Shown here piece after piece: positions 1 to 64,000 of a DNA stretch of 64,000 bases. Both the position numbers and the translations under genes were made by a program. The notes below the pieces were generated by a model. The model searched no databases. It was not told where the DNA came from and worked only from the letters and a program-made list of their open reading frames with translations. Source of the stretch: Dryococelus australis (Eukaryota; Arthropoda; Insecta; Phasmatodea; Phasmatidae); NCBI GenBank assembly GCA_029891345.1, contig CM057003.1, positions 14,858,709-14,922,708 on the forward strand, given 5' to 3'. How positions within the stretch are numbered: position 1 is the first letter of the stretch; every line of letters begins with the position of its first letter.

Positions 1-207
1 CAGGCGCGAGCTGGTCACGTACCAGCGTCTTCAGTTACTTATCTGAAGAAGCCATTTTGAAAAGAAGTAGCACGGTTGCTGTGCTACCACAGCCCGTTAA
101 GTTCGAGGACTGGCTAACTCCTTGAGTGTAGGCAACCACGCAACACTTTACCACGACCTGATAGATTCTACTACGTTTTATACAGTCGTAGAATTAGCGC
201 AAATTTT

Positions 208-350
208 ATTATTGGCGGGTTTTTCTCGTGGATCTCTCGTTTCCCCAGCCGTTGCATTTTGTCGCTACCCCATACTCACCTCGCGTCACCCTCATCGGCT
301 CTCAAGACCCCACTGTTAAGAGTAGTCCAAACACCTCTCCTCTCCACTCC
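208..350 (+). mobile_element. tRNA-derived SINE (family 1), 3' part only
   Basis: This stretch holds the TTGGCGGG, TTTTCTCGTGGATCTC, GTTTCCCC and TCGGCTCTCAAGACCC blocks also seen, in the same order, in the full copies at 21041 and 30391. The tRNA-like head (A and B boxes) is missing, so the copy is 5'-truncated. The small open frame across it is a by-product and not a gene. Bases 1-207 hold nothing I recognise. Confidence 0.75.
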
Positions 351-1264
351 ATTCCCCTCGACAATCAAGAATTAAACATAATATTAAGGATGGGAGAGAC
401 ACGGTGATCAAATTAGTTTTTCAGCCTTTATAAAAATAACATATTATGAAATAACGATCTCAGAAACTAATACTACAACAGAAATCTAAAGGATAATATT
501 CTGTAGGGCTGCCTGTGGCCCAAAATAAAACTTCAGAGGAAAAACATGCCCCATGGACTTTTAAAAGTTTCCGAGTAGGACTACGACTGTCTTAGTATGA
601 AACTTTTCGCCGTTAACATTAATATGCATGAATTAAGCTTAACTCAGGAACAAGAGAACAAAGATCTGCTGCTAGATTTTATCCAGGATTTACATTAACT
701 TGTCTGCAGTGCTCCACTCTTTTGTTTGGTAGAGACAGTAAGGAATATGTTTGTTAAACGACGATTGACATTTAAATATACCCTGCCCGCGACAAGTATT
801 TTACCTCAACTCAAAATATCTCGTTTGTATCGCCGATCCTAAATCCGCACCAACGCTTGACAATATTTCAAACGCGCGTATCGCATTGGTAGAAACTTGC
901 ATTAAATAAACTTGAGACACAGTTTATTGCCTGGGCTTAAATATGTATGTTAATAATTCTTGAACTAACATAATCACTTCCTCTATGTTTGGTATATACT
1001 AAAATGCACTTTGTTTTAAAGATGCGTCTAAACTCTTCGAAGTTTCGACTGGCACAGAAGGCCATTACCAGGAGTATGCATGACACCTACTTCAACACCG
1101 TTCGAAAATAGTCCTCCCCGAGTAGGTTAGGCCACACGCGCCACTCCAGACTCTTTCAAGACACCTAATAGTTGACAGGTTCACTTCATAACCTAACACA
1201 AGACTGGAAACTGAAAATATTTGTGCGTACACACTAGAAAAATCCATGCATAGTTTTCTGTACG
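351..1264. other. unassigned AT-rich stretch
   Basis: I see no coding frame of note, no terminal repeats and no resemblance to the other repeats in the window. Confidence 0.5.
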
Positions 1265-1640
1265 ACAAAGAAAGCCATTTATTTGATGTTGTTTTGTTCA
1301 CAGCAACACAATGTAGCTTTAATTCAAATAGAAGGTTACAAAAATATGAGTTTGCTGCTAATAAATGTTTTTCTTGTAAGTTTTTGTTTTATGGTAATAT
1401 TACCTTTCGTTATAGCAAAGAAATAAACATTATTTGAGCTTATTTTGTTCACAGTAAATACACATTACTTTGAACCAAAGGTAACGGCTTACAGGATTTC
1501 TGTCGTACATTGCAGTTTTTAGTACGTAACTGTTGTCCTAACGCTAACGTTCATAAACCAATAAGAATATCCTGCTGTTACGAAACACTGCAGCTGAGAA
1601 CATTTATAGTGCTCCTGCAGACGTTTAATGTCATTGTGAA
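1265..1640 (+). repeat. dispersed repeat G, copy 1
   Basis: This aligns over its whole length with 24823-25177 in the same orientation. Shared blocks include CATTTATWTGAT, TGTTYACAG, GTTTGCTG, AATATTAACCT or a close variant, GCAAAGGTAA, AGTACGTAACTGTT and TGTCATTSTGAAG. Both copies drift by substitutions and small indels. I see no terminal inverted repeat, target duplication or coding frame, so the class (LINE tail, LTR or MITE) is open. Confidence 0.65.
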
Positions 1641-1881
1641 GTTCACGCCATTTCTCAAGTAATAAAAATCTGCATTTTACTTTTTAGTAACAATGAGTTG
1701 ATTAGTTCTAAATGCATCCGTTCCAAAAAAAAAATTAGATGTGCTCATATTTTTACGTCTAAATTAACTGTAGTGCTTACATAAATTTTAAAAATTAATT
1801 AAGAGAAGCAGTTTACATGATTTAACTTCTTAGAATTAGTGCAAACTGATATTGATTGCATTTGCTTTGTATTCTACACAG

Positions 1882-2019
1882 CACAGTAAAAACTGCTGCA
1901 GTTTTGACGTGTTTGTGTGTCAACAATTGCATGCAGTTGTCATATGGAAACACAGTAAAAACTGCTGCAGTTGTTACGCGTTTGTGTGTCAACAAGTTCA
2001 TGCAGTTGTCATATGGAAA
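1882..2019. repeat. 69-bp tandem duplication (two units)
   Basis: Unit 1 is 1882-1950 and unit 2 is 1951-2019. Both start CACAGTAAAAACTGCTGCAG and end CAGTTGTCATATGGAAA, with only a few differences between. Because 69 is a multiple of three, all frames show a 23-residue repeat in conceptual translation. The surroundings (1641-1881) are plain AT-rich DNA. Confidence 0.85.
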
Positions 2020-3084
2020 CACGGACATCAGTCATTGGGTGCGCAAAAAATCAGTCGCACGTAGTTATTAAAATGATATGCAGTGAGTTGTAAATAACAA
2101 GAAATAAAACACGACTTTAGATGAAGTGGTAAAAAACCACGAATCGACTCTTAAGTTAGATTTGCGAAGATGTGTGTGGGAAATATGGGACATAGAAGGA
2201 CAACCTTCTTCCATGAAGGCCTCGCGTAAAACTAATAAGAGTTAGTAGCCCAGAAATGTTTTTGTTTCATTTTTTTGGTTGCGCGATTAGGCGGATCTCG
2301 ATAAATAGATAGTCTATGAATACGAATTTTGCGCCAGGAAAGGCAATATCCAATTTTCGGCCCATATGGCTTTGCTTGTATCACATCAAATGTAAAAATT
2401 TGCGGAAAAAAATAGGCAATTTTAGAGCTTACCTTCGCGGTTTCTGTACATTTTTGGTAAACTTCTTAAACTGTAATGGAAGTTTTTAACCTATATACTG
2501 TATGAAAATATACCATACATCAAGATGCAGATGTACGAATTTTAGTGTTGGGAACATACGTACGCATTTGACTGTTTCCTGAGAAAATGTAGGATAGCTA
2601 CAATGAATGGTTAGGGGAAAACACTAAGATTCCCACTTTATCATTAAGCGTATACACTGGTATGGTGAATTTCCGAATAATTTCTTAGTGAGGTAAGAGA
2701 GAAGTAAAAGCATTCGGACGTATTAAACCTATGTGCAGAGATGGTGGAAAATCGCGAAAAATTTTTGAGCCAACATATCTTCCATGGAACAACAATGGAT
2801 GAACAATGGTTTTGACTCTTAGAAGTTGTTTACAGACCAATCACGAACGTTCTGCCTTATAGTATCAAAATCCTCATTGGTCCATTAAAAAGGGGTAGTA
2901 TCTTCATACATGCATAACAGCCAATAAGGAAATAAAACTGTCGGACATATGTACAGTATGTTAAATCCTAGCAAACAGTCAACTTAACCCGTGATAAACC
3001 ACCATCTATACCTATGGGCTTTCATCGCGTGCAGTAAAGTCCCACAGTTACAGATATAATTTGCATTGTACAGCGCACAGACGG
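2020..3084. other. unassigned AT-rich stretch
   Basis: I see no supported gene, repeat or terminal structure here. Confidence 0.5.
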
Positions 3085-3175
3085 AAACACTGCACTCATT
3101 GCGCATAGGGGCGATGAAGTGCTAGCCGTGCATGTCAGTGTCGCTCCTATCGCTCCCTTGCTTCTGTACCTTGAA
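3085..3175. repeat. short GC-rich dispersed family, copy 1
   Basis: The block around GCGCATAGGGGCGATG and CTCCTATCGCTCCC recurs near 9765-9870 and 55831-55905. The two blocks are partly self-complementary (GGGGCGAT against ATCGCTCC), so each copy is a weak hairpin of about 70-90 bp. The family is unknown to me. Confidence 0.45.
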
Positions 3176-4668
3176 TGCGCAAAAAGTTCCCGCGACTGTG
3201 TACTCTTAAACCAATAAATGATGCGTAATAAAAGAGGGAAAAAAAGGGGGGGAAGCGAATACTCCATACAAACCAACCGGACTTCGACAACGTCCAGCGA
3301 ATTGGAATATGCGGACTGAAATCAGCCGACGTTGAACCTGGATCGCTTCATTCCGAGATCTGCGCACCAAAAGTATCTCCTCGGAACTCCTCACTTATAC
3401 ATCTTACCTTGATATGCTGTGCTACTTCAATCTCAAGCTATGTAAGTTGGGCCACTGCAAGGTTTCACCTCTCATGTGGTTTTTGCGTCGGTGTGGTAAC
3501 CATCCAAAAGTAGTTATGGTTCTACATCAAATCTTACAACTGTGTTCAAACAGGGCACAGGCATCACATTTTTCTCACTCAAATTTTAATTTTATTTACA
3601 CACATTAGTGCCATCAGCTTTTGCATACATGTTTATATGTGCGTCTTATATAATCCATGCATGGAATGGAAAATTTCCTCTACGAAATTACGAAGCGGAT
3701 ATAGTAGATAAGAGGTTTGGTATTACAACTTATAGGACCGCGGTATTCAAAGGCATTAAAACGAGCAGAAAATGAATCACTTGTATCCATCGCTGCAGCA
3801 ACAGCAGTTATGTTGGGAGCTGTCCTTCCGCTCACCATTTTCCTTCTCATTCACGTTAAAAATAAATAAACGCTTGCGGTTTGGTAAAACTTTTAATTAC
3901 TGAACGCCTTTGAGATAATACAATACAATTTAGAGTTTGAACGGCTGTAATCCTCACAAAATTACGCATCATGTGAGGTTGTATACACAAACCCTCGTGC
4001 GCATGTGAGTTATAAATGTTTTATTCACGAAAAAAAAAAATGTATATTTATAATGGGTTGCTCCTGTAGGACACTGTCGAAAACTAGACAAAAATATGAA
4101 ACTTGAGTGTAGCCCTTGAAAACAAATAACACGCATACAGTCATAATCCTCGACGCGTTAAGAGAAGTGAAATATTAAATCAGAATTCCGAGAAGGGGAT
4201 CCATCAGTCCACTCATTATTAAGATGATGTAACGTCTCTGGATATAAGTTTATGAGGCTCTAGTATGTTTACCGTATTGGAATAAAGACTGCCTTGGTTA
4301 GTACATGTGTCAATGGCTTGCCGACACATGGTAAGAGTGCCTTCCCTCACCAGGTTCCGCAGCAGCTGTTTCAACTAGTCGAGCCCGTCTTCCAGTTTAT
4401 TGAGTATACCGCCGTTCTTCAAAGTGGCTTTTCGAGACTCCCCCCCCCCCCCAAGTTTCGTATCCAGGAGGTACGAAAGACTCCTGCAGAAGTCATTTTC
4501 GGATGAGACATTGTACGGATTGCCACGCCCTCTCCATTACTTTCACAAACCCGAAGATGTAATTAACAAAGATAAAACGCTAAATAGAATTATCCCTTTT
4601 AACTGAACGCACTGGCGGAAGCAGAGTGGCGAAGATTTCGGTGCACATGTGCTGGTAGCTTACCGATC
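3176..4668. other. unassigned stretch with a C tract
   Basis: This is mixed AT-rich DNA with a C run at 4441-4452. Open frames around 4294-4606 are short and have no recognisable motif, so I do not call a gene. Confidence 0.5.
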
Positions 4669-4860
4669 CAGGCTATCCGCGGTAAAGTGAGCACTTATTT
4701 TCACCTTAGTCATTAACTTCCTAGTTCGGTGGTATATACACACTGCGTTTACTAAGTACATGGCAATATTTATTTAGAAAGGTGTTTCAAGGATCAAAAA
4801 TGGCTGGAAGTAAAAAGTAACTTCGGCCTCAAAAGTGCTCACTTTACCGTGAACAGCCTA
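4669..4860 (+). mobile_element. MITE family E, short form (E1)
   Basis: It opens with a degenerate GGCTATCCGCGGTAAAGTGA and closes with TCACTTTACCGTGAACAGCC, a terminal inverted repeat whose consensus begins TAGGCTGTTCACGGTAAA. The interior (TGGCAATATTTATT, AAAAGTAACT) matches the copies at 22171 and 27425. I could not find a convincing target duplication, so the superfamily is not assigned. Confidence 0.8.
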
Positions 4861-5219
4861 TACAGAGAAACAGTACCCAGTCTCTCCTTCCTTCAGTGCA
4901 AAATTTCCAAAAAGCGGCGACATACAGAAAAGTTTGTGGAACCAGTGATTTGTAGGATAGACTCAACATTGCTCTGAATATTCATTGGCAGCTTCCAGAG
5001 TGAGTTTCCAGTTTTACCTTAGACCGTGCAGAGTGGGGTTCGTTTCTCGTATTCCTGTAGGTTTTTATCAACCCAGAATCGTGCTGGGTGTATGTCAATT
5101 ACGATCCAATCTCAAAAGTAATCGAAACATACAAACTGAAAGAAAAGATTTGTTAGTGGTTAAAACAACTATTTGGTTGATGCGTGATTTTCTGTCGAGG
5201 ATCTTCGAAAATTGACATT
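4861..5219. other. unassigned stretch
   Basis: I see nothing recognisable between the MITE and the minisatellite. Confidence 0.5.
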
Positions 5220-5384
5220 TTAGGGTAAACGAAATTAGTCGAAACACAGTTGCGAAAAATGCAAATAGGCTAAACGCAATTAGGGTAAACGAATTTAGGA
5301 CAAACGAAATTACCCAAAACGCAGTTAGGCTAAGCGCATTTAGGATAGACGGCATTATGCGTTTCGCTTTTAGGGTAAACGAAG
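5220..5384. repeat. 15-bp minisatellite, 11 units
   Basis: Eleven consecutive 15-bp units follow the consensus TTAGGGTAAACGAAA with heavy drift; the first, fifth and last are nearly consensus. The period is a multiple of three, so the minus strand stays open through most of the array and reads as a 5-residue hydrophobic repeat. I regard that open frame as a consequence of the array and not as a gene. Confidence 0.85.
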
Positions 5385-5532
5385 TGTACTCGCAACAGTG
5401 GGTATCCAGTTTTATTCCAGAAGATATATCGTTGGACTCGTTTTTTTAATCCTTGTAGGTTTGTTACTGACCCGAAACTGACCCCGGGGTGTCTTTATGA
5501 ATCGTCGTCAAATTCCAAACGGAACCAAAACG

Positions 5533-5560
5533 TTTTTTTTTTTTTTTTTTTTTTTTTTTT
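5533..5560. repeat. T28 homopolymer
   Basis: An uninterrupted run of 28 T precedes a sharp change to CpG-rich sequence. It could be a retroposon tail in minus orientation, but no retroposon body is recognisable beside it. Confidence 0.9.
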
Positions 5561-6420
5561 CCCGGGATAGTTGGTCGCCAAATGGGTGTGCAAAATTTCC
5601 CGATCTCTGCCAACAGAAGAATGTTATTGGATCACTTTGTGGACTGCGGGACTTCCGTCGTTCTCGGATCTCGTGATCACGCCGGCAGTTATGGCCACCT
5701 GGAGACCTTCCCCGAGGAAATGGGGAAAGCGGGAGGTTAGGGACGACAGTGACAAGAGTTCAAAGTAACTGCTGAAGTAGCGGGAGGAGGAGAAGCAAAG
5801 AAAAAAAGACTCGGCGTGGAACTTCAGTGGAAGGAACCTGCTGGCGTAGCAGGCGAACTCGTCCCTCCCCCTCGCCAAACCCCTCTTCCGGGGACGTCCC
5901 GATGAGGCCAAATCGGATTTTGGTCGGGCGAGCGACGAGTGAAATTTTAATTAGTCGCGGTGGAACCACCCTCGTGAGACTCACCCGCTGCAGCTCGGGG
6001 GATAAAAAAACGCCCTTGCTGAACCCGCCGCGGAGCATGTTTCTGGGGGAGGGAAGGGTGGCTTGTTGAGGGAGCATCGTTCGCTTTCGCAGGCCCGCAA
6101 GCACCCCCCCCCCCCCGGGGGTGGAAGAGACGAGGGTGGCTCGACTGGAGACACGGGATACGCGCACCCCTAAGACTTTAATTAACGCAGCAGCTCAAGG
6201 CTGGGAGGGAGGATCCCCCCCCCCTGCCGAGAGATGTTTTCGCCTTTTTTGCAACCCCTAGAGCACCCCGTCTCGGCTCCGCACCTTGCGGCCGTGGCTG
6301 TACGCCTCGTGGATCAAAGCTCTCGCTGGGTCGTCCGTACTCGTTCGTCAATATTACTGATGGGCGGGGCCTTTCATTATCTTCAGCCCGGAGCAAGCGC
6401 TTTGACATCTGCCTCGTTAG
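5561..6420. other. GC- and CpG-rich island, no supported gene
   Basis: Base composition rises sharply against the AT-rich surroundings, with many CpG dinucleotides (for example TCGGGCGAGCGACGAG) and C tracts near 6105-6117 and 6215-6223. Frames up to 153 codons are open on both strands at once, as expected of GC-rich DNA, and none shows a domain I know. It could be an unmethylated promoter or a repeat of foreign composition. Confidence 0.4.
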
Positions 6421-7805
6421 GTACGTACACCGCGTTATTAGCCCTCCTACTCGGTGTCTTTTCCTTCGTCTCGGCGCCCTTCATTAGCCTTCTATGCCTT
6501 CTCATGTGTCCTTCAACGGCACGTGCGTTTCCTAGCATTGCATTCCTCACTTCTTCTCGCTACGACAAACACATTACTTGCTCTAACTGCCCATATTATA
6601 TAACTATTGCAGCTGAAATGCCCACAGCCATGCAATATTACGCCCTGCGCAGACACCTCGGTAAAATTCATCTCATTTTACTTCGATGCTATTAAATAGC
6701 GCATTTTTAGCCATGGGTGTTAAATGTCTTCGATGTTGTGGTCAGTTTAATGCTGCGTAGCGGGGAAAATACTGACTAATACAGAAGAATGGAGAAAAAA
6801 TACCGAAGGATACGACAGGAGAAAAAAAAAACAGACGAACACAGAAGTGAAGACATGCACATATATAGACAAATGTTGAACGACGTAACAGACAACACAG
6901 ATTAATAAAATAGTTTTTTAATGACAAAATTGTAGCAATGTTTCTAGAAGTGTTACTTATTCGCGTTATTAAGAAACGTTTTTTTTTAACGTTACGTTGT
7001 GCGATTTCTGAATGGGCATAGTTTTTCAACGGAGTACGTACGTATTATATACTTTATTAATAAAGGTTTTATTTCGTTTTGGTTCTGAACTTGTTAATAT
7101 TAATGCGGTTTATATTATTCGTAAATAATACTTTACCTTTGGGTTTTTTTCCCAATCGCATGGATATGCTATTATAATAACTACATAAATAGATATATAA
7201 ACTTTCAAGAACTTCTGACTTTGGTAATTACCCCTGAGACTTAAATATTCTTTTTCAGTGGCGGTAGTTAAAGTTTACACGTAACTGGAAGGGCAGGTGT
7301 AAAATCATACCTCAAATGATAAGTTTGCAGGGGAATGGTCCGTCGATAGTAAATTAATATGAATAATTCGGTAAGTTCCTTACCCAGAATTCAAACTCCA
7401 GCTTCCACATCGTAACTTAGTGGACAAATTTTGTGCCTTGTATGCTCAACCTCGTATGCCGCGTACAATTCATACGACAGTGAAGCATGTTAGGTTGAAT
7501 GTGAAATGAGAGCGGAGTCCAGTGCAAAAGAAATCACGAAGATGTATCTTCTGCGAAAAAAAAAAAAGAAAAAAAAAAAAAACCAACAACTTAATTTTAG
7601 GTAAATGATATCGCTCCGATTTTTTTGTTGGAAACTTGAGATATTTATTTTCATGTCTGAAGTCTCCAACTTATAAAGAATGCAGCCTTCTGTCAAGACA
7701 ATTTATGTACAAACGTATAATTAAAGTTGTATTTTTTTTTTCTACTTCCTAGCGTTACTACTCCAAGACATTTGGTAAAAATCAAGACTTTTAAATAGAA
7801 AAGCT
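6421..7805. other. unassigned AT-rich stretch with A tracts
   Basis: The GC level falls through 6421-6700, then AT-rich DNA follows with A-rich runs near 7557-7582 and a T run near 7731-7740. No gene or repeat family is recognised. Confidence 0.5.
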
Positions 7806-8640
7806 CATGTCATCCCTCACACAGATGTTCGTGTCCTTCTCGTCGAAAGAAAGTCTCGTGGGAAAAGAAAATATAGTGGAGGGTAGAGCGTGCCCGGTAG
7901 CTTACAAGGGGATGCGGAAATGTAGGGTCGTGTAGGGGTTGATCAAAGAAATGGGTGGGTGGGTTGATGGCGCAAGGGGAAGGGGTGATGTACTGCAGAT
8001 TTACTGCAGCAGGGCCGACTGCAGAGGGCGCGTGGCCGTGACCTACAGAAGGGCGAGCCTGGCACCATCCCCCCTGTTCACTATCTCTCTTCGCCACTTC
8101 GAACCCGCCCTTTAACAACCTTCGTACCAGCTCATCCTTTCCCCTCCCGCGTTGAGGACTGCCGCTTGCCCCCTGACAGGGCGGTAACCCAAACACGCAT
8201 GCTCGCTTAGCGCGTAACATACCACCCAGGCGCTAACGCGAAATTTCATCACCGACTTGAAAATACCTGGCATTATTATTATTGTTTCCGCTTTTGTTTT
8301 CCCGGCCGAAAGGTAGCGGGAAAACCCCAACAACCGTGACGCTATCACAAAGGATACGCCACAGTTATCCTCTTTCGACGGTTTCAGAAAACTAACAGCA
8401 CCATATTCGTATTCAAATAGCAACATTTGCAGGCCGACTAGCGTATTTCTATCCCGCGTCCTTTTCATTGAAATTCCACCCTCGTGGGGGGAGGGGAGGA
8501 GGAGGGTAACGGCGCTTTTGGAGCTGCAAACCTACGCGACCTTTCGCGCGGTAATCCCGCAGTAACATTAAATGTTGTGTTCGGCATACTACGTGTTCCC
8601 CCCCCCCCCCCCCCCCGTTTTTTGGTTGCGCGGCTTAGTG
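7806..8640. other. GC-rich stretch ending in a C19 tract
   Basis: This is moderately CpG-rich DNA with overlapping short frames on both strands and a run of 19 C at 8598-8616. I see no motif that supports a gene. Confidence 0.4.
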
Positions 8641-9232
8641 AAAAACGTCGTGTTCACAAACTGCTGAACAAAAACCCCCTCGCACTCAGGCACTGAATGA
8701 AATTCTCTCGTAAAAGTTCACCAGTTTTTTTTTTTATTTTTATTTTTTTTTCGCTTACTGGGTTATTTGAATTTTGTATTCATCCCACAATATTCTGTGG
8801 GGATATACTGAACTAGGTGACGTCTACAGCTTACGAAATATTTACAGCATTGATACCGTGAAAGGAAAATATGTGTAGTGAATAAAATTTACAAAAGTAG
8901 TAAAGGATGTCAATTAAATTGAAAATAATTTAGGCCGAAACAACTTGTAAATAAACAACACTGGGTTTTAGAAAGACTGGTGAAATGTTTTACTCTCATA
9001 TCTTAACGAAACTCATTAGGGTGGCCGCATACCTGGTGATTGAACTGGGTTGGTGTATGTTTGAAACAGTTACATTTTACTGAACAGTGGCTCATGTAAC
9101 AAACATCTTGCCTTCCTGAAAGAAAACAAACTTGCCATCCTCACCAGACGAATACGAAATGGTAATTTCGAGATATCAGGTTTTTTATCAATATCATTTT
9201 GGAGCCCTCGAACATCTTTATACGCTATCCTA
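8641..9232. other. unassigned AT-rich stretch
   Basis: This stretch contains T-rich runs near 8726-8750 and nothing else that I recognise. Confidence 0.5.
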
Positions 9233-9650
9233 TAGGCTGTTCACGGTAAAATGAACAATTTTGATAGGTCTGTTTAAAATCTATTTGTATGCACGTTGTG
9301 TATTCCTCCACCTTATGTAAAATTAACATTGCCATGGGGCTGATCACTTTATTCATGCGTCGGTCAAGTGAAACTGTGAAATTATTAGAAAAGTAAATGC
9401 TTTACAGCTATGCTTATTTTAACACTTCGCTGCAGTAAACAAACAGAACGCGAAAGATATAATCCAAGTTACCACGAATGGTTAACTAACACTTTTTATT
9501 TTACGTTAAGATATGGAACTACTTTCCATCCATCATTACCAACTATAATAGGCGCATGACACTTGGTGTCCCCATTAAAATATATGTAGGCGGGGGCAGT
9601 GACTTTTTGGTAAGGTCGATTTCAAAAGTGCTCACTTTATCGTGGACTGA
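9233..9650 (+). mobile_element. MITE family E, long form (E2)
   Basis: It begins TAGGCTGTTCACGGTAAAAT and ends with CTCACTTTATCGTG and a decayed terminus. Interior blocks (TTATGTAAAATTAACATTGC, TTCATGCGTCGGTCAAGT, ACTACTTTCC) recur in order at 11618, 25818 and 51118. The long and short forms share ends but have largely different interiors, which suggests one transposase acting on both. Confidence 0.85.
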
Positions 9651-9764
9651 TTTTAACAAGAGCGAAACTAAGGTAGCACTTTGAACTCAACTTTGCTACC
9701 AACTTTACACCAATAAGCCGATATGGTCACAGCTTCAAGTCTCAAAAATCCGCGAAACTCGACG

Positions 9765-9870
9765 AGAACACTGCGCAGCCAATTCATAGCCTTGTGCGTA
9801 GCGGCGATGGGGCACTTGAAGCTCGTGACATTGTGGCCCTTATCGCTCGCGTGCTGCTAAACCTCAATGC
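9765..9870. repeat. short GC-rich dispersed family, copy 2
   Basis: It shares TTGTGCGTAGCGGCGATG and CCTTATCGCTCGC with the copies near 3085 and 55831. This is the most diverged of the three. Confidence 0.35.
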
Positions 9871-10148
9871 GAGAATATCTCCATTGAAGTGACAGCCTTA
9901 AAAAAAACACATATATAATAATAATAAACATGCAATATAACAATACATATTGTATATGATAACAAATAATTTATAAAAATAGATAATAATATAGAGCCAC
10001 CTATTAAATATTGTAGTAACTATAAATAAACGTCAAAGTAGTCTATTTGTGAAAATGAATGGTCGGTTGAACCAAAACAATTGTTAATTGCTGGTTTGCT
10101 GCCAAAGCAGAGATAAACCCTTTGTAGCCTTAATTGTTTCACACACAG

Positions 10149-10151
<3 letters not shown>

Positions 10152-10195
<44 letters not shown>
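10152..10195. repeat. (CT)n microsatellite
   Basis: About 22 uninterrupted CT units form this tract. The small open frame through it is a leucine/serine artefact. Confidence 0.95.
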
Positions 10196-10197
<2 letters not shown>

Positions 10198-11617
10198 AAG
10201 GGCTCATTGCCAGTTCATGACCCTTCACGACCTGTCAAACGAACCGCCATTCACTCGGAACAGCAGCAAAGAGGCCCAAACATTTCGCACTAAATGAGTT
10301 GTTGAAAATTTAACGCACCTGTCTATTCTGGATAGTTTTAATGTAACTGGTTCACGTACAAATTAAACATTCTGAAATCAATATTTAAAATACACTTTCC
10401 CGTAAATGCGTGTATTTCAAAGAGCAAAACGACTGGATATATAAACATTAATATTGGTAGAGAATTCTAAAAAAGTATTTCCAGGCATTAACATTTATTG
10501 GAAGCATAGTTGGTGTTAACGATGCGATAGATTTTGTTTTGTTTAAGACGCGATACTGTAAAAACTATCGTGATAGTGATTATTATCTTTCGTAACGTTT
10601 TACCATATTTACTTGATTGGCACCACGTAAATATCAGAAATACCTGTGATATTAAATGTCCAAGTAAAATAAATTAGACGTGTCAGTTTTTATATGTCAT
10701 TACCGAATCAGTACACTGAATACCCATGCCATACAAAATTGATACTCATATGATATTCAGATTTAATTATCTTTGGGAATAGGTATTTTTTTCAGTGTTC
10801 TTACGTGCTTCATAAAGTACCTTGTTTGCTGGTTTAAGTATTATTGTAGGCGGTGATTGCTATGTCCTGAAAATTTCACGTAGAAGCTATTTGGTTTGTT
10901 TCCTTCGTAACAACTGAGCTGTGAAAAAAAAAAAAACATTTTTACACAGGTGGCAATGGGTTATTTGTTAAAATTCAGCGACATATTCGCCACTTTGTCG
11001 TGAATGATGATAGATCTAGGTATGTTGACGTAAGTCCACCCTTTGAAAAGCTCGCAGCTGTCTTTTGTCGTTGTCTGGTGACTTTTCTGTACAACGTGTA
11101 CGTTCGCGGAACTGCAAAGTGCTGGTAACAAACTCGCAATTTCTCAGGTCAAAAATTGCGTATGCCAAACGACGCTGTTCATATTTAGTCAGTCTGCTTT
11201 AGTTCAAGGTAATACAAACTTTCAACCCATGTTTTTTTCTAATCAAGTGGAAAAATTATTATGTCAATGTTTTCTGATAACATACGTGTACATAAAATAA
11301 ACGAAACCATTTACAAAAAATTTAGCGTGGGGAATGTACTTTTTTATTCATTTTAATTTTACACTTAAATAGTTATTTTAAGATAATGAGGCAAAACACT
11401 GGTAAGATGCATTTCATGTCGATCGATAGCCAAATTGCTAATCCTGCCGTGGGAGAATGTCGGTGTTTGGCGTCAACTGGGCGCAGAAGTGAGCCTTGAG
11501 CTATACCTTGTACCCTCGGACCGGGGTGATTATGTTAATTATATTTTGCTTTCTATGTTAACAAAATACGAAACTGAACCAAGCGATGACATCGCGTGTA
11601 CCAGTCCATGCGCGGGT
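10196..11617. other. unassigned AT-rich stretch
   Basis: I find no gene, terminal repeat or family member here. Confidence 0.5.
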
Positions 11618-11986
11618 TAGCCTCTTTTACGGTAAGTCGGTCAGTTTTTAAATCCCTGCTTAAGATCTGTATATATGCACATATTGCATTCTTCCGCCCT
11701 ATGTAGTATTAATGTTGCCAATGGCCCGATCACATTCATCATCCATCGATCAAGTGAAAATGTGGATTTATTAGGAACGTACGTATAAAAAAAAAAAATT
11801 ATCTCATTCTTGAACTTAAATTGATTAAGAAGAAAACAGAAAGCAAAAAAATAATAATAATAATTTCAGTTTTCACAAATGTTTACCGAACTCTTTTAAT
11901 TCAACATTTTTTAACTTTTAACTACCTTGCCTCCACTGTTACGAACTTTTAATTTCAGAAGTGTTCAAATAATCACAAACAGCCTC
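11618..11986 (+). mobile_element. MITE family E, long form (E2), decayed
   Basis: The 5' end TAGCCTCTTTTACGGTAAGT and 3' end TCACAAACAGCCT are degenerate versions of the family ends. The interior keeps CTTAAGATCTGTATATATGC, CTTCCGCCCTATGTA and CACAAATGTTTACC in family order. A run of 12 A near 11789 and AAT repeats near 11849 have grown inside it. Confidence 0.7.
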
Positions 11987-12775
11987 TTGTTTTGAAGACA
12001 CGGGGGTCTGCCCCCCCCCCCCCAACTGAAATTATGATGCATCGAGGGGCCCCCAAAACATAATTATACTGGAGTTCTTTGTTTGCTCTAACTTCCGTAT
12101 TATCCCTTAAAAATTGTAGTTGATTTTGAGTTCGTAACTTCATCAATATGTTTTAAAATATCCTGGACGAGGCGCGCTTGGCGCCGTTATTTAGGATGTG
12201 AAACGTGCAATATTTACTGTTGGAAGCCAAGACATTTTCCCGCGTATCAACACGACAAGAACACGTGGTAACCACACGAACCAGTGAGCGTTACGTAAAG
12301 TTTACATTTCGTCTCTGAAATTAGATGTTGCAAGAACGATACAGTTTCCAATTGCCATCCTACGCTCAATATAAAAATAATAGTTTGTGAGTAAAAGTGT
12401 ATGTATATAGAGCGTTTTATATTCATTTTGACGACATTTTCAAAACATGTTTATAAATTGTAACTCAATTGTAATTGAGTGCTTTCAATATTTTAACGTG
12501 TAGTATCCGTGCAACTTCTATTTAAGGCTCACTATCTATTAGGCATAAAAGGACCAACAGTCAAACGTAAACAATCTTTCGGTGTGAGTAAAATTATTTA
12601 ATGCCCAGAATTTTTTATAAATCTAAAATAAAATCGCTGTCGCGGTGGATATGATCGTGGAAGCATATGGGACATGGTAAAAGTACTCTCCTAAAGGTTT
12701 AGCCCCCTCCCCCGCAGATAAATATGCTGTCTACTCCCTTGTGGGAATCAATTATAATGACTATAATGGTTTAAA
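11987..12775. other. unassigned stretch with a C tract
   Basis: A C run lies near 12010-12023. Otherwise this is AT-rich DNA with nothing recognised. Confidence 0.5.
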
Positions 12776-12868
12776 CTGCCTCCTATGGCAGAGTAAAACT
12801 GAGTGATAGAGTCACGACGGATTGCAAGGCAGAGAGAAACGGGAGATGCTCGAGAAAACCCGCATGAT
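12776..12868 (-). mobile_element. tRNA-derived SINE (family 1), internal fragment
   Basis: On the minus strand it reads the GGGTTTTCTCGAGCATCTCC, GTTTCTCTC and GCATTCCGACG-like core of the family. Both the tRNA-like head and the tail are missing. Confidence 0.6.
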
Positions 12869-13391
12869 GATAACATCCATAGCATTTTGTCAAAAAAATT
12901 TGAAATAAAAGGAAGGGTTTTTAAATAACATTTAAGTAAATCTTCCATTCAAAGACAAAATATTGCAAACATACAAGAGAATCCTTACTGCCCGCTAGCG
13001 TAAATCTATATAAATATACACATGTATTTTTTTTTTAAATGCTTAAATAAAGAATTATTATCTTTTTTGCATATCTTCTATTTATTTTGCAATTTTATGG
13101 CGCCCCATTAGTCAGAACAGTATTACTAGATACATAAGAATGTAAATTATTTATATTGATCCGATCCTTGCCTTATTTTACGCATGGCACAATATGGTTC
13201 ACTCTGGCAAGTCCAAATACTATTCCATGAAGTATTTCATTGTATTCTAACTACTATCGATTACATAAAACAGTAAGAAGAGTTTGGCAGCATAGAGGGG
13301 CTTTCTATATTTTCCTTGTTTGGCTCTAGCATTTACATCATGAGACCAAGCAGTAAGACTCTGAACGCTAGCTGCAACCAATAAAATGATG
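12869..13391. other. unassigned AT-rich stretch
   Basis: Nothing is recognised before the target duplication of the large composite element. Confidence 0.5.
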
Positions 13392-13399
13392 TAGTGTGA

Positions 13400-13566
13400 G
13401 TAGAATGAAAAAGGGATGTTGAGACCAATGGCGTCTGGCGTGGAGCATCCGAGCTGTTCATGTTCTGTCATTCCGGTCACCCTGCGACCATCTTGTTCGC
13501 CATGTTGGATGTCGGTGATCTTGATCTTGATCTTTGACCTGACCCGGTGACCTTTAACCTTGAAAA
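13400..13566 (+). repeat. left terminal inverted repeat of the 4.55-kb element
   Basis: It pairs with 17789-17952 in inverse orientation. The inner part is a run of TTGACCT-like motifs (GATCTTGATCTTGATCTTTG, GACCCGGTGACCTTTAACC), a possible cluster of nuclear-receptor-like half sites or transposase sites. Confidence 0.85.
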
Positions 13567-13818
13567 CCCAAAAAATCCCAGAATTCTATTAAAAAAACTT
13601 ATCAAATGTACTCAAACTTATTAGATTTTGTCAGAAAATTATTTTTAAAATGAAGTGAAAAATTATCAAAAAGTTATTAAAATTTTATTATAAAAAATTA
13701 TTATTGCGGAAATTATTTTCTCAAAATTCTTTATTAAAAAATGTATTTAAAATACATTTCCGGAGATCTCCCAGCACTACGTCCAGCAGACGACTGACCC
13801 TCGCCAATTGCTATTGGG
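13567..13818. other. AT-rich interior next to the left TIR
   Basis: This is AT-rich filler with no recognisable motif, probably original interior of the long-TIR element. Confidence 0.4.
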
Positions 13819-14690
13819 TGTTAAGTCGGCAGGCAGGCCTCCACCCTCCTCACCCATTCTCATTCTATCCTATGCAGCCATCTTGGTTTCATCCATTTGT
13901 CATTTTTTATACATTGCTGGAGGCTGCTATCTTGGATTTCATATATTTACTTTCTACATCACCTATTCGCTATTGTATTAATAATCGATATCGCCACCAG
14001 GTGAGCTGTCGATTAAGCCTCTGTGGACCCTATATAAGGAAGACAAGGAGGAGCCCGAAGTTCCAAGACCTTACCGACCTCTGACGTTACTTCCGGTTGC
14101 TCGGACCAGCTCCTGCGAGGGCAGCCCAGTGTCGCGCTGCGGCGAGGCGCGGGGCGACCTCGACCAGCTGAAACTCTGTTTTTAATAACAGACCTCGGGG
14201 ATCAAGCACGAGGCCAGAGGGGTTGTATATAAGATCAGGGCGCTGGAGGCTCTGGGCGCCATCTTGCCTGCTGCTGCCGGAGGCGCTGCCCCTGAGACGC
14301 CCAGACGAGAGGACCGCAGCCCGAGGTCAGCCATCGACGTCCGACGAGAGCCCATAGTAGAGAGAGCTGTGCTACTGCGACGAGACCTTGGGTAAATATT
14401 GAATCCCTCGTAGGGCGATGTAAGGCAATGTAGGATGCGGGACTCGCGATGGCCTAAGGTCTTTAAAGCATTGCTTAGCCGATTCAAATTAAAGCTAATC
14501 CAAGCTTGAATTGGGGCATCAGCACCCTGTTGATCTATTACTGAATTGAATGACTGACTTGCGTATTGAATATTTTGAGAAATTGCTACCTGTTTGAAGA
14601 GCCTACTTGAGACTTAATTGCAATTGTTTAGTAATATAATAAAATCAGTATTTTGTACACTAGTGCTTTATCCTTGAGCTACCTTAATCT
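13819..14690 (+). mobile_element. LTR-like or leader-like GC-rich segment with two TATA boxes
   Basis: The segment begins TGTTAAGTCGGC at 13819. It has TATATAA at 14031 and TATATAAG at 14226, each followed by GC-rich sequence with no long open frame, and an AATAAA-type signal at 14638-14644. That order (TG start, TATA, GC-rich leader, polyA signal) is how an LTR or retroelement leader looks. No CA end, target duplication or primer-binding site was found, so this is a tentative call. Confidence 0.3.
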
Positions 14691-14703
14691 GCCTAGTTAA
14701 TGC

Positions 14704-15208
14704 GTGGCCCGCTCCCAAAGGAGAGGTCACAGCACAGTACTGGGTAAAGTCCATGAGAAGATAATTAACAGGAGGATCATGTTGACTTTGGAAGCAAAGG
14801 GAACTCTGAGTGAGAAACAATATGGCTTTCGAAAAGTAATGGTTATAGACTCTACTCTGCATGATGTAATGAAGTATGGGAAAAACAGTCAGGAAAAGTA
14901 TATACTCGGGGTGTTCCTGGATATAGAAGGAGCTTTCGACAATGCCTGGTGGCTGGAAGTAATGTACCAACTGAAGAGAAAGAGATGTCCAGCGAATATC
15001 TACAGGATAATTTTGGACTTCTTTTCAGGCAGAGAGAGCACATACTCTGCCCAGAACGTGCAAGTAAAGAAGAGGTTCATAAAGGGATGTCCCCAGGGTT
15101 CGATTCTTGGACCGATCTTATGGAACATCCACTTCGATGGATTCTTGGAGTTGGGTCTATAGCAAGAGTGTGTGGCTATAGTCTGTGCAGTTTTTGGCCT
15201 TATCCTAA
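14704..15208 (+). pseudogene. R1-clade-like LINE reverse transcriptase fragment
   Basis: The frame 14704-15162 reads as the fingers and palm of a non-LTR reverse transcriptase. It holds LGKVHEKIINRRI, QYGFRK, the motif A block LDIEGAFDNAWW and the motif B block GCPQGSILGPILWNI, followed by FDGFLEL. These blocks are typical of R1/LOA-type elements that reverse-transcribe their RNA at the insertion site. A stop at 15160-15162 and a frame change follow. The next frame reads IVCAVFGLILI, where YADDGLILI is expected, so the catalytic motif C is lost. The fragment ends at 15208, where a Tc1 element is inserted at TA. No endonuclease or RNase H part is present. Confidence 0.8.
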
Positions 15209-15354
15209 TACACTGGCATGACAAAAGCCATGGGATAGCACTATGTAACTAAATGACTCGTGGCGCCATCGCTGCAGAACGACGCTGCACGGTCTAAACC
15301 GGTCTCAGTTTTGAACAAGTGTTCGGGTCATTCGCGTTCACTTTTGCTTACATG

Positions 15355-15563
15355 CCAATGACAAGGCAACGTGAGTTATCAGAGTTCGAACGGGGCATAA
15401 TTGTGGGTGCCAAAAGGATGGGAAATTCAATTTTAGAAGTTGTGGGGACTTTCAATACTCCTCGATCTACGGTGTCAAGTGTATACAGAGAATATCAAAA
15501 TCAAGGCATAACAATCCACCGTGGACAACGCAATGGTTTTCCAATGTTACTTGATCGTGACTG
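15355..15563 (+). pseudogene. Tc1 transposase, N-terminal helix-turn-helix part
   Basis: The frame from the Met at 15319 or 15355 reads RELSEFERGIIVGAKRMGN, STVSSVYREYQNQGI and GQRNGFPMLLDRD. These match the first helix-turn-helix of Tc1-family transposases that binds the inverted repeats. A stop and frame change come just before the insertion point at 15576. The sequence resumes at 17068 as RIVRTNRAGTLAQITATFNA, the second helix-turn-helix. Confidence 0.8.
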
Positions 15564-16189
15564 ACGGAGGTCGGGTACACTGAGAGAAATATTTGGTAAA
15601 ATCTAATGGAATTTGTTTGAAACAACCAAATTGTATATTTGTCTATTAGCAATCAAGATCATTGCTTGGCGCAACAAAATTATATCTTTGATATTATTTA
15701 GTTGTTTCAACAATGTTGTATTGCTGTAATAATAACCGACATACACTGCTGAATCAAGTCAGTTCACAGGTTTGGCAGAACCACGACAGTAGTTTCTTTT
15801 AACCAAATAATTCTGTTGAACTTCAACATGTCTGTGTTAAAACAACCAATCAGCTGTTTGGCTTCACTAATAAGACAATTACTGTTAACCAAATCATTTT
15901 GTCGAACAAAATATATGCCTGTGTTAAAACAAGCGTGCATTTATTTGGCTTGGCTACTAAGATTCCCCCCCCCCCCCGAATCATTTAGTTAAACCAGACG
16001 TACATTTATTCGACTTAATAATTAGTGTTACTTATTTTAACCACACTGTAAAAATAATATTAGCTACATTGTATAATAGAATTATATTAAAATATACACG
16101 GGTTATTAGTAATGTTAGATTTTTTATAACCTATAATCCTCTTACGAATAGTAACCGAAATCTAAACTCTAAAATCAGTGATACTTGTT

Positions 16190-16262
16190 GGATGGTGGCC
16201 GCGAACCACGGAACTCTATCGCGGTAGGCCGATGCACTATCCATTACACCACCACGACTACA
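16190..16262 (-). repeat. tRNA-like sequence (SINE head or tRNA pseudogene)
   Basis: The minus strand has an A-box-like TGGTGTAATGGATAGTGC and a B-box-like GGTTCGCGGCC about 40 bases downstream, within roughly 73 bases. The paired ends do not give a clear cloverleaf, so I read it as a pol III SINE head or pseudogene. Confidence 0.5.
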
Positions 16263-16780
16263 TGGTATTAGAAATAAATATTAGTGTGTTAAATGATTGT
16301 TTGATCTGCCCGTCCTCCCACTTAGCTGTTACTCCTACTTGTTTCTGAATGGTGTTATTTCGAAACATGCCTCGGAAACGTAATTGAAGTAATTTTATTA
16401 CTTTAAATCTAGTTTATGTTTATAACAAGGGCAGTATAGCACAAGCATTTTGAAACATTATGCAATGTCACTGAAATGAATCCATATTGACAACAGGAAC
16501 GCAAAAAAAAGAAACAAAACTTCCACATACCTACCTTCAAAAACAGGTGTAAATTTTTCAAATCCCCATGAAATTACGATCATGCTTGTTTCTTGGTCTG
16601 CCATCTTGCACTCGCTCATCAACCAAGCTCGTTGTTAAGACGGACGCATCCACGTGGTTAAATTTACCATGTCAAAATAGTTTGGAAAATATAGAGTTAT
16701 TTTAAATAAATCGTTTTTGTAAAATGATGCATGTGTAGGCATTTTAAAAACAAATATATGTTTTTTTGTATACACACACA

Positions 16781-16784
<4 letters not shown>

Positions 16785-16854
<70 letters not shown>
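16785..16854. repeat. compound (TA)n-(GA)n microsatellite
   Basis: About 21 TA units run directly into about 14 GA units, inside the 1.49-kb inserted element. Confidence 0.95.
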
Positions 16855-16857
<3 letters not shown>

Positions 16858-17067
16858 CATACCATACATGAAAAATATGGTCTAGTCAGCAAAACATTCG
16901 TTTGATTTGAAAAAATACACCAACAAAATTATTTGTTCAAAACAAATAAATCGCTATATTTACTTCAACAACCCATTGTTTGATTCAACAATAGTTGGTT
17001 TGAAACAGCAAAATTAATGTCAAAATTATTTAATTGGTTGTTTAGAAAATTCCTTTTTCTCAGTGTA

Positions 17068-17700
17068 GGATTGTTCGTACTAACAGAGCAGGAACACTTG
17101 CTCAAATTACAGCCACATTCAATGCAGCAGGTGTCAGATGTCTATTTAGCAGATCCGTGTAATGTGCATTAGCTTCAATGGGATATGGAAGCAGACGACC
17201 CACCAGAGTGCCCCTTTTAATACCACGACACCGGACACGATGCCTCACGTGGACTCGTGAGGTTGCTAATTGGACCCTGGAGGATTGTAAAAATTGTGGC
17301 CTGGTCCGGTGAGTCACAATACATGTTTCGGGCTGATTGCAGGGTTCGGGTATGGCGCAAACCCAATGAGGCTATGGATCCCAGTTGTCAACAAGGCACT
17401 GGGCATGCTGGTGGTGGTTCCGTAATGGTGTGGGGTGTGTTCACATGGCATGGGTTGGGGTCCACTTGTCCACAAAGCTCAATGGTTACCGTTGTAAATC
17501 TCCCCTCGGTGACCTTTTGCAGCCATTCATGGTATTCAGTTTTCCTGACAACGATGGGATGTTACAACAGGATAATGCGCCGCCTCGTCGGGTTACGGTT
17601 CACCAGGACTGGTTATAATAGCATTCTGGAGTGTTCCAGTGAATGAATGGAGTGGCCAGCATGTTGGCCTGACATGAACCCAATCGATCATTTATGGGAC
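17068..17700 (+). pseudogene. Tc1 transposase, second HTH and DDE half, decayed
   Basis: Several frames together give the expected order: RTNRAGTLAQITATFNAAGV, then a frameshifted middle, GGSVMVWGVFTWHGLG, LQQDNAPPRRV with the second catalytic Asp, and NPIDHLWD at the third catalytic position. Known Tc1 proteins have NPIEHLWD, so the catalytic Glu reads Asp here. Numerous stops and frame changes make it non-functional. It is the downstream half of the transposase that starts at 15355. Confidence 0.8.
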
Positions 17701-17788
17701 CCAAGATCCTGCACCTAGAAATACCGGGGAACTTAAAGACCACTGGAAACACAAGATTTGGCCTAAGTTTTAGAACACTCAAAATAAT

Positions 17789-17952
17789 TTATAAAGGTCA
17801 TCGGGTCAAGGTCGAAGGTCAAGGAGGTCAAGGTCACTGGTATCCAACATGGTGGATAAGATGGCCGCCGAGCGACCGGAATGACAGATCATGAATAGCT
17901 CCGACGCTCCGCGCCAGATGCCATTTGGCTCAACTCCCCTTTATCATTCTAC
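17789..17952 (-). repeat. right terminal inverted repeat of the 4.55-kb element
   Basis: It is the inverse partner of 13400-13566. It contains the GGTCAAGGTC and GAAGGTCAAGGAGGTCAAGG runs and AAGATGGCCGCC. Confidence 0.85.
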
Positions 17953-17960
17953 TAGTGTGA

Positions 17961-20472
17961 TATTACAGTTTCAGAAAGTAAAAAGCACAAGGTAGCCTAC
18001 TATTTTCTTATCTAATTTTACGATGTGTACTGTGTACAATAAGAATGTTGGTATACACCTTAACAATTAGTACTGAAAATTACGTTAGTAAGATTGTTTC
18101 AAGATCATAATTGAATTCCAAAATTACTCTTGTTTATTTGCGCAGTTTATATCACTAATTATACATTAATCATTTTAGTTCGTAAGACGCTACTAACACA
18201 GTTTCGTTGAAAAAAACTATTGTCAATTGGATTTTTAATCACCGCATTATTTATTTAAACTACATTGAACGAAATTGTTTTCCATTTATTGCTAACACAC
18301 GAGTAGGCAGATTCAGACGAGGCTTACGTATTCGTGAAAATATGAAATATTTCTTATTCAGTGCCTCAAGTTTGGTGCGGTTTCGAAATTACTCATGTTT
18401 TTCCTCGTTGTGTTTTGACAACCCTACAGTCTTCTGCGCCGTGTTGTGGCAGTTGGCGGCACTGCTCCTTGTTGATAAAGCAGCCAGTGACGAGTGTGGT
18501 GTGTATTTTGTGTCAGCAAAAAAAAGTTTGTAGTTGAATGGGAAAGCTCTCTTGAAGGAAAAAAGAAGGGGGATGGTCGGACGTGGAAGGAAAAGGGGAG
18601 GGGGGAAGAGGAAGCAGGACCTGACACGTGACGAGTGATTGCCGAAGTGAAAGTGGAGGAGTTGAAAGTTTTCTCCTTACGTCACAACCGCCCCATGATG
18701 GTTTTCGTCGTATATAGTCCATCTCACACTTAGATTGCAGTATAGGGCTTATGGCGCTCACTGTTGCCAGATTGCTTCAGCTTTGTGACGTAACTGGCAA
18801 GCTGAGAAACAAATGGGCGGTGAAAGAAACGGCCTAATTAAGATAATTTTTTATCTGTTTACCTCCCTGCCAACTCGTAAAGGAATCCAATCCTGCGAAG
18901 CAAAGCTAAGCGGCTCCTTTGAAACTGAAGCCTGTGAGATACCCTACCATTGTGATTGTATGGCGGGATAAAGATAACACAGCAGGCAACAGTGCACGCA
19001 GGAACAAGGACAGAGTTAACAACAGAAACCATGTATTGGAAAGAGAGAGTGAATGTCCATTACTCCGCACACTACACTCTAAGAGTGAGACGCTCTGTAG
19101 TCCTTTCACGGCTACTCCCTACTCTTCTTCCGAAGCCCTTCTTAAGTTCTACTCCAGGATACTCCAAGTGTATTAGATTACCTCACAAGTGACAACGCAC
19201 CGCATTCGTGCGCCTTCAATGCAATAACAAATTGCAAAATAACTTTTTTTTTAGTAAGCATTATGACACACCTATCTTCGCCCTGTTATCGATCATATTA
19301 ATTTTATAAATAAGACCTAATTTGTAGTTAAAATATAGGTAAAAGTTTTATAAAAAAAAACCAAATTTTTGTTAAATTTAACAGAGATTTAGAACGCTTG
19401 TGATACGTGGCATGTTCAGGAAATACTAAACATGTCATACATGAGGTGATATTTCAGAGGCTTGATTCAAAACGTCTGAAGAAAACGCGAATAGACGACA
19501 TATAATGAGAATTTCTATGGTAGCTGGAAACATTTCGCCAGCTAACCCGAAAAAAAAAGTCTTGATTGTTGTACCCATGAGTTCCTATCGCGCGATTTTG
19601 ATACAGAGTATTAATAAAGAAATATTCCAACTTGGCTTTTTGTTAAAAACTGAAAAGTAACTTTTTGGTAAACCGACTAAACATTATTTTGCCTTGTTTG
19701 ATATCAAAACATATATATATATATATATAAAGAAACATGTTAAATTTTATTTGAATATATTCAACGACAAACGTACGATCGTATGCCCTGGCACGGATTC
19801 TTATTCCTAAAACAAGGAAACAGAGTACACGGGTAATTCAATAACCACGCCTGAGAGATACTATATCCTACCAAAATATCTCGATAAAGAACACGATATT
19901 TTTAAATCGAAACAATAAACTAGAATTAAAAAGTCCCCGCATAATTTTTAGGCGTTTACGTGTCCCCATGTGCGCGATTCAGCAATTAATTATTTGCGGG
20001 GGAATCTAAATAAGAGTATGTATTTTTTTTATTGCTTGAATAAACATCGCCTAAAATCAAATCCGGCATTCGTGATTTGGTGGACCCCCCCCCCCCTCCC
20101 CCTTCACCATTCCCATTTCCAATACCACCGCAACACTCTTTTCACATTTGGTGCGCCAATAATTTCCGATAGGGGTCGGGGATTCAAAACACATTCCGCG
20201 ACTGAAAGTTGATGCAGAAATCCTTCCCGGATAACGCTGCGCATTAGAGAGTGGAGAACTAGGCCAGGATTAGGCTTCGATTGGCGTAGTAGCTCCGGAT
20301 ACGTTAATAACCCCATCGTTATTCGACTGCGATTAGCGCAGCTTACATTAGTTGCAGTTTTTGGTGGGTGCGGGAACAAATGCAATAATCTCGTCGCGCC
20401 GGGAAACGAGTTCGTGTATGCAGCATCAATTCTTTGTGTGCATGGCTGAAAAGGAAGTCGCTATTTCGTATG

Positions 20473-20503
<31 letters not shown>

Positions 20504-20629
20504 GACAAACCTCGCTTCACGAGCCGAAAAAAATTGTATTGAAATGGTGTATGGGAAGTGACAGATTTGAGGGGGCGAGTCGTAGCCAAATGATGGCTCT
20601 CGTGGTTAAAGTGCACGAAAAATTGAAAC
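17961..20629. other. unassigned stretch with microsatellites
   Basis: Mostly AT-rich, with a GC-richer part at 18420-18700. (AT)n lies at 19711-19728, a C run near 20085-20095 and (TA)n at 20470-20496. Short frames (up to 108 codons) show no domain. Confidence 0.5.
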
Positions 20630-20637
20630 CCAATAAA

Positions 20638-20931
20638 TAGGGGTTAGTGACATTTCGCGAAAGGATTTCGAGACAAGTTGTATTTGAAGACACTAGGGTC
20701 GTTTACCTATCTAAAGCGGCTGAATTACTATTTTGACGCGTGTTAACTGCCTGCACACAAATCACGTAGGAGCCGTGCCGATGTTGCCGAATTCCGAGTG
20801 TCCCGGTCAAATATGAAAACACCTTCTCAAGCAGACCGCAACCAATGGCAGTAGACACAATGCTGTTGAGTGCTTATAGTAATGAAGTCTACCATGCAAT
20901 AATATTTTTTCGCGAAAAACCACTAGCTCTA
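20638..20931 (+). mobile_element. hAT-type MITE family D with 8-bp target duplication
   Basis: It begins TAGGGGTTAGTGACATTTCG and ends with TTTCGCGAAAAACCACTAGC and TCTA. It is flanked by CCAATAAA (20630-20637) and CCAATAAT (20932-20939), a 7/8 match. The interior contains GTCGTTTACCTATC, GGCTGAATTAC, AATCACG and CCGTGCCGAT, shared with the copies at 26566, 27474 and 51970. There is no coding frame; movement would need a transposase supplied elsewhere. Confidence 0.9.
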
Positions 20932-21040
20932 CCAATAATTCAATAAAACTAAAAGTAGAAAAAATGGCGTGATATATTTGCGAGCTTGTAAAGGGTTTCG
21001 CCTGGCCGTAGCTTATGCGTTCGGGGTCTAGAAACACGTG

Positions 21041-21300
21041 GGGCTGCGGTGGTGTAGTGGTTAGACCACTGGCCTCCCGCCATGACGAAACGGTTTGATT
21101 CCCGGCAGGTCAGCCTTTGGATTTTCGCATGTGGGGATCGTACCGGACGATGCCGCTGATCGGCGGGTTTTCTCGGGGATCTCCCGTTTACCCCCCGCCA
21201 TTGCATTCCGACGCTGCTCCATACTCACTTCGCTTCATCCTCATCGGCTCTCAAGAACTCGATGTTAAGAACCGCCCAAATATTTTCACTCAATCGAAAC
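21041..21300 (+). mobile_element. tRNA-derived SINE (family 1), near full length
   Basis: The head carries an A-box-like TGGTGTAGTGGTTAGACC and the B box GGTTTGATTCC. The conserved body has TTTTCGCATGTGGGGATCGT, GGACGATGCCGCTGATCGGC, GTTTTCTCGGGGATCTCCCG, GCATTCCGACGCTGCTCC and CATCGGCTCTCAAGA. It ends around CCGCCCAAATATTTTCACTC. It would be transcribed by RNA polymerase III and moved by a LINE in trans. Confidence 0.9.
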
Positions 21301-22170
21301 ACGTTAGCTCTAAGGCCGACGCTTTCTCACTCACCACCTGCTTCATCGCCCTTACGCGCAAGGCAAACTGGCGTGCAGTCTTCCTGCCAGCGACTTGCCC
21401 GCATGTGACTTTAAACGATAACCATATCTTTTTAGAACACGATAATAAGGATAAAATTATTATGCGTGTCTTTACACTACTCTGAAGTTTATGTACCGAA
21501 ATTTCAGCAGCTAAAATATATTCTGAAAAATTTTTTTTTAAGTAATTTTGCCATCCATAAATATACTCCTTGGAGTATCAGATCAGCTAGTAACAACCTC
21601 AGACATCAAGAATATGGCGGAGACTGTCCGTAGAAGATAATTAATTAAACTGTCGTGGTAACATAGTAGTAACATAATTTAATATCAATAACAGTGCTCC
21701 CCCGAACGTATAATCATTCAATATCGTGTTAGTTGTCTTATTATTATACATGTTTCACAAACTCAAATATACCCCCTCAATTACAATAGAAGCTCTATCA
21801 TTATACAATTCCAGATACGCCCCTAGCCCCTTCTTGTGTAAATATTACCATGAGTAATACTTATAATAGTGTGAGAAGTTAATATTTTCGTCAGGTGTTT
21901 AGGTTTCGCACTGTGTTCAGATCTGCTGATAATAATGTATATTGAGTTCAAATCCTTTATGTACCTTAATGTATTTCACGATTGTAAACGTATTTTCACA
22001 AGCATGTGTTTTTTTTCCCATCCTATTATCTATGTATACAGGAGGATAACAACGTGCGCAGAATTGACGTGAGGCACTCGTAAGAAAAGTTTTTGATTCC
22101 GGGGATATTTTTTACCGATTCACAAAGAATAACTGCATATCATATCAAAAGCTTTGCACCATGCCGACCA
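21301..22170. other. unassigned AT-rich stretch
   Basis: I see no gene or repeat family after the SINE tail. Confidence 0.5.
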
Positions 22171-22396
22171 TAGGCTATTTATTTACGGCAAAACGAGCAC
22201 TTTTGAAATCCTTCTCACTTGGAATACTAGTCAATAAATATATTTAAATTGAGCGTTAGACGTTAACTTCCGACTACAGTGGAATATACATATTGCATGG
22301 CAATATTGATTTAAAAAGGTGGCTAAGAAGATAAAGTGTCTCAAAGGAAAAAGTAACTAGGGCATGAAATGTGCTCACTGCGCCGTGAACAGCCTC
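22171..22396 (+). mobile_element. MITE family E, short form (E1)
   Basis: It begins TAGGCTATTTATTTACGGCA and ends GTGCTCACTGCGCCGTGAAC plus AGCCT. The interior GACGTTAACTTCCGACTACA and TGGCAATATTGATTT match the other E1 copies. Confidence 0.8.
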
Positions 22397-22529
22397 CAAC
22401 TCCAAGGTGTACGCAAGCAATGTTCGAAACAATCACTTCTATTCAACAAGTGGAATTATGGGTTTGTCAGAGACGAAACGGATTAGAAATGTGAACCCAC
22501 GCCAAATGTTACGAAAACACAATACATAG

Positions 22530-23434
22530 TGTTACAAATTCTCTCCCTAGAAATTAAGTTGGCTGTACCAAGTTCGTTAAGGGATGGAGGTCTTAATTAA
22601 ATAAAAGAATTAATTATAATTTCCTTATTTTATTTACAATAACTACGGAAAATATTCTCTCAACTCAACTTCTCATAATAAATGGATATTACTTAACTGT
22701 TCACAATTGACACCAATTATTAAAATTTACATACTACCGCAAAGAAATTTATGGAATAAAATAATTAAAGATCAGTCCCAATAGACAGTGTATCAACCTA
22801 TTCAATTATTTCATAACTTATGCGTCCATATTTGACAGTTCAAATATTTGCAATAGAGTCAGTATTACACTTCCATTCAGCCCCACCTCAGTTCAGTCCA
22901 TGTCCCGCCAGTCGCAATGTTCTAGAGTCCTCCAAGAGCTCTCACGCACAGTAAGCTTCACTCGTCGGTTTCACGCCCTCTCGTCCATTCACGCCACGAA
23001 CACCTCGCCCGCCGTCGCCCCACAATCTCCCGCCATCGTCCACACTTCACTTCGCTCGCACTCACTCGGCCAGGCGGCCTCCATCAAAGACTGCCGACCG
23101 TTGGATAGCGGCAGTATATATAGTGTCTTAGGCCGCCACCTAGAATCTTCCCCAACTCGCGTGATGCGTCGCGGAGGGCCGATGCGCCAGCCAGTCTCAC
23201 CAGAACATTCTTGCGTCGTCGCTAAACGCATCATAAACTCTAGCAGACGAGAGGTCTGCGAAGGCATCAAGTCTCGCCGCTGTCGGTATCACGGGATTCC
23301 CAGAAGGAGGACAGCCAGCCACGAGCGCATAGTTCCAGGAAGGAGGACAGCCAGCCACGAGCGCATAGTTCCAGGAAGAGGGGAAGGCGAGGTGGGTCAC
23401 CTTCCACTGCACCGGACAGCCGCATCGCGTAACA
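22530..23434 (+). mobile_element. solo-LTR-like element
   Basis: The 905-bp unit begins TGTTACAAATT and ends GCGTAACA, so the termini TGTTAC/GTAACA are inverse, as in LTRs. It has TATATATAG at about 23115 followed by GC-rich sequence. About 500 bp (22735-23300) matches 33601-34200 in the same orientation, which shows it is a dispersed unit. No 4-6 bp target duplication is clear and no internal retroelement lies beside it. The 196-codon frame at 22900-23490 lies inside it and is not a gene by any motif I know. Confidence 0.6.
23303..23374. repeat. 36-bp tandem duplication in the LTR-like element
   Basis: Two nearly identical 36-bp units containing ACAGCCAGCCACGAGCGCAT lie head to tail at 23303-23338 and 23339-23374. 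Confidence 0.9.
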
Positions 23435-23730
23435 ATATTTTAAACCACGGGGAAAAATTAGTGGTTTCCTCCCACGGAGTGAAGCAATAACGAAGGAGTT
23501 GTAGTGGATTGCAAGTAAATTTATGGAAAGGCATCGGCTCAATACGAGTGGTCCATTAAAGTTCTAATGCAAGCAGTAGGAGTTGAGGAATGACAACGTC
23601 GATTGGCCAGCATACGAATGCAAGTCAATACTGTCTTAGAATAGCACACAAAGCCGCCAAGTGTTCAATGGAAGCGCTCCACAAATAGATACAGCTTTTT
23701 ACACATGTATTATAGACTTTAATCTATAAG
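23435..23730. other. unassigned stretch
   Basis: I see nothing recognisable between the LTR-like element and the MITE pair. Confidence 0.5.
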
Positions 23731-24016
23731 TAGAGCCACGAGTATCTCGCGAATTCATTCGGAGACGAGATAGACTCCAAACACTTCTTCGTTTCTCCTA
23801 CTGTTGTGGTTGGACGGCAGTTTTTTAGACCTGCCCCGTTTAACTGTTAGCCACTAATAAGATGGAAGCTGTAGTGTGAGCGATTGTTTTACAGTCCTCT
23901 ACCAAGGCCTCACTTAATCACGGCAACCAATAAACAAACGGCAGTGTCTCGCGTGTATAAAGAGCTGTCCAGCCTAGCTTGCTGCCAACTCTATCCGCGA
24001 AATACTCGCGGCTCTA
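23731..24016 (+). mobile_element. hAT-type MITE family B
   Basis: The left end is TAGAGCCACGAGTATCTCGC and the right end reversed is TAGAGCCGCGAGTATTTCGC. Flanks TCTATAAG and CTATAAC resemble each other. The interior GATAGACTCCAAACAC and the CAGTTTTTTAGACC region are distantly like family A read backwards. Family A starts 7 bp downstream. Confidence 0.8.
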
Positions 24017-24023
24017 CTATAAC

Positions 24024-24315
24024 TAGGGATAGGAAAAATTCGCGAGTTCAATGACCTGTAGGCTAGACTCTACAGTCATGTGTATACTCGAGCCTCAGAA
24101 GTTTGTTCATTGGCTGCTGTCCCATAGAGTAGCCAGTGTTACTTCACGCCTGGCAGTATGGCACACTCTACTTGTTTCCTTACAATTCTTCTATTGGCTC
24201 AGTCTTCCAGGACGTGTCTAATTAACTGCGATCCAATTGCAAAGTCAACTTCAGTGTACACGTGTTTGGCGTCTATCTTGTCCTGAATTGAACTCGCAAA
24301 AAGTTCCTATCCCTA
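24024..24315 (+). mobile_element. hAT-type MITE family A with 8-bp target duplication
   Basis: The ends are TAGGGATAGGAAAAATTCGC and, reversed, TAGGGATAGGAACTTTTTGC. Flanks ACTATAAC (24016-24023) and TCTATAAC (24316-24323) match 7 of 8. The interior holds GGCTAGACTC, ACTCGAGCCT, CATTGGCTGCTG, AGTAGCCAGTG, CTATTGGCTCAG and ACGTGTTTGGCGTCTATC, shared by all A copies. Confidence 0.9.
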
Positions 24316-24822
24316 TCTATAACCCTTTCAGCCCCACTTAAATTTGCAGTCTGAGGTTTGCAAACAAGAAATTTCATTAAGCGTGCTGTATTTAAGTCGA
24401 CACAACACTTGTTTCATTTTCACAGCCAATGAGCTGTAGGATATATATTCGGCTACAGTAATATGAACAAATTATGACGTAGACGGTTTGCGAAACATTT
24501 ACTCACAGGTAAGATCATCGATCTTTGAGCTTCGCAGTGTGTATTACAGACAAAAAATTACCTGCCCATGCGTAATGTACACAACTGTGTTCACTGGATC
24601 AGAAAGGGTTAGTTTGTAATCATATTGTATGTAAATATTTTCACTGATCTTTTGACATGCTTTAAGGATTGTTAGATTGAAACCACAGCATCTGCGTGGA
24701 AACCAAAACTTCTTACTCATATGGGTATTATTCAACTATTATAATACCCTAGCTCCTGTTGATTAGAAATCATTATAAATTCATACAATCTAAAACAATA
24801 TATTCAAAGTTTTCAATACATC
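24316..24822. other. unassigned AT-rich stretch
   Basis: I see no supported feature here. Confidence 0.5.
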
Positions 24823-25177
24823 AAAGAAACTCATTTATATGATACTCTTTTGTTTACAGTAACTAAATATTGGTTTAATTTCAAGAGGAAGTCAGAGAGC
24901 ATAGGTTTGCTGTTAAAAATGTTTTCTTTCTGCGTTTTTATTCTATGGCAATATTAACCTGCTTTATAACCAAGCAATAAACGTTCCTTGAGCTGGTTTT
25001 GGTCTCTGTTAAGAAAGGTTACTTCGTAGCAAAGGTAATGGTTTCCTGACGCACATTGTAGTGTTCAGTACGTAACTGTTATACCGACGCCGAAATTCAT
25101 GAACCAATGTGTTATGCAGCTACGAAACTACAGCCGAGGAAGTTCAGTCTTGCAGAAGTTTGTCATTCTGAAGTGCA
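24823..25177 (+). repeat. dispersed repeat G, copy 2
   Basis: It aligns with 1265-1640 (same strand) through CAAAGAAACTCATTTATATG, TGGCAATATTAACCT, AGCAAAGGTAATGG, CAGTACGTAACTGTTATACC and GTTTGTCATTCTGAAG. The Tc1 derivative lies about 60 bp downstream. Confidence 0.65.
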
Positions 25178-25236
25178 GTGAATCTCCGAATCACGAACCT
25201 CGATCATTCTCAAGAGGCGGCGTTCTACAATATCTA

Positions 25237-25788
25237 CCAAAAAGTAATTGGGCGCCTGTCCACAATGTTCGCTAGGTGGTTGTCGCCCCGTTAAAATCTC
25301 GTAGGGCCACCTCTTACGACTATAACAGCAGCCACCCTGTCTGGAATTCTCTCTACGAGTGTTTGCAGGACATCCACGGTGATTCGTCGCCATTCCTCTT
25401 GCAACCATTCCATGAGTTGAGCAATGGATTTTGGCCGCGCCTGACGAGCCCTCACCCAGCGATCCAATTCGTCCCAAAGATGTTCTATAGGGTTGAGGTC
25501 GGAGCTCTGAGCGGGCCAGTCCAATCGGCGAACATTGTTGTCGGTGTACCACTGCATAGTAGCTCTTGAAACATGGCACCTGTCATTGTCATCCTGGAAG
25601 TAACACGGGCCCATTCCTTAAACACGCCACAATGTTGGGAGCATTTCATTATCCAGAATGTTAACAATAGGCCTCTGTGTTCATGCTACCACGAACAAAC
25701 ACCAGCGGTCCTACGCCGAAGGCCGTGCGATACAAGTCAACTGACAAACTGAATTACCTATCTTCAAGGATGCCCGATTACTTTTTGG
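25237..25788 (-). mobile_element. internally deleted Tc1 transposon
   Basis: The left end CCAAAAAGTAATTGGGCGCC and the right end reversed CCAAAAAGTAATCGGGCATC form the TIR. TA lies on both sides (25235-25236 and 25789-25790), the normal Tc1/mariner target duplication. Only the C-terminal part of the transposase remains, on the minus strand. At 552 bp against the usual 1.2-1.6 kb, this is a deletion derivative that could have been moved in trans. Confidence 0.9.
25291..25670 (-). pseudogene. Tc1 transposase C-terminal DDE fragment
   Basis: The open frame 25614-25291 reads CYFQDDNDRCHVSRATMQWY, RRLDWPAQSSDLNPIEHLWD and VLQTLVERIPDRVAAVI, ending ARGGPTRF-like. The second catalytic Asp (in FQDDND) and the Glu of NPIE are 34 residues apart, the DD34E spacing of Tc1 transposases. 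The frame continues upstream through an in-frame stop as NILDNEMLPTLWRV. The first catalytic Asp and the DNA-binding half are deleted. It cannot encode an active enzyme. Confidence 0.92.
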
Positions 25789-25817
25789 TAAATAATGTAT
25801 TATGGTACATGTTACTA

Positions 25818-26240
25818 TAGGCTGTTCGCGGTAAAATGAGCAATTTTGAAAGCCCTGTTTAAGATCTACTTATATGTACGTTGTGTATTATACCGCCTTA
25901 TGTAAAATTAACATTGCCACAGGCCTCAGCACTTTATTCATGCGTCGGTCAAGTAGAACTTTATAAATTAATTGGAAAGTAAATATTTTAAAAATCTGCA
26001 CATTTTTACACGTTATGCATTAAAACAAGCAGAATGGTAAAGAAATCATTTAAATGATCACAAATTGTTACCTAACACATTTGATTCGACGATAATGAAG
26101 ATAATGAACTACTTTCCGGCCTTCGTGGCCAACTCTACTGGACGCATGTCACTCAGTGCGCCCTTTAAAATATATGCAGGCAGGGGCAGTAACTTTTTTC
26201 TAAAGTTGGTTTCAAAAGTGCTCACTTTATAGTGAACAGG
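25818..26240 (+). mobile_element. MITE family E, long form (E2)
   Basis: It begins TAGGCTGTTCGCGGTAAAAT and ends GTGCTCACTTTATAGTGAAC plus AGG. The interior GCCTTATGTAAAATTAACAT and TTCATGCGTCGGTCAAGTAG match the other long forms. It starts 28 bp after the deleted Tc1. Confidence 0.85.
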
Positions 26241-26287
26241 TTTTACCTGACACAACCTAACAATCAGAGGTTGTCTGAACACAATGA

Positions 26288-26365
26288 AACTAGTAGTCAT
26301 GTGGTAAAGGACGTTAGGTTAGTAACATGGAGGAAGCGGGTTCGAGTCTTGTAGCCGGTGAATAC
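26288..26365 (+). repeat. tRNA-like sequence
   Basis: A GTGGTAAAGGACG A-box-like run and the B box GGTTCGAGTCT lie at tRNA-like spacing. The acceptor ends do not pair, so this is a tRNA pseudogene or SINE head. Confidence 0.45.
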
Positions 26366-26565
26366 AAATTTTAAAAGATTTGTTACTTCTCTCTTATTCA
26401 CTAATTACGCTTGTTCTTCAGAGCATATATTTTCTTTGCGGTGTAACTGACATTTCCACAAAGGCATCTGCTGAATTATTGTAACAACAATGCAAGGTTG
26501 TCATAAACAATACTTTAATATACCTAGTATATTGTTATATGTAAAGCAAAAATTAGGTTTATGTT

Positions 26566-26863
26566 TAGGGGTAGTGAAAATTCGTGAAAAGATTTTTCAA
26601 GACAAGTTATATTTAAAAACACCGCAAGGTCGTTTACCTATCTTGACTGGCTGAATTACTTGTTGACACATGTTAACTGTCTGCACACGAATCACGCAGA
26701 GGCCGTGCCGATCTTGCCGAACTCTGAGTGGCCCTGTCAAATATATGAAAACGCCTTCCCAAGCAGACAGTATCGAATGGCAACAGGCAAATTGCTGTTG
26801 GGTGCTTATAGTATTGAAGTCTAACCTGCACTCAGATTTTTTCGCAAAAAATTACTAGCTCTA
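26566..26863 (+). mobile_element. hAT-type MITE family D with perfect 8-bp target duplication
   Basis: Identical TTTATGTT octamers lie at 26558-26565 and 26864-26871. The ends are TAGGGGTAGTGAAAATTCGT and, reversed, TAGAGCTAGTAATTTTTTGC. The interior matches 20638-20931 throughout. Confidence 0.95.
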
Positions 26864-26871
26864 TTTATGTT

Positions 26872-27424
26872 GCGTTACTTTGCGGCGGTTAGAATTTTCT
26901 TTTGCGGTAACAAAACACGCGTTCCATCAAATAGAGCGTTTTTACATTGTGCGTGGAAAGATTTAAACGGAAGTTAATTGTTTTCTCTGTTATCGATGTT
27001 TGAAAGCACACAAGAAAACTTCTCCCACCTTTCCACGTCCGGAAATAAACCACACAACAGTATTTCCTGGGATTAATGTTTAAGACCCGAAAGTGATTGC
27101 AAGCTTCGCCGTGCCGTAGCTTCCGGTTTGAGAAGTAACGCGGCAGTCCTTACTGGATCGCGGTGCCTTTAATTAAGTACGACACAATTTGTAGTTGGTA
27201 TAATCCGAGTACACAGTACGAGAGTTTTAGTTTCAAGAAAGGGAATAGCTAAGCTTAGGAAAAATCTATAACTGTCGCGTGTTTCCACCGAGTTATAAAC
27301 CCAGCAAAATGCCTCAACTCAATAACAGCACAAGGTTGTTATCGAACTGAGCACGAACGACAACGTTGTTATCGAACTGGTGCGTGGACACGAACTTGCT
27401 GGACACCAGACGCTCCGATAGGTA
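26872..27424. other. unassigned stretch with a 15-bp direct repeat
   Basis: GTTGTTATCGAACTG occurs at 27336-27350 and again at 27365-27379. Nothing else is recognised. Confidence 0.5.
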
Positions 27425-27960
27425 TAGGCTATTCGCGGTAAAGCGAGAGCACTTTTGAAAGATCTCTCATTTGTAGAGCTAGTGACATTTCGCGAAACAA
27501 AAAATAAAAATTGGGTACAGGATAGACTTCAATACTACAAGCACCCAACACCAGGTTGTCTATTGCCATTGGTTGCTCTCTGCTTGGGAAGGCGTTTTCA
27601 TATTTGACCGGGCCACTCAGAATTCAACATTTGCACGGCTCGTACGTGATTCGTGTGGAGACAGTCAACACGTGTCAATAAGTAATTCAGCCAATCAAGG
27701 CAGGTAAACGATCCTACAGTGTTTTGAAATATAACTTGTCCTGAATTCTTTTCGCGGAATTTCACTACATCTACTCATCTTGAATACTTATCAATAAATA
27801 CATTTTGATTCACCTTAATCGTTAACTTCAGAGTGCGGTGGAATATATACAGTGTGTTAATTACTTACATGGCAATATTTATTTTAAAGAGGTGGTTAAA
27901 GGATAAAACGACTGAAGGAAAAGTGACTAGAGCCTCAAAATTGTTCACTTTACCAACAGT
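27425..27960 (+). mobile_element. MITE family E1, split by a nested family D MITE
   Basis: The outer element begins TAGGCTATTCGCGGTAAAGC and ends near TTGTTCACTTTACCAACAG. Its body is interrupted at 27474-27773 by a family D element. The sequence reads CTCATTTG before and CTCATCTT after the insertion, giving the target duplication; joined, the E1 body is collinear with 22171-22396. Confidence 0.85.
27474..27773 (-). mobile_element. hAT-type MITE family D nested in family E
   Basis: The ends are TAGAGCTAGTGACATTTCGC and, reversed, TAGATGTAGTGAAATTCCGC. The flanking octamers match 6 of 8. The orientation is opposite to the other two full D copies. Confidence 0.9.
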
Positions 27961-28113
27961 AAATACTAGCGCTTTCATGTAAATGTAGGCTACACGTCAT
28001 ATCGCAGGCGTAATCGAACAACAATTTTGACACCTTGAGTGCGATACAAGTTTACTGAGAGTCAAGACAAGCTAGAGGTAAGTCGCCTGTACGCACGACT
28101 GCATGACTATCGC

Positions 28114-28406
28114 TAGAGAGCTGCAGAATTTCGCGTTATTATTTCGGGACTCGTTGAACTTAAAAACACCCTTACCTTTGCAATGCATTTGTGATTGGAT
28201 CGTACTTTGACACGTCGCAGGTAAACCTGCTCCGATAAGTGAACACTTCACAATTGCGTGCTCCAATCACGTTGGAGTTCAGTCAGAAAGGGAGTGACTT
28301 CACGCCTAGGCGGCAACCAATGGAGAAACGACGCCGGCTCGAGTTTGTACAGTACTGTGAAGTTTAGCCTGATGCCAAATAATAACCCGAATATTGCGGG
28401 TCCCTA
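28114..28406 (-). mobile_element. hAT-type MITE family C
   Basis: The left end is TAGAGAGCTGCAGAATTTCG and the right end reversed is TAGGGACCCGCAATATTCGG. The interior (GTTATTATTT, TTTGCAATGCATTTGTGATT, AACCAATGGAGAAACGACGC, GGCTCGAG) matches 54773-55070 on the other strand. The flanks ACTATCGC and ACAGTCAG match 4 of 8, so the duplication has decayed. Confidence 0.8.
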
Positions 28407-28647
28407 ACAGTCAGTTATATTGGTCTCTGTATTCACATTTACAATCGTCCTATTGGTTCAAACGACACCGGAGATGCTTACTATACTGTACATTGTTCAT
28501 TACTGGCCGGCTCTCTAGCAATATAATGCCGAGTTTAAAGTGTCCCAATCAAACGTTCTTTCCTACTTATAACAATGTACAATCCAGCCTGTTTAGCTTG
28601 TCCTGAAGTGAATTCGGGAAATTTCCGTGTCCGTATACATCACATAA

Positions 28648-28890
28648 ATAGACTCCAAACACATACACATTTGACTTAATTTAACTATTGGGTCGCAGTT
28701 CATAGGAGACGTCCAGGACGAATTTGAGCCAGTAACTGACCTGCAAGAAAACAATAAATCGAATCCCGTGTTACCTGGTCTGAAGTAAAACTGGAGTTAT
28801 CAGACGATGAACAACTCACTGAGGCTCGACTACACAAAAGGTTGTGGAGTCTAGCTTGTTGCAGATGAATACGCGAAGTTTCCCGGTTTC
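28648..28890 (-). mobile_element. decayed family A/B MITE
   Basis: On the minus strand it keeps AACTTCGCGTATTCATCTGC, GTCGAGCCTCAGTGAGTTG and TGGAGTCTATTT blocks of A and B. The TIR facing 28648 is lost. A second fragment with an A-like 3' end (CTTGTCCTGAAGTGAATTCG) lies just before it at about 28590-28645. Confidence 0.5.
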
Positions 28891-29817
28891 CTTGTAATCT
28901 ACACGTTGAGTGTTTATAATATAATAATACATTGCAGGGAACCTGGTGAACACTGCTGGCGAAGTAATATTTCATCGCGAGTGTCTTCTAACAATGGAGT
29001 TGTCGTAATGTTACAGCAAACTCCACACAACGCAGTTAAATTAACGTGACGTTATATTACTCCACCATATTTTTCTGTCGTTGAAATCAGGTCAGATATT
29101 TTCAGGCCGTGGCAAAAAAAAATGTCGGTCAATTACTGTCGAATAACATGAACTTAAGAGTTTTCTGAAGAAAATAACATTGGAAAATTATATCGGTGAA
29201 GTATTGCAAGATTTAATTTATTGGTATAGGCGTAAAGAATTCATTTTATTCTACTGACTCGGTAATACTAATGTTACTGAACTTCATTTCAATTGTCAAC
29301 GTCTGGGAGGAATCTGATTTAACGAAAAAAACAAATAGACAAATTATAAAGAATAATCGTGTTCAACGAGGAAAGCATATGAAACGGCACCAGCGTGCTT
29401 CTGGTGCAGAAACAAACGAAACCATTAGAATGTAAAGAAGGGAACTGTGAAGTAAACAGTTCTGCCAAACATAAAGTGAAGAGTTCTATTTCGGTTACTT
29501 CTGCAGTTGGATCACGATTTTAGAATCTTGCATGGCTGTCAGTGAAGGAGGCTCTCTTTATTTAGTGTATCTTTCTGTGGGTGGGAGAGGATAACATAAA
29601 CTACTTTAAAAGGACTGCAAGGGTGTTATTAGTGGTTATAAAAAAAGTACTCTTATTTTGTAATTGCAGAAAATTTTGGTGGTCAGTATAAAATACTCGT
29701 GTCATTGCAGGAACATTTTGACAGGATTAATTGCAGGAAATAAAAAGAAGTAAAAAAAGTCGTGAAACCAGACTACAGCCACTAAAATTACTTGGGTTCT
29801 TATGATTTCCATAAATA
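28891..29817. other. unassigned AT-rich stretch
   Basis: I see no gene or repeat family here. Confidence 0.5.
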
Positions 29818-29825
29818 CTTATAAA

Positions 29826-30119
29826 TAGGGATAGGAAAATTTTGTGAGTTGAATGACCTGTAGACTAGACTCCACAGTCCTGTGTACACTCGAGCCTCAT
29901 CTGTGTGTTCATTGGCTGCGTCTCCAGAGAGTAGCCAGTGCTGCATCACACCTGGCACTGTGTGACTCGCTACATGTTTCCTTGCAAGTCTGCTATTGGC
30001 TCAGAGACGTCCAGGGTATGTTCAATAAACTGTGAGCCAATTGCAAAGGTGACTTCACAGTAAATGTGTTTGAAGTCCATATTGTACCGAAATTAATTCG
30101 CGAAATTTTCGTATACCTA
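29826..30119 (+). mobile_element. hAT-type MITE family A with perfect 8-bp target duplication
   Basis: Identical CTTATAAA octamers lie at 29818-29825 and 30120-30127. The 5' end is TAGGGATAGGAAAATTTTGT; the 3' end, reversed, starts TAGGTATACGAAAATTTCGC. The interior follows the family A order. Confidence 0.95.
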
Positions 30120-30390
30120 CTTATAAACTGAGAGCTGTTTCACAGCAAACACAAACATGTCACGAAATAAGCGCTTATGTAAACACAGCCGAAATGGCGT
30201 GGCGTATCCTAACAATTAAGCTTTTCCAGTCACCGAATATCTGCGCGATAGTCTGGATAACGGACTTAAGGGTTAATCCACTGACAAGTTGGCCAATTAC
30301 ACTTAACGCCTCAGAAGTTGACAAGTTTACATCCAAGGTACGTTTTGTCGATCCCGCCCTATTATAAAGAAAGTGTGTCAAAGCCATTTT

Positions 30391-30650
30391 GGGGTGGTGG
30401 TGGCTGAATGGTTAGACTGCTCGCCTCCCACCAAGGTGAACCGGGATCGATCCCCCACTGGGTCACTACCGGATTTTCGCAAGTGGGAATCGAGCCGGAC
30501 GATGCCGCTGGTCGGCAGGTTTTCTCGGTGATCTCCTGTTTCTCCCGCCCTTACATTCCAACGCTTATTTATTGTTACCTCAGTTCACCCTCATCGGCTC
30601 TCAAGACCTGGTTGTTAATAGACGGCCAAATCTCTCAACTCAACTCAAAG
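30391..30650 (+). mobile_element. tRNA-derived SINE (family 1), near full length
   Basis: The head has TGGCTGAATGGTTAGACTGC (A box) and a B-box-like GGGATCGATCC. The body follows the family through TTTTCGCAAGTGGGAATCGA, GACGATGCCGCTGGTCGGCA and TCGGCTCTCAAGACC, to CTCTCAACTCAACTC. Confidence 0.9.
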
Positions 30651-30775
30651 CCACATTGATGGCACGTAGAGCTAAAGTTTCGAATGTGTGGAAACGTGCG
30701 CTGGAAAACTTATCGTCCGCAAATTTTCACCCAACGCGTGGAAAACTTTTTTGTTTCTCGCTCGAAAGATTGCAG

Positions 30776-30965
30776 TGTTAAACCTTTGGATTCGAATTCG
30801 GAAGGACCTGGGTTCTAATCCCGGCCCGGCCATCCATATTTTCGGTTTCCCAAGGATTCCCGAGATCGCTCCAGGCGAATGCTTCCCGGTTTCCGCTTCT
30901 TCGAGCTTCTAATTCCGATCTCTAATGACTTCGCTGTCGACGAGGCGTTAAGCCTTACTGCCTGC
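30776..30965 (+). mobile_element. second SINE family (arthropod type)
   Basis: The B box GGTTCTAATCC is followed by CCCGGCCCGGCCATCC and TTTTCGGTTTCCCAAGGATT, GATCGCTCCAGGCGAATGC. It ends in a TCTAATGACTTCGCTGTCGA and GGCGTTAAGCC tail. This order is that of a tRNA-derived SINE I know from several arthropods. The head upstream of the B box is short or decayed. Confidence 0.7.
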
Positions 30966-32093
30966 CTACCTTGTCGAACCCGGGGCCTCGAGGCTGATAA
31001 GCTGTCTGTTCCCGCGCGTGCAAAACAAACGAGGGTTGGCTTTCCGTCATGGGTTTGGACTTAGGACTGGCATTAAGATATTAATTATTGAGTGCCCTTA
31101 ACGTACACTTAGTTACTAATACCTTTGAAGGGCTTATGGGGAAAGCTCACGCGGCGCATTACGTCCCAGAGCAAGAGAACGGTGCGGCACGAGAGCTGTG
31201 CTGGGAACGTGATAGGAACGCTCGCTGAAATTCCTCCAAGACGTGCAGCAACCTTCGATGCTGCGTTGAGAGTTGAGATGCTGCGTCCCTGCGCCTACGA
31301 GCCTGGTTCTTGCTTCAAGGGCCTCCTCTCGCCTTACACAATACTTCATTAGCGACGTAGTCCTTTCAGGGTTTAATTAAGAATTCGTGGAACATATTTC
31401 ATTGGAGATGCTACGAACGGAAAGACTTTTATCCAGAATCGTCTCTCGCTGAACATCTTAAAACTATAATTGATCGGATAATTGCTGCGGTACTTTTCTT
31501 TAACTTATTACCATGTGCATTAGATCGGTGCACGCTTAGTAATAAATATGCTAATGAAAGCTTCACCCTGGTAAATATTTTCTCACAAAAGTTACCCAAA
31601 ATTGTCATCTGGCTTTATTCTTTCTTGGGTCATTTATATTGGCGTCCAGAAAACGTGGAATTAATTTGTTTAATATTAATTTGAAAAGTTATTAAAAGCA
31701 TATAAGAGATAAAGTTCAGCTCAGGTTTGTATTTCTGTCCACTAAATAGTATGTATTTACGTCACATTCAGAAGTTTAAATTGCACTGGATTCGAGGTCT
31801 GGAAATATTGAGTCTCTTAAATGAAATTCTCAAATGGCAGTAGACGTAAGTAAATATGTTACTATTTCACGGATTTTCGAACAAGTGCTTAAAAAGGTTC
31901 TTTAATCTTAACATTACATTTCAGTTAAAATGTCGAAGAGTAAGAACTAATATACATAATATCTTACTTCCGTAAGTACTCCGGCGTGCGTTTATATTAA
32001 AATACATTAATACTTAGAGACATTGAAAAAATTCGTGGATTAATTTCAGGAAAATATAAACTTCGGACACTTCGTTTGAATCACTTTTGTAAC
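30966..32093. other. unassigned stretch
   Basis: A GC-richer patch at 31120-31370 is open on both strands (75 and 71 codons) with no motif. The rest is AT-rich. Confidence 0.5.
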
Positions 32094-32664
32094 TTAAGCT
32101 TAAGTCACAATACCCTGACGAACCCGACGCGACAACTCCGACATGACGATATCTGAGTAGCAGACAGTGAAAAGTAAGGTTACTGTGACGGCAGTCCGAC
32201 AAAATCGTAGCCCCGACAGCTCGACAAAAGTCTATAATATTTCTACTTACTATCCGTCGTGTCGGACTCGTAGGGCCACGCAAAAAAAATGTAAATACAA
32301 TATTATAAAACAACAAAACATTTCGCGTGTATTTCCCTACTTTAGTATATAATAAATTTACTTGTCTTCAAAATAATGTTCCGGGTTTTTAAAATACTTT
32401 TTTACTCGCGTAAAAATTAAAATATTGTCAAAAGCAAAATTATCTTTATTCACTTAATCGTGAGATTCAAAAAGTAAATATTGGATATTATAGGTATAAC
32501 TTGCCATTTTAGAATTTTTCAACAGCTAACTAACAGACTTGTCGGACTGATTTCGTCGGGGTAATGTGAACACGGAATAATATATTATATGAAATTCCGC
32601 CGAGCTTCGACTTCATGTCAGTCTGTCGTGTTGTGTATGACCTGCTATTGTGACTCCAGCTTAA
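32094..32664. mobile_element. TIR element flanked by TTAA
   Basis: TTAA lies at 32094-32097 and 32661-32664. Next to it the left end reads GCTTAAGTCACAATA and the right end reversed GCTGGAGTCACAATA, 13 of 15 matching. The interior is rich in GTCGGACT-like and CCCGACG motifs. TTAA could be a piggyBac-like duplication, or TTA/TAA could be a Harbinger-type one. No coding capacity is seen. Confidence 0.6.
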
Positions 32665-32699
32665 GCCGTTACAAGACAGCAGAAATAACCTTTAAAAAA

Positions 32700-33600
32700 A
32701 AAAAAAAACCGTTAGGTAACTCTTCATCATATCAACCGACTAGTTAATTAACTGTTCTCAGTAAAATGTTAGAATATATCACAAATAAAAGGTTGGTAGC
32801 GTATTTAGAAGAAATAAGCTTTTAAAATGAATTCCAGATTGGCTTCATAAAATATATCAACAGGCGATATAATCAATAAAGTTATATATATATAATAGTT
32901 AACGGTGATGAAAAATATATAATTGGCATCAGTTTAGACATAACAATGGCACTCCCTACCTTGCCCACAAAAGTAATAAAAATAAAATTAATAGTTTTGA
33001 AATAGATAATAATTTAAAACCGATAATAAATAGCTGTTTGGAAAATAGATATGCAATACTAACAACGGGTGATAAAATTATAATAACGTAGAGGGTGGAT
33101 GTCAATAGGGTTCAGTCTTGGAACCAACCCTGTGGATCATTTGCTTTAACGATTTCCTTGGTTTACCACAGATAAATAACACATTCAGAATAGCTCATGG
33201 AGACAATTTTTTGATCATAATAAAAGGCAATAGTAGACAACAGGTAGAAATAATAGGAAGTAACATAATGGAGCAAACAAAGGATTGGTTAAACTCAGTG
33301 GATCTAAAATTATCAATAGACAAAACTAAGTTAATATTATTAAAAGGAAATTTAGACATAAATTGTCCACCGTTGATAAAATTTAATAACAATACAATAA
33401 AATTAACACAACAGCATAAATATTTAGGCCTAATTTTAGATTCAAAACTTACTTTCTTACCACACAAAGAAAGCATATAACTTTTTAATTCAGACTAAAG
33501 AAAATATCTGAGCAAAATTGGGGTTTAAATAGATCAAATTGGTTATTTTTATATAAAACATTATACTTACCCATAGTGTTTGGGAGAGAAAATTAAATAA
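32700..33600 (+). pseudogene. AT-rich R1-like LINE reverse transcriptase pseudogene
   Basis: In changing frames the region gives KMLEYITNKRLVAYLEE, an FQIGF block, DEKYIIGISLDITMAL (motif A, with GAFDN decayed), a GSVLGPT-like block reading FSLGTNP or LEPTLWIICFNDFL (motif B and after) and FRIAHGDNFLIII (motif C, with YADD reading HGDN). The longest open part is 33118-33480, 120 codons, ending LGLILDSKLTFLPH. A frame change then gives KKISEQNWGLNRSN and YKTLYLPIVFG. These blocks are those of R1-clade LINEs. The changed active-site motif and the stops make it dead. It abuts the LTR-like copy at 33601. Confidence 0.75.
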
Positions 33601-34240
33601 TATGTATTTTTTTAGAATTACCCCAAAGAAATAAATGAAATGAAAGAAATAAATGAAATGAAATAATTAAAAATAAGTCCCGATAAACAGCGTATAAAAA
33701 CCTGTTCAATAATTTTATAAATTAGCTGTTCATATTTGACAGTTCCAATATTTACAATAAAATCCGTATTGCATATCCATTCAGTCCAACCTCAGTTTAG
33801 TCCATGTCCCGCAAATTCCGCAATGTTCTAGAACTCTCCGGGTGCCCTCCCGCACAATAGGCTTCACTCGTCGGGTTCCACGCCCTCCCATCTATTCACA
33901 CCACGAACACCTCATCCGCCGTCGTCTCGCACTCAGCCACAAGGTTTTTACCAAGACTACCAACAGTACCGCTGTGGCTTATATTAAAGGTCGTAGGCCG
34001 CCATCTAGAAATTTAGCTAATTCTCGCGTTGCGCCAAGGGTCCTAATTCCCAGAATATTCTTGCGCTGCCTCTACATTTGTCGGCTCCTTCAGGCGGGGG
34101 GAGGAGGAAGAGCTGTGACGCCAGCCAGGTCTCGCCGCTGTCAATCATTCCCCGTCTACCCCGGGGCCGGGGGTGGGGGGAATTGTGGGAGGAAGGGGAG
34201 AAGGCGAAACCTTCCGGCCGCTCAAACGCGTACCCTACTG
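33601..34240 (+). mobile_element. second copy of the LTR-like element, truncated
   Basis: It matches 22735-23300 through TTTGACAGTTCCAATATTT, CAGTTTAGTCCATGTCCCGC, GCAATGTTCTAGA, GGCTTCACTCGTCGG, CACACCACGAACACCTC and AGGCCGCCATCTAGAA. The first 200 bp of the other copy are missing. An 18-bp tandem duplication (AAATAAATGAAATGAAAG) lies at 33629-33664. The 176-codon frame at 33842-34372 is a by-product. Confidence 0.65.
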
Positions 34241-36119
34241 CTCACTGGCGTCACCATGGTTGCACAGGCAGGCGCGGCACCAGCTAGACTGCAGGCAAGC
34301 AGCGGGCTAATGTGTCCCTCACTTCCTGTTCCTAGAGATGTCTCGTTAAAACTGTGGCTTGAAATACATTAGGTAGCAGTACACTGAAAAACGTGTGTCT
34401 TATGATCATCCCAGAACGCAGAGACACGTCTGAAAAAACACCCTGAAAAAACCTAGACGTTAATTAATTAAGAGGTTTACCAACACGTGGGTGTTCGATA
34501 GTTTAATAACTGTGTATCCTTAATGGCTAAGTACATGTATTTGGATTTGAAAACGGGAATACATTTTAATACAGTAGTCTGTTTATTGATCAATGTGAGT
34601 CATAAATACCATACTCAATTATGCAACGAAAAGGACGTCAGATATTTTTGGCTCGAATCGTGAAACACATAGTGTATTTCTACGAAATAAGTAAAAAGAA
34701 GCAGATACGTAACATACAATAAACTTTAACCTTAAATTATTGTTCTTTATGAAAATTTTCCAATTCATACCATATTGAGCGTAAATTATTTACATTATAG
34801 AAATAATTACCTATGTAACATTACAACATAGTGACATGCTTACAGAAACCAATACTTATGATAACCGTCCGTTTACACAAATGTGTACGTAATGTAATAT
34901 TAACGTCTGCTTAAAAACATCAGTGCTATAACATTAATAACATTTGCATTACAATTGTGATTACACGTCTACAGAAACCAGTACCTCATAATTACCATTT
35001 GTTTAAAAAAAAACCCCTTCAAGTTATCGTAACATTTACTTCGTTTATGTACAGAAAAATGTTGACACGATTGAACAACTATATGTTATTACAAGGTCAC
35101 TGAAAGAAGTAGTTCATATGATTTTTCGTTTAAATCAATTTGTAATTTTGATTAACATTTCTAAAAAAGCAATTGTCTTCAAAAAGATTTCCGATAGTAC
35201 AATAAAACATGGTTGCCAAAAAGGTACATGACAGACGTGTTGAACACACGCGCACACGCACGCACACGCACGCACACACACACACATACACAAATCTTTA
35301 TAAAAACGACCAAGTGTAAAATGTTTTGTCACAAGGCACTCTTATTACACATTTAGTCAAGCTTGTTCACAAGACACAAGTAAAACCATCTTATCTCTAT
35401 TAGTAAAATGGGCAGCATATTAACATTGCAAGAAGAGGTTAAGTAAACCACGTTAATTAACATGTTAATGGTAAGACGGGATAACATCTGCCCCATACGT
35501 ATGGTAGTGTACTGTAAGTTCTTAAGAGAGAAGTGTCCTTCGTCATTCAGAATCTTAATATTTCCTTATAATTCTGTTTCAGACTGTGCATAAGTTTCTT
35601 TAATTTACTATGCAAGGCATAATCTAAATACAAACACGTTGTCTCTAATTGTTATTACTAAACAAGTGTTAATGATTTTTAACTTGTTACAATATCAGTG
35701 ACCTAATTATTTAATTTACGCGTACAACCACAGGGTGATTAGCGGCAATGGTAGCTACGGGAAGTGAAGTAAGCTATGTAACAAGTGTAGTAAGCGATGT
35801 CACATTCCACGTTTGACAGGAAAACTGAATACAAAAATCGTGATGCAAGCAGTAACTGCCAAGAAGTTCATGTGAACAGTGATATTTCCCCCTTAACAAA
35901 AAGAGAGTAAGAATTACCACTGGTATGTACATTACAATAAACATAAAACGGTCTTGAATTGAAACATAATATTACACTATTTTCACATACATATTCTATA
36001 CTTCTATACCGAGACCAACATAAAATATTGCCAAAAATGCACTGCCGTTCACAAGTTATCTGTGGTTGTGTTTATTTCCTAATGTTGCATAATAACCTGG
36101 ACACTGAGGCATGTTACCA
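34241..36119. other. unassigned AT-rich stretch with a direct repeat
   Basis: Two degenerate units of about 65 bp, 34818-34886 and 34947-35012, share a CATTACAA, TACAGAAACCA and ATAAYYRYC-like order at 129-bp spacing. A CGCACA/CA microsatellite lies at 35247-35285. This flank is downstream of the P-like transposase and may be its 3' non-coding part. Confidence 0.45.
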
Positions 36120-36121
36120 GT

Positions 36122-38289
36122 TCACAGTAATTTGTTCAGTTTCTTTATGAATTGGCATTTCGCCGACGAACTTTGTTGTCCCATTTCTTTGTTCAGTTCT
36201 TTAACACGTGTGATGTAGGTGCGTGTTTTTACCAAATATTCTATGACCTCCAAAGGAACTTCGGCACATGTTTTTGAAATTTTTTCCGTCAAGTTTTTTA
36301 TTATTTGTGTTTGTCTGCTAAAAAAAAAATCACCATGGAAATCAGGAAACACTGTCTCTGCAACTATGATAGCGTTCATGAATTCCTGGCTAGGAATCAT
36401 TAACTGTCCAAACGAAATGAATTCGATCCAAGTATTTCCTGTTACAATACTCGTTTAAGTCGGATTTCCAAGATTCGAATACTTAGCAACGTATCCAGCC
36501 ACATAAGTTAAGCCTCCTGGTGTTATTTTATCGAAGGTTTTATCATTCCCACTGTATAAATGTTCGTCTGTCAAATCAAGTGGAACTTCTTCATAGTGAT
36601 CATGCACGTCTGTTCCCTCGCCTTCAACAATCTTCATGTAACACATGTGCAGTCGGGCAGGTATCAGAATCTGTCTCCTCGGCCATTTCCGTCTTCTGGT
36701 TCAACGTAAACACGGCGCACGGATGTTTCCCCACAATATATGATCTAATGCGGTACATGGAATCCAGTGGTGTTGGATGATCGTTCGTGTGACCAGGACC
36801 TCTGATGAAGGAAAAGAATTTTCTAGGACGTCCTGATTAACCTTGCAAGTCAATAAATTCCCGACGTTATATTCAGTTTTCAAATCTGAAAACAGATTTT
36901 TTTCAAATAGTTGTTCATCAGAATGCCATTCTGAAATGGCAATGTAAATTTGCAGCGAGCTGCTCTCATGGTTTCCACGACATTGTCAGCTTCATTTAGA
37001 ATGTTGTTGTGCCAATCTTATTCTACTCCGTGAGCACGTTTACCCTTTTCTTTGTTGTACGGGAAGTTTGAATTAAATATATCGAACCAGTTATTAAGTA
37101 ATTCCGAGAACTCGGCAGTTGACTTCCAGTTTCCCTGATATCAAGCTGTTCTCTCCACTGTAGAGCAGTGCTTTCGAAACACTTATGGAAAATAATTGTG
37201 CCGCAGTTTTATTAATTTTCTGGCGTTGAGTTTTTGATACATCCAAGTGATGTTGGGTAGTTTTAAATGCAATTTTTATGTTGCCTTGAGATTTATCAAG
37301 CAGTTTCTGCACTGTACTTTTATCAACAGTTTCACCCGAACGCAAAATAAAACCTTTGTCCAAGAAATGGTTCCTTGCAAGTTGTAAAAGATGCGGTGCA
37401 TCAGCCAACGGTGTTGACAAATGAGGAATTTTGATAATTAATTCCATTGATTTCATGGCGCTTCTGTTACCACCTCCTATATCGCTGGTGTCCACTTGCT
37501 TCTAATTCTGAAATAATACCCATTAACATCGCAGTAGTCATAGGACTGTCAAAATCATAAAACACTGGCTGTTTCCATTTTGAAAGCATGCCTCTAGCAA
37601 CGACTACATGTACTGTTTTGCATGGTCCCATTATTTGTTCTTTCTTTTTATTGAAGCAAATCGCACTTGAAACTTGCATTTCGTCAAAAGACAATGCAGT
37701 CACACGTTCAAGATTACTGTAACTCTGTGCATGCTTTTTCGTTAGTGGCAGAACATGTTTCTGAAGTCCTGGACTGCACTGAAGGTTCGATGCTCATCTT
37801 CTCAAAGTTTTTATTGCAGGAAGTGGGTATTTTAACTTTCCGTAAGTATCTGTACGCCTTTGTACTGGTGCTTCTTAACGATATAGCAGCTGAAACGTCT
37901 TCAGGCGACCATTGAATTCGTTTAGGCCCATCCAGAATTATTCTGACTTGCCCTGGAGTGAAATACTTCTACAAAATTTTAGAAACACTGCTAGTGATCA
38001 CTCCAGAGTTCTTAACTTTTAATTGCCTTAATTCTTCATGAAGTAGCATCTTCTCTTTTTCTAGAGATTTATTTTCTACCAACAGTGTTTCCGCTGTGAG
38101 TTTGATATTTTCATTTTCTGTTTCTAATTCTTTTATTCTTGCATTTAACGCAGACAAATTCTCGGCAGATATTGATAAAATATTACTTTCAGTTGTCCTC
38201 TCTGCATTGTTAGGAATATCATTGGTTGTCGATGTATTCACAACTTGTGGTTCCGTAGGATGCGAGTCGGCATTTAGTAACAACCCCAT
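36122..38289 (-). pseudogene. P-element/THAP9-type transposase pseudogene
   Basis: Read from 38289 down, it starts with a leucine-heptad coiled coil (LSALNARIKELETENENI, residues 42-95 of that frame). Next come KYFTPGQVRIILDGPKRIQW, ALSFDEMQVSSAICFNKKKE, GPCKTVHVVVARGMLSKWKQ, an SDIGGGN block and ADAPHLLQLARNHFLDKGF. TQRQKINKTAAQLFS and SVSKALLYS follow, then KVNQDVLENSF and GGLTYVAGYVAK near the C-terminus. This is the domain order of P-element and THAP9 transposases, which cut DNA through an RNase-H-like domain. Frame changes occur near 37770, 37480, 36820 and between 37094 and 36880, with several stops. The N-terminal THAP zinc finger is not visible. No TIR pair was found around it. Confidence 0.9.
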
Positions 38290-39949
38290 ATGGAAAAGAG
38301 ATTTTCTCTTGACTTGTAATGTATAATTATGTTTAGAAAGAGTACTATACTAACCAGTAGTTAAACGTTCTGGTTAAATTAATCACGCTGTTAGTTAAGC
38401 ACGATTTTAGACAGACGTGGTGAAACCGCTCCTAAATACACCGACTTAAAATAACAAATTTCATTATAAATAAATAAAAATAATTGCCCTTGCATTTTTT
38501 TTCCAGTATTTTTTGGTACAGCAATTTTAAATCTAATATTTTTTATTTAATGTTTAACAATATTCGTTGCATTAAAAATCAACGAAATGACTTTTTTTTT
38601 TTTTTTTATATACTGTGAAAATAGTTGGGTCTAAACATTTTTAAAAGCGCTCATGGGTTTTCTCCCAGAAACCCATTTGTTACTTTGCACGTTTTTACAC
38701 CAGTGCATTTACACTGAACTTTTTACAAAGGAACAATTCTGCAGTTTATATAACAGTTATACTAACTAAAGTATGTAGATAATGAAAATTGACATTCATT
38801 AATGCATCTGAAAAAATTCAGGCTAGATTAAGTTAATTGAAAACATGTTACATACATTACTAATTAACATTAGCTTGGAGCGACGTGGATACAAAGATAA
38901 ATGAATCAACTTTAAATTAAGCTGTGTTGAAATAATGCAACATAGAAGGAAATATTACACTTCATCGACATCTTGCCCTGAAAATATAGTCCAGTGGGCA
39001 CCTTTTGCCGCTATAGTATTATTTGCCAATGGCAAAAGAAACTTTTTTTTTTTGTTACATGTGTGTGGGGGGGGGGGGGAGACAAAGATTTTCCTCTTCT
39101 CTGAACCGTACTAGATATAAAGGCGCTACTATAAGACCCTTCGCCCTTTTCCCAATAAGTTATAGTACCATAGATTTGAACAATACATCAAATGAAATTA
39201 TAATCCTTCATATAAGAAATCATTAAAAAAACGTCCGTTATAAGCGTGTGTGAGTTACTTTACTTGTTATTACAATTAGTACCGAGCATGCAGACTTGAT
39301 GCGCGTACAGTAAAGTAAGGAACAGCTCATTTTCTAGAGGGAGCGTTCTTAATATTCTCCCGCTACGAATGATACCGCTGGTCTGTGGATTTTAATATTT
39401 ACTTTTAACAATAAATGTTGCTCAAAAACAAAAACTGGTTAATGAACGTTCCCTTAAAACATTCAGACGAAAACAATCAAAATTATTTTATTGAAGAGTT
39501 ACCGCTCACCCTTTTTTCGGAACCATGTCTTAACCAAAACTATTAGGTATTATTTTATATATAACATAGAATGCATTTAAATTACGATTGTTATTCCTTC
39601 CAAAACCATTTTTTTTTACATAAAGTTCACTGCAAATAAGCATTACATTAGCAAAAAAAAAATTAAAGGAATATTTGTGGCTTTAAACTCTAAAAGGAAA
39701 AAAAAAAAATAGTTTACTCATCTTACTCTAAACAAATCCTGTCAGCATACCTCTGTCCACACAAAAGTTGTCCTTTCTTTTGCAAGCCGTAATCCATTTA
39801 TTACACAACTCTTAATTTTTCGGAAATGAATAATATTTTATGGCCGAGCCCTTAGTCTTCCTGTAATGATTATGACAGCCATAAACTGCGCATTTAGGCA
39901 TTTTCGCATTTCAAATCACACACGACTGAAACAACACTGTAGCTTGCTC
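38290..39949. other. unassigned AT-rich stretch with T and G tracts
   Basis: A T run lies at about 38591-38607 and a G run near 39067-39079. No gene is recognised. It may include the 5' non-coding part of the P-like element. Confidence 0.45.
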
Positions 39950-40190
39950 GGAACGGAACATGACAAGGGTGGCGTGGAGCAACCAAGGTGACGTCAGGAA
40001 GCAGACTTAAGAGGGGGAAAGATGCGCAAGGTTCCACCTCCCTTTCTTCAACCCACGAGAGGAAACGAAGCCACGAGCGCTTCAGCCTTGCGTTCGAGGA
40101 GGAGAGAGGGGGGGGGGGGGGGGGTAACCCCGGACCGCGCATAACGGCAACTCTCGGCCGGTACGAGCTGTAACGCATAACAATATTTCA
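39950..40190. other. short CpG-rich island with a G tract
   Basis: The GC-rich patch holds a run of about 18 G at 40107-40124. It ends TAACGCATAACAATATTTCA, close to the end of the LTR-like unit at 23421-23440 (GCGTAACAATATTT), which hints at a decayed LTR end. Confidence 0.35.
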
Positions 40191-40394
40191 AAACACACAG
40201 TTACTCGCATTTGCTCAGTTAAGTTGGTAACAACGGAGGGAAATTAGTTCACTTGTTTGTCGTTGAATTAGTAGTGATAGGTAAAGATTTGTGAATAATG
40301 GACTGATTTCCTTCGCTTTGTTTTTTACTACAGAGAGTGTAAAAACCAGCAAATTCGTAAAATATGTACTTTTCTTATATCCTTACAGTTTGAC

Positions 40395-40509
40395 TTGACT
40401 GACGCACGAGTAGAAAGATCAGGCGCATGCCATTTTTAATTTCAGGTATGTTGGAAGAATACACGATGTGTGTGCAAAAGTGCCTCAGTTTACCGTGAAC
40501 AGCCAGTAA
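40395..40509 (-). mobile_element. MITE family E2, terminal fragment
   Basis: The minus strand reads GGCTGTTCACGGTAAACTGA, then TGTATTCTTCC, GCCTGATCTTTCTACTCGTG and CGTCAGTCAAGT, the first third of the E2 form. The other end is missing. Confidence 0.65.
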
Positions 40510-41506
40510 TAGAATCGTGCAAACTGATTGCCAAATAAGGTCCATAAACATCCAGCTTTGTACCGCCTGTATTTAATAACAATTTCACGAGAAGAACGTT
40601 ATTATAATGTTTTCTATGCCATTAAGTCTCGTGCATTTATGTACACATTGTAACTCGCCGATCATCACAACTCCATGCTGCAATCCAATAAGTCACTATG
40701 AATTATACAGCGTCAGCTAGCTCAAGGAGAGTGATGAGGAATCCCAACGAGGATATTACCACAATTAAAAGTTACCACAGTTATTTTTATGTGCCCGGGA
40801 GGAATTATCGCGAATGTGTGCTGATTAATTCCCGAGCGTTTAATTGCTTCACGCGAGCTCCCGGCACTGGACCTTCAGTGTGTGGCAAGTTTCTCTGGGC
40901 GCCCGCGAGTGTTAATAAAACTAAACGTACAGGCCTCTCGAAGGCCTGTACCTCCAGCTTCCCGTCTCTCTACCCTATCTCTGCCTCGTCCTGGCGACCA
41001 TAGCTACATTCTCGCCGCTCGGGTTGACCCGAGGATACCCGACGAGTGTCCTCTCGCAGCCAACCAGAGAGGCGGACACTCTAAGCCCCTCCTACACCGC
41101 CTGTGATCCTTCCCGCGGACACTCATTTATTTTCCAAGTGAATATCACATAGCCTTCTTTCTCTGAGAAATTACTCTAAAACAGCTAATTAACAGTACCC
41201 AAAATACAATAACTTTATAAAATAATAATTATACAATATTGTGGCTTCGCCATTAACGCTTCCCACAACGTTTCTATAATACAAGTTCGAAATAAAATTC
41301 AGGCAATGAATTACAGTAAAGTATTTGAGATTTACCGTACAATCATTTTGTGTTTTAATGATAGACGTTAAATAGGGTAAAAGTGAAAGAGAAATTATTT
41401 AGAACCATAAACAGAAATTAACAGACGACTGAGACATTAGCGACCTTGGCATTATTCATTTTTTATGATTTGATTACTTTAATAAATGATTTATCAAAAA
41501 GTGTAC
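40510..41506. other. GC-richer patch with a perfect hairpin, then AT-rich DNA
   Basis: At 40927-40951, GTACAGGCCT and AGGCCTGTAC flank the loop CTCGA, a perfect 10-bp stem. The part 40830-41110 is richer in GC with two overlapping frames (101 and 74 codons) lacking known motifs. From 41115 the sequence is AT-rich. Confidence 0.45.
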
Positions 41507-41514
41507 CCAATAAG

Positions 41515-41809
41515 TAGGCATAGGAAAATTTCGCGAATTCATTTCGGTACAAGATGGACGTCAGACACACATACAGCAAAGACACCGTTGCAATTGGATC
41601 ACAGTTCATTGAACATGCCCTGGACGTCTCTGAGCCAATAGCACACTTACAAGGAAACTCGTAGCGAGCCCCATACTGCCAGGTGTGGTGCAACACTGGC
41701 TATTCTGTGGAGACGCAGCCAATGAACGCACAGCTGAGGCTCGAGTTTACACAGCATTGTAGACTCTAGCCTACAGGTCACTCAACTCGCGAAATTTTCC
41801 TATCCCTAC
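41515..41809 (-). mobile_element. hAT-type MITE family A
   Basis: The ends are TAGGCATAGGAAAATTTCGC and, reversed, TAGGGATAGGAAAATTTCGC. The left flank is CCAATAAG and the right CATATAGG (5 of 8). The interior is a good minus-strand match to the other A copies, with CCAATAG, CCAATG and TCTAGCCTACAG blocks. Confidence 0.9.
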
Positions 41810-42526
41810 ATATAGGGCGCCATAACACATCATAAAAAAAAGAATTCATTATTTTGTTGGACGAAGATAATTTTAAATCTACAAGGAAGTGACATTTCGT
41901 TTTAGGAAAAGAACCAAATAATCCATCTGAGCCTGAAATAAACACGGTAAGGTCTTCGTAATGATACTACCTTTAATGCTTTTCTTTGAAAAAAAAAGGG
42001 GGGGGGGGGGGGTTTCAGTGGCATCAATGTGCTCAGAATCCAAATGTAAATGATAATTATGAATACAAAATTGAGCCATGAAAGAAATTTACCAACGAAA
42101 GATAACGCATTTCCAAACAATACAATATAACCACACCAAATAAAGATATAACAAATTAATATTTCTGTGTAAGTAATGTAGCCATACAAAAATAAAAATG
42201 ATATAAAATAAGAAACGAATAATAATATGAAAGCAGAATTATTAAGCCAAACCACAGAAAAAAATTTCCAATAACGCTGGTAGCTGGATATAGCAGAAGT
42301 TATATATTTACCGAAACACGAAAAATTTATTACGACGTAATTTAAAACAAAAAGGAGTATAAGAATGAAGGGCGCTTCCCTTAAAGAATAAACGCCACGA
42401 AACAAAGAAGGTAACCTAAGGACAATGAGACAAAGAGAATTAACAAATGTATGACATAGGAGAAAACATAGTTAGCAACAATATTTTGAAAATTAACATC
42501 TAGCGTGCATTTTGGTGTTAGACACG
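41810..42526. other. AT-rich stretch with a G tract and a spurious long frame
   Basis: A G run lies near 42000-42012. The minus-strand frame 42405-41902 (167 codons) is hydrophobic only because the DNA is T-rich on that strand. It runs straight through the homopolymer tract and has no family motif. Confidence 0.5.
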
Positions 42527-43282
42527 AGTAGTATAAAAAAGGTGGTTATGACTCACCTGGCTCCTGGCTCGGGACACAGGGACACAAAAATGTAAGTTAA
42601 GGTAGCATCACAAACGGCGGCCATTTTGTCAGCCAGTAGCAACGGTGGTCATTTTTCCAGCCAGGGCGGCCATGTTGTCAGCAAATACCGATGGCGGTCA
42701 TCTTGGATTTCGCTTTTTTCCCTTTTTCCGTCACAAATGACGGATTTGGGGTTATATAAAAACCATCCTTTTTTCCCCTTTTGTCCTACAAAAATTCCCG
42801 AAGTTCCCTCCCGCCGATGGGGACCATCTTGGCAGCCAGTGCCAGAAAGTGCCTTTGCACAATCTGGTTGGAAGTTTGCACATTGCGGCTGAGGTTTGCA
42901 CAATGCGGCTGAATCGGTCGGAGCTTCTCTCAAATTCGGAGCTTCTCAAATTTCTGCCAAATTGAGACATCATTCCTGGTGGCCATCTCGGTATCGATGA
43001 CCTATGTCTACTCGGGACAGTTGGAGGCCAGCTGAGGATGTAGACCATTTTGCTGGCCAGCAGCAGCAGACATCAAATGTGGTGGCCAGAAACATCTCGA
43101 ACGATAGCGTGAACGTACACCGCCTCTTCCATAAATCTGTCAGTCGGAACTTTTTTGTGATGAGACCTCTCCTTACATATTTGTGTCCTTGTGTCCCAAG
43201 CCAGGAGCCATGTGAGCCAGAACTCTATATTTTACAATAGTAAACAACCCCCTCCAGCAATTTGTGTGTGTGCATAACACAT

Positions 43283-43758
43283 GTAAGCATAGTTGGCTAT
43301 AATTTCCGAACCATTGAGATATAGTTGTCAAATTCATTACATGGACATCACTCCAGACAAGGAAAATGACCGAATATCAAGAGTGACCTAAGCATGCTTA
43401 TAAGCATAGTTTGCTGTAATTTCCAAACCATATAAGTTATAGTTGCCAAATTCATAACATAGACATCAATTATAACTATGAGAACAGTCGTGGGGTCAAG
43501 TATGCCCTATGCCAACTAATATGCATAGTTGGCTATAATTGCCGAACAATTTGAGTTATAGTTGGCAAATTCATAACATAGTCTTCACCTCCCGACTATG
43601 AGAAGGGGGTCGCCATCAAGTATGACATATGGCAACCTATAAGTATAGTTGGCCATAATTTTCGAACCGTTTAAGTTTAGGTGTCAAATTCAAACATAGG
43701 CATCAATCATAGGTGTGAGGTCTCCCTGATAGCACTTCCTTCTCTATTATTCCGGTCG
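43283..43758 (+). repeat. 119-bp subrepeat array in the left foldback arm, four units
   Basis: Units start near 43283, 43402, 43521 and 43640. Each contains GCATAGTTGGCTATAATTTC, GTTATAGTTG, CAAATTCATAACATAG and a CAAGTATGACCTATGCC-like end. A partial unit recurs at 43915-43960. Confidence 0.85.
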
Positions 43759-44158
43759 GTGGTCTCTCGGTGCACCCAACCGATATCAGTAGTATAGATT
43801 TTTGTGTTTTCCTTCCTTCATACCGTAAGTGTTCATGTCCCACTCACAGTCAGTGTGTAAGGGGGAGACCCCATTCTAAGACACCCTGCCAGTCTCAGAT
43901 CAAGTACGACCTATGCTTACATATATGCATAGATGGCTATAATTTCCGAAGCATTGGCGGCCTCCATATCGCCAGCCAGTGACCATTTTTTTTTTTAAAT
44001 TTCGATTAACATCGAATGGGGTGGACACAAACATCTCGAATGATCACACGTGCGCACATACACCGCATCCTCCAGCGGCCTGTCAGTGCCAATAAATGCT
44101 ACCAGTTGGTGTGTAAAAATTTTCTTTTCACTTGCTGCCAAAATGACCACCACCATCA

Positions 44159-44557
44159 GTTTAATCGCGAAATTTATACTGGATGCCAAAAGGCTGCCAG
44201 CATCATAACGAACGTTGTGGAAATTTCCACGAGGAAAACGAAATCAGAATTATTTGTGATAAAACATTAACTTACATTTTTGTGTCCCTGTGTCCCGAGC
44301 CAGAAGCTAGGTGTCCCAGAACCAACTATAATGCTACTGACATGCACACACATCGCTGGTGGCCATCGCCATCTGTTTAATCTTGAAATGTATACTGGCT
44401 GCCATAATGGCTGCCAGCATCGTAACGAATGTTCTGGAAATTCCCATGAGGAAAACAAAATCGGAATTATTTGTGTTGAGACCTTAACTTTTATTTTTTT
44501 GTCCCTGTGTCCCGAGCCAGAAGCCAGGTGTCCCAGAACCAACTATAATGCTACTCA

Positions 44558-44590
<33 letters not shown>
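44159..44590 (+). repeat. 216-bp tandem duplication in the left foldback arm
   Basis: Units 44159-44374 and 44375-44590 both run from GTTTAATC through GCTGCCAGCATC, GAGGAAAAC, TCCCTGTGTCCCGAGCCAGA and CCAGAACCAACTATAATGCT. The right arm has one copy only (about 45360-45555), so the duplication arose after the arms formed or the other copy was lost. Confidence 0.85.

Positions 44591-44595
<5 letters not shown>
44563..44595. repeat. (CA)n microsatellite in the left arm
   Basis: It pairs with the (GT)n tract at about 45329-45354 in the right arm, but the two differ in length. Confidence 0.9.
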
Positions 44596-44596
<1 letters not shown>

Positions 44597-44857
44597 GTCA
44601 CTGGTGACCATGTTGTGACTGACCACCAAAAGGGCACCCACTTACCGATTAGCTTCTTTATCTTATTATTAATATGAATTATCCCCTCCCATACCTTAAC
44701 TGATGTAGCAGTGAACACCCATAGGCCACGAGCACGTCACGACGCGACCTCGCTGGAAGCAGAGACCACAAAGATCGGTCCTGCCTTCCTGTGCATGGTA
44801 TATACCAATCAAATACCTCATCCCCACCACCACCTACCTCCCCCTTATCAATGCATT

Positions 44858-45066
44858 TACCAGTTTATCATGTATTTAATCTGAACCAACCTCGAGGTAT
44901 TGCAGGTTCGATTCTCATAGAGAGTGATAATAATGATAATAATAATACAAGTGGATATAAAACCTGTCATTTTGTCTACAACAGTGTTAGTAATTACAGA
45001 CAGCCAGTCCCCAACCTGCACCAGCGTACCAAGCCCATCCCACACACGTGCAATCACAGATAGTTA
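44858..45066. other. central loop of the foldback element
   Basis: This 209-bp segment is single copy within the window. It contains GGTTCGATTCTC (B-box-like) and an (ATA/ATG)n patch at 44929-44949. It is not large enough to encode a transposase. Confidence 0.75.
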
Positions 45067-46020
45067 TATGCATTGTTGATAAGAGGGAGGGAGGTGGCAT
45101 TGGGGATGGAATACTTGATCAGTATCTTCCATGCACGGAAAGGTGGGGCCGGTCATTGTGGTCTCTGCTTGAAGTGAGGTCACATAGTGACGTGCTTGCA
45201 GCCTATGGGTATTCACTGCAACATCAGTTAAGGTAAGGGAGGCGATAATTCGTAATAATAATAAGACGAATAAGCTAATCGGTAAGTTGATGCCCTTTTG
45301 GTGGTCAGTCACAACATGGCCACCAGCGATGTGTGTGTGTGTGTGTGTGTGTGTGCGCGTGCGCGCCCATGTGAGTAGCATTATTGTTGGTTCTGGGACA
45401 CCTGGCTTCTGGCTCGGGACACAGGGACACAAAAATGTATGTTAGGGCCTCATCACAAAGAATTCCGATTTTATTTCCGTCGTGGAAATTTCCAGACTGT
45501 TCGTTACGATGGTAGTAGCCATTTTGGCAGCCAGTATACATTTAAAGGTTAAACCGATGGTGGCATTCATTTAGGCAGCAAGTGAAAGAATAAATAAATA
45601 AATATATATGTTTTGCACCGACTGGTAGCATTTATTGTCCCTGACAGACATCTGGAGGAAGCAGTGTACATGTGTGCATGTGATCGTTCGAGATGTTTCT
45701 TGCTGCTCCATTCGAAGTCAATCGAAATAAAAAAAAATTGCCACTGGCTCGCGACATGGAGGCCACCAACGCTTTGGAAATTACAGCCTTCTATGCATTT
45801 ATGTAAGCATAGGTCGTACTTGACCTGAGACTAGTAGGGTGTCTTGGAATGGGGTTTTCCCCCTCCACTCTGAATGTGTGAGCAGGACATGCACAATTTC
45901 GGTAGAAAGGATGGAAAACACAAGAACTGTAAGACTAATATTTGTTGGGAGCACCCAGAGACCACTGATTAGAATTATAGAGTAGGAAATGCTATCAGGG
46001 AGACCTCCCACCTATGATTG

Positions 46021-46330
46021 ATGCCTATGTTATGAATTTGACACCTATAACTTTAATACTTCGGAAATTATGGCCAACTATGCTTATAGGTAGCCGTATG
46101 TCATACTTGACCATGACCCCATTACCATAGTGGGGGTTGATGCCTATGTTATGAATTTGCCAACTATAACTAAAATGGTTCGGTAATTATAGGCAACTAT
46201 GTATATGTTGGCATAGGGAATACTTGACCCCGCGACCCTTCTCATAGTCATGATTGATGCCTAAGTTAAGAATTTGCAACTATAACTTAAATAGTTCGGA
46301 AATTACAGCCAACTATGATTACATATATTA
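46021..46330 (-). repeat. 119-bp subrepeat array in the right foldback arm, three units
   Basis: Units begin near 46021, 46140 and 46257 and are inverse to the left-arm array, which has four. A partial unit lies near 45775-45830. Confidence 0.8.
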
Positions 46331-47205
46331 TACACACAGACTGCTGGGGGGGGGGGGCAGTGTACTAGTATAAAATATTGAGTTCTGGCTCACTTGGCTC
46401 CGGGCTTGAGACACAAGGACACAAATATGTAAGTTGAGGTCTCATCACAAAAAAATCCGACTGACAGACCACTGGAGGAGGCAGTGTACGTGCGCACGTG
46501 ATCGTTCGAGAAGTTTCTGGCCACCACATTCAATGTTTGCCACTGCCACTGGCCACCAAAATGGTCGACATCCTCAGCAGGCCACCAATTGCCCTGAGTA
46601 GACATAGTTCATCGATACCAACACAGCCACCGGGAATGATTTCCAAATTTTTACAGGAATTTGAGAAGCTCCGAATTTGAGAGAAGCTCCGACCGATTTA
46701 ACCGCATTGAGCAAACCTCAGCTGCAATGTGCAAACTGCCAGCCGAGTTGTGCAAAGGCACTTTTTGGGACTGGCTACCAAGATAGCCGCAGTCAGCGGG
46801 AGGAACATTCGGAAATTTTTGCGGGACAGAGGGAAAAACAATGTTTTTTTTTTACCCCAAATCTGCCATTTTGGACGGAAAAAGGGAAATCCAAGTTGGT
46901 CACAGTAAGTACTGACTGGCAAAATAGCCGTCCTGGCTTGCAAAGTGGTCACCGTCAGTACTGACTGACAAAATGGCCTCTATGTGATGAGACCTTAACT
47001 TACATTTTTGTGTCCGTGTGTCGTGAGCTAGAAGCCAGGCGAGCTAGAACCGCCTTTTTTATACTACTGATATGTGTTGAATAGGCAACATATAACTTTG
47101 ATAATTTTGTTCTGTAAGCTTCATATGTGTGTACCTAATTTTACTTTTCCTTCAACAAATGTGTTATTTTGGTTACACTGTTGTATGCTGAACTATACTG
47201 TTGCG

Positions 47206-47979
47206 TGTGACGCCCCCCGAGGGACGTATCTTAGTTTATGAATAATGAAGGTCTCAAAGCAAAAGAAACTAAATTTGATTTCTAATTTATTCACTCTGCT
47301 ATTATTTCCATTAAACTATCTGCCTCCTCTTTTGCTCGTTTTATTTAACAATGAGCACGATATTTAATGTATATTTCAACTCTAATTAACGTCCTTCTCA
47401 ATTGTCTCTGTTGGTTACAGTCAATTAACTCATACACATTATGAACACATGTTCAGAGTATTTGTTGCCATCATTTATAATGCATTTTACTCACGGATCT
47501 AATCCAATAGACCAGTCTGCCAGCTACACCCTTCAGTGCTTGATACTCGCAGTCGCAGACTTCTCTTCAGCTGATCACTTCTCTAGTCGCTCGTTAGTTA
47601 ATCCATCACTCGGAACTCAGCCACTCATTCACTCATCAACTACAACTCAACTCCCGGCCCGTAGGCCTGCTGCAATATTAGAGCGTTGTCCCGACCATCT
47701 CGAAGGTTTCATGCACCCCCGAGTCACACTGAGAGAACGAGGTCGGTAATCCAGAACATTCTTCAGATAAACGCAGAAATGTATACAACAGGGTCAGCAG
47801 CGTGCATCGAAAGAGATTATCGTGTCGGCTAGCTTTTTGTAACTTAAAAGCGGTTCACTTGCCTGCCATTCAAAACATTCCATTGACGTGCTGTCCCGTT
47901 ATACCACTACTGTCACTTTCTTCCGCCCGCTCGCGCAGGGTGGGCCAAGGTCAGTAGCACAGACCAGCGACATGTAACA
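47206..47979 (+). mobile_element. possible LTR-like unit
   Basis: It begins TGTGACGCC and ends ATGTAACA. In layout (AT-rich first part, then GC-richer part with CCAGAACATTCTT at 47751) it resembles the 22530 unit, but continuous similarity is weak and no target duplication was seen. The 102-codon frame at 47441-47749 has no known motif. Confidence 0.3.
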
Positions 47980-48844
47980 ATGTGTTTTACGAAACTCCAG
48001 GGCTAGAGATGCAGCGGTCTTCGCTGCCCTCTCAAAATACCTACGGCCGCAAGTTTAATATGCAAATATTGCCACTTCGGGCCAGTCAACCCGATCACGA
48101 TTTGTGTAATATTAACTCGTTTTCCCGATACATGCTATCAACCAAATATGTAACTAAACATATACCCTATACATCCCGATAAATTTGTTTGCTCGTTGCC
48201 ATCTGCCTGAAGGTAGCTGAGTCCCTGGAATATTGAATATTTAGCTATTTAACAAAGTTGACCACGGAAAAAAATTATTAAAATTGTGGCTACTCCTAAT
48301 TTTTTATTAAATAACTTTTTGGCAAGCATGCCTTGAAGTTAAGACCTTTCGATTGCCCGTGTTCAGTTTTCTGGAAAATTGTTTGGTTGGTTTTATTCGG
48401 ACTTTGCTAAATAGAAATATTTTGACTTTGACTAGTGGTTTTTCAAACACCATGGGATCTAAAAAATATATGTATCTGACGGAAAAGTAATCACAGATAA
48501 TGTTTAAAAGTTTAACAGTATGTACGTATATACACCCTTAAATAATATCATTTCCATTGAAAGTTGCGGTTAAGTTAACAGCCCGCGGAAGAGGATAAGG
48601 CCTTGCTTAATACATTTTCTGAAGACAGCAAAGTTTAACATATATACAATTCTCACCATTATTACCTGAATCTATGCCCGAATGAAAATATCAGTTGTTT
48701 CTTCACGGCCATTACAAAATAATAAGATATTTATCGCAATGAAAACGCAAGACCGTATCCACGGTTACGGAGCCTTATTTTATAAATAGTTCATAATGCC
48801 AATGTATTGGACAGAAAAGTGAAAACTGAAAGGTTGAGAACAGC
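47980..48844. other. unassigned AT-rich stretch
   Basis: I see no supported feature here. Confidence 0.5.
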
Positions 48845-49097
48845 GAGTGAGTGAAGAGATTTGGGCGGCTCTCAACAGCGGGGTCTTGATAGAGGTAAAA
48901 TTGAGCAATGCCGGAATGAAATGGCGTGGGTGGGGAGGGGGGGGGGTGACGGGAGAGCCTCGAGAAAACCCTCTGACCTGCGGCATCGACCGTCACGATT
49001 CCCACGTGCGATAATCCAGGAGTGACCCGGCAGGGAATTGAACCCGGGTTCGCCTTGGTGGTAGGCGAGCAGGATAACCACTCAGCCACCGCGGCAC
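48845..49097 (-). mobile_element. tRNA-derived SINE (family 1), near full length
   Basis: The minus strand starts GGTGCCGCGGTGGCTGAGTG (A box), then GGTTATCC and a B box GGTTCAATTCC. It runs through GGGAATCGTGACGGTCGATG, GAGGGTTTTCTCGAGGCTCT and the ATTCCGGCATTGCTC block to CCGCCCAAATCTCTTCACTC. Confidence 0.9.
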
Positions 49098-49855
49098 CAT
49101 ATTTAAAACAGCAGAGACTAACATGTAGCCTTTCGCGGCCAGCTTTTCTCTTAGATTCACGCGTTCTCTTTTTAGGTGTTTAATTTCTAACCCGGCGATC
49201 TGCAAAACATGCGGTGCATTCATTGAAAGTTATAAACCAAGTACCCATTATATAAGGGTATCTCTTGACGGAGCTGCCAGGTCTGTACTTACGTCATTTT
49301 CGAGCTCGTTGCTAATGCGTAGCTGATTAAACCCCAAAGTTTGAAAAAATCCCTTCCAGTAATTAGGCGTCATTTAACTTGAACTATACCTTTTATACTC
49401 GCAATTAATTCGGCAGGAAATTGGGGTCGTAGTCCCGAGATTTAATACCTTAACAACAGTGCAGCGCTAATATTTATGGCCAATTCATGTTTTTTTATAT
49501 TTTATTTTACGTACATTAAAGTTAAGTGTGGTGTAGTAGCCACTTAAAGTAAAAATTTTTCAAACAATTAAATATTTTCAGATGTTCTTGGAGATACACG
49601 GGGTCGTAGTGGAAAAAAAAAAAAAAGTTCGTCTCTTACCACTGGGAATTAGGTTCAATGCTCGGCAGGCTAAAACGTTCATACACATACATACATACAT
49701 ACACACACACATACATCCTCACATCATTTCGGAGAGAGTTTGCGCACCTTTACGGATCCCATGCAGCCGATGGTATATCCCGCCTGCCTCATCGCTGGCA
49801 ACGAACCATGGACAACCTTGGTGACTACTTTGAAGGGTGTTAATGTTTATGTAAA
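49098..49855. other. unassigned stretch with an (ATAC)n microsatellite
   Basis: ATAC and CA repeats lie at 49681-49713, and an A run near 49613-49626. Nothing else is recognised. Confidence 0.5.
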
Positions 49856-50652
49856 GCAACTGCCTATGGAGCATTGCACCCGACTGTACAATGTGAAGAA
49901 CTCATTAAAAAATTAGTACATACACCATAAGAATTGTCAGAAAGGTGTGATTTTTGCTGTATATGAAAGAAGAGAGTGTATATTTTCCAACATTATAAAA
50001 CAATTTACAAAAATATACGTTTTAAATATATGTAATTAATCAATCGATAGAGTCCTCATTTTTAACAATATTTAAGCGCTTTTCCGCTTTGGATTCGGAA
50101 AGCTGAATTTACAAGAAAATCTTCAAGAAAGATCTTCATAATATTTACTGTGATCATGTCTGTCATCATAGCATTTATGTATCATATCAATTTTATAATT
50201 AGCTTTACTTGCGTCAATTTCAGCCATAGATGTTTGTGACAAATAGAGGCACATGTAATATATTATAAAAATTATTTCCTACATGATTATTTCAATTTAC
50301 TTACACACAACCATAGTAAACTTTATGACGATATTCCATGAAGATTTTCTTACAAATTCTGCTTTTGAAGCATCCAGAATGGAAATTTGCTTTAATTTTG
50401 TTAAAAAATACAACTATTTTAATCGATTATTTTTTCACATTTAAAAAGTATATTTTATAATTTTGTAAAATGCATACATTCTTCTTTCATATAAAGCATA
50501 AAACGCACTTTTCTGACCATTTTTATAAGGTTTGTACTACTTTATTTATGAGTTCTTCACGTTGTACAGTCGGGTCCTGCAGTGCTCCATAGGCAGTTTA
50601 TTTATGAGTTCTTCACGTTGTACAGTCGGGTCCTGCAGTGCTCCATAGGCAG
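49856..50652. mobile_element. long-TIR element with a duplicated right end
   Basis: The left end (ACTGCCTATGGAGCATTGCA, CCCGACTGTACAATGTGAAG) and the right end reversed (CTGCCTATGGAGCACTGCAG, ACCCGACTGTACAACGTGAA) match. The inverse similarity continues about 170 bp inward (ATATGAAAGAAGA, ACATTATAAAA-like blocks). The outermost 56 bp of the right side is present twice, exactly, at 50541-50596 and 50597-50652. The middle is AT-rich and non-coding. Confidence 0.85.
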
Positions 50653-50660
50653 TTTATTTA

Positions 50661-51117
50661 CTCCAACCTCGCACACGTACGATACTTACCCGTTCACATG
50701 AGTGTATATAGAATGTAAGAGAATAAATCAATGAAATGGTGATTTGAAGCAGCCATGTTTGTCTTGGTTCCTTGCAGGACATTCCTGCATCCATACCACG
50801 TGTGGCGTCACCTTTAAAAACATACTTGTCGTACACGCTCAACTTCGCATAGTACATTTCCTGTGTTTGGTCATTTTTGGGAGATTAACAATAGTTGCCA
50901 TGACTTCTGAATCAGCCCTCGTGTATTGAAAATGTGGTATAAGATGCCGTTGGCATGTCGCTTTTATCGGTTTGCTCCATTTAGCATTCCGTTTCTGCCC
51001 TTCCAGATCTGTCTAATAACCTGAGCTGTTAAACGCTGCCGATTGAGCTTTACTGAGCACCTAAGATTATAAACGATACTAGGGGGAGCTTTAAAATAAT
51101 TAATATTATGCTAGCTA
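50661..51117. other. unassigned stretch
   Basis: I see no supported feature here. Confidence 0.5.
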
Positions 51118-51529
51118 TATGCTATTCGCGGTAAATGAACACTTTCGAAAACCCTGCTCGTGATCTGTACATTGTGTATTCTTCCGCCTTATGTAAAATT
51201 AACATTGCCGTGGGTCTCTTCACTGCATGCACGCGTCCGTCAAGTGAATCTGTGAAATTATTATAAATGTAAATATTGTTTAAATCTGTTCATTTTTATA
51301 CTTCGATGCATTAAAAAAACGCGAGAGAATTAATTTAAGTTATCACAAATGGTTACCACACACTTTTTATTCGACGTTATGATATTGAACTACACTACTT
51401 TCCCTCTGTCTTTACCAACTTTAGTGGGCGCATCTGACTCGGTGAGCACGTTAAAATATACGCAGACAGGGGCAATGACATTTTTCTAAGGTTTGTTTCA
51501 AAAGTACTCACTTTATCGTGAACATCCTT
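51118..51529 (+). mobile_element. MITE family E, long form (E2)
   Basis: It starts TATGCTATTCGCGGTAAATG and ends AGTACTCACTTTATCGTGAA plus CATCCT. The interior CCTTATGTAAAATTAACATT and the AAATTATTATAAATGTAAAT region match the other long forms. Confidence 0.85.
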
Positions 51530-51560
51530 CAATTGATTATAGCAATCAATGTATAATACC

Positions 51561-51839
51561 TAGGGATATGAACAATTCGCGAGTTCAATGACCTGCAGGC
51601 TAGACTGCACAGTCATGTGTGTATTCGAGCCTGAGATGTTTGTTTATTGGCTGCTGCCCCACAGAGTAGCCAGTGCTACTTCACACCTGGGAGTATGGTA
51701 CTCGCTACTTGGCTATTGGCTCGGAGCCGTCCAGGGCGTGTTTAATAAACTGCGATCCGATTGCAAAGTCAACTTCAGTGCACACGTGTTTGACGTCTAT
51801 CTTGTCCTGATAATAACTCGCGAAATGTTCCTATCCATG
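51561..51839 (+). mobile_element. hAT-type MITE family A with perfect 8-bp target duplication
   Basis: ATAATACC lies at 51553-51560 and 51840-51847. The 5' end is TAGGGATATGAACAATTCGC; the 3' end reads CGCGAAATGTTCCTATCC and then a decayed terminus. About 15 bp around the middle ATTGGCT block are missing relative to other copies. Confidence 0.93.
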
Positions 51840-51969
51840 ATAATACCACATCACATTCTGATTATAACCTAATTGGAGGGTATCCACATTGTCCATGTTG
51901 CCGTACGCTGATTCATGTGGCGGGCGGTTAGCGACGGCTGGAAACAGCCACCACCTGCGCACGTTCTCT

Positions 51970-52212
51970 TGGTCCGACACGTTATACTTCAAATCACTGT
52001 AGTGTCGTTTGCCTACCTTGATTGGCTGAAGTACTTTTAGGCACTTGCTAACTGTCTGCGCACGAATCACGCAGGAGCTGTGCCGATATGGCCCGGTCAA
52101 ATATGAAAACGGCTCTCAAACAGACAACAACCAATAGCAACTGGCTGCGTGTTTATTGTATTGAAGTCTGCCGTCTACTGATATCGTTTCGCGAAAACTC
52201 GCATCTCTACAG
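51970..52212 (+). mobile_element. MITE family D, 5'-truncated
   Basis: It keeps GTCGTTTGCCTACCTTGATT, GCACGAATCACGCAGGAGC, CAAATATGAAAAC and the 3' end TCGTTTCGCGAAAACTCGCA. The first 20-30 bp, including the left TIR, are missing. Confidence 0.8.
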
Positions 52213-52659
52213 ATGGCAGAAGACCCCGCTCATAGCTCAAGTTTGAAGACCCCGCTCAAGTTTTCGGTCCCGTTTACTGGCCGTTGGACGGGGTTCCTGC
52301 TTTGCCTTTCGCAAGGTGTTTCGACAACTACGACTCGTATCCTGGAATGATGTTTGAAGGCGTGATCAGGCAGGCCGTCCAGCTAAGGCCTGATCACAGT
52401 TCGTAACACCTTGCAATTATAAACTTCTACATGTTACGGATATACAGTAAATTAAATTCACACAAAGAAGAAACTGCAGGTGACGACAGTGTAATTAAGG
52501 CCTTTCAAAATTTTTCTTTTAAGCTATTTTTTATGTTCAAGCCACTTTTTAGTATCATTATTGTCATGCAGCTAATAAATACGGTGTATACTTTCACATC
52601 CTTCAAAAGTTAAAGTCTGAGACTGCAATAAAACATATTTATTAGTGGTTAATGCCTGT
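52213..52659. other. unassigned stretch
   Basis: AGACCCCGCTCA occurs twice (about 52221 and 52247). Nothing else is recognised. Confidence 0.45.
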
Positions 52660-52702
52660 TGGGAGGGCCTTAAAAAGTGCTCACTTTATCGTGAACAGCC
52701 TA
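52660..52702 (+). mobile_element. MITE family E, 3' terminal fragment
   Basis: AAAAGTGCTCACTTTATCGT and GAACAGCCTA are the family 3' end. The rest of the element is absent; a SINE begins at the next base. Confidence 0.75.
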
Positions 52703-52975
52703 TAGTAGTCGGGCAACTCGCCTCCAGACAAGGTGAATATGGTTCGATTCCCAGCGGAGTCTCCCCCGGATTTCCGCATGTGGGAATCCTGCCTGACGAT
52801 TTTGGTCTTTGGCGGGTTTTCTCTCATGGATCCCCCGTTTCCCCCATCATTGCATTCCGACGCTGTTCCAGTCTCATCTCATTTCACCCTCAACGGCTCT
52901 CAAGAAGTTTGTGTTAACAGCCGCCCGAATCTCTTCACTCGCTTACCTCAACCTCACTCTCAACTCGCATCAAGA
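52703..52975 (+). mobile_element. tRNA-derived SINE (family 1), head truncated
   Basis: It begins inside the tRNA-like head (CGGGCAACTCGCCTCCAGAC), keeps the B box GGTTCGATTCC and then the family body to CCGCCCGAATCTCTTCACTC. It directly abuts the MITE E end. Confidence 0.9.
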
Positions 52976-53710
52976 GACTAAGGTGCCCAACGCCCTAGGG
53001 GGGAAAACGTAATAAAAATTCCCGTTGAAAGTAGCAGGCAATCCCCGTCGAGCGAAGACGGATCAGAGCTCACGTCTTCCCGGCCCATTCGAGCCGAAGA
53101 GGTTCCTTTTTTCTTTTTTTTTTTACGAGTGATACTTCTCCCTTCGGCGGTGGATTCTCCATAAATCGGTCATCCCTCCCTCTTCGCGATGGCATGCGGC
53201 TGATCTCCTCCGACCCGGAGGGATGCTGGGAGATAGTCCGGAGCATTTCGGCGGGCGGATGTAAACAGCGCTGAAAGACCCCGGCACAGGACTGTTGAAT
53301 GCGGAAGGGGACGTAAGAAGTGGAGTGGGACTCTGGTTTATCCGGATGCCTGCGATCCCCTGGTGGCATTCTGATGCAAAGCAGTAGAGTGTGAATTTGG
53401 GGGGGGGGGGGGCTGGGGCAGTTTTCTCTCGGCCTGCGTGGGGGTATGGGGAGATCCAACGGCTTTCACCGCTTCCCCTATCTGCCATCCAGCTCGTTTC
53501 ACCCCTTCCAACCCCTTCCTCTCGCGGACCGGGCGCTCCAGCGCGCTAACTGCGTTCCGCGCGGGAACAAGCCCGCCTCATCAGCGCGCGCGCGCGCTCT
53601 CTCGCGTCGGAACTGCATTACAAACAACAGCAAGCAGTTTCTGTGACGCGCACGTGTCGAGATTTCATTAACGCGACTCCCTCGCGCCAGACGTTCGCCG
53701 GTTCACGGAT
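52976..53710. other. CpG-rich island with G and CG tracts
   Basis: The GC-rich DNA has a G run at 53400-53412 and a (CG)n-like patch at 53584-53597. Frames of 121-129 codons are open on the minus strand and shorter ones on the plus strand, with no known domain. A ZNF143/Staf-like box lies at 53215-53232. Confidence 0.4.
53215..53232 (-). promoter_or_regulatory. possible ZNF143/Staf-type binding site
   Basis: The minus strand reads CTCCCAGCATCCCTCCGG, which fits 16 of 18 positions of the SBS consensus as I remember it (YWCCCRNMATSCMYYRCR). That consensus is from vertebrates; its use in this species is inference. Confidence 0.3.
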
Positions 53711-54246
53711 CCCTGGCACGACCGTGTAGTTGGAAGTCTGTTCACGTATATAACTTAACTTATTGACACTTTGAAGCTCACGCTCGAGTGTAGCTCGAGC
53801 AAAAATATTTCGAGAATTTCTTTGTCATTGAATAGGAAACTAGTATTGCCGTGCAATCGTTGTACTGGCTGTGTTTAAAATAATCTTACAAGAACTCTAC
53901 AGCTCAGCAACAATAACTTTCCTGATTACGAAAATATTTTTGTTGCATCTCAGTAAAAGTATAGGTGTGATTGTAAAACTTCTTACGCAAATAAAGACAT
54001 TTGACTGAGACAAAATCAAATCGGTGACTTAGTGACTGATGACCATCCAATAATGAACGCTGTAGAGCACAGTAGGCGTGTCCATTGTCATGTTGGCCTG
54101 CACTAGAACTGCAGTGAGTGGGAACACGGAGACCAATGGAACCTGTGTTCCTGCAGTGGTAGATATAAGTAACTCACTTCTAAGTTGTCTTGGTTGTCTT
54201 GTAAATGTCTGCTGACCTCAAAGTGGTAAATGAAAAATTTGCTTCG
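53711..54246. other. unassigned stretch
   Basis: I see no supported feature here. Confidence 0.5.
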
Positions 54247-54254
54247 GCTATAAG

Positions 54255-54764
54255 TAGGGACAACGGCACTTCACTAAAGGATTTCCATGCACGCTAAATT
54301 TTAATACTCTATAGGGTTCCAGCAGTTTTTTTCTTATTAGTGGGGTGACTTTGTGAGGATGGATATATATATGCATACATACACACACACACACACACTT
54401 GGCAGGCCAATCTGAATTAAGTAACTCCGGTAGCGTACGTCTGTGATTCGCGGGCAGACACCTAAGACGAGTAACGCCTAGATCGTCCCATCACGAATAG
54501 AAATAGAATTTGTAGCTTAAATGACGGGCTCCCAGACTAACAGCCACCTTCCCACAAAAAAAATGCGTATCTATATAACTAATATACTGTTTGTTAAATT
54601 GTAGTAGTCATGGTAGAATTGAACATTCTGTATGGCTGTACTGCTAAGTAGGGCAATGTATTAAATTAAAAAAATAAAAAATAAATTAGGAACGTGGATT
54701 TGAGCTAATGTGTTATGCAGTATAATTGGTCGTGAAATATTTTCGCGAAATGCGAGTGTCCCTA
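54255..54764 (+). mobile_element. hAT-type MITE family F with 8-bp target duplication
   Basis: The left end is TAGGGACAACGGCACTTCAC and the right end reversed TAGGGACACTCGCATTTCGC. Flanks GCTATAAG (54247-54254) and GCTATAAA (54765-54772) match 7 of 8. The interior CTTGGCAGGCCAATCTGAAT and GTCTGTGATTCGCGGGCAGA is shared with 58390-58983 in inverse orientation. A (CA)n tract at 54379-54399 has expanded inside. Confidence 0.85.
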
Positions 54765-54772
54765 GCTATAAA

Positions 54773-55070
54773 TAGGAACCTGCAAAATTCGCGTTATTAT
54801 TTGGCGTCAGGCTAAACTTCGCGGTACTATGCATACTCGAGCCGGCGTCGTTTCTCCATTGGTTGCCCCCTTGAAGAGAAGTCCATTACCTTTCTGGCTG
54901 AACTGCACGTGATTGGGGCACACAATTATTGCGAAGTGTTCATTTACTGACGCAGGGTTACCTGGCGCGTGTCAAATAAAGTACGGTCCAATCACAAACG
55001 TATTGCAAAGGTACGTGTGTTTTAAGTTTAATATGTCCCTAAATAACAATGCGAATTTTGCAGGTATCTA
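54773..55070 (+). mobile_element. hAT-type MITE family C, adjacent to family F
   Basis: The ends are TAGGAACCTGCAAAATTCGC and, reversed, TAGATACCTGCAAAATTCGC. The left flank GCTATAAA is at the same time the right target duplication of family F; the right flank is GTTATTAC (5 of 8). Confidence 0.88.
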
Positions 55071-55830
55071 GTTATTACAGAGGTTTGTCGCAGAGTAGAT
55101 AAGTATACAGAGGGGGAAAGGCGTAACTGCTGCTTTTACGCGGTCGTACACATTCTCTGCATTGGATCAACAGCAAGCAAAATATTTGTTTGAAATAAGG
55201 TCAAAAATATATTTAGTTGCCCCAACAAAATATTGTGTTAGTAAAACAAAACTGGAAAAGAAAAATTAATGTGGTTTATCTAACAAAATACACGTTTGGA
55301 TAAACACTTTCTATGGGCTGGGACAAACTAAATTACTGTCAACAAAATACTTTGCTGAATCAACGGCGATTGCGCGGAACAGAAGCTGGATCGACCATGT
55401 GTTTGCTAAAAAAAATTTTTCATTCATATATTACGTACTACACATCCTGCAAGCAGTGGACATTATATTAAAAACAACCTTTATAAATGTTAGGTGCACA
55501 TTTCAGAAGGCCGCTGAAAGGTGTGCAGAGCTCCAGCAGAAAACGTTTTATTAAAAAACCCTCCAACGTGGCTGGGTGAGGTCCACTTAAGAATAGCATT
55601 TAAGAAACGTTGCGCGTCTATATATGTTTTTCAGTTCCTCCATTTCTCTTTAAAGCGTGTGATAGTGAAAATGGCTCAAACAGGTGTTTTCACAGTTAAT
55701 TTTAGGTATGAACATGCCAGTACAAAATATTTAAAAGAACGATAGGGATGTGCATCAAACATTTATTTTTATTATTACGTCATAAAATGATAGGGTCTTC
55801 TCTGAAAGTCTCGTAGAGGCGCGTTATCGA
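55071..55830. other. stretch with motifs of the CACTGAG element, otherwise unassigned
   Basis: At 55140-55400 there are repeated ACAAAATATTTTG, CAACAAAATA and TTTGTTTGAAATAA-like motifs of the kind seen in the 15578-17065 element. No CACTGAG end was found. Confidence 0.35.
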
Positions 55831-55905
55831 CGGCGAGGCTTTGCGCGCAGAGGCGATGAGAGAGCTGATGCGCATGTCTCGGTCGCCCCTAGCGCTCCCA
55901 CCATT
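55831..55905. repeat. short GC-rich dispersed family, copy 3
   Basis: TTGCGCGCAGAGGCGATGAG and GTCGCCCCTAGCGCTCCC parallel the copies near 3085 and 9765. Confidence 0.45.
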
Positions 55906-55965
55906 TTAGGCCTCGGACGTGCAGCATTCCTTCAACCAAGCGGCCACCAGGACTGTTGGGTTGAA

Positions 55966-56205
55966 AGTATGGTGTAGTGGTTAGACTTCTCGCCTCCCCA
56001 CCAAGGCGAATCATGTTAGATTCCCATCGGGGTCGCTCCCGGATTTTTCGCATGTGGTGACAGACGCTGCCATTGGCTTGCGGGGTTTTCTCAGGGCACT
56101 GCTGTTTTTCCCGCCCTTGCATTCTGACGCTGCTCTATTCTCGCCTCACATTCCCGTCGTCGACTCTCAATACCTTGCTAAGCGAGAGCCAAAATCTCTC
56201 TCTTT
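55966..56205 (+). mobile_element. tRNA-derived SINE (family 1)
   Basis: The A box (TGGTGTAGTGGTTAGACTTC), a decayed B box (TGTTAGATTCC), TTTTTCGCATGTGG, a GGGGTTTTCTCAGGGCACTG block and GCATTCTGACGCTGCTC follow the family order. The tail is decayed. Confidence 0.85.
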
Positions 56206-57805
56206 CTCATTTATGCTTCGGAGTTGGTCACACCTTCACCTTGAACAAGAATGCGAGATCTGATAATCACTGGAATTTCTTTACCGAACGTAAACAAAAA
56301 CTGATTATTTAAAATTCGGTATATCCAGGCTTGAAAATTTGCAGAGTTTAGAACGAACGGGGATACACAACAGTCTATAAACAGGAAATTAGTCATGCCA
56401 TTTAACGCTACTCGTCTATTCCAATGACGCGAGAGAGCAACGAGAGAGAAGGAATTAATTGAAGAACTAAAAATCTTAATTAACAAATCTTAATTAAAAC
56501 ACGCTGGGGAAAATGAACACACAATTTTATAAGGAGGTAACGAAGGTTTTTGTCACAATAATTATGTAATACTAATCTAGCGTAAAAAAAAAATAAGAAA
56601 TTTCACGCATGAGGGTTGGAAGAGGAATATGGAAAATCGGACAGTAGCTCCACGAGCAAACATACTAACACTCCATCATCACTCCGTCCGTAGGGAACAA
56701 TCAAAATAGAACTGTCGTGGAGAAGAAAAAATATAGCATAACTGGAAAAAAAAAAAAAAAACAGAAACAACACATCACATAATAGGACGCACCCGCATTT
56801 CACGAGACAATAGGGAAAAGGTAGTGAAAAAAAAAAAACAATGAATTAAAGTATTGTCACACTAGCAACGACTGGAACGGTAAAATACTAAAGAGGAGAA
56901 AATTAAAAACCGAGCCATTGAAAGACAATGCAATAATGCCATAACGTCAAGCATACATCTGTAGCAAAAAAAAGAAAGCAAAACAGGCTGTATGGGACAA
57001 AACATGTTTGCGGCAATGCAAGAGTAGAATATGGTGCCTCACAAGGACACGTGGACTGTTCTATAAACATAAATGAAGTAGTGGACCTTTAGGTTTAGAA
57101 ACGTCAAATATTGCACCTCCTCGATCATTTAACCAGAGAGATGTTTGATTTTTTGTTCATTTCATAATATTTTAAAATCCTTTTGAGATTATTTTTTTCA
57201 ATTTAGTTAATGTTACTAATAACTAACGCATAAATAAATACTGCATTATTTCAGGTGAATATAAACGATGATTAATTCGTTAAACTGTTCAGTCGTTTGC
57301 CCCATCCCCGAAAAAGGAGTTGTTCTGGAGAAAATACAAATACTGCTGATGTTATCCTAGTGGAGTAACTATCTGTTTAGTACCAGGAATGTACTTCTTC
57401 GCTATTGAAACTAATTATGGCATGTGAGAACACAATTACAGGTAGGGCCACGATAAAAAAACTTCTTTTCGTATTACAATATTGATTAACAACACATATT
57501 TAGGTGATATCAACAACTTATAATAATTCCTGTTCCTACTTATAGTAGAGAGTAGAGAGGACTGGGATTGAAATGTACATACTAGCTGCAAGGTAACCAT
57601 GCTTTGTATACCGACATTGTTAAGGTTCAGGAGTATTGCACTACAAAATAACGTGTTTGGAGGTTGAGGTTGAAATACTAACCATAAAAAATTATGTTTT
57701 GAAAGTTTTAATGCATTTCTTTTCAACAAATATTAACGTAACGTGTATACAATCAAGTTGAAAATATTGTTTTATACAAAAAAGCAGAACTGTTGGGAAA
57801 CACAA
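56206..57805. other. unassigned AT-rich stretch
   Basis: Several A runs occur (56747-56761, 56828-56839). The frames present have no known motif. Confidence 0.5.
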
Positions 57806-58382
57806 TCTATTATATAATAAGGAGATGATCTCTGTCTGTCTGTCCCTCTTTATTACCTCTAAGTCCCTTGAAACTCAACAGAAGTTCTTCAAATTTTGCA
57901 GAGCGAATCCTCAAGGTAAAATACAGGTAAAGTTCGAATTTCAGCAAGATCAGATTACGCAATCACTACCCTTTAAAAATGAGTTTTGAGGGTGATTACT
58001 TTTTCTTATGAAAGATTTGTATTAATGCCATAGAGAATATTGCATAGATATATTAAGTTAATGGAATATAATTTTTGTTTACTTTAAATGTCTCGCTTCA
58101 GTGTTGAGTTAATTAAGTGCGGCCACAGTGGCTTTGTGCATAGAGAGATTCCAAGTGGGGCCTTAGTGGCTCAGTGGATAGAACTATGTTAAGCGGGGCC
58201 GCAGTGACCCACTGGATAGAGAAATATAAAATGGGCCAGCAGTCGCTTCAATGCTGAATTAATTTCACATCATTTATCTCTGCAATTTTTTTTTGTCTTT
58301 GTATGATAACCAAATTTCTTAACATGGTAACTGTTCTAGCGCCGTGACAATACAAAAAAAAGTCACGGGCTGGGTCCCCTAG
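57806..58382 (+). mobile_element. non-autonomous Helitron-like element
   Basis: The 5' end is TCTATTATATAATAAGGAGA and the 3' end is GGGTCCCCTAG, so it starts TC and ends CTAG. It is flanked by A (57805) and T (58383), the A|T insertion of Helitrons. A hairpin (GCCGTGAC at 58341-58348 with GTCACGG at 58362-58368) sits 12-14 nt before the CTAG end, as expected. TCTGTCTGTCTGTC follows the 5' end. The 577-bp body has no Rep/helicase and would depend on an autonomous relative. Confidence 0.8.
58126..58250 (+). repeat. 38-bp tRNA-head-like tandem repeat inside the Helitron
   Basis: Three full units and part of a fourth have the pattern GGCCNCAGTGGCTCAGTGGA followed by TAGA and a short spacer. The motif resembles the A-box half of a tRNA or SINE head. 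Confidence 0.75.
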
Positions 58383-58389
58383 TAATATA

Positions 58390-58983
58390 TAAGGACACCC
58401 GATTTTTGTGAAAAGGTTTCATGACCATTTGTATTTGATAACACTATAGCTCAAATCCACTTTCTTAATTGGAAGATTTACGTGTAACGCTTCTTAGGTG
58501 TCTGCTCGCGAATCACAGACGCACAATACACGATTATTCTAATTCTGATTGGCTGGCCAAGTGAGAAAATGTTTTCTCTCAAAGACACGCGACCAATAAG
58601 TAGGGATAGGAACACTTCGCGAGTTCAGTGACCTACTGGCTAGACTCCACAGTCCTGTGTACACTCGAGACTCTCATGTGTATTCATTAGCTGCTGCTCC
58701 AGAGAGTAGCCAGTGTTACTACACACCTGGTAGTATGGCACTCGCTACTTGTTTTCCTTGCTAGTCTGCTATTGGCTCAGAGTCGTCCAGATCGTGTCTA
58801 ATGAACTCTGATCCAACTGAAAAGGTGACTTCAGTGTACACGTATTTGACGTCTATCTTGTCGTGACGTGAATTCGCGAATTTTTCCTATCCCTATTAAT
58901 AAGGAAAAGAACACTGCTGATATACTCAATATATTGAAACTTAACATGCACGGAAATATTTTCGCGAAATTTGGGTGTTGCTA
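58390..58983 (-). mobile_element. hAT-type MITE family F with perfect 8-bp target duplication, interrupted
   Basis: GTAATATA lies at 58382-58389 and 58984-58991. The ends are TAAGGACACCCGATTTTTGT and, reversed, TAGCAACACCCAAATTTCGC. A family A element with its own duplication sits inside at 58601-58895. The first base of the left duplication is the last base of the Helitron, so F inserted exactly at the Helitron edge. Confidence 0.9.
58601..58895 (+). mobile_element. hAT-type MITE family A nested in family F
   Basis: The ends are TAGGGATAGGAACACTTCGC and, reversed, TAGGGATAGGAAAAATTCGC. Flanks are CCAATAAG and TTAATAAG (6 of 8). Confidence 0.93.
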
Positions 58984-58991
58984 GTAATATA

Positions 58992-59149
58992 TACTAAGTA
59001 TTGTAGAAGTTTGGTAAGGTTTGTAAGGTTATATTTAACACAGAAAAGGGATAAACGTTAATACGAGAACAATACCATTTACAATATTGCTCAAAAGGGA
59101 TTCTCTTACAATGTGCATAGGTAAGGGAAATCTGGCAAGGGCACGAGGC
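58992..59149. other. unassigned short stretch
   Basis: I see nothing recognisable here. Confidence 0.5.
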
Positions 59150-59650
59150 ACAAGGAAATTTGTTCCACCTCAAGTAACAGTTGTCATCCCTGGCTCCGGG
59201 AGTGGCCGCGCTAACAGAACTGGAACTATCGGCCTTGCGTCGGGGATATTTTCACTCCCCCCTCCCACCCTCGCGTTCCGTATTTTCCGAGCGTCCAGCA
59301 GCCGTGGCCGAAAACCCTGCGTCATCCCTTGCACCCTCGCTTCTCCCACCCCCTCCATATCCTTAACCTTAACGAATCCCTTCGCTAATTGCCTTAATTT
59401 CCCGAGTGTAACGACGCGCGGTTTTAGTGGATTGGGTGGGGGGAGGGTGGAATGATCCCGCCACCGGGCGTTTACCCTTAAAATTCTCTTTTAATGTCCG
59501 AGCGCAAGGGGAAAGGAGGATAAGGGTGGGTCTGCTGCGGCAACTTCGCAGCGCCCCAACCCCTATATTCAAGCCCCTTCTCTGCACCCACAGCACGAGC
59601 GACCAACAGCTTGGAAACCCTCCATAATGTGGCTTCCTCGTAAACTCCAT
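59150..59650. other. CpG-rich island, no supported gene
   Basis: A sharp local rise in CpG is followed by long frames on both strands (122 codons plus, 93 minus). Poly-Pro/Gly stretches come from C and G tracts. No domain is recognised. It could be a promoter-type island. Confidence 0.4.
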
Positions 59651-61794
59651 CGCGCGCCTTGCAGCAAGAACGCTACCAACCTCGCAGAACAGAAAACCTC
59701 TTACAAGATTTCTCTTTGCTGTTCGAAAAAATTCGTCTTCGACAGCGAAATGAATTGTGTACTAAAGTTCTGCTTGTTGAACGTACAATATCTTGTTTCC
59801 ATGTTATTTAGGTCGCGGTTACACGGGACGCAGAACTACTTCACTTTGAACGAGAAACAACTGCGATCGAAACTAGTTCGAAGGTAATATAACCTCTTCA
59901 ATATTTGAACTTGTTTTAGTGAACAGTTTCATAAGTAGTTTCGAACGACTTCTCTTCTCTACTGCGCTCCTATTGGCTGCTTCGAAGTAAACAAGCAGTG
60001 TGAAAAATTTTTGCTGTATTTCGCGGGAACTCCTGCACTTGTTGAATTGATTAGGTTTAAGGTTGAATCTACTAATAACCACCCATTATGCAATTACACC
60101 AAAAGTGTAGGATTAATGACGATTAAAAAATCAGTAGTGATAAATGTTGGAGGCTATTGTAATTAAATATCTTACATTAGAAGTTCTATGTTTGTTGAGG
60201 TTAGAATTTCCATAGATTTCATTCTGTTTTGGGTGTGTGACCGCGAAAACACGTTCTGTTTTTAAACTTGTTCAGCCATGGCTACTGAATGAATTTAGCT
60301 GAATGTGTTTAACAGCACTCGTGTAGCCACGGCCTAAGTCTTCTGCACGTATCTTGATGGGGTCTGGCGTAAATGTCGACTGGAGAGAGAAGACATATGA
60401 GAGAGTTGGCACTACCAGGTTAGAGATCGGGTCAGATTTGGAGTTGCCAACTATTACGTGTTGCCAACCATGTAGAATTAAATTTGTAATAATTTACCGA
60501 ACTTCCATTTCTAACTTGTGTAATCAAACGCGATAACTCACGAGCTTATTTAGGCGTTTAACGTACTAAATTATTTTTCTGAGCATATTTTTTTTTTCAA
60601 GATTATAGAAAGAAATATCCGTTGTCTCTGCAGTGTGCCATATATGTCTTATACATGTTATCTGCCTAACGTAATTGTATATCGTAAATTTCCAGTGAAG
60701 TATTTTTATCTGCAGTAACCATTATGGGAGTATTGAAGTCAAATAATTAATTAACCACGAATCTGTAAAACTATTTGCTGAGGGTGATGAAAATTTTCGA
60801 ACGTTGGAGACAGAATTTTCAAAATGAAATATTTAGAATCTTATTTCTTACGTGTTTCGTGCCGTTAACGAACGTTTCATAAGTCGTCGAAAGTAGTGCC
60901 CGAACACACGAGATGGACAAATATTCAAACAGGGAAGCCGTAAAAACAGAATAACCATGAGTCCACGCCTCATAAATCGAAAATGGTTTACCATATTATC
61001 TCGGCGAAACTTGTTTAGATAAGTAAAACGAAACGGATTCGTATTATACCCAGGAATAACTTCGGCATAAATCTTGAATCACGTCAATGATTGTCAGCTT
61101 TGATGTAATTTCAAAGTCGGTACACACGTAACGGTTCGTATTCGATAAAAACACAATACGCCGTATCTAGTGTTACCATGTGTGTAATCTTAGCAGAGAA
61201 TTAATTAAAGTAGTGTAAGGCTTTTACACAACGTTCATTCGTAGCTTTATCAATTTCAGTATAGTCGCTCATACATAGACATTTAAAAACTGATTTGTTG
61301 TGATCGAAACTAGCGTACCTGCCCGGTGTTCAGATGGCAAGTGTAGATTAGGTGTGGTGACAGGACTGAGATATTTTCAGCAAAGACTAGATTACCAACT
61401 TACACCATCCCGTAGTCTCCCCCAGGTAAGGAACACCGTACCTCAGAAATACTCGTGCTGTTGTCCTCTCTTTAACAAACTCCTACCTCAGAGAGAAAAG
61501 CTGGAAGACACATCGAAACCTTAGCATATTTTATAGAACAACCATTAGTCAGTTTCCAAATACTACTAAAAGAAATACTGGCCATGAAAAATCTAATAAG
61601 ATTTTATTCAAATCTTAAAGAAAAATTAAATAAACTGATATTTACTTTAAACAAAAAGATTTTTTTAGAGACTCTCCATGTTCATAAAATTTAATAAATT
61701 GATCTAACTTTAAAAATGAGTAGGTGTGAAACCAATACATGACAATTTAAACTATTATTGTATTACAGATCTTCAAAAATGAAACAATACTGTG
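59651..61794. other. unassigned AT-rich stretch
   Basis: Short frames of up to 86 codons lack motifs. I see no repeat of the families listed. Confidence 0.5.
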
Positions 61795-62454
61795 GTGATC
61801 GCAACTGGAGTAGCCGAACTCGGTCAAACTTGCCATTACTCAATCAATAAGCAATTTATGTTAAATATCTGCCGGGTCGTGTTGGGCTGGAAAAATACTG
61901 AGCGTCTATAGCTAGTACAAAATGGCTTCCGGGTAGCTTCCCTCCATTAATATTAATCCGCGGCCATCTTTCCAAAAATCGATTAAATCTTACGAATTCC
62001 GTAGTCGTCTCGCTGTTCTTCCTCCGGGCGTCATCCTGAAGTTCCCCGATGTCGCTGGTCCTCGGCGCAGTCCAAACAAGCTTCCCTCACTTTCGGGATA
62101 TCGAACCCTGGTACTGCGAAGCTACAGTCCAACTTTCGTACCACACGGAAATCGCGGCCGTCGAAATTAAATTATTCTTCTGAACACGTAGGAAGCCCGT
62201 GCAGACATCTTCTGCTCTCCTCCTTGCTCACATCTTCGCCCGCAGGCTGTCTGCTACACCTCGGCGACGAGACTCGGACTTTCGCTACACTAATTGAATA
62301 AAAATCTACCGGGTCTGCGGTACCGTCGCAGCCTGCCTGACAGATCGAAAACCAATATGTCTTCCTCTCACCCTATCTCATAAGGTCTAGCTTGAATCGA
62401 CTCTCCAATCATGTTGCGGCTACTCCAGTTCGTCACGAGGTTGCCCTGGCAACC
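61795..62454 (-). mobile_element. element with 14-bp inverted ends, possibly an LTR in minus orientation
   Basis: AACTGGAGTAGCCG at 61803-61816 is exactly inverse to 62417-62430. Between them is GC-richer DNA with AAGATGGCCGCGG on the minus strand and a minus-strand TTTTTATTCAAT region near 62296. No target duplication is clear and no coding part is seen. Confidence 0.4.
62439..62454. promoter_or_regulatory. RFX X-box-like palindrome
   Basis: GGTTGCCCTGGCAACC is a perfect 7-bp inverted repeat with a 2-bp centre and matches the RFX consensus GTNRCC, 0-3 bases, RGYAAC on both halves. Confidence 0.45.
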
Positions 62455-62980
62455 ATAAACAACAGCTTACGTTTACTGCCACGTGACTAAATCAACACAT
62501 TACAACTGGAAACACTTATAACAGTGAAATATATGAGATATTAATAATTAAATAATAAAATATAAGTAAAACAAATTATGTGACTACACATGACGTGAAA
62601 ATAAATATCACTACGCATATGAAACAATATTCAAATCAAATCAAATTAATTCAGTTTAGTAACAGTGCATAAATAATCATAGATGGCGGAACGCATAGTA
62701 AAGTAATTCTACTACATGCGTGACAGCAGTGTCGTGTCCCAACGTATTGCTGTAGATGTCATGTCTATAATAGTGCAACTGAAATTGGGTTCTCTTTTTT
62801 GTATACTCATCTGAGCAAGAGCGGGCATAATTGTATCGTGTTGGTTTTCTTTCATTTTCATGACATCATTGAATCGATGTAGGGATATGCAATCACTATG
62901 TCAATGTTAACTTGATATATGGCGTGAGTGACATTCTTAAAGATGCTCTATAAACCGCAAAAAAAAAAAAAAAAAAAAAC
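62455..62980. other. unassigned stretch ending in an A tract
   Basis: A run of about 20 A at 62960-62979 stands where the first bases of the following MITE would be expected. Confidence 0.5.
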
Positions 62981-63268
62981 TAAGAAAAATTCGCGAGTTC
63001 AATGACCTGTAGGCTAGACTCCACAGTCATGTGTATACTCGAGCCTGGGATGTTTGTTTATTGGCTGCTGCCCCATACAGTAGCCAGTGTTACTTCACAC
63101 CTGGCAGTATGGCACTCACTACTTGTGTCCTTGCAAGTCTGCTATTGGCTCAGAGTCGTCCAGGGCGTGTCCAATAAACTGCGATCCAATTGCAAAGTCA
63201 ACTTTAGTACACACGTGTTTGACGTCTATCTTGTCCTGAAATGAACTTGGGAACTGTTCCTATCCCTA
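62981..63268 (+). mobile_element. hAT-type MITE family A, 5' end replaced by an A tract
   Basis: It begins within the TIR (AGAAAAATTCGCGAGTTC) and ends GTTCCTATCCCTA. The interior is one of the best matches to the A copies at 24024 and 51561. Confidence 0.9.
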
Positions 63269-63887
63269 TGGATAGCTTGTTACCGCCACGAATTATTCAC
63301 ATACGTTTTTGCTAATGTTGTATTATTTCGTTTAAACAAACTCAAACAAAATATTTCATTGACGCAAAGGACGATTTAGTCACATAAATCTGGAACATGC
63401 ATGACAGGTTTGAACATAAGCTGTGACCTTTAAAATAAAACGTGACTGCGCTTAAAGCTTAAAAATAACTGAGAAGTAAAATAAAAAAAAAGTTTATTAC
63501 AAGGTAGTTAAGAAGATTCCTCGAAGATGGGTGAACCAATTGTAAGGGACATGAAAGCTATCTGTGCTCCTATAAAACAATGAATACCACAGTAAACAAC
63601 CGCACGCAAGTTCCTGGATTGCTGGGGTACAAGTTCCACGCGATACCCTTCCTTTGATGCCGGATCATCTGTCAGTATTATTTCGCCAACCGCCTATCTA
63701 AGACACAGAATGCACTCGACGGATAGTATATAATGCGTGCGATGATTCAGCTTCAAACGGAATGCCGGAGAACTGTTGTGATTTGAAGCAAGTCACATTT
63801 TTCTCTACACCCGCTCCCCCGCCAACAACATCTGTCACGTGCCATGCTATTTATTTCCACGAGGAGCTTATTTCGACTGAGAGCTTT
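63269..63887. other. unassigned stretch
   Basis: I see no supported feature here. Confidence 0.5.
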
Positions 63888-64000
63888 TAAACGAAACGCC
63901 AACGCTCCGAGAAAGAAAATATGGGTTTAGGATAGTCTTCAATACCCCATGAGGGGATCTGAGATAGGCGTAAGGTGCAGGCCGATACAATCTCATATTT
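63888..64000 (-). mobile_element. possible family D MITE cut by the window end
   Basis: GAAAATATGGGTTTAGGATA and GTCTTCAATACC parallel the first 80 bp of the minus-oriented D copy at 27474. The terminus is decayed and the rest lies outside the window. Confidence 0.3.

Follow-up and report, generated by a model that had tools for sequence, protein, structure and literature searches.

The 64,000-nucleotide stretch of the Dryococelus australis genome analysed here (the window) carries several families of short repeats with similar ends, which raises the question of whether elements with mostly different interiors are moved by one and the same enzyme. The explanation that we favour, with a probability of roughly 0.58, is that they are MITEs of one end-compatible group, mobilized in trans by a single hAT-type transposase or by several of one tight lineage. 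In the initial annotation, families A, B, C, D and F have ends that open with TAG, followed at positions 16-22 by TTCGCGA or a variant form, and this was verified at every position named. Exact matches to this signature are found at 24024 in family A (TAGGGATAGGAAAAATTCGCGA), at 27474 in family D (TAGAGCTAGTGACATTTCGCGA) and at the reversed end of family F at 54764 (TAGGGACACTCGCATTTCGCGA), while the block reads CTCGCGA in the B end at 23731 and TTCGCGT in the C end at 54773, each with one mismatch. The D copy at 20638 indeed has its block shifted by one base (TAGGGGTTAGTGACATTTCGCGA). Of the four C ends, three have T at position 22 and one has a one-base shift. On both strands of the window TTCGCGA occurs 30 times against 5.8 expected, and the pattern TAG-N12-TTCGCGA with up to two mismatches 69 times against 39.8 expected. 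No Rfam family or tRNA was detected in the window, and the A tip had no match among viral contigs. The elements are listed in Table 1.

Table 1. Elements of the two interior groups in the window and the state of their flanks.
Element	Position	Strand	Group, length	Flanks and remarks
A1	24024..24315	+	I, 292 bp	target duplication ACTATAAC/TCTATAAC (7/8)
A2	29826..30119	+	I, 294 bp	exact duplication CTTATAAA
A3	41515..41808	-	I, 294 bp	opposite orientation; flanks 5/8, both sides AT-centred
A4	51561..51839	+	I, 279 bp	exact duplication ATAATACC
A5	58601..58895	+	I, 295 bp	nested within F2; flanks 6/8
A6	62975..63268	+	I	flanks 2/8, right one AT-centred; left tip lost in A-run
B1	23731..24016	+	I, 286 bp	flanks 1/8, AT-centred on left side only (TCTATAAG); lies 7 bases from A1
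C1	54773..55070	+	I, 298 bp	flanks 5/8, both AT-centred; 16-22 reads TTCGCGT
C2	28114..28406	-	I, 293 bp	flanks 4/8, one AT-centred
D1	27474..27773	-	II, 300 bp	flanks 6/8, both sides AT-centred
D2	20638..20931	+	II, 294 bp	duplication CCAATAAA/CCAATAAT (7/8); left tip longer by one base
D3	26566..26863	+	II, 298 bp	exact duplication TTTATGTT
D4	51976..52209	+		truncated D copy, left end lost; TTCGCGA one base nearer tip at right end 52209; flank CAGATGGC AT-centred
F1	54255..54764	+	II, 510 bp	longer than family; CA-type microsatellite; duplication GCTATAAG/GCTATAAA (7/8)
F2	58390..58983	-	II	exact duplication GTAATATA on both sides; interrupted by A5
Further A-like relative, isolated right end	28591..28635	+		TACGGACACGGAAATTTCCCGA on minus strand
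Degenerate A-like relative	28648..28893	-		body 28648-28855 matches A1/A6 at 68-70%; end near 28893 placed by eye

The signature proved to be fixed in its spacing, as had been supposed for a transposase recognition site, and is spread over the whole genome. In the 3.4-Gb genome, exact TAG-N12-TTCGCGA occurs 66,668 times and the reversed pattern 1,437 times, a 46-fold excess, while one additional spacer base reduces the count to 5,338 against 1,902 for its control. Genomic elements were studied in a sample of 60, drawn from the first 100 places listed on contig C1 (0.85-4.23 Mb) and picked for having one end with the exact pattern, so that the unselected evidence in this sample consists of partner ends and flanks. 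In 12 of the 14 partner ends located solely via an exact 8-bp target duplication, TTCGCGA occupies 16-22 with one mismatch or none, and at other registers (start 6 to 30) it was found in none, except at start 29 in 3 of the 14. One of these 14 partner ends is itself exact, and on this ratio the genomic copies of these short elements would number in the tens of thousands or higher. Two-ended elements measure 195-510 bp, mostly 240-300; they are thus short, abundant and bounded by paired terminal repeats, as MITEs are, and since they reach only about 300 bp they presumably lack coding capacity.

By their interiors the families sort into {A,B,C} and {D,F}; members of each group are homologous, and the two groups show no clear homology to one another. 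Hence, the description of the families as having mostly different interiors applies between the groups and fails within them, where A, B and C are homologous throughout, as are D and F. The clustering used 50 elements, namely the 14 from the window and the 36 of the 60 genomic ones with a clear second end, these 36 being chosen by duplication match and end profile jointly and the other 24 being excluded. Two elements that clustered separately, L120 and L129, were excluded from the interior, position-consensus and register-shift comparisons, and F1 and L099 were additionally excluded from the interior one. The end itself had been called bipartite; the two named parts are real, and to these must be added further blocks at 36-49 and near 78-86. 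The blocks common to both groups are thus TAG-G at 1-5, the block at 16-22, a third block CANGNTANANTNCA at 36-49 and, further inward in most ends, an ATTGG box near 78-86, whereas the spacers between them are mostly not shared across groups and the tips at 4-15 vary by family. The genome-wide count of TTCGCGA-N13-CANGNTANA is 25,011 (control 38), as compared to 481 (control 24) when the third block is placed two bases out of register. The tip consensus is TAGRG, with G at position 5 in 90% and 89% of the ends of the two groups, and these short terminal repeats conform to the hAT tip consensus YARNG. As no autonomous partner was met among 70 transposase loci read, we infer hAT membership of the elements from such features.

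The target site provides evidence of a different kind. Exact repeats of 8 bp, the duplication length of hAT elements, flank 14 of the 60 sampled elements, where 0.26 would be expected, and all 14 have AT at positions 4-5, giving a duplication of the form nnnATnnn. The same centre is seen in 47,849 of the 66,668 exact genomic ends as against 81 of the 1,437 control matches, in 48 of 60 sampled left flanks and in 25 of 28 window flanks, where the base rate is 8.2%. Flanks matching at 7/8 or better accompany 7 of 14 window elements and 22 of the 36 two-ended genomic elements; the remaining 14 of these match at 0-6/8, which we put down to age as a conjecture. In a set of 21, T stands at position 5 in 21 and A at position 4 in 20, whereas the hAT-Ac duplication nTnnnnAn is not followed, with T at position 2 in 10 and A at position 7 in 11. 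Nor is the hAT-Buster rule nnnTAnnn followed by any of the 14 exact duplications. AT-centring therefore recovers neither Buster nor Ac, and a literature search returned nothing relevant for the TTCGCGA end motif or for the nnnATnnn target rule. As the enzyme determines which target sites are used, a shared rule is independent evidence for a common enzyme or enzyme lineage. The earlier proposal of one hAT transposase for all five families is accordingly borne out in part: A, D and F, together with two further families, G and P, show the 8-bp duplication under a single nnnATnnn rule, while B and C show no matching duplication (B1 1/8, C1 5/8, C2 4/8, and 5/8 at each of the two-ended B copies L090 and L097), although their flanks are mostly AT-centred, and the 70 loci read contained no partner.

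These gaps leave room for several related hAT transposases, such as a separate one for each interior group, with the end code and the target rule derived from one ancestor and cross-mobilization since lost. Two interior groups without clear mutual homology, family-specific tips at 4-15 and the want of a confirmed duplication in B and C would all suit such a scheme, which we regard as rather unlikely; the palindrome, the third block and the AT-centred target are common to both groups and therefore nothing seen demands a second specificity.

It can also be argued that the ends were merely inherited from one ancestral element, with the blocks kept by chance and free of selection by a transposase. 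Interior homology within each group does reflect real common descent, copies deviate by only about 13-16% from their majority sequence, so that much would be retained anyway, and two cross-group profile scores lie just above the highest values from their respective shuffles (D to G, 6.5 vs 5.0; F to G, 7.7 vs 6.0). A register-shift null was applied to this question in place of a letter-shuffle null, which was dropped since it flagged every segment. With 25 and 23 related elements, and hence rough z values, cross-group matching in register is high at 16-22 (z 4.8 and 5.4), at 36-49 (z 5.6 and 6.0) and at 76-90 (z 4.5 and 3.1; in one direction the match of 1.87 barely exceeds the 1.50 of the top shifted register), and lower at 4-15, 24-35, 50-75 and 91-110 (z 0.8-2.1). 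The selected ends were kept in the consensus and register comparisons, so that positions 1-3 and 16-22 are partly selected, while 36-49 and 76-90 are not. Three blocks in register across groups, set among spacers most of which match little better than at other registers, make inheritance by itself very improbable; such block-wise conservation fits the suggestion that the families diverged from one another while the end was held constant.

An autonomous partner was sought among loci matching transposase domains. For PF05699 (6,309 candidates) and PF02892 (2,997 candidates), 150 were scored and 30 loci read in each case, extending about 1.5 kb to either side, and for PF14291 (2,989 candidates) 150 were scored and 10 hand-chosen loci read. 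None of these 70 loci, a small sample of the candidates in which L013/L069 and L021/L070 coincide at two places, carries TAG-N12-TTCGCGA. The end profile gave weak single scores of at most 14.2 (L014) and no block; as MITE ends in L001-L008 score from 41.6 down to 14.0, a badly decayed end could be missed. Three transposase loci (L032, L046 and L055) have terminal inverted repeats and duplications of their own, all with other ends. The L046 end, CAGTGGCGTAGCG, is presumably Tip100-like and the sole one of this kind seen in the genome, and its duplication lacks the AT centre. PF14372 had no matches in the genome, nor in the control genomes. A 3.6-kb end pair on contig C1 (L079), considered as one long element, is in reality several separate MITEs of these groups together with other repeats.

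A very improbable source of the enzyme is another superfamily making 8-bp duplications, whether Zisupton/KDZ, P, Merlin-like or Mutator-like. The tip TAGRG fits the hAT consensus, and the KDZ profile PF18758 had no matches in this genome, although the control genomes were silent too. On the other side, no hAT gene with these ends was among the 70 loci, and 8-bp duplications are not unique to hAT, as PMC12730594 indicates for Zisupton. Chance scattering of CpG-rich palindromes through an AT-rich genome has nothing to commend it except the shortness of each motif and is refuted by the 46-fold genome-wide excess and the 14 exact duplications, leaving it a negligible probability.

Among described systems, Hermes comes close in architecture. 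It has a tip and, in bases 11-27, a quasi-palindrome bound by two BED domains in rigid phasing to the tip, with further subterminal sites inward (PMC10368747). It differs in that AAGT and the AT-rich DNA after it form the BED site, where the present ends have TCGCGA, and in that its left end alone binds BED domains in the complex, whereas here the same modules occur at both ends. The TCGCGA core is contained in TGTCG(C/T)GA(C/T)A, the site bound in vitro by the BED-finger protein ZBED1/hDREF according to PMC6179265, and ZBED genes are of hAT origin according to PMC3606216; however, ZBED1 is a host transcription factor and its likeness to the present ends is one of site similarity only. Mar, a hAT-Buster MITE of Drosophila, is likewise short and non-coding, with an 8-bp duplication whose fixed central dinucleotide serves in classification, and differs in its TA centre and in being one family with terminal repeats kept in 74 copies (79% of those found), (PMC3517528), as against the several families here, whose exact ends number in the tens of thousands. 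The Tip group also makes 8-bp duplications, and since the authors of PMC3942097 state that they left its target preference uninvestigated, AT could be the Tip centre. The CMITE families of corals resemble the present ones in diverging while a short terminal motif stays, and possible cross-mobilization is suggested by their authors; they are of the piggyBac type, with TTAA duplications, a conserved interior and variable terminal repeats (PMC2872659).

If one hAT-type transposase or tight lineage is at work, its catalytic part would read the tip, and a pair of BED zinc fingers may, by analogy with Hermes, read the palindrome TCGCGA at a rigid distance from the cut, with the deeper blocks supplying additional contacts. 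B and C would have moved under the same target rule. Because only the end modules would be needed, interiors would be free to drift or be replaced, giving rise to several families that share a single end code and fall into two groups by interior.

To our knowledge, the parts of an end that a hAT transposase truly needs are known from few systems, and the present families amount to a natural mutagenesis in which, across two interior groups and many tips, mainly certain blocks were kept at fixed spacing. More tentatively, they may represent an undescribed hAT lineage, with nnnATnnn as a third target class beside Ac and Buster, a multi-block end code, BED-finger pairs reading the TCGCGA palindrome at a fixed distance and a radiation of MITE families that possibly makes up several per cent of the 3.4-Gb genome. 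Searches for the enzyme gain a simple diagnostic in the AT-centred rule, which could also extend hAT classification by a third target class.

The window, positions 14858709-14922708 of contig C11, consists of repeat-rich DNA (40% GC) from a genome of 3,415,067,245 bases in 646 contigs, and 14 two-ended elements could be delimited in it (families A, B, C, D and F with 6, 1, 2, 3 and 2 copies, respectively), besides a truncated D copy and two decayed A-like remnants. The initial annotation held that the ends of these MITEs begin with TAG and have TTCGCGA, or a variant of it, at positions 16-22, numbered inward from the tip, and this was confirmed at every coordinate named there. The 28 ends align gap-free over about 55 bases, except that copy A6 has lost a tip and four ends carry small indels. 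Flanks match at 7-8 of 8 bases in 7/14 elements (chance 0.00077 per pair) and at 6 or more in 9/14, while the remaining five, including the B copy and both C copies (B1, C1, C2), match at 1 to 5 of 8. F2 is flanked by its own exact 8-bp duplication, GTAATATA, and contains the copy A5, so that here the A insertion is younger than the F insertion.

Coordinates of the nested pair and of other repeats in the window
Feature	Positions	Observation
A5	58601..58895	nested in F2
F2	58390..58983	host of A5
Inverted repeat	42543-46500	long, imperfect; its arms bear tandem units of ~119 and ~217 bp; may be a large foldback element
Tandem array	5220-5344	degenerate 15-bp units, consensus TTAGGCTAAACGCAA; includes TTAGG, the insect telomere word
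Repeat family	21041-21291, 30471-30641, 52768-52940, near 221 and 56086	SINE-like by eye; 21041 copy opens with tRNA-like GCGGTGGTGTAGTGGTTAGACCACTGGCCTCCCGCC; ARAGORN called 0 tRNA in the window
Interspersed family	4797, 9590, 22333, 26180, 51466, 52639; inverted near 4672 and 27430	common stretch like AAAAGTGCTCACTTTATCGTGAACAGCCT; perhaps an additional MITE group
Tandem duplication	50541-50660	56-bp units, ~2.1 copies, 100% match, hence recent or assembly-related
Tandem duplication	23303-23378	36-bp units, ~2.1 copies, 100% match, hence recent or assembly-related

Across the whole genome, TAG-N12-TTCGCGA has 66,668 exact matches versus 1,437 for the reversed pattern, and a spacer of 13 instead of 12 gives 5,338 versus 1,902. 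To avoid circularity, in 60 genome elements read around listed matches the second end was placed solely by finding the 8 bp of the left flank repeated exactly, which succeeded in 14/60 (expected 0.26). In these partner ends TTCGCGA lies at 16-22 with no more than one mismatch in 12/14 and no more than two in 14/14; among the other registers tested (starts 6 to 30), it appeared solely at start 29 (3/14). The observation of a shared end signature is confirmed and strengthened. Since only 1/14 of these motif-unselected ends is itself exact at 16-22, the real total of ends is probably many times above 66,668, and the elements perhaps number hundreds of thousands.

Clustering of 50 two-ended elements, with similarity required across at least 60% of their length, gave {D, F and P, the TAGGGCCACCTG family}, {A}, {G, TAGAGACCTG}, {B}, {C}, a pair of loci (L120/L129) and the copy F1 alone. 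Using interior profiles with 45 bp cut from each end (shuffle maxima 3.0-10.0 bits), the best scores were A-B 39.6, A-C 38.6, A-G 32.0, B-C 28.7 and C-G 23.7 bits, with B-G low at 6.7, and D, F and P detect one another at 57.8-128.5 bits; the top score between {A,B,C,G} and {D,F,P} is 8.0. Because profiles match within but hardly between the two sets, there are two interior groups, I and II respectively, and not five independent interiors. The earlier description of five families with mostly different interiors thus stands for the two groups and not for A/B/C or D/F, whose interiors are homologous within each group. Matches of D to G (6.5 bits) and F to G (7.7) lie slightly above their own-profile shuffle maxima (5.0 and 6.0) and sit about 55-110 bases from the G element end, around the ATTGG box, and the two groups may be faintly related.

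When the 50 ends of group I were compared with the 46 of group II, both in register and shifted, in-register blocks were prominent in both directions at 16-22, 36-49 and 76-90, with z of 0.8-2.1 in the spacers 4-15, 24-35, 50-60, 61-75 and 91-110, these values being rough as the sequences are related. Inward ATTGG occurs at 61-115 in 69/96 ends and the reverse CCAAT in 3/96, about 5 of each being expected. Genome-wide, the third block (TTCGCGA-N13-CANGNTANA) has 25,011 matches (control 38), and 481 two bases out of register (control 24), totals that are inflated by family descent; constraint on the end blocks is argued from the cross-group register test.

The duplications follow a target rule. 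AT occupies positions 4-5 in 14/14 exact 8-bp duplications of the 60-element sample, in 20/21 elements with duplications matching 7-8 of 8, in 25/28 window flank octamers (base rate 8.2%) and at 47,849/66,668 exact ends genome-wide versus 81/1,437 control matches. Left flanks are AT-centred in 48/60 genome elements (by tip family A 9/10, F 11/15, D 2/2, D-right 3/4, P 13/15, G 8/9, B 2/3, other 0/2, with 0 C elements in the sample), and partial loss is expected because copies diverge about 13-16% from their own majority sequences. Families A, D, F, G and P include duplications matching 7-8 of 8, whereas B and C showed AT-centred flanks but no matching duplication. The resemblance to the Ac rule, nTnnnnAn, is only weak. 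The hAT-Buster rule nnnTAnnn (PMC3517528) differs, and the notation nnnATnnn was not found in the literature searched under that written form.

The tip, spacing, third block and target rule are observed features, and the TCGCGA palindrome lies at 17-22, at a constant distance from the tip. BED domains of Hermes bind a quasi-palindrome within left-end bases 11-27, and shifting by a single base away from the tip severely impairs cleavage (PMC10368747). The BED-finger protein ZBED1, which derives from hAT, has the in vitro site TGTCG(C/T)GA(C/T)A (PMC6179265). By analogy with this phasing and this site, the fixed-distance palindrome is proposed as a putative BED-dimer site.

Because the enzyme sets the target rule, no other evidence speaks as strongly for a common transposase lineage as the finding of this rule in families from the two interior groups. 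The initial annotation, in which one hAT transposase may drive all five families, is partly supported: the AT rule in both groups favours it, while B and C lack matching duplications and no autonomous hAT with the same ends was found in 70 loci, TAG-N12-TTCGCGA being absent from the 30, 10 and 30 read among 6,309 PF05699, 2,989 PF14291 and 2,997 PF02892 candidates, respectively. The autonomous partner may lie among the candidates not read, have diverged or have died out. Three transposase-related loci have their own paired ends and duplications without an AT centre, namely L032 (TAGGGGTGTGCGAATA; AGCTTGAC), L046 (CAGTGGCGTAGCG; CGCCCATA/CTCCCATA) and L055 (TAGGGATGTTGGAAAA; GCACTGGA). What is new here is that a modular end code, kept in both interior groups, goes together with a target rule of 8 bp centred on AT.
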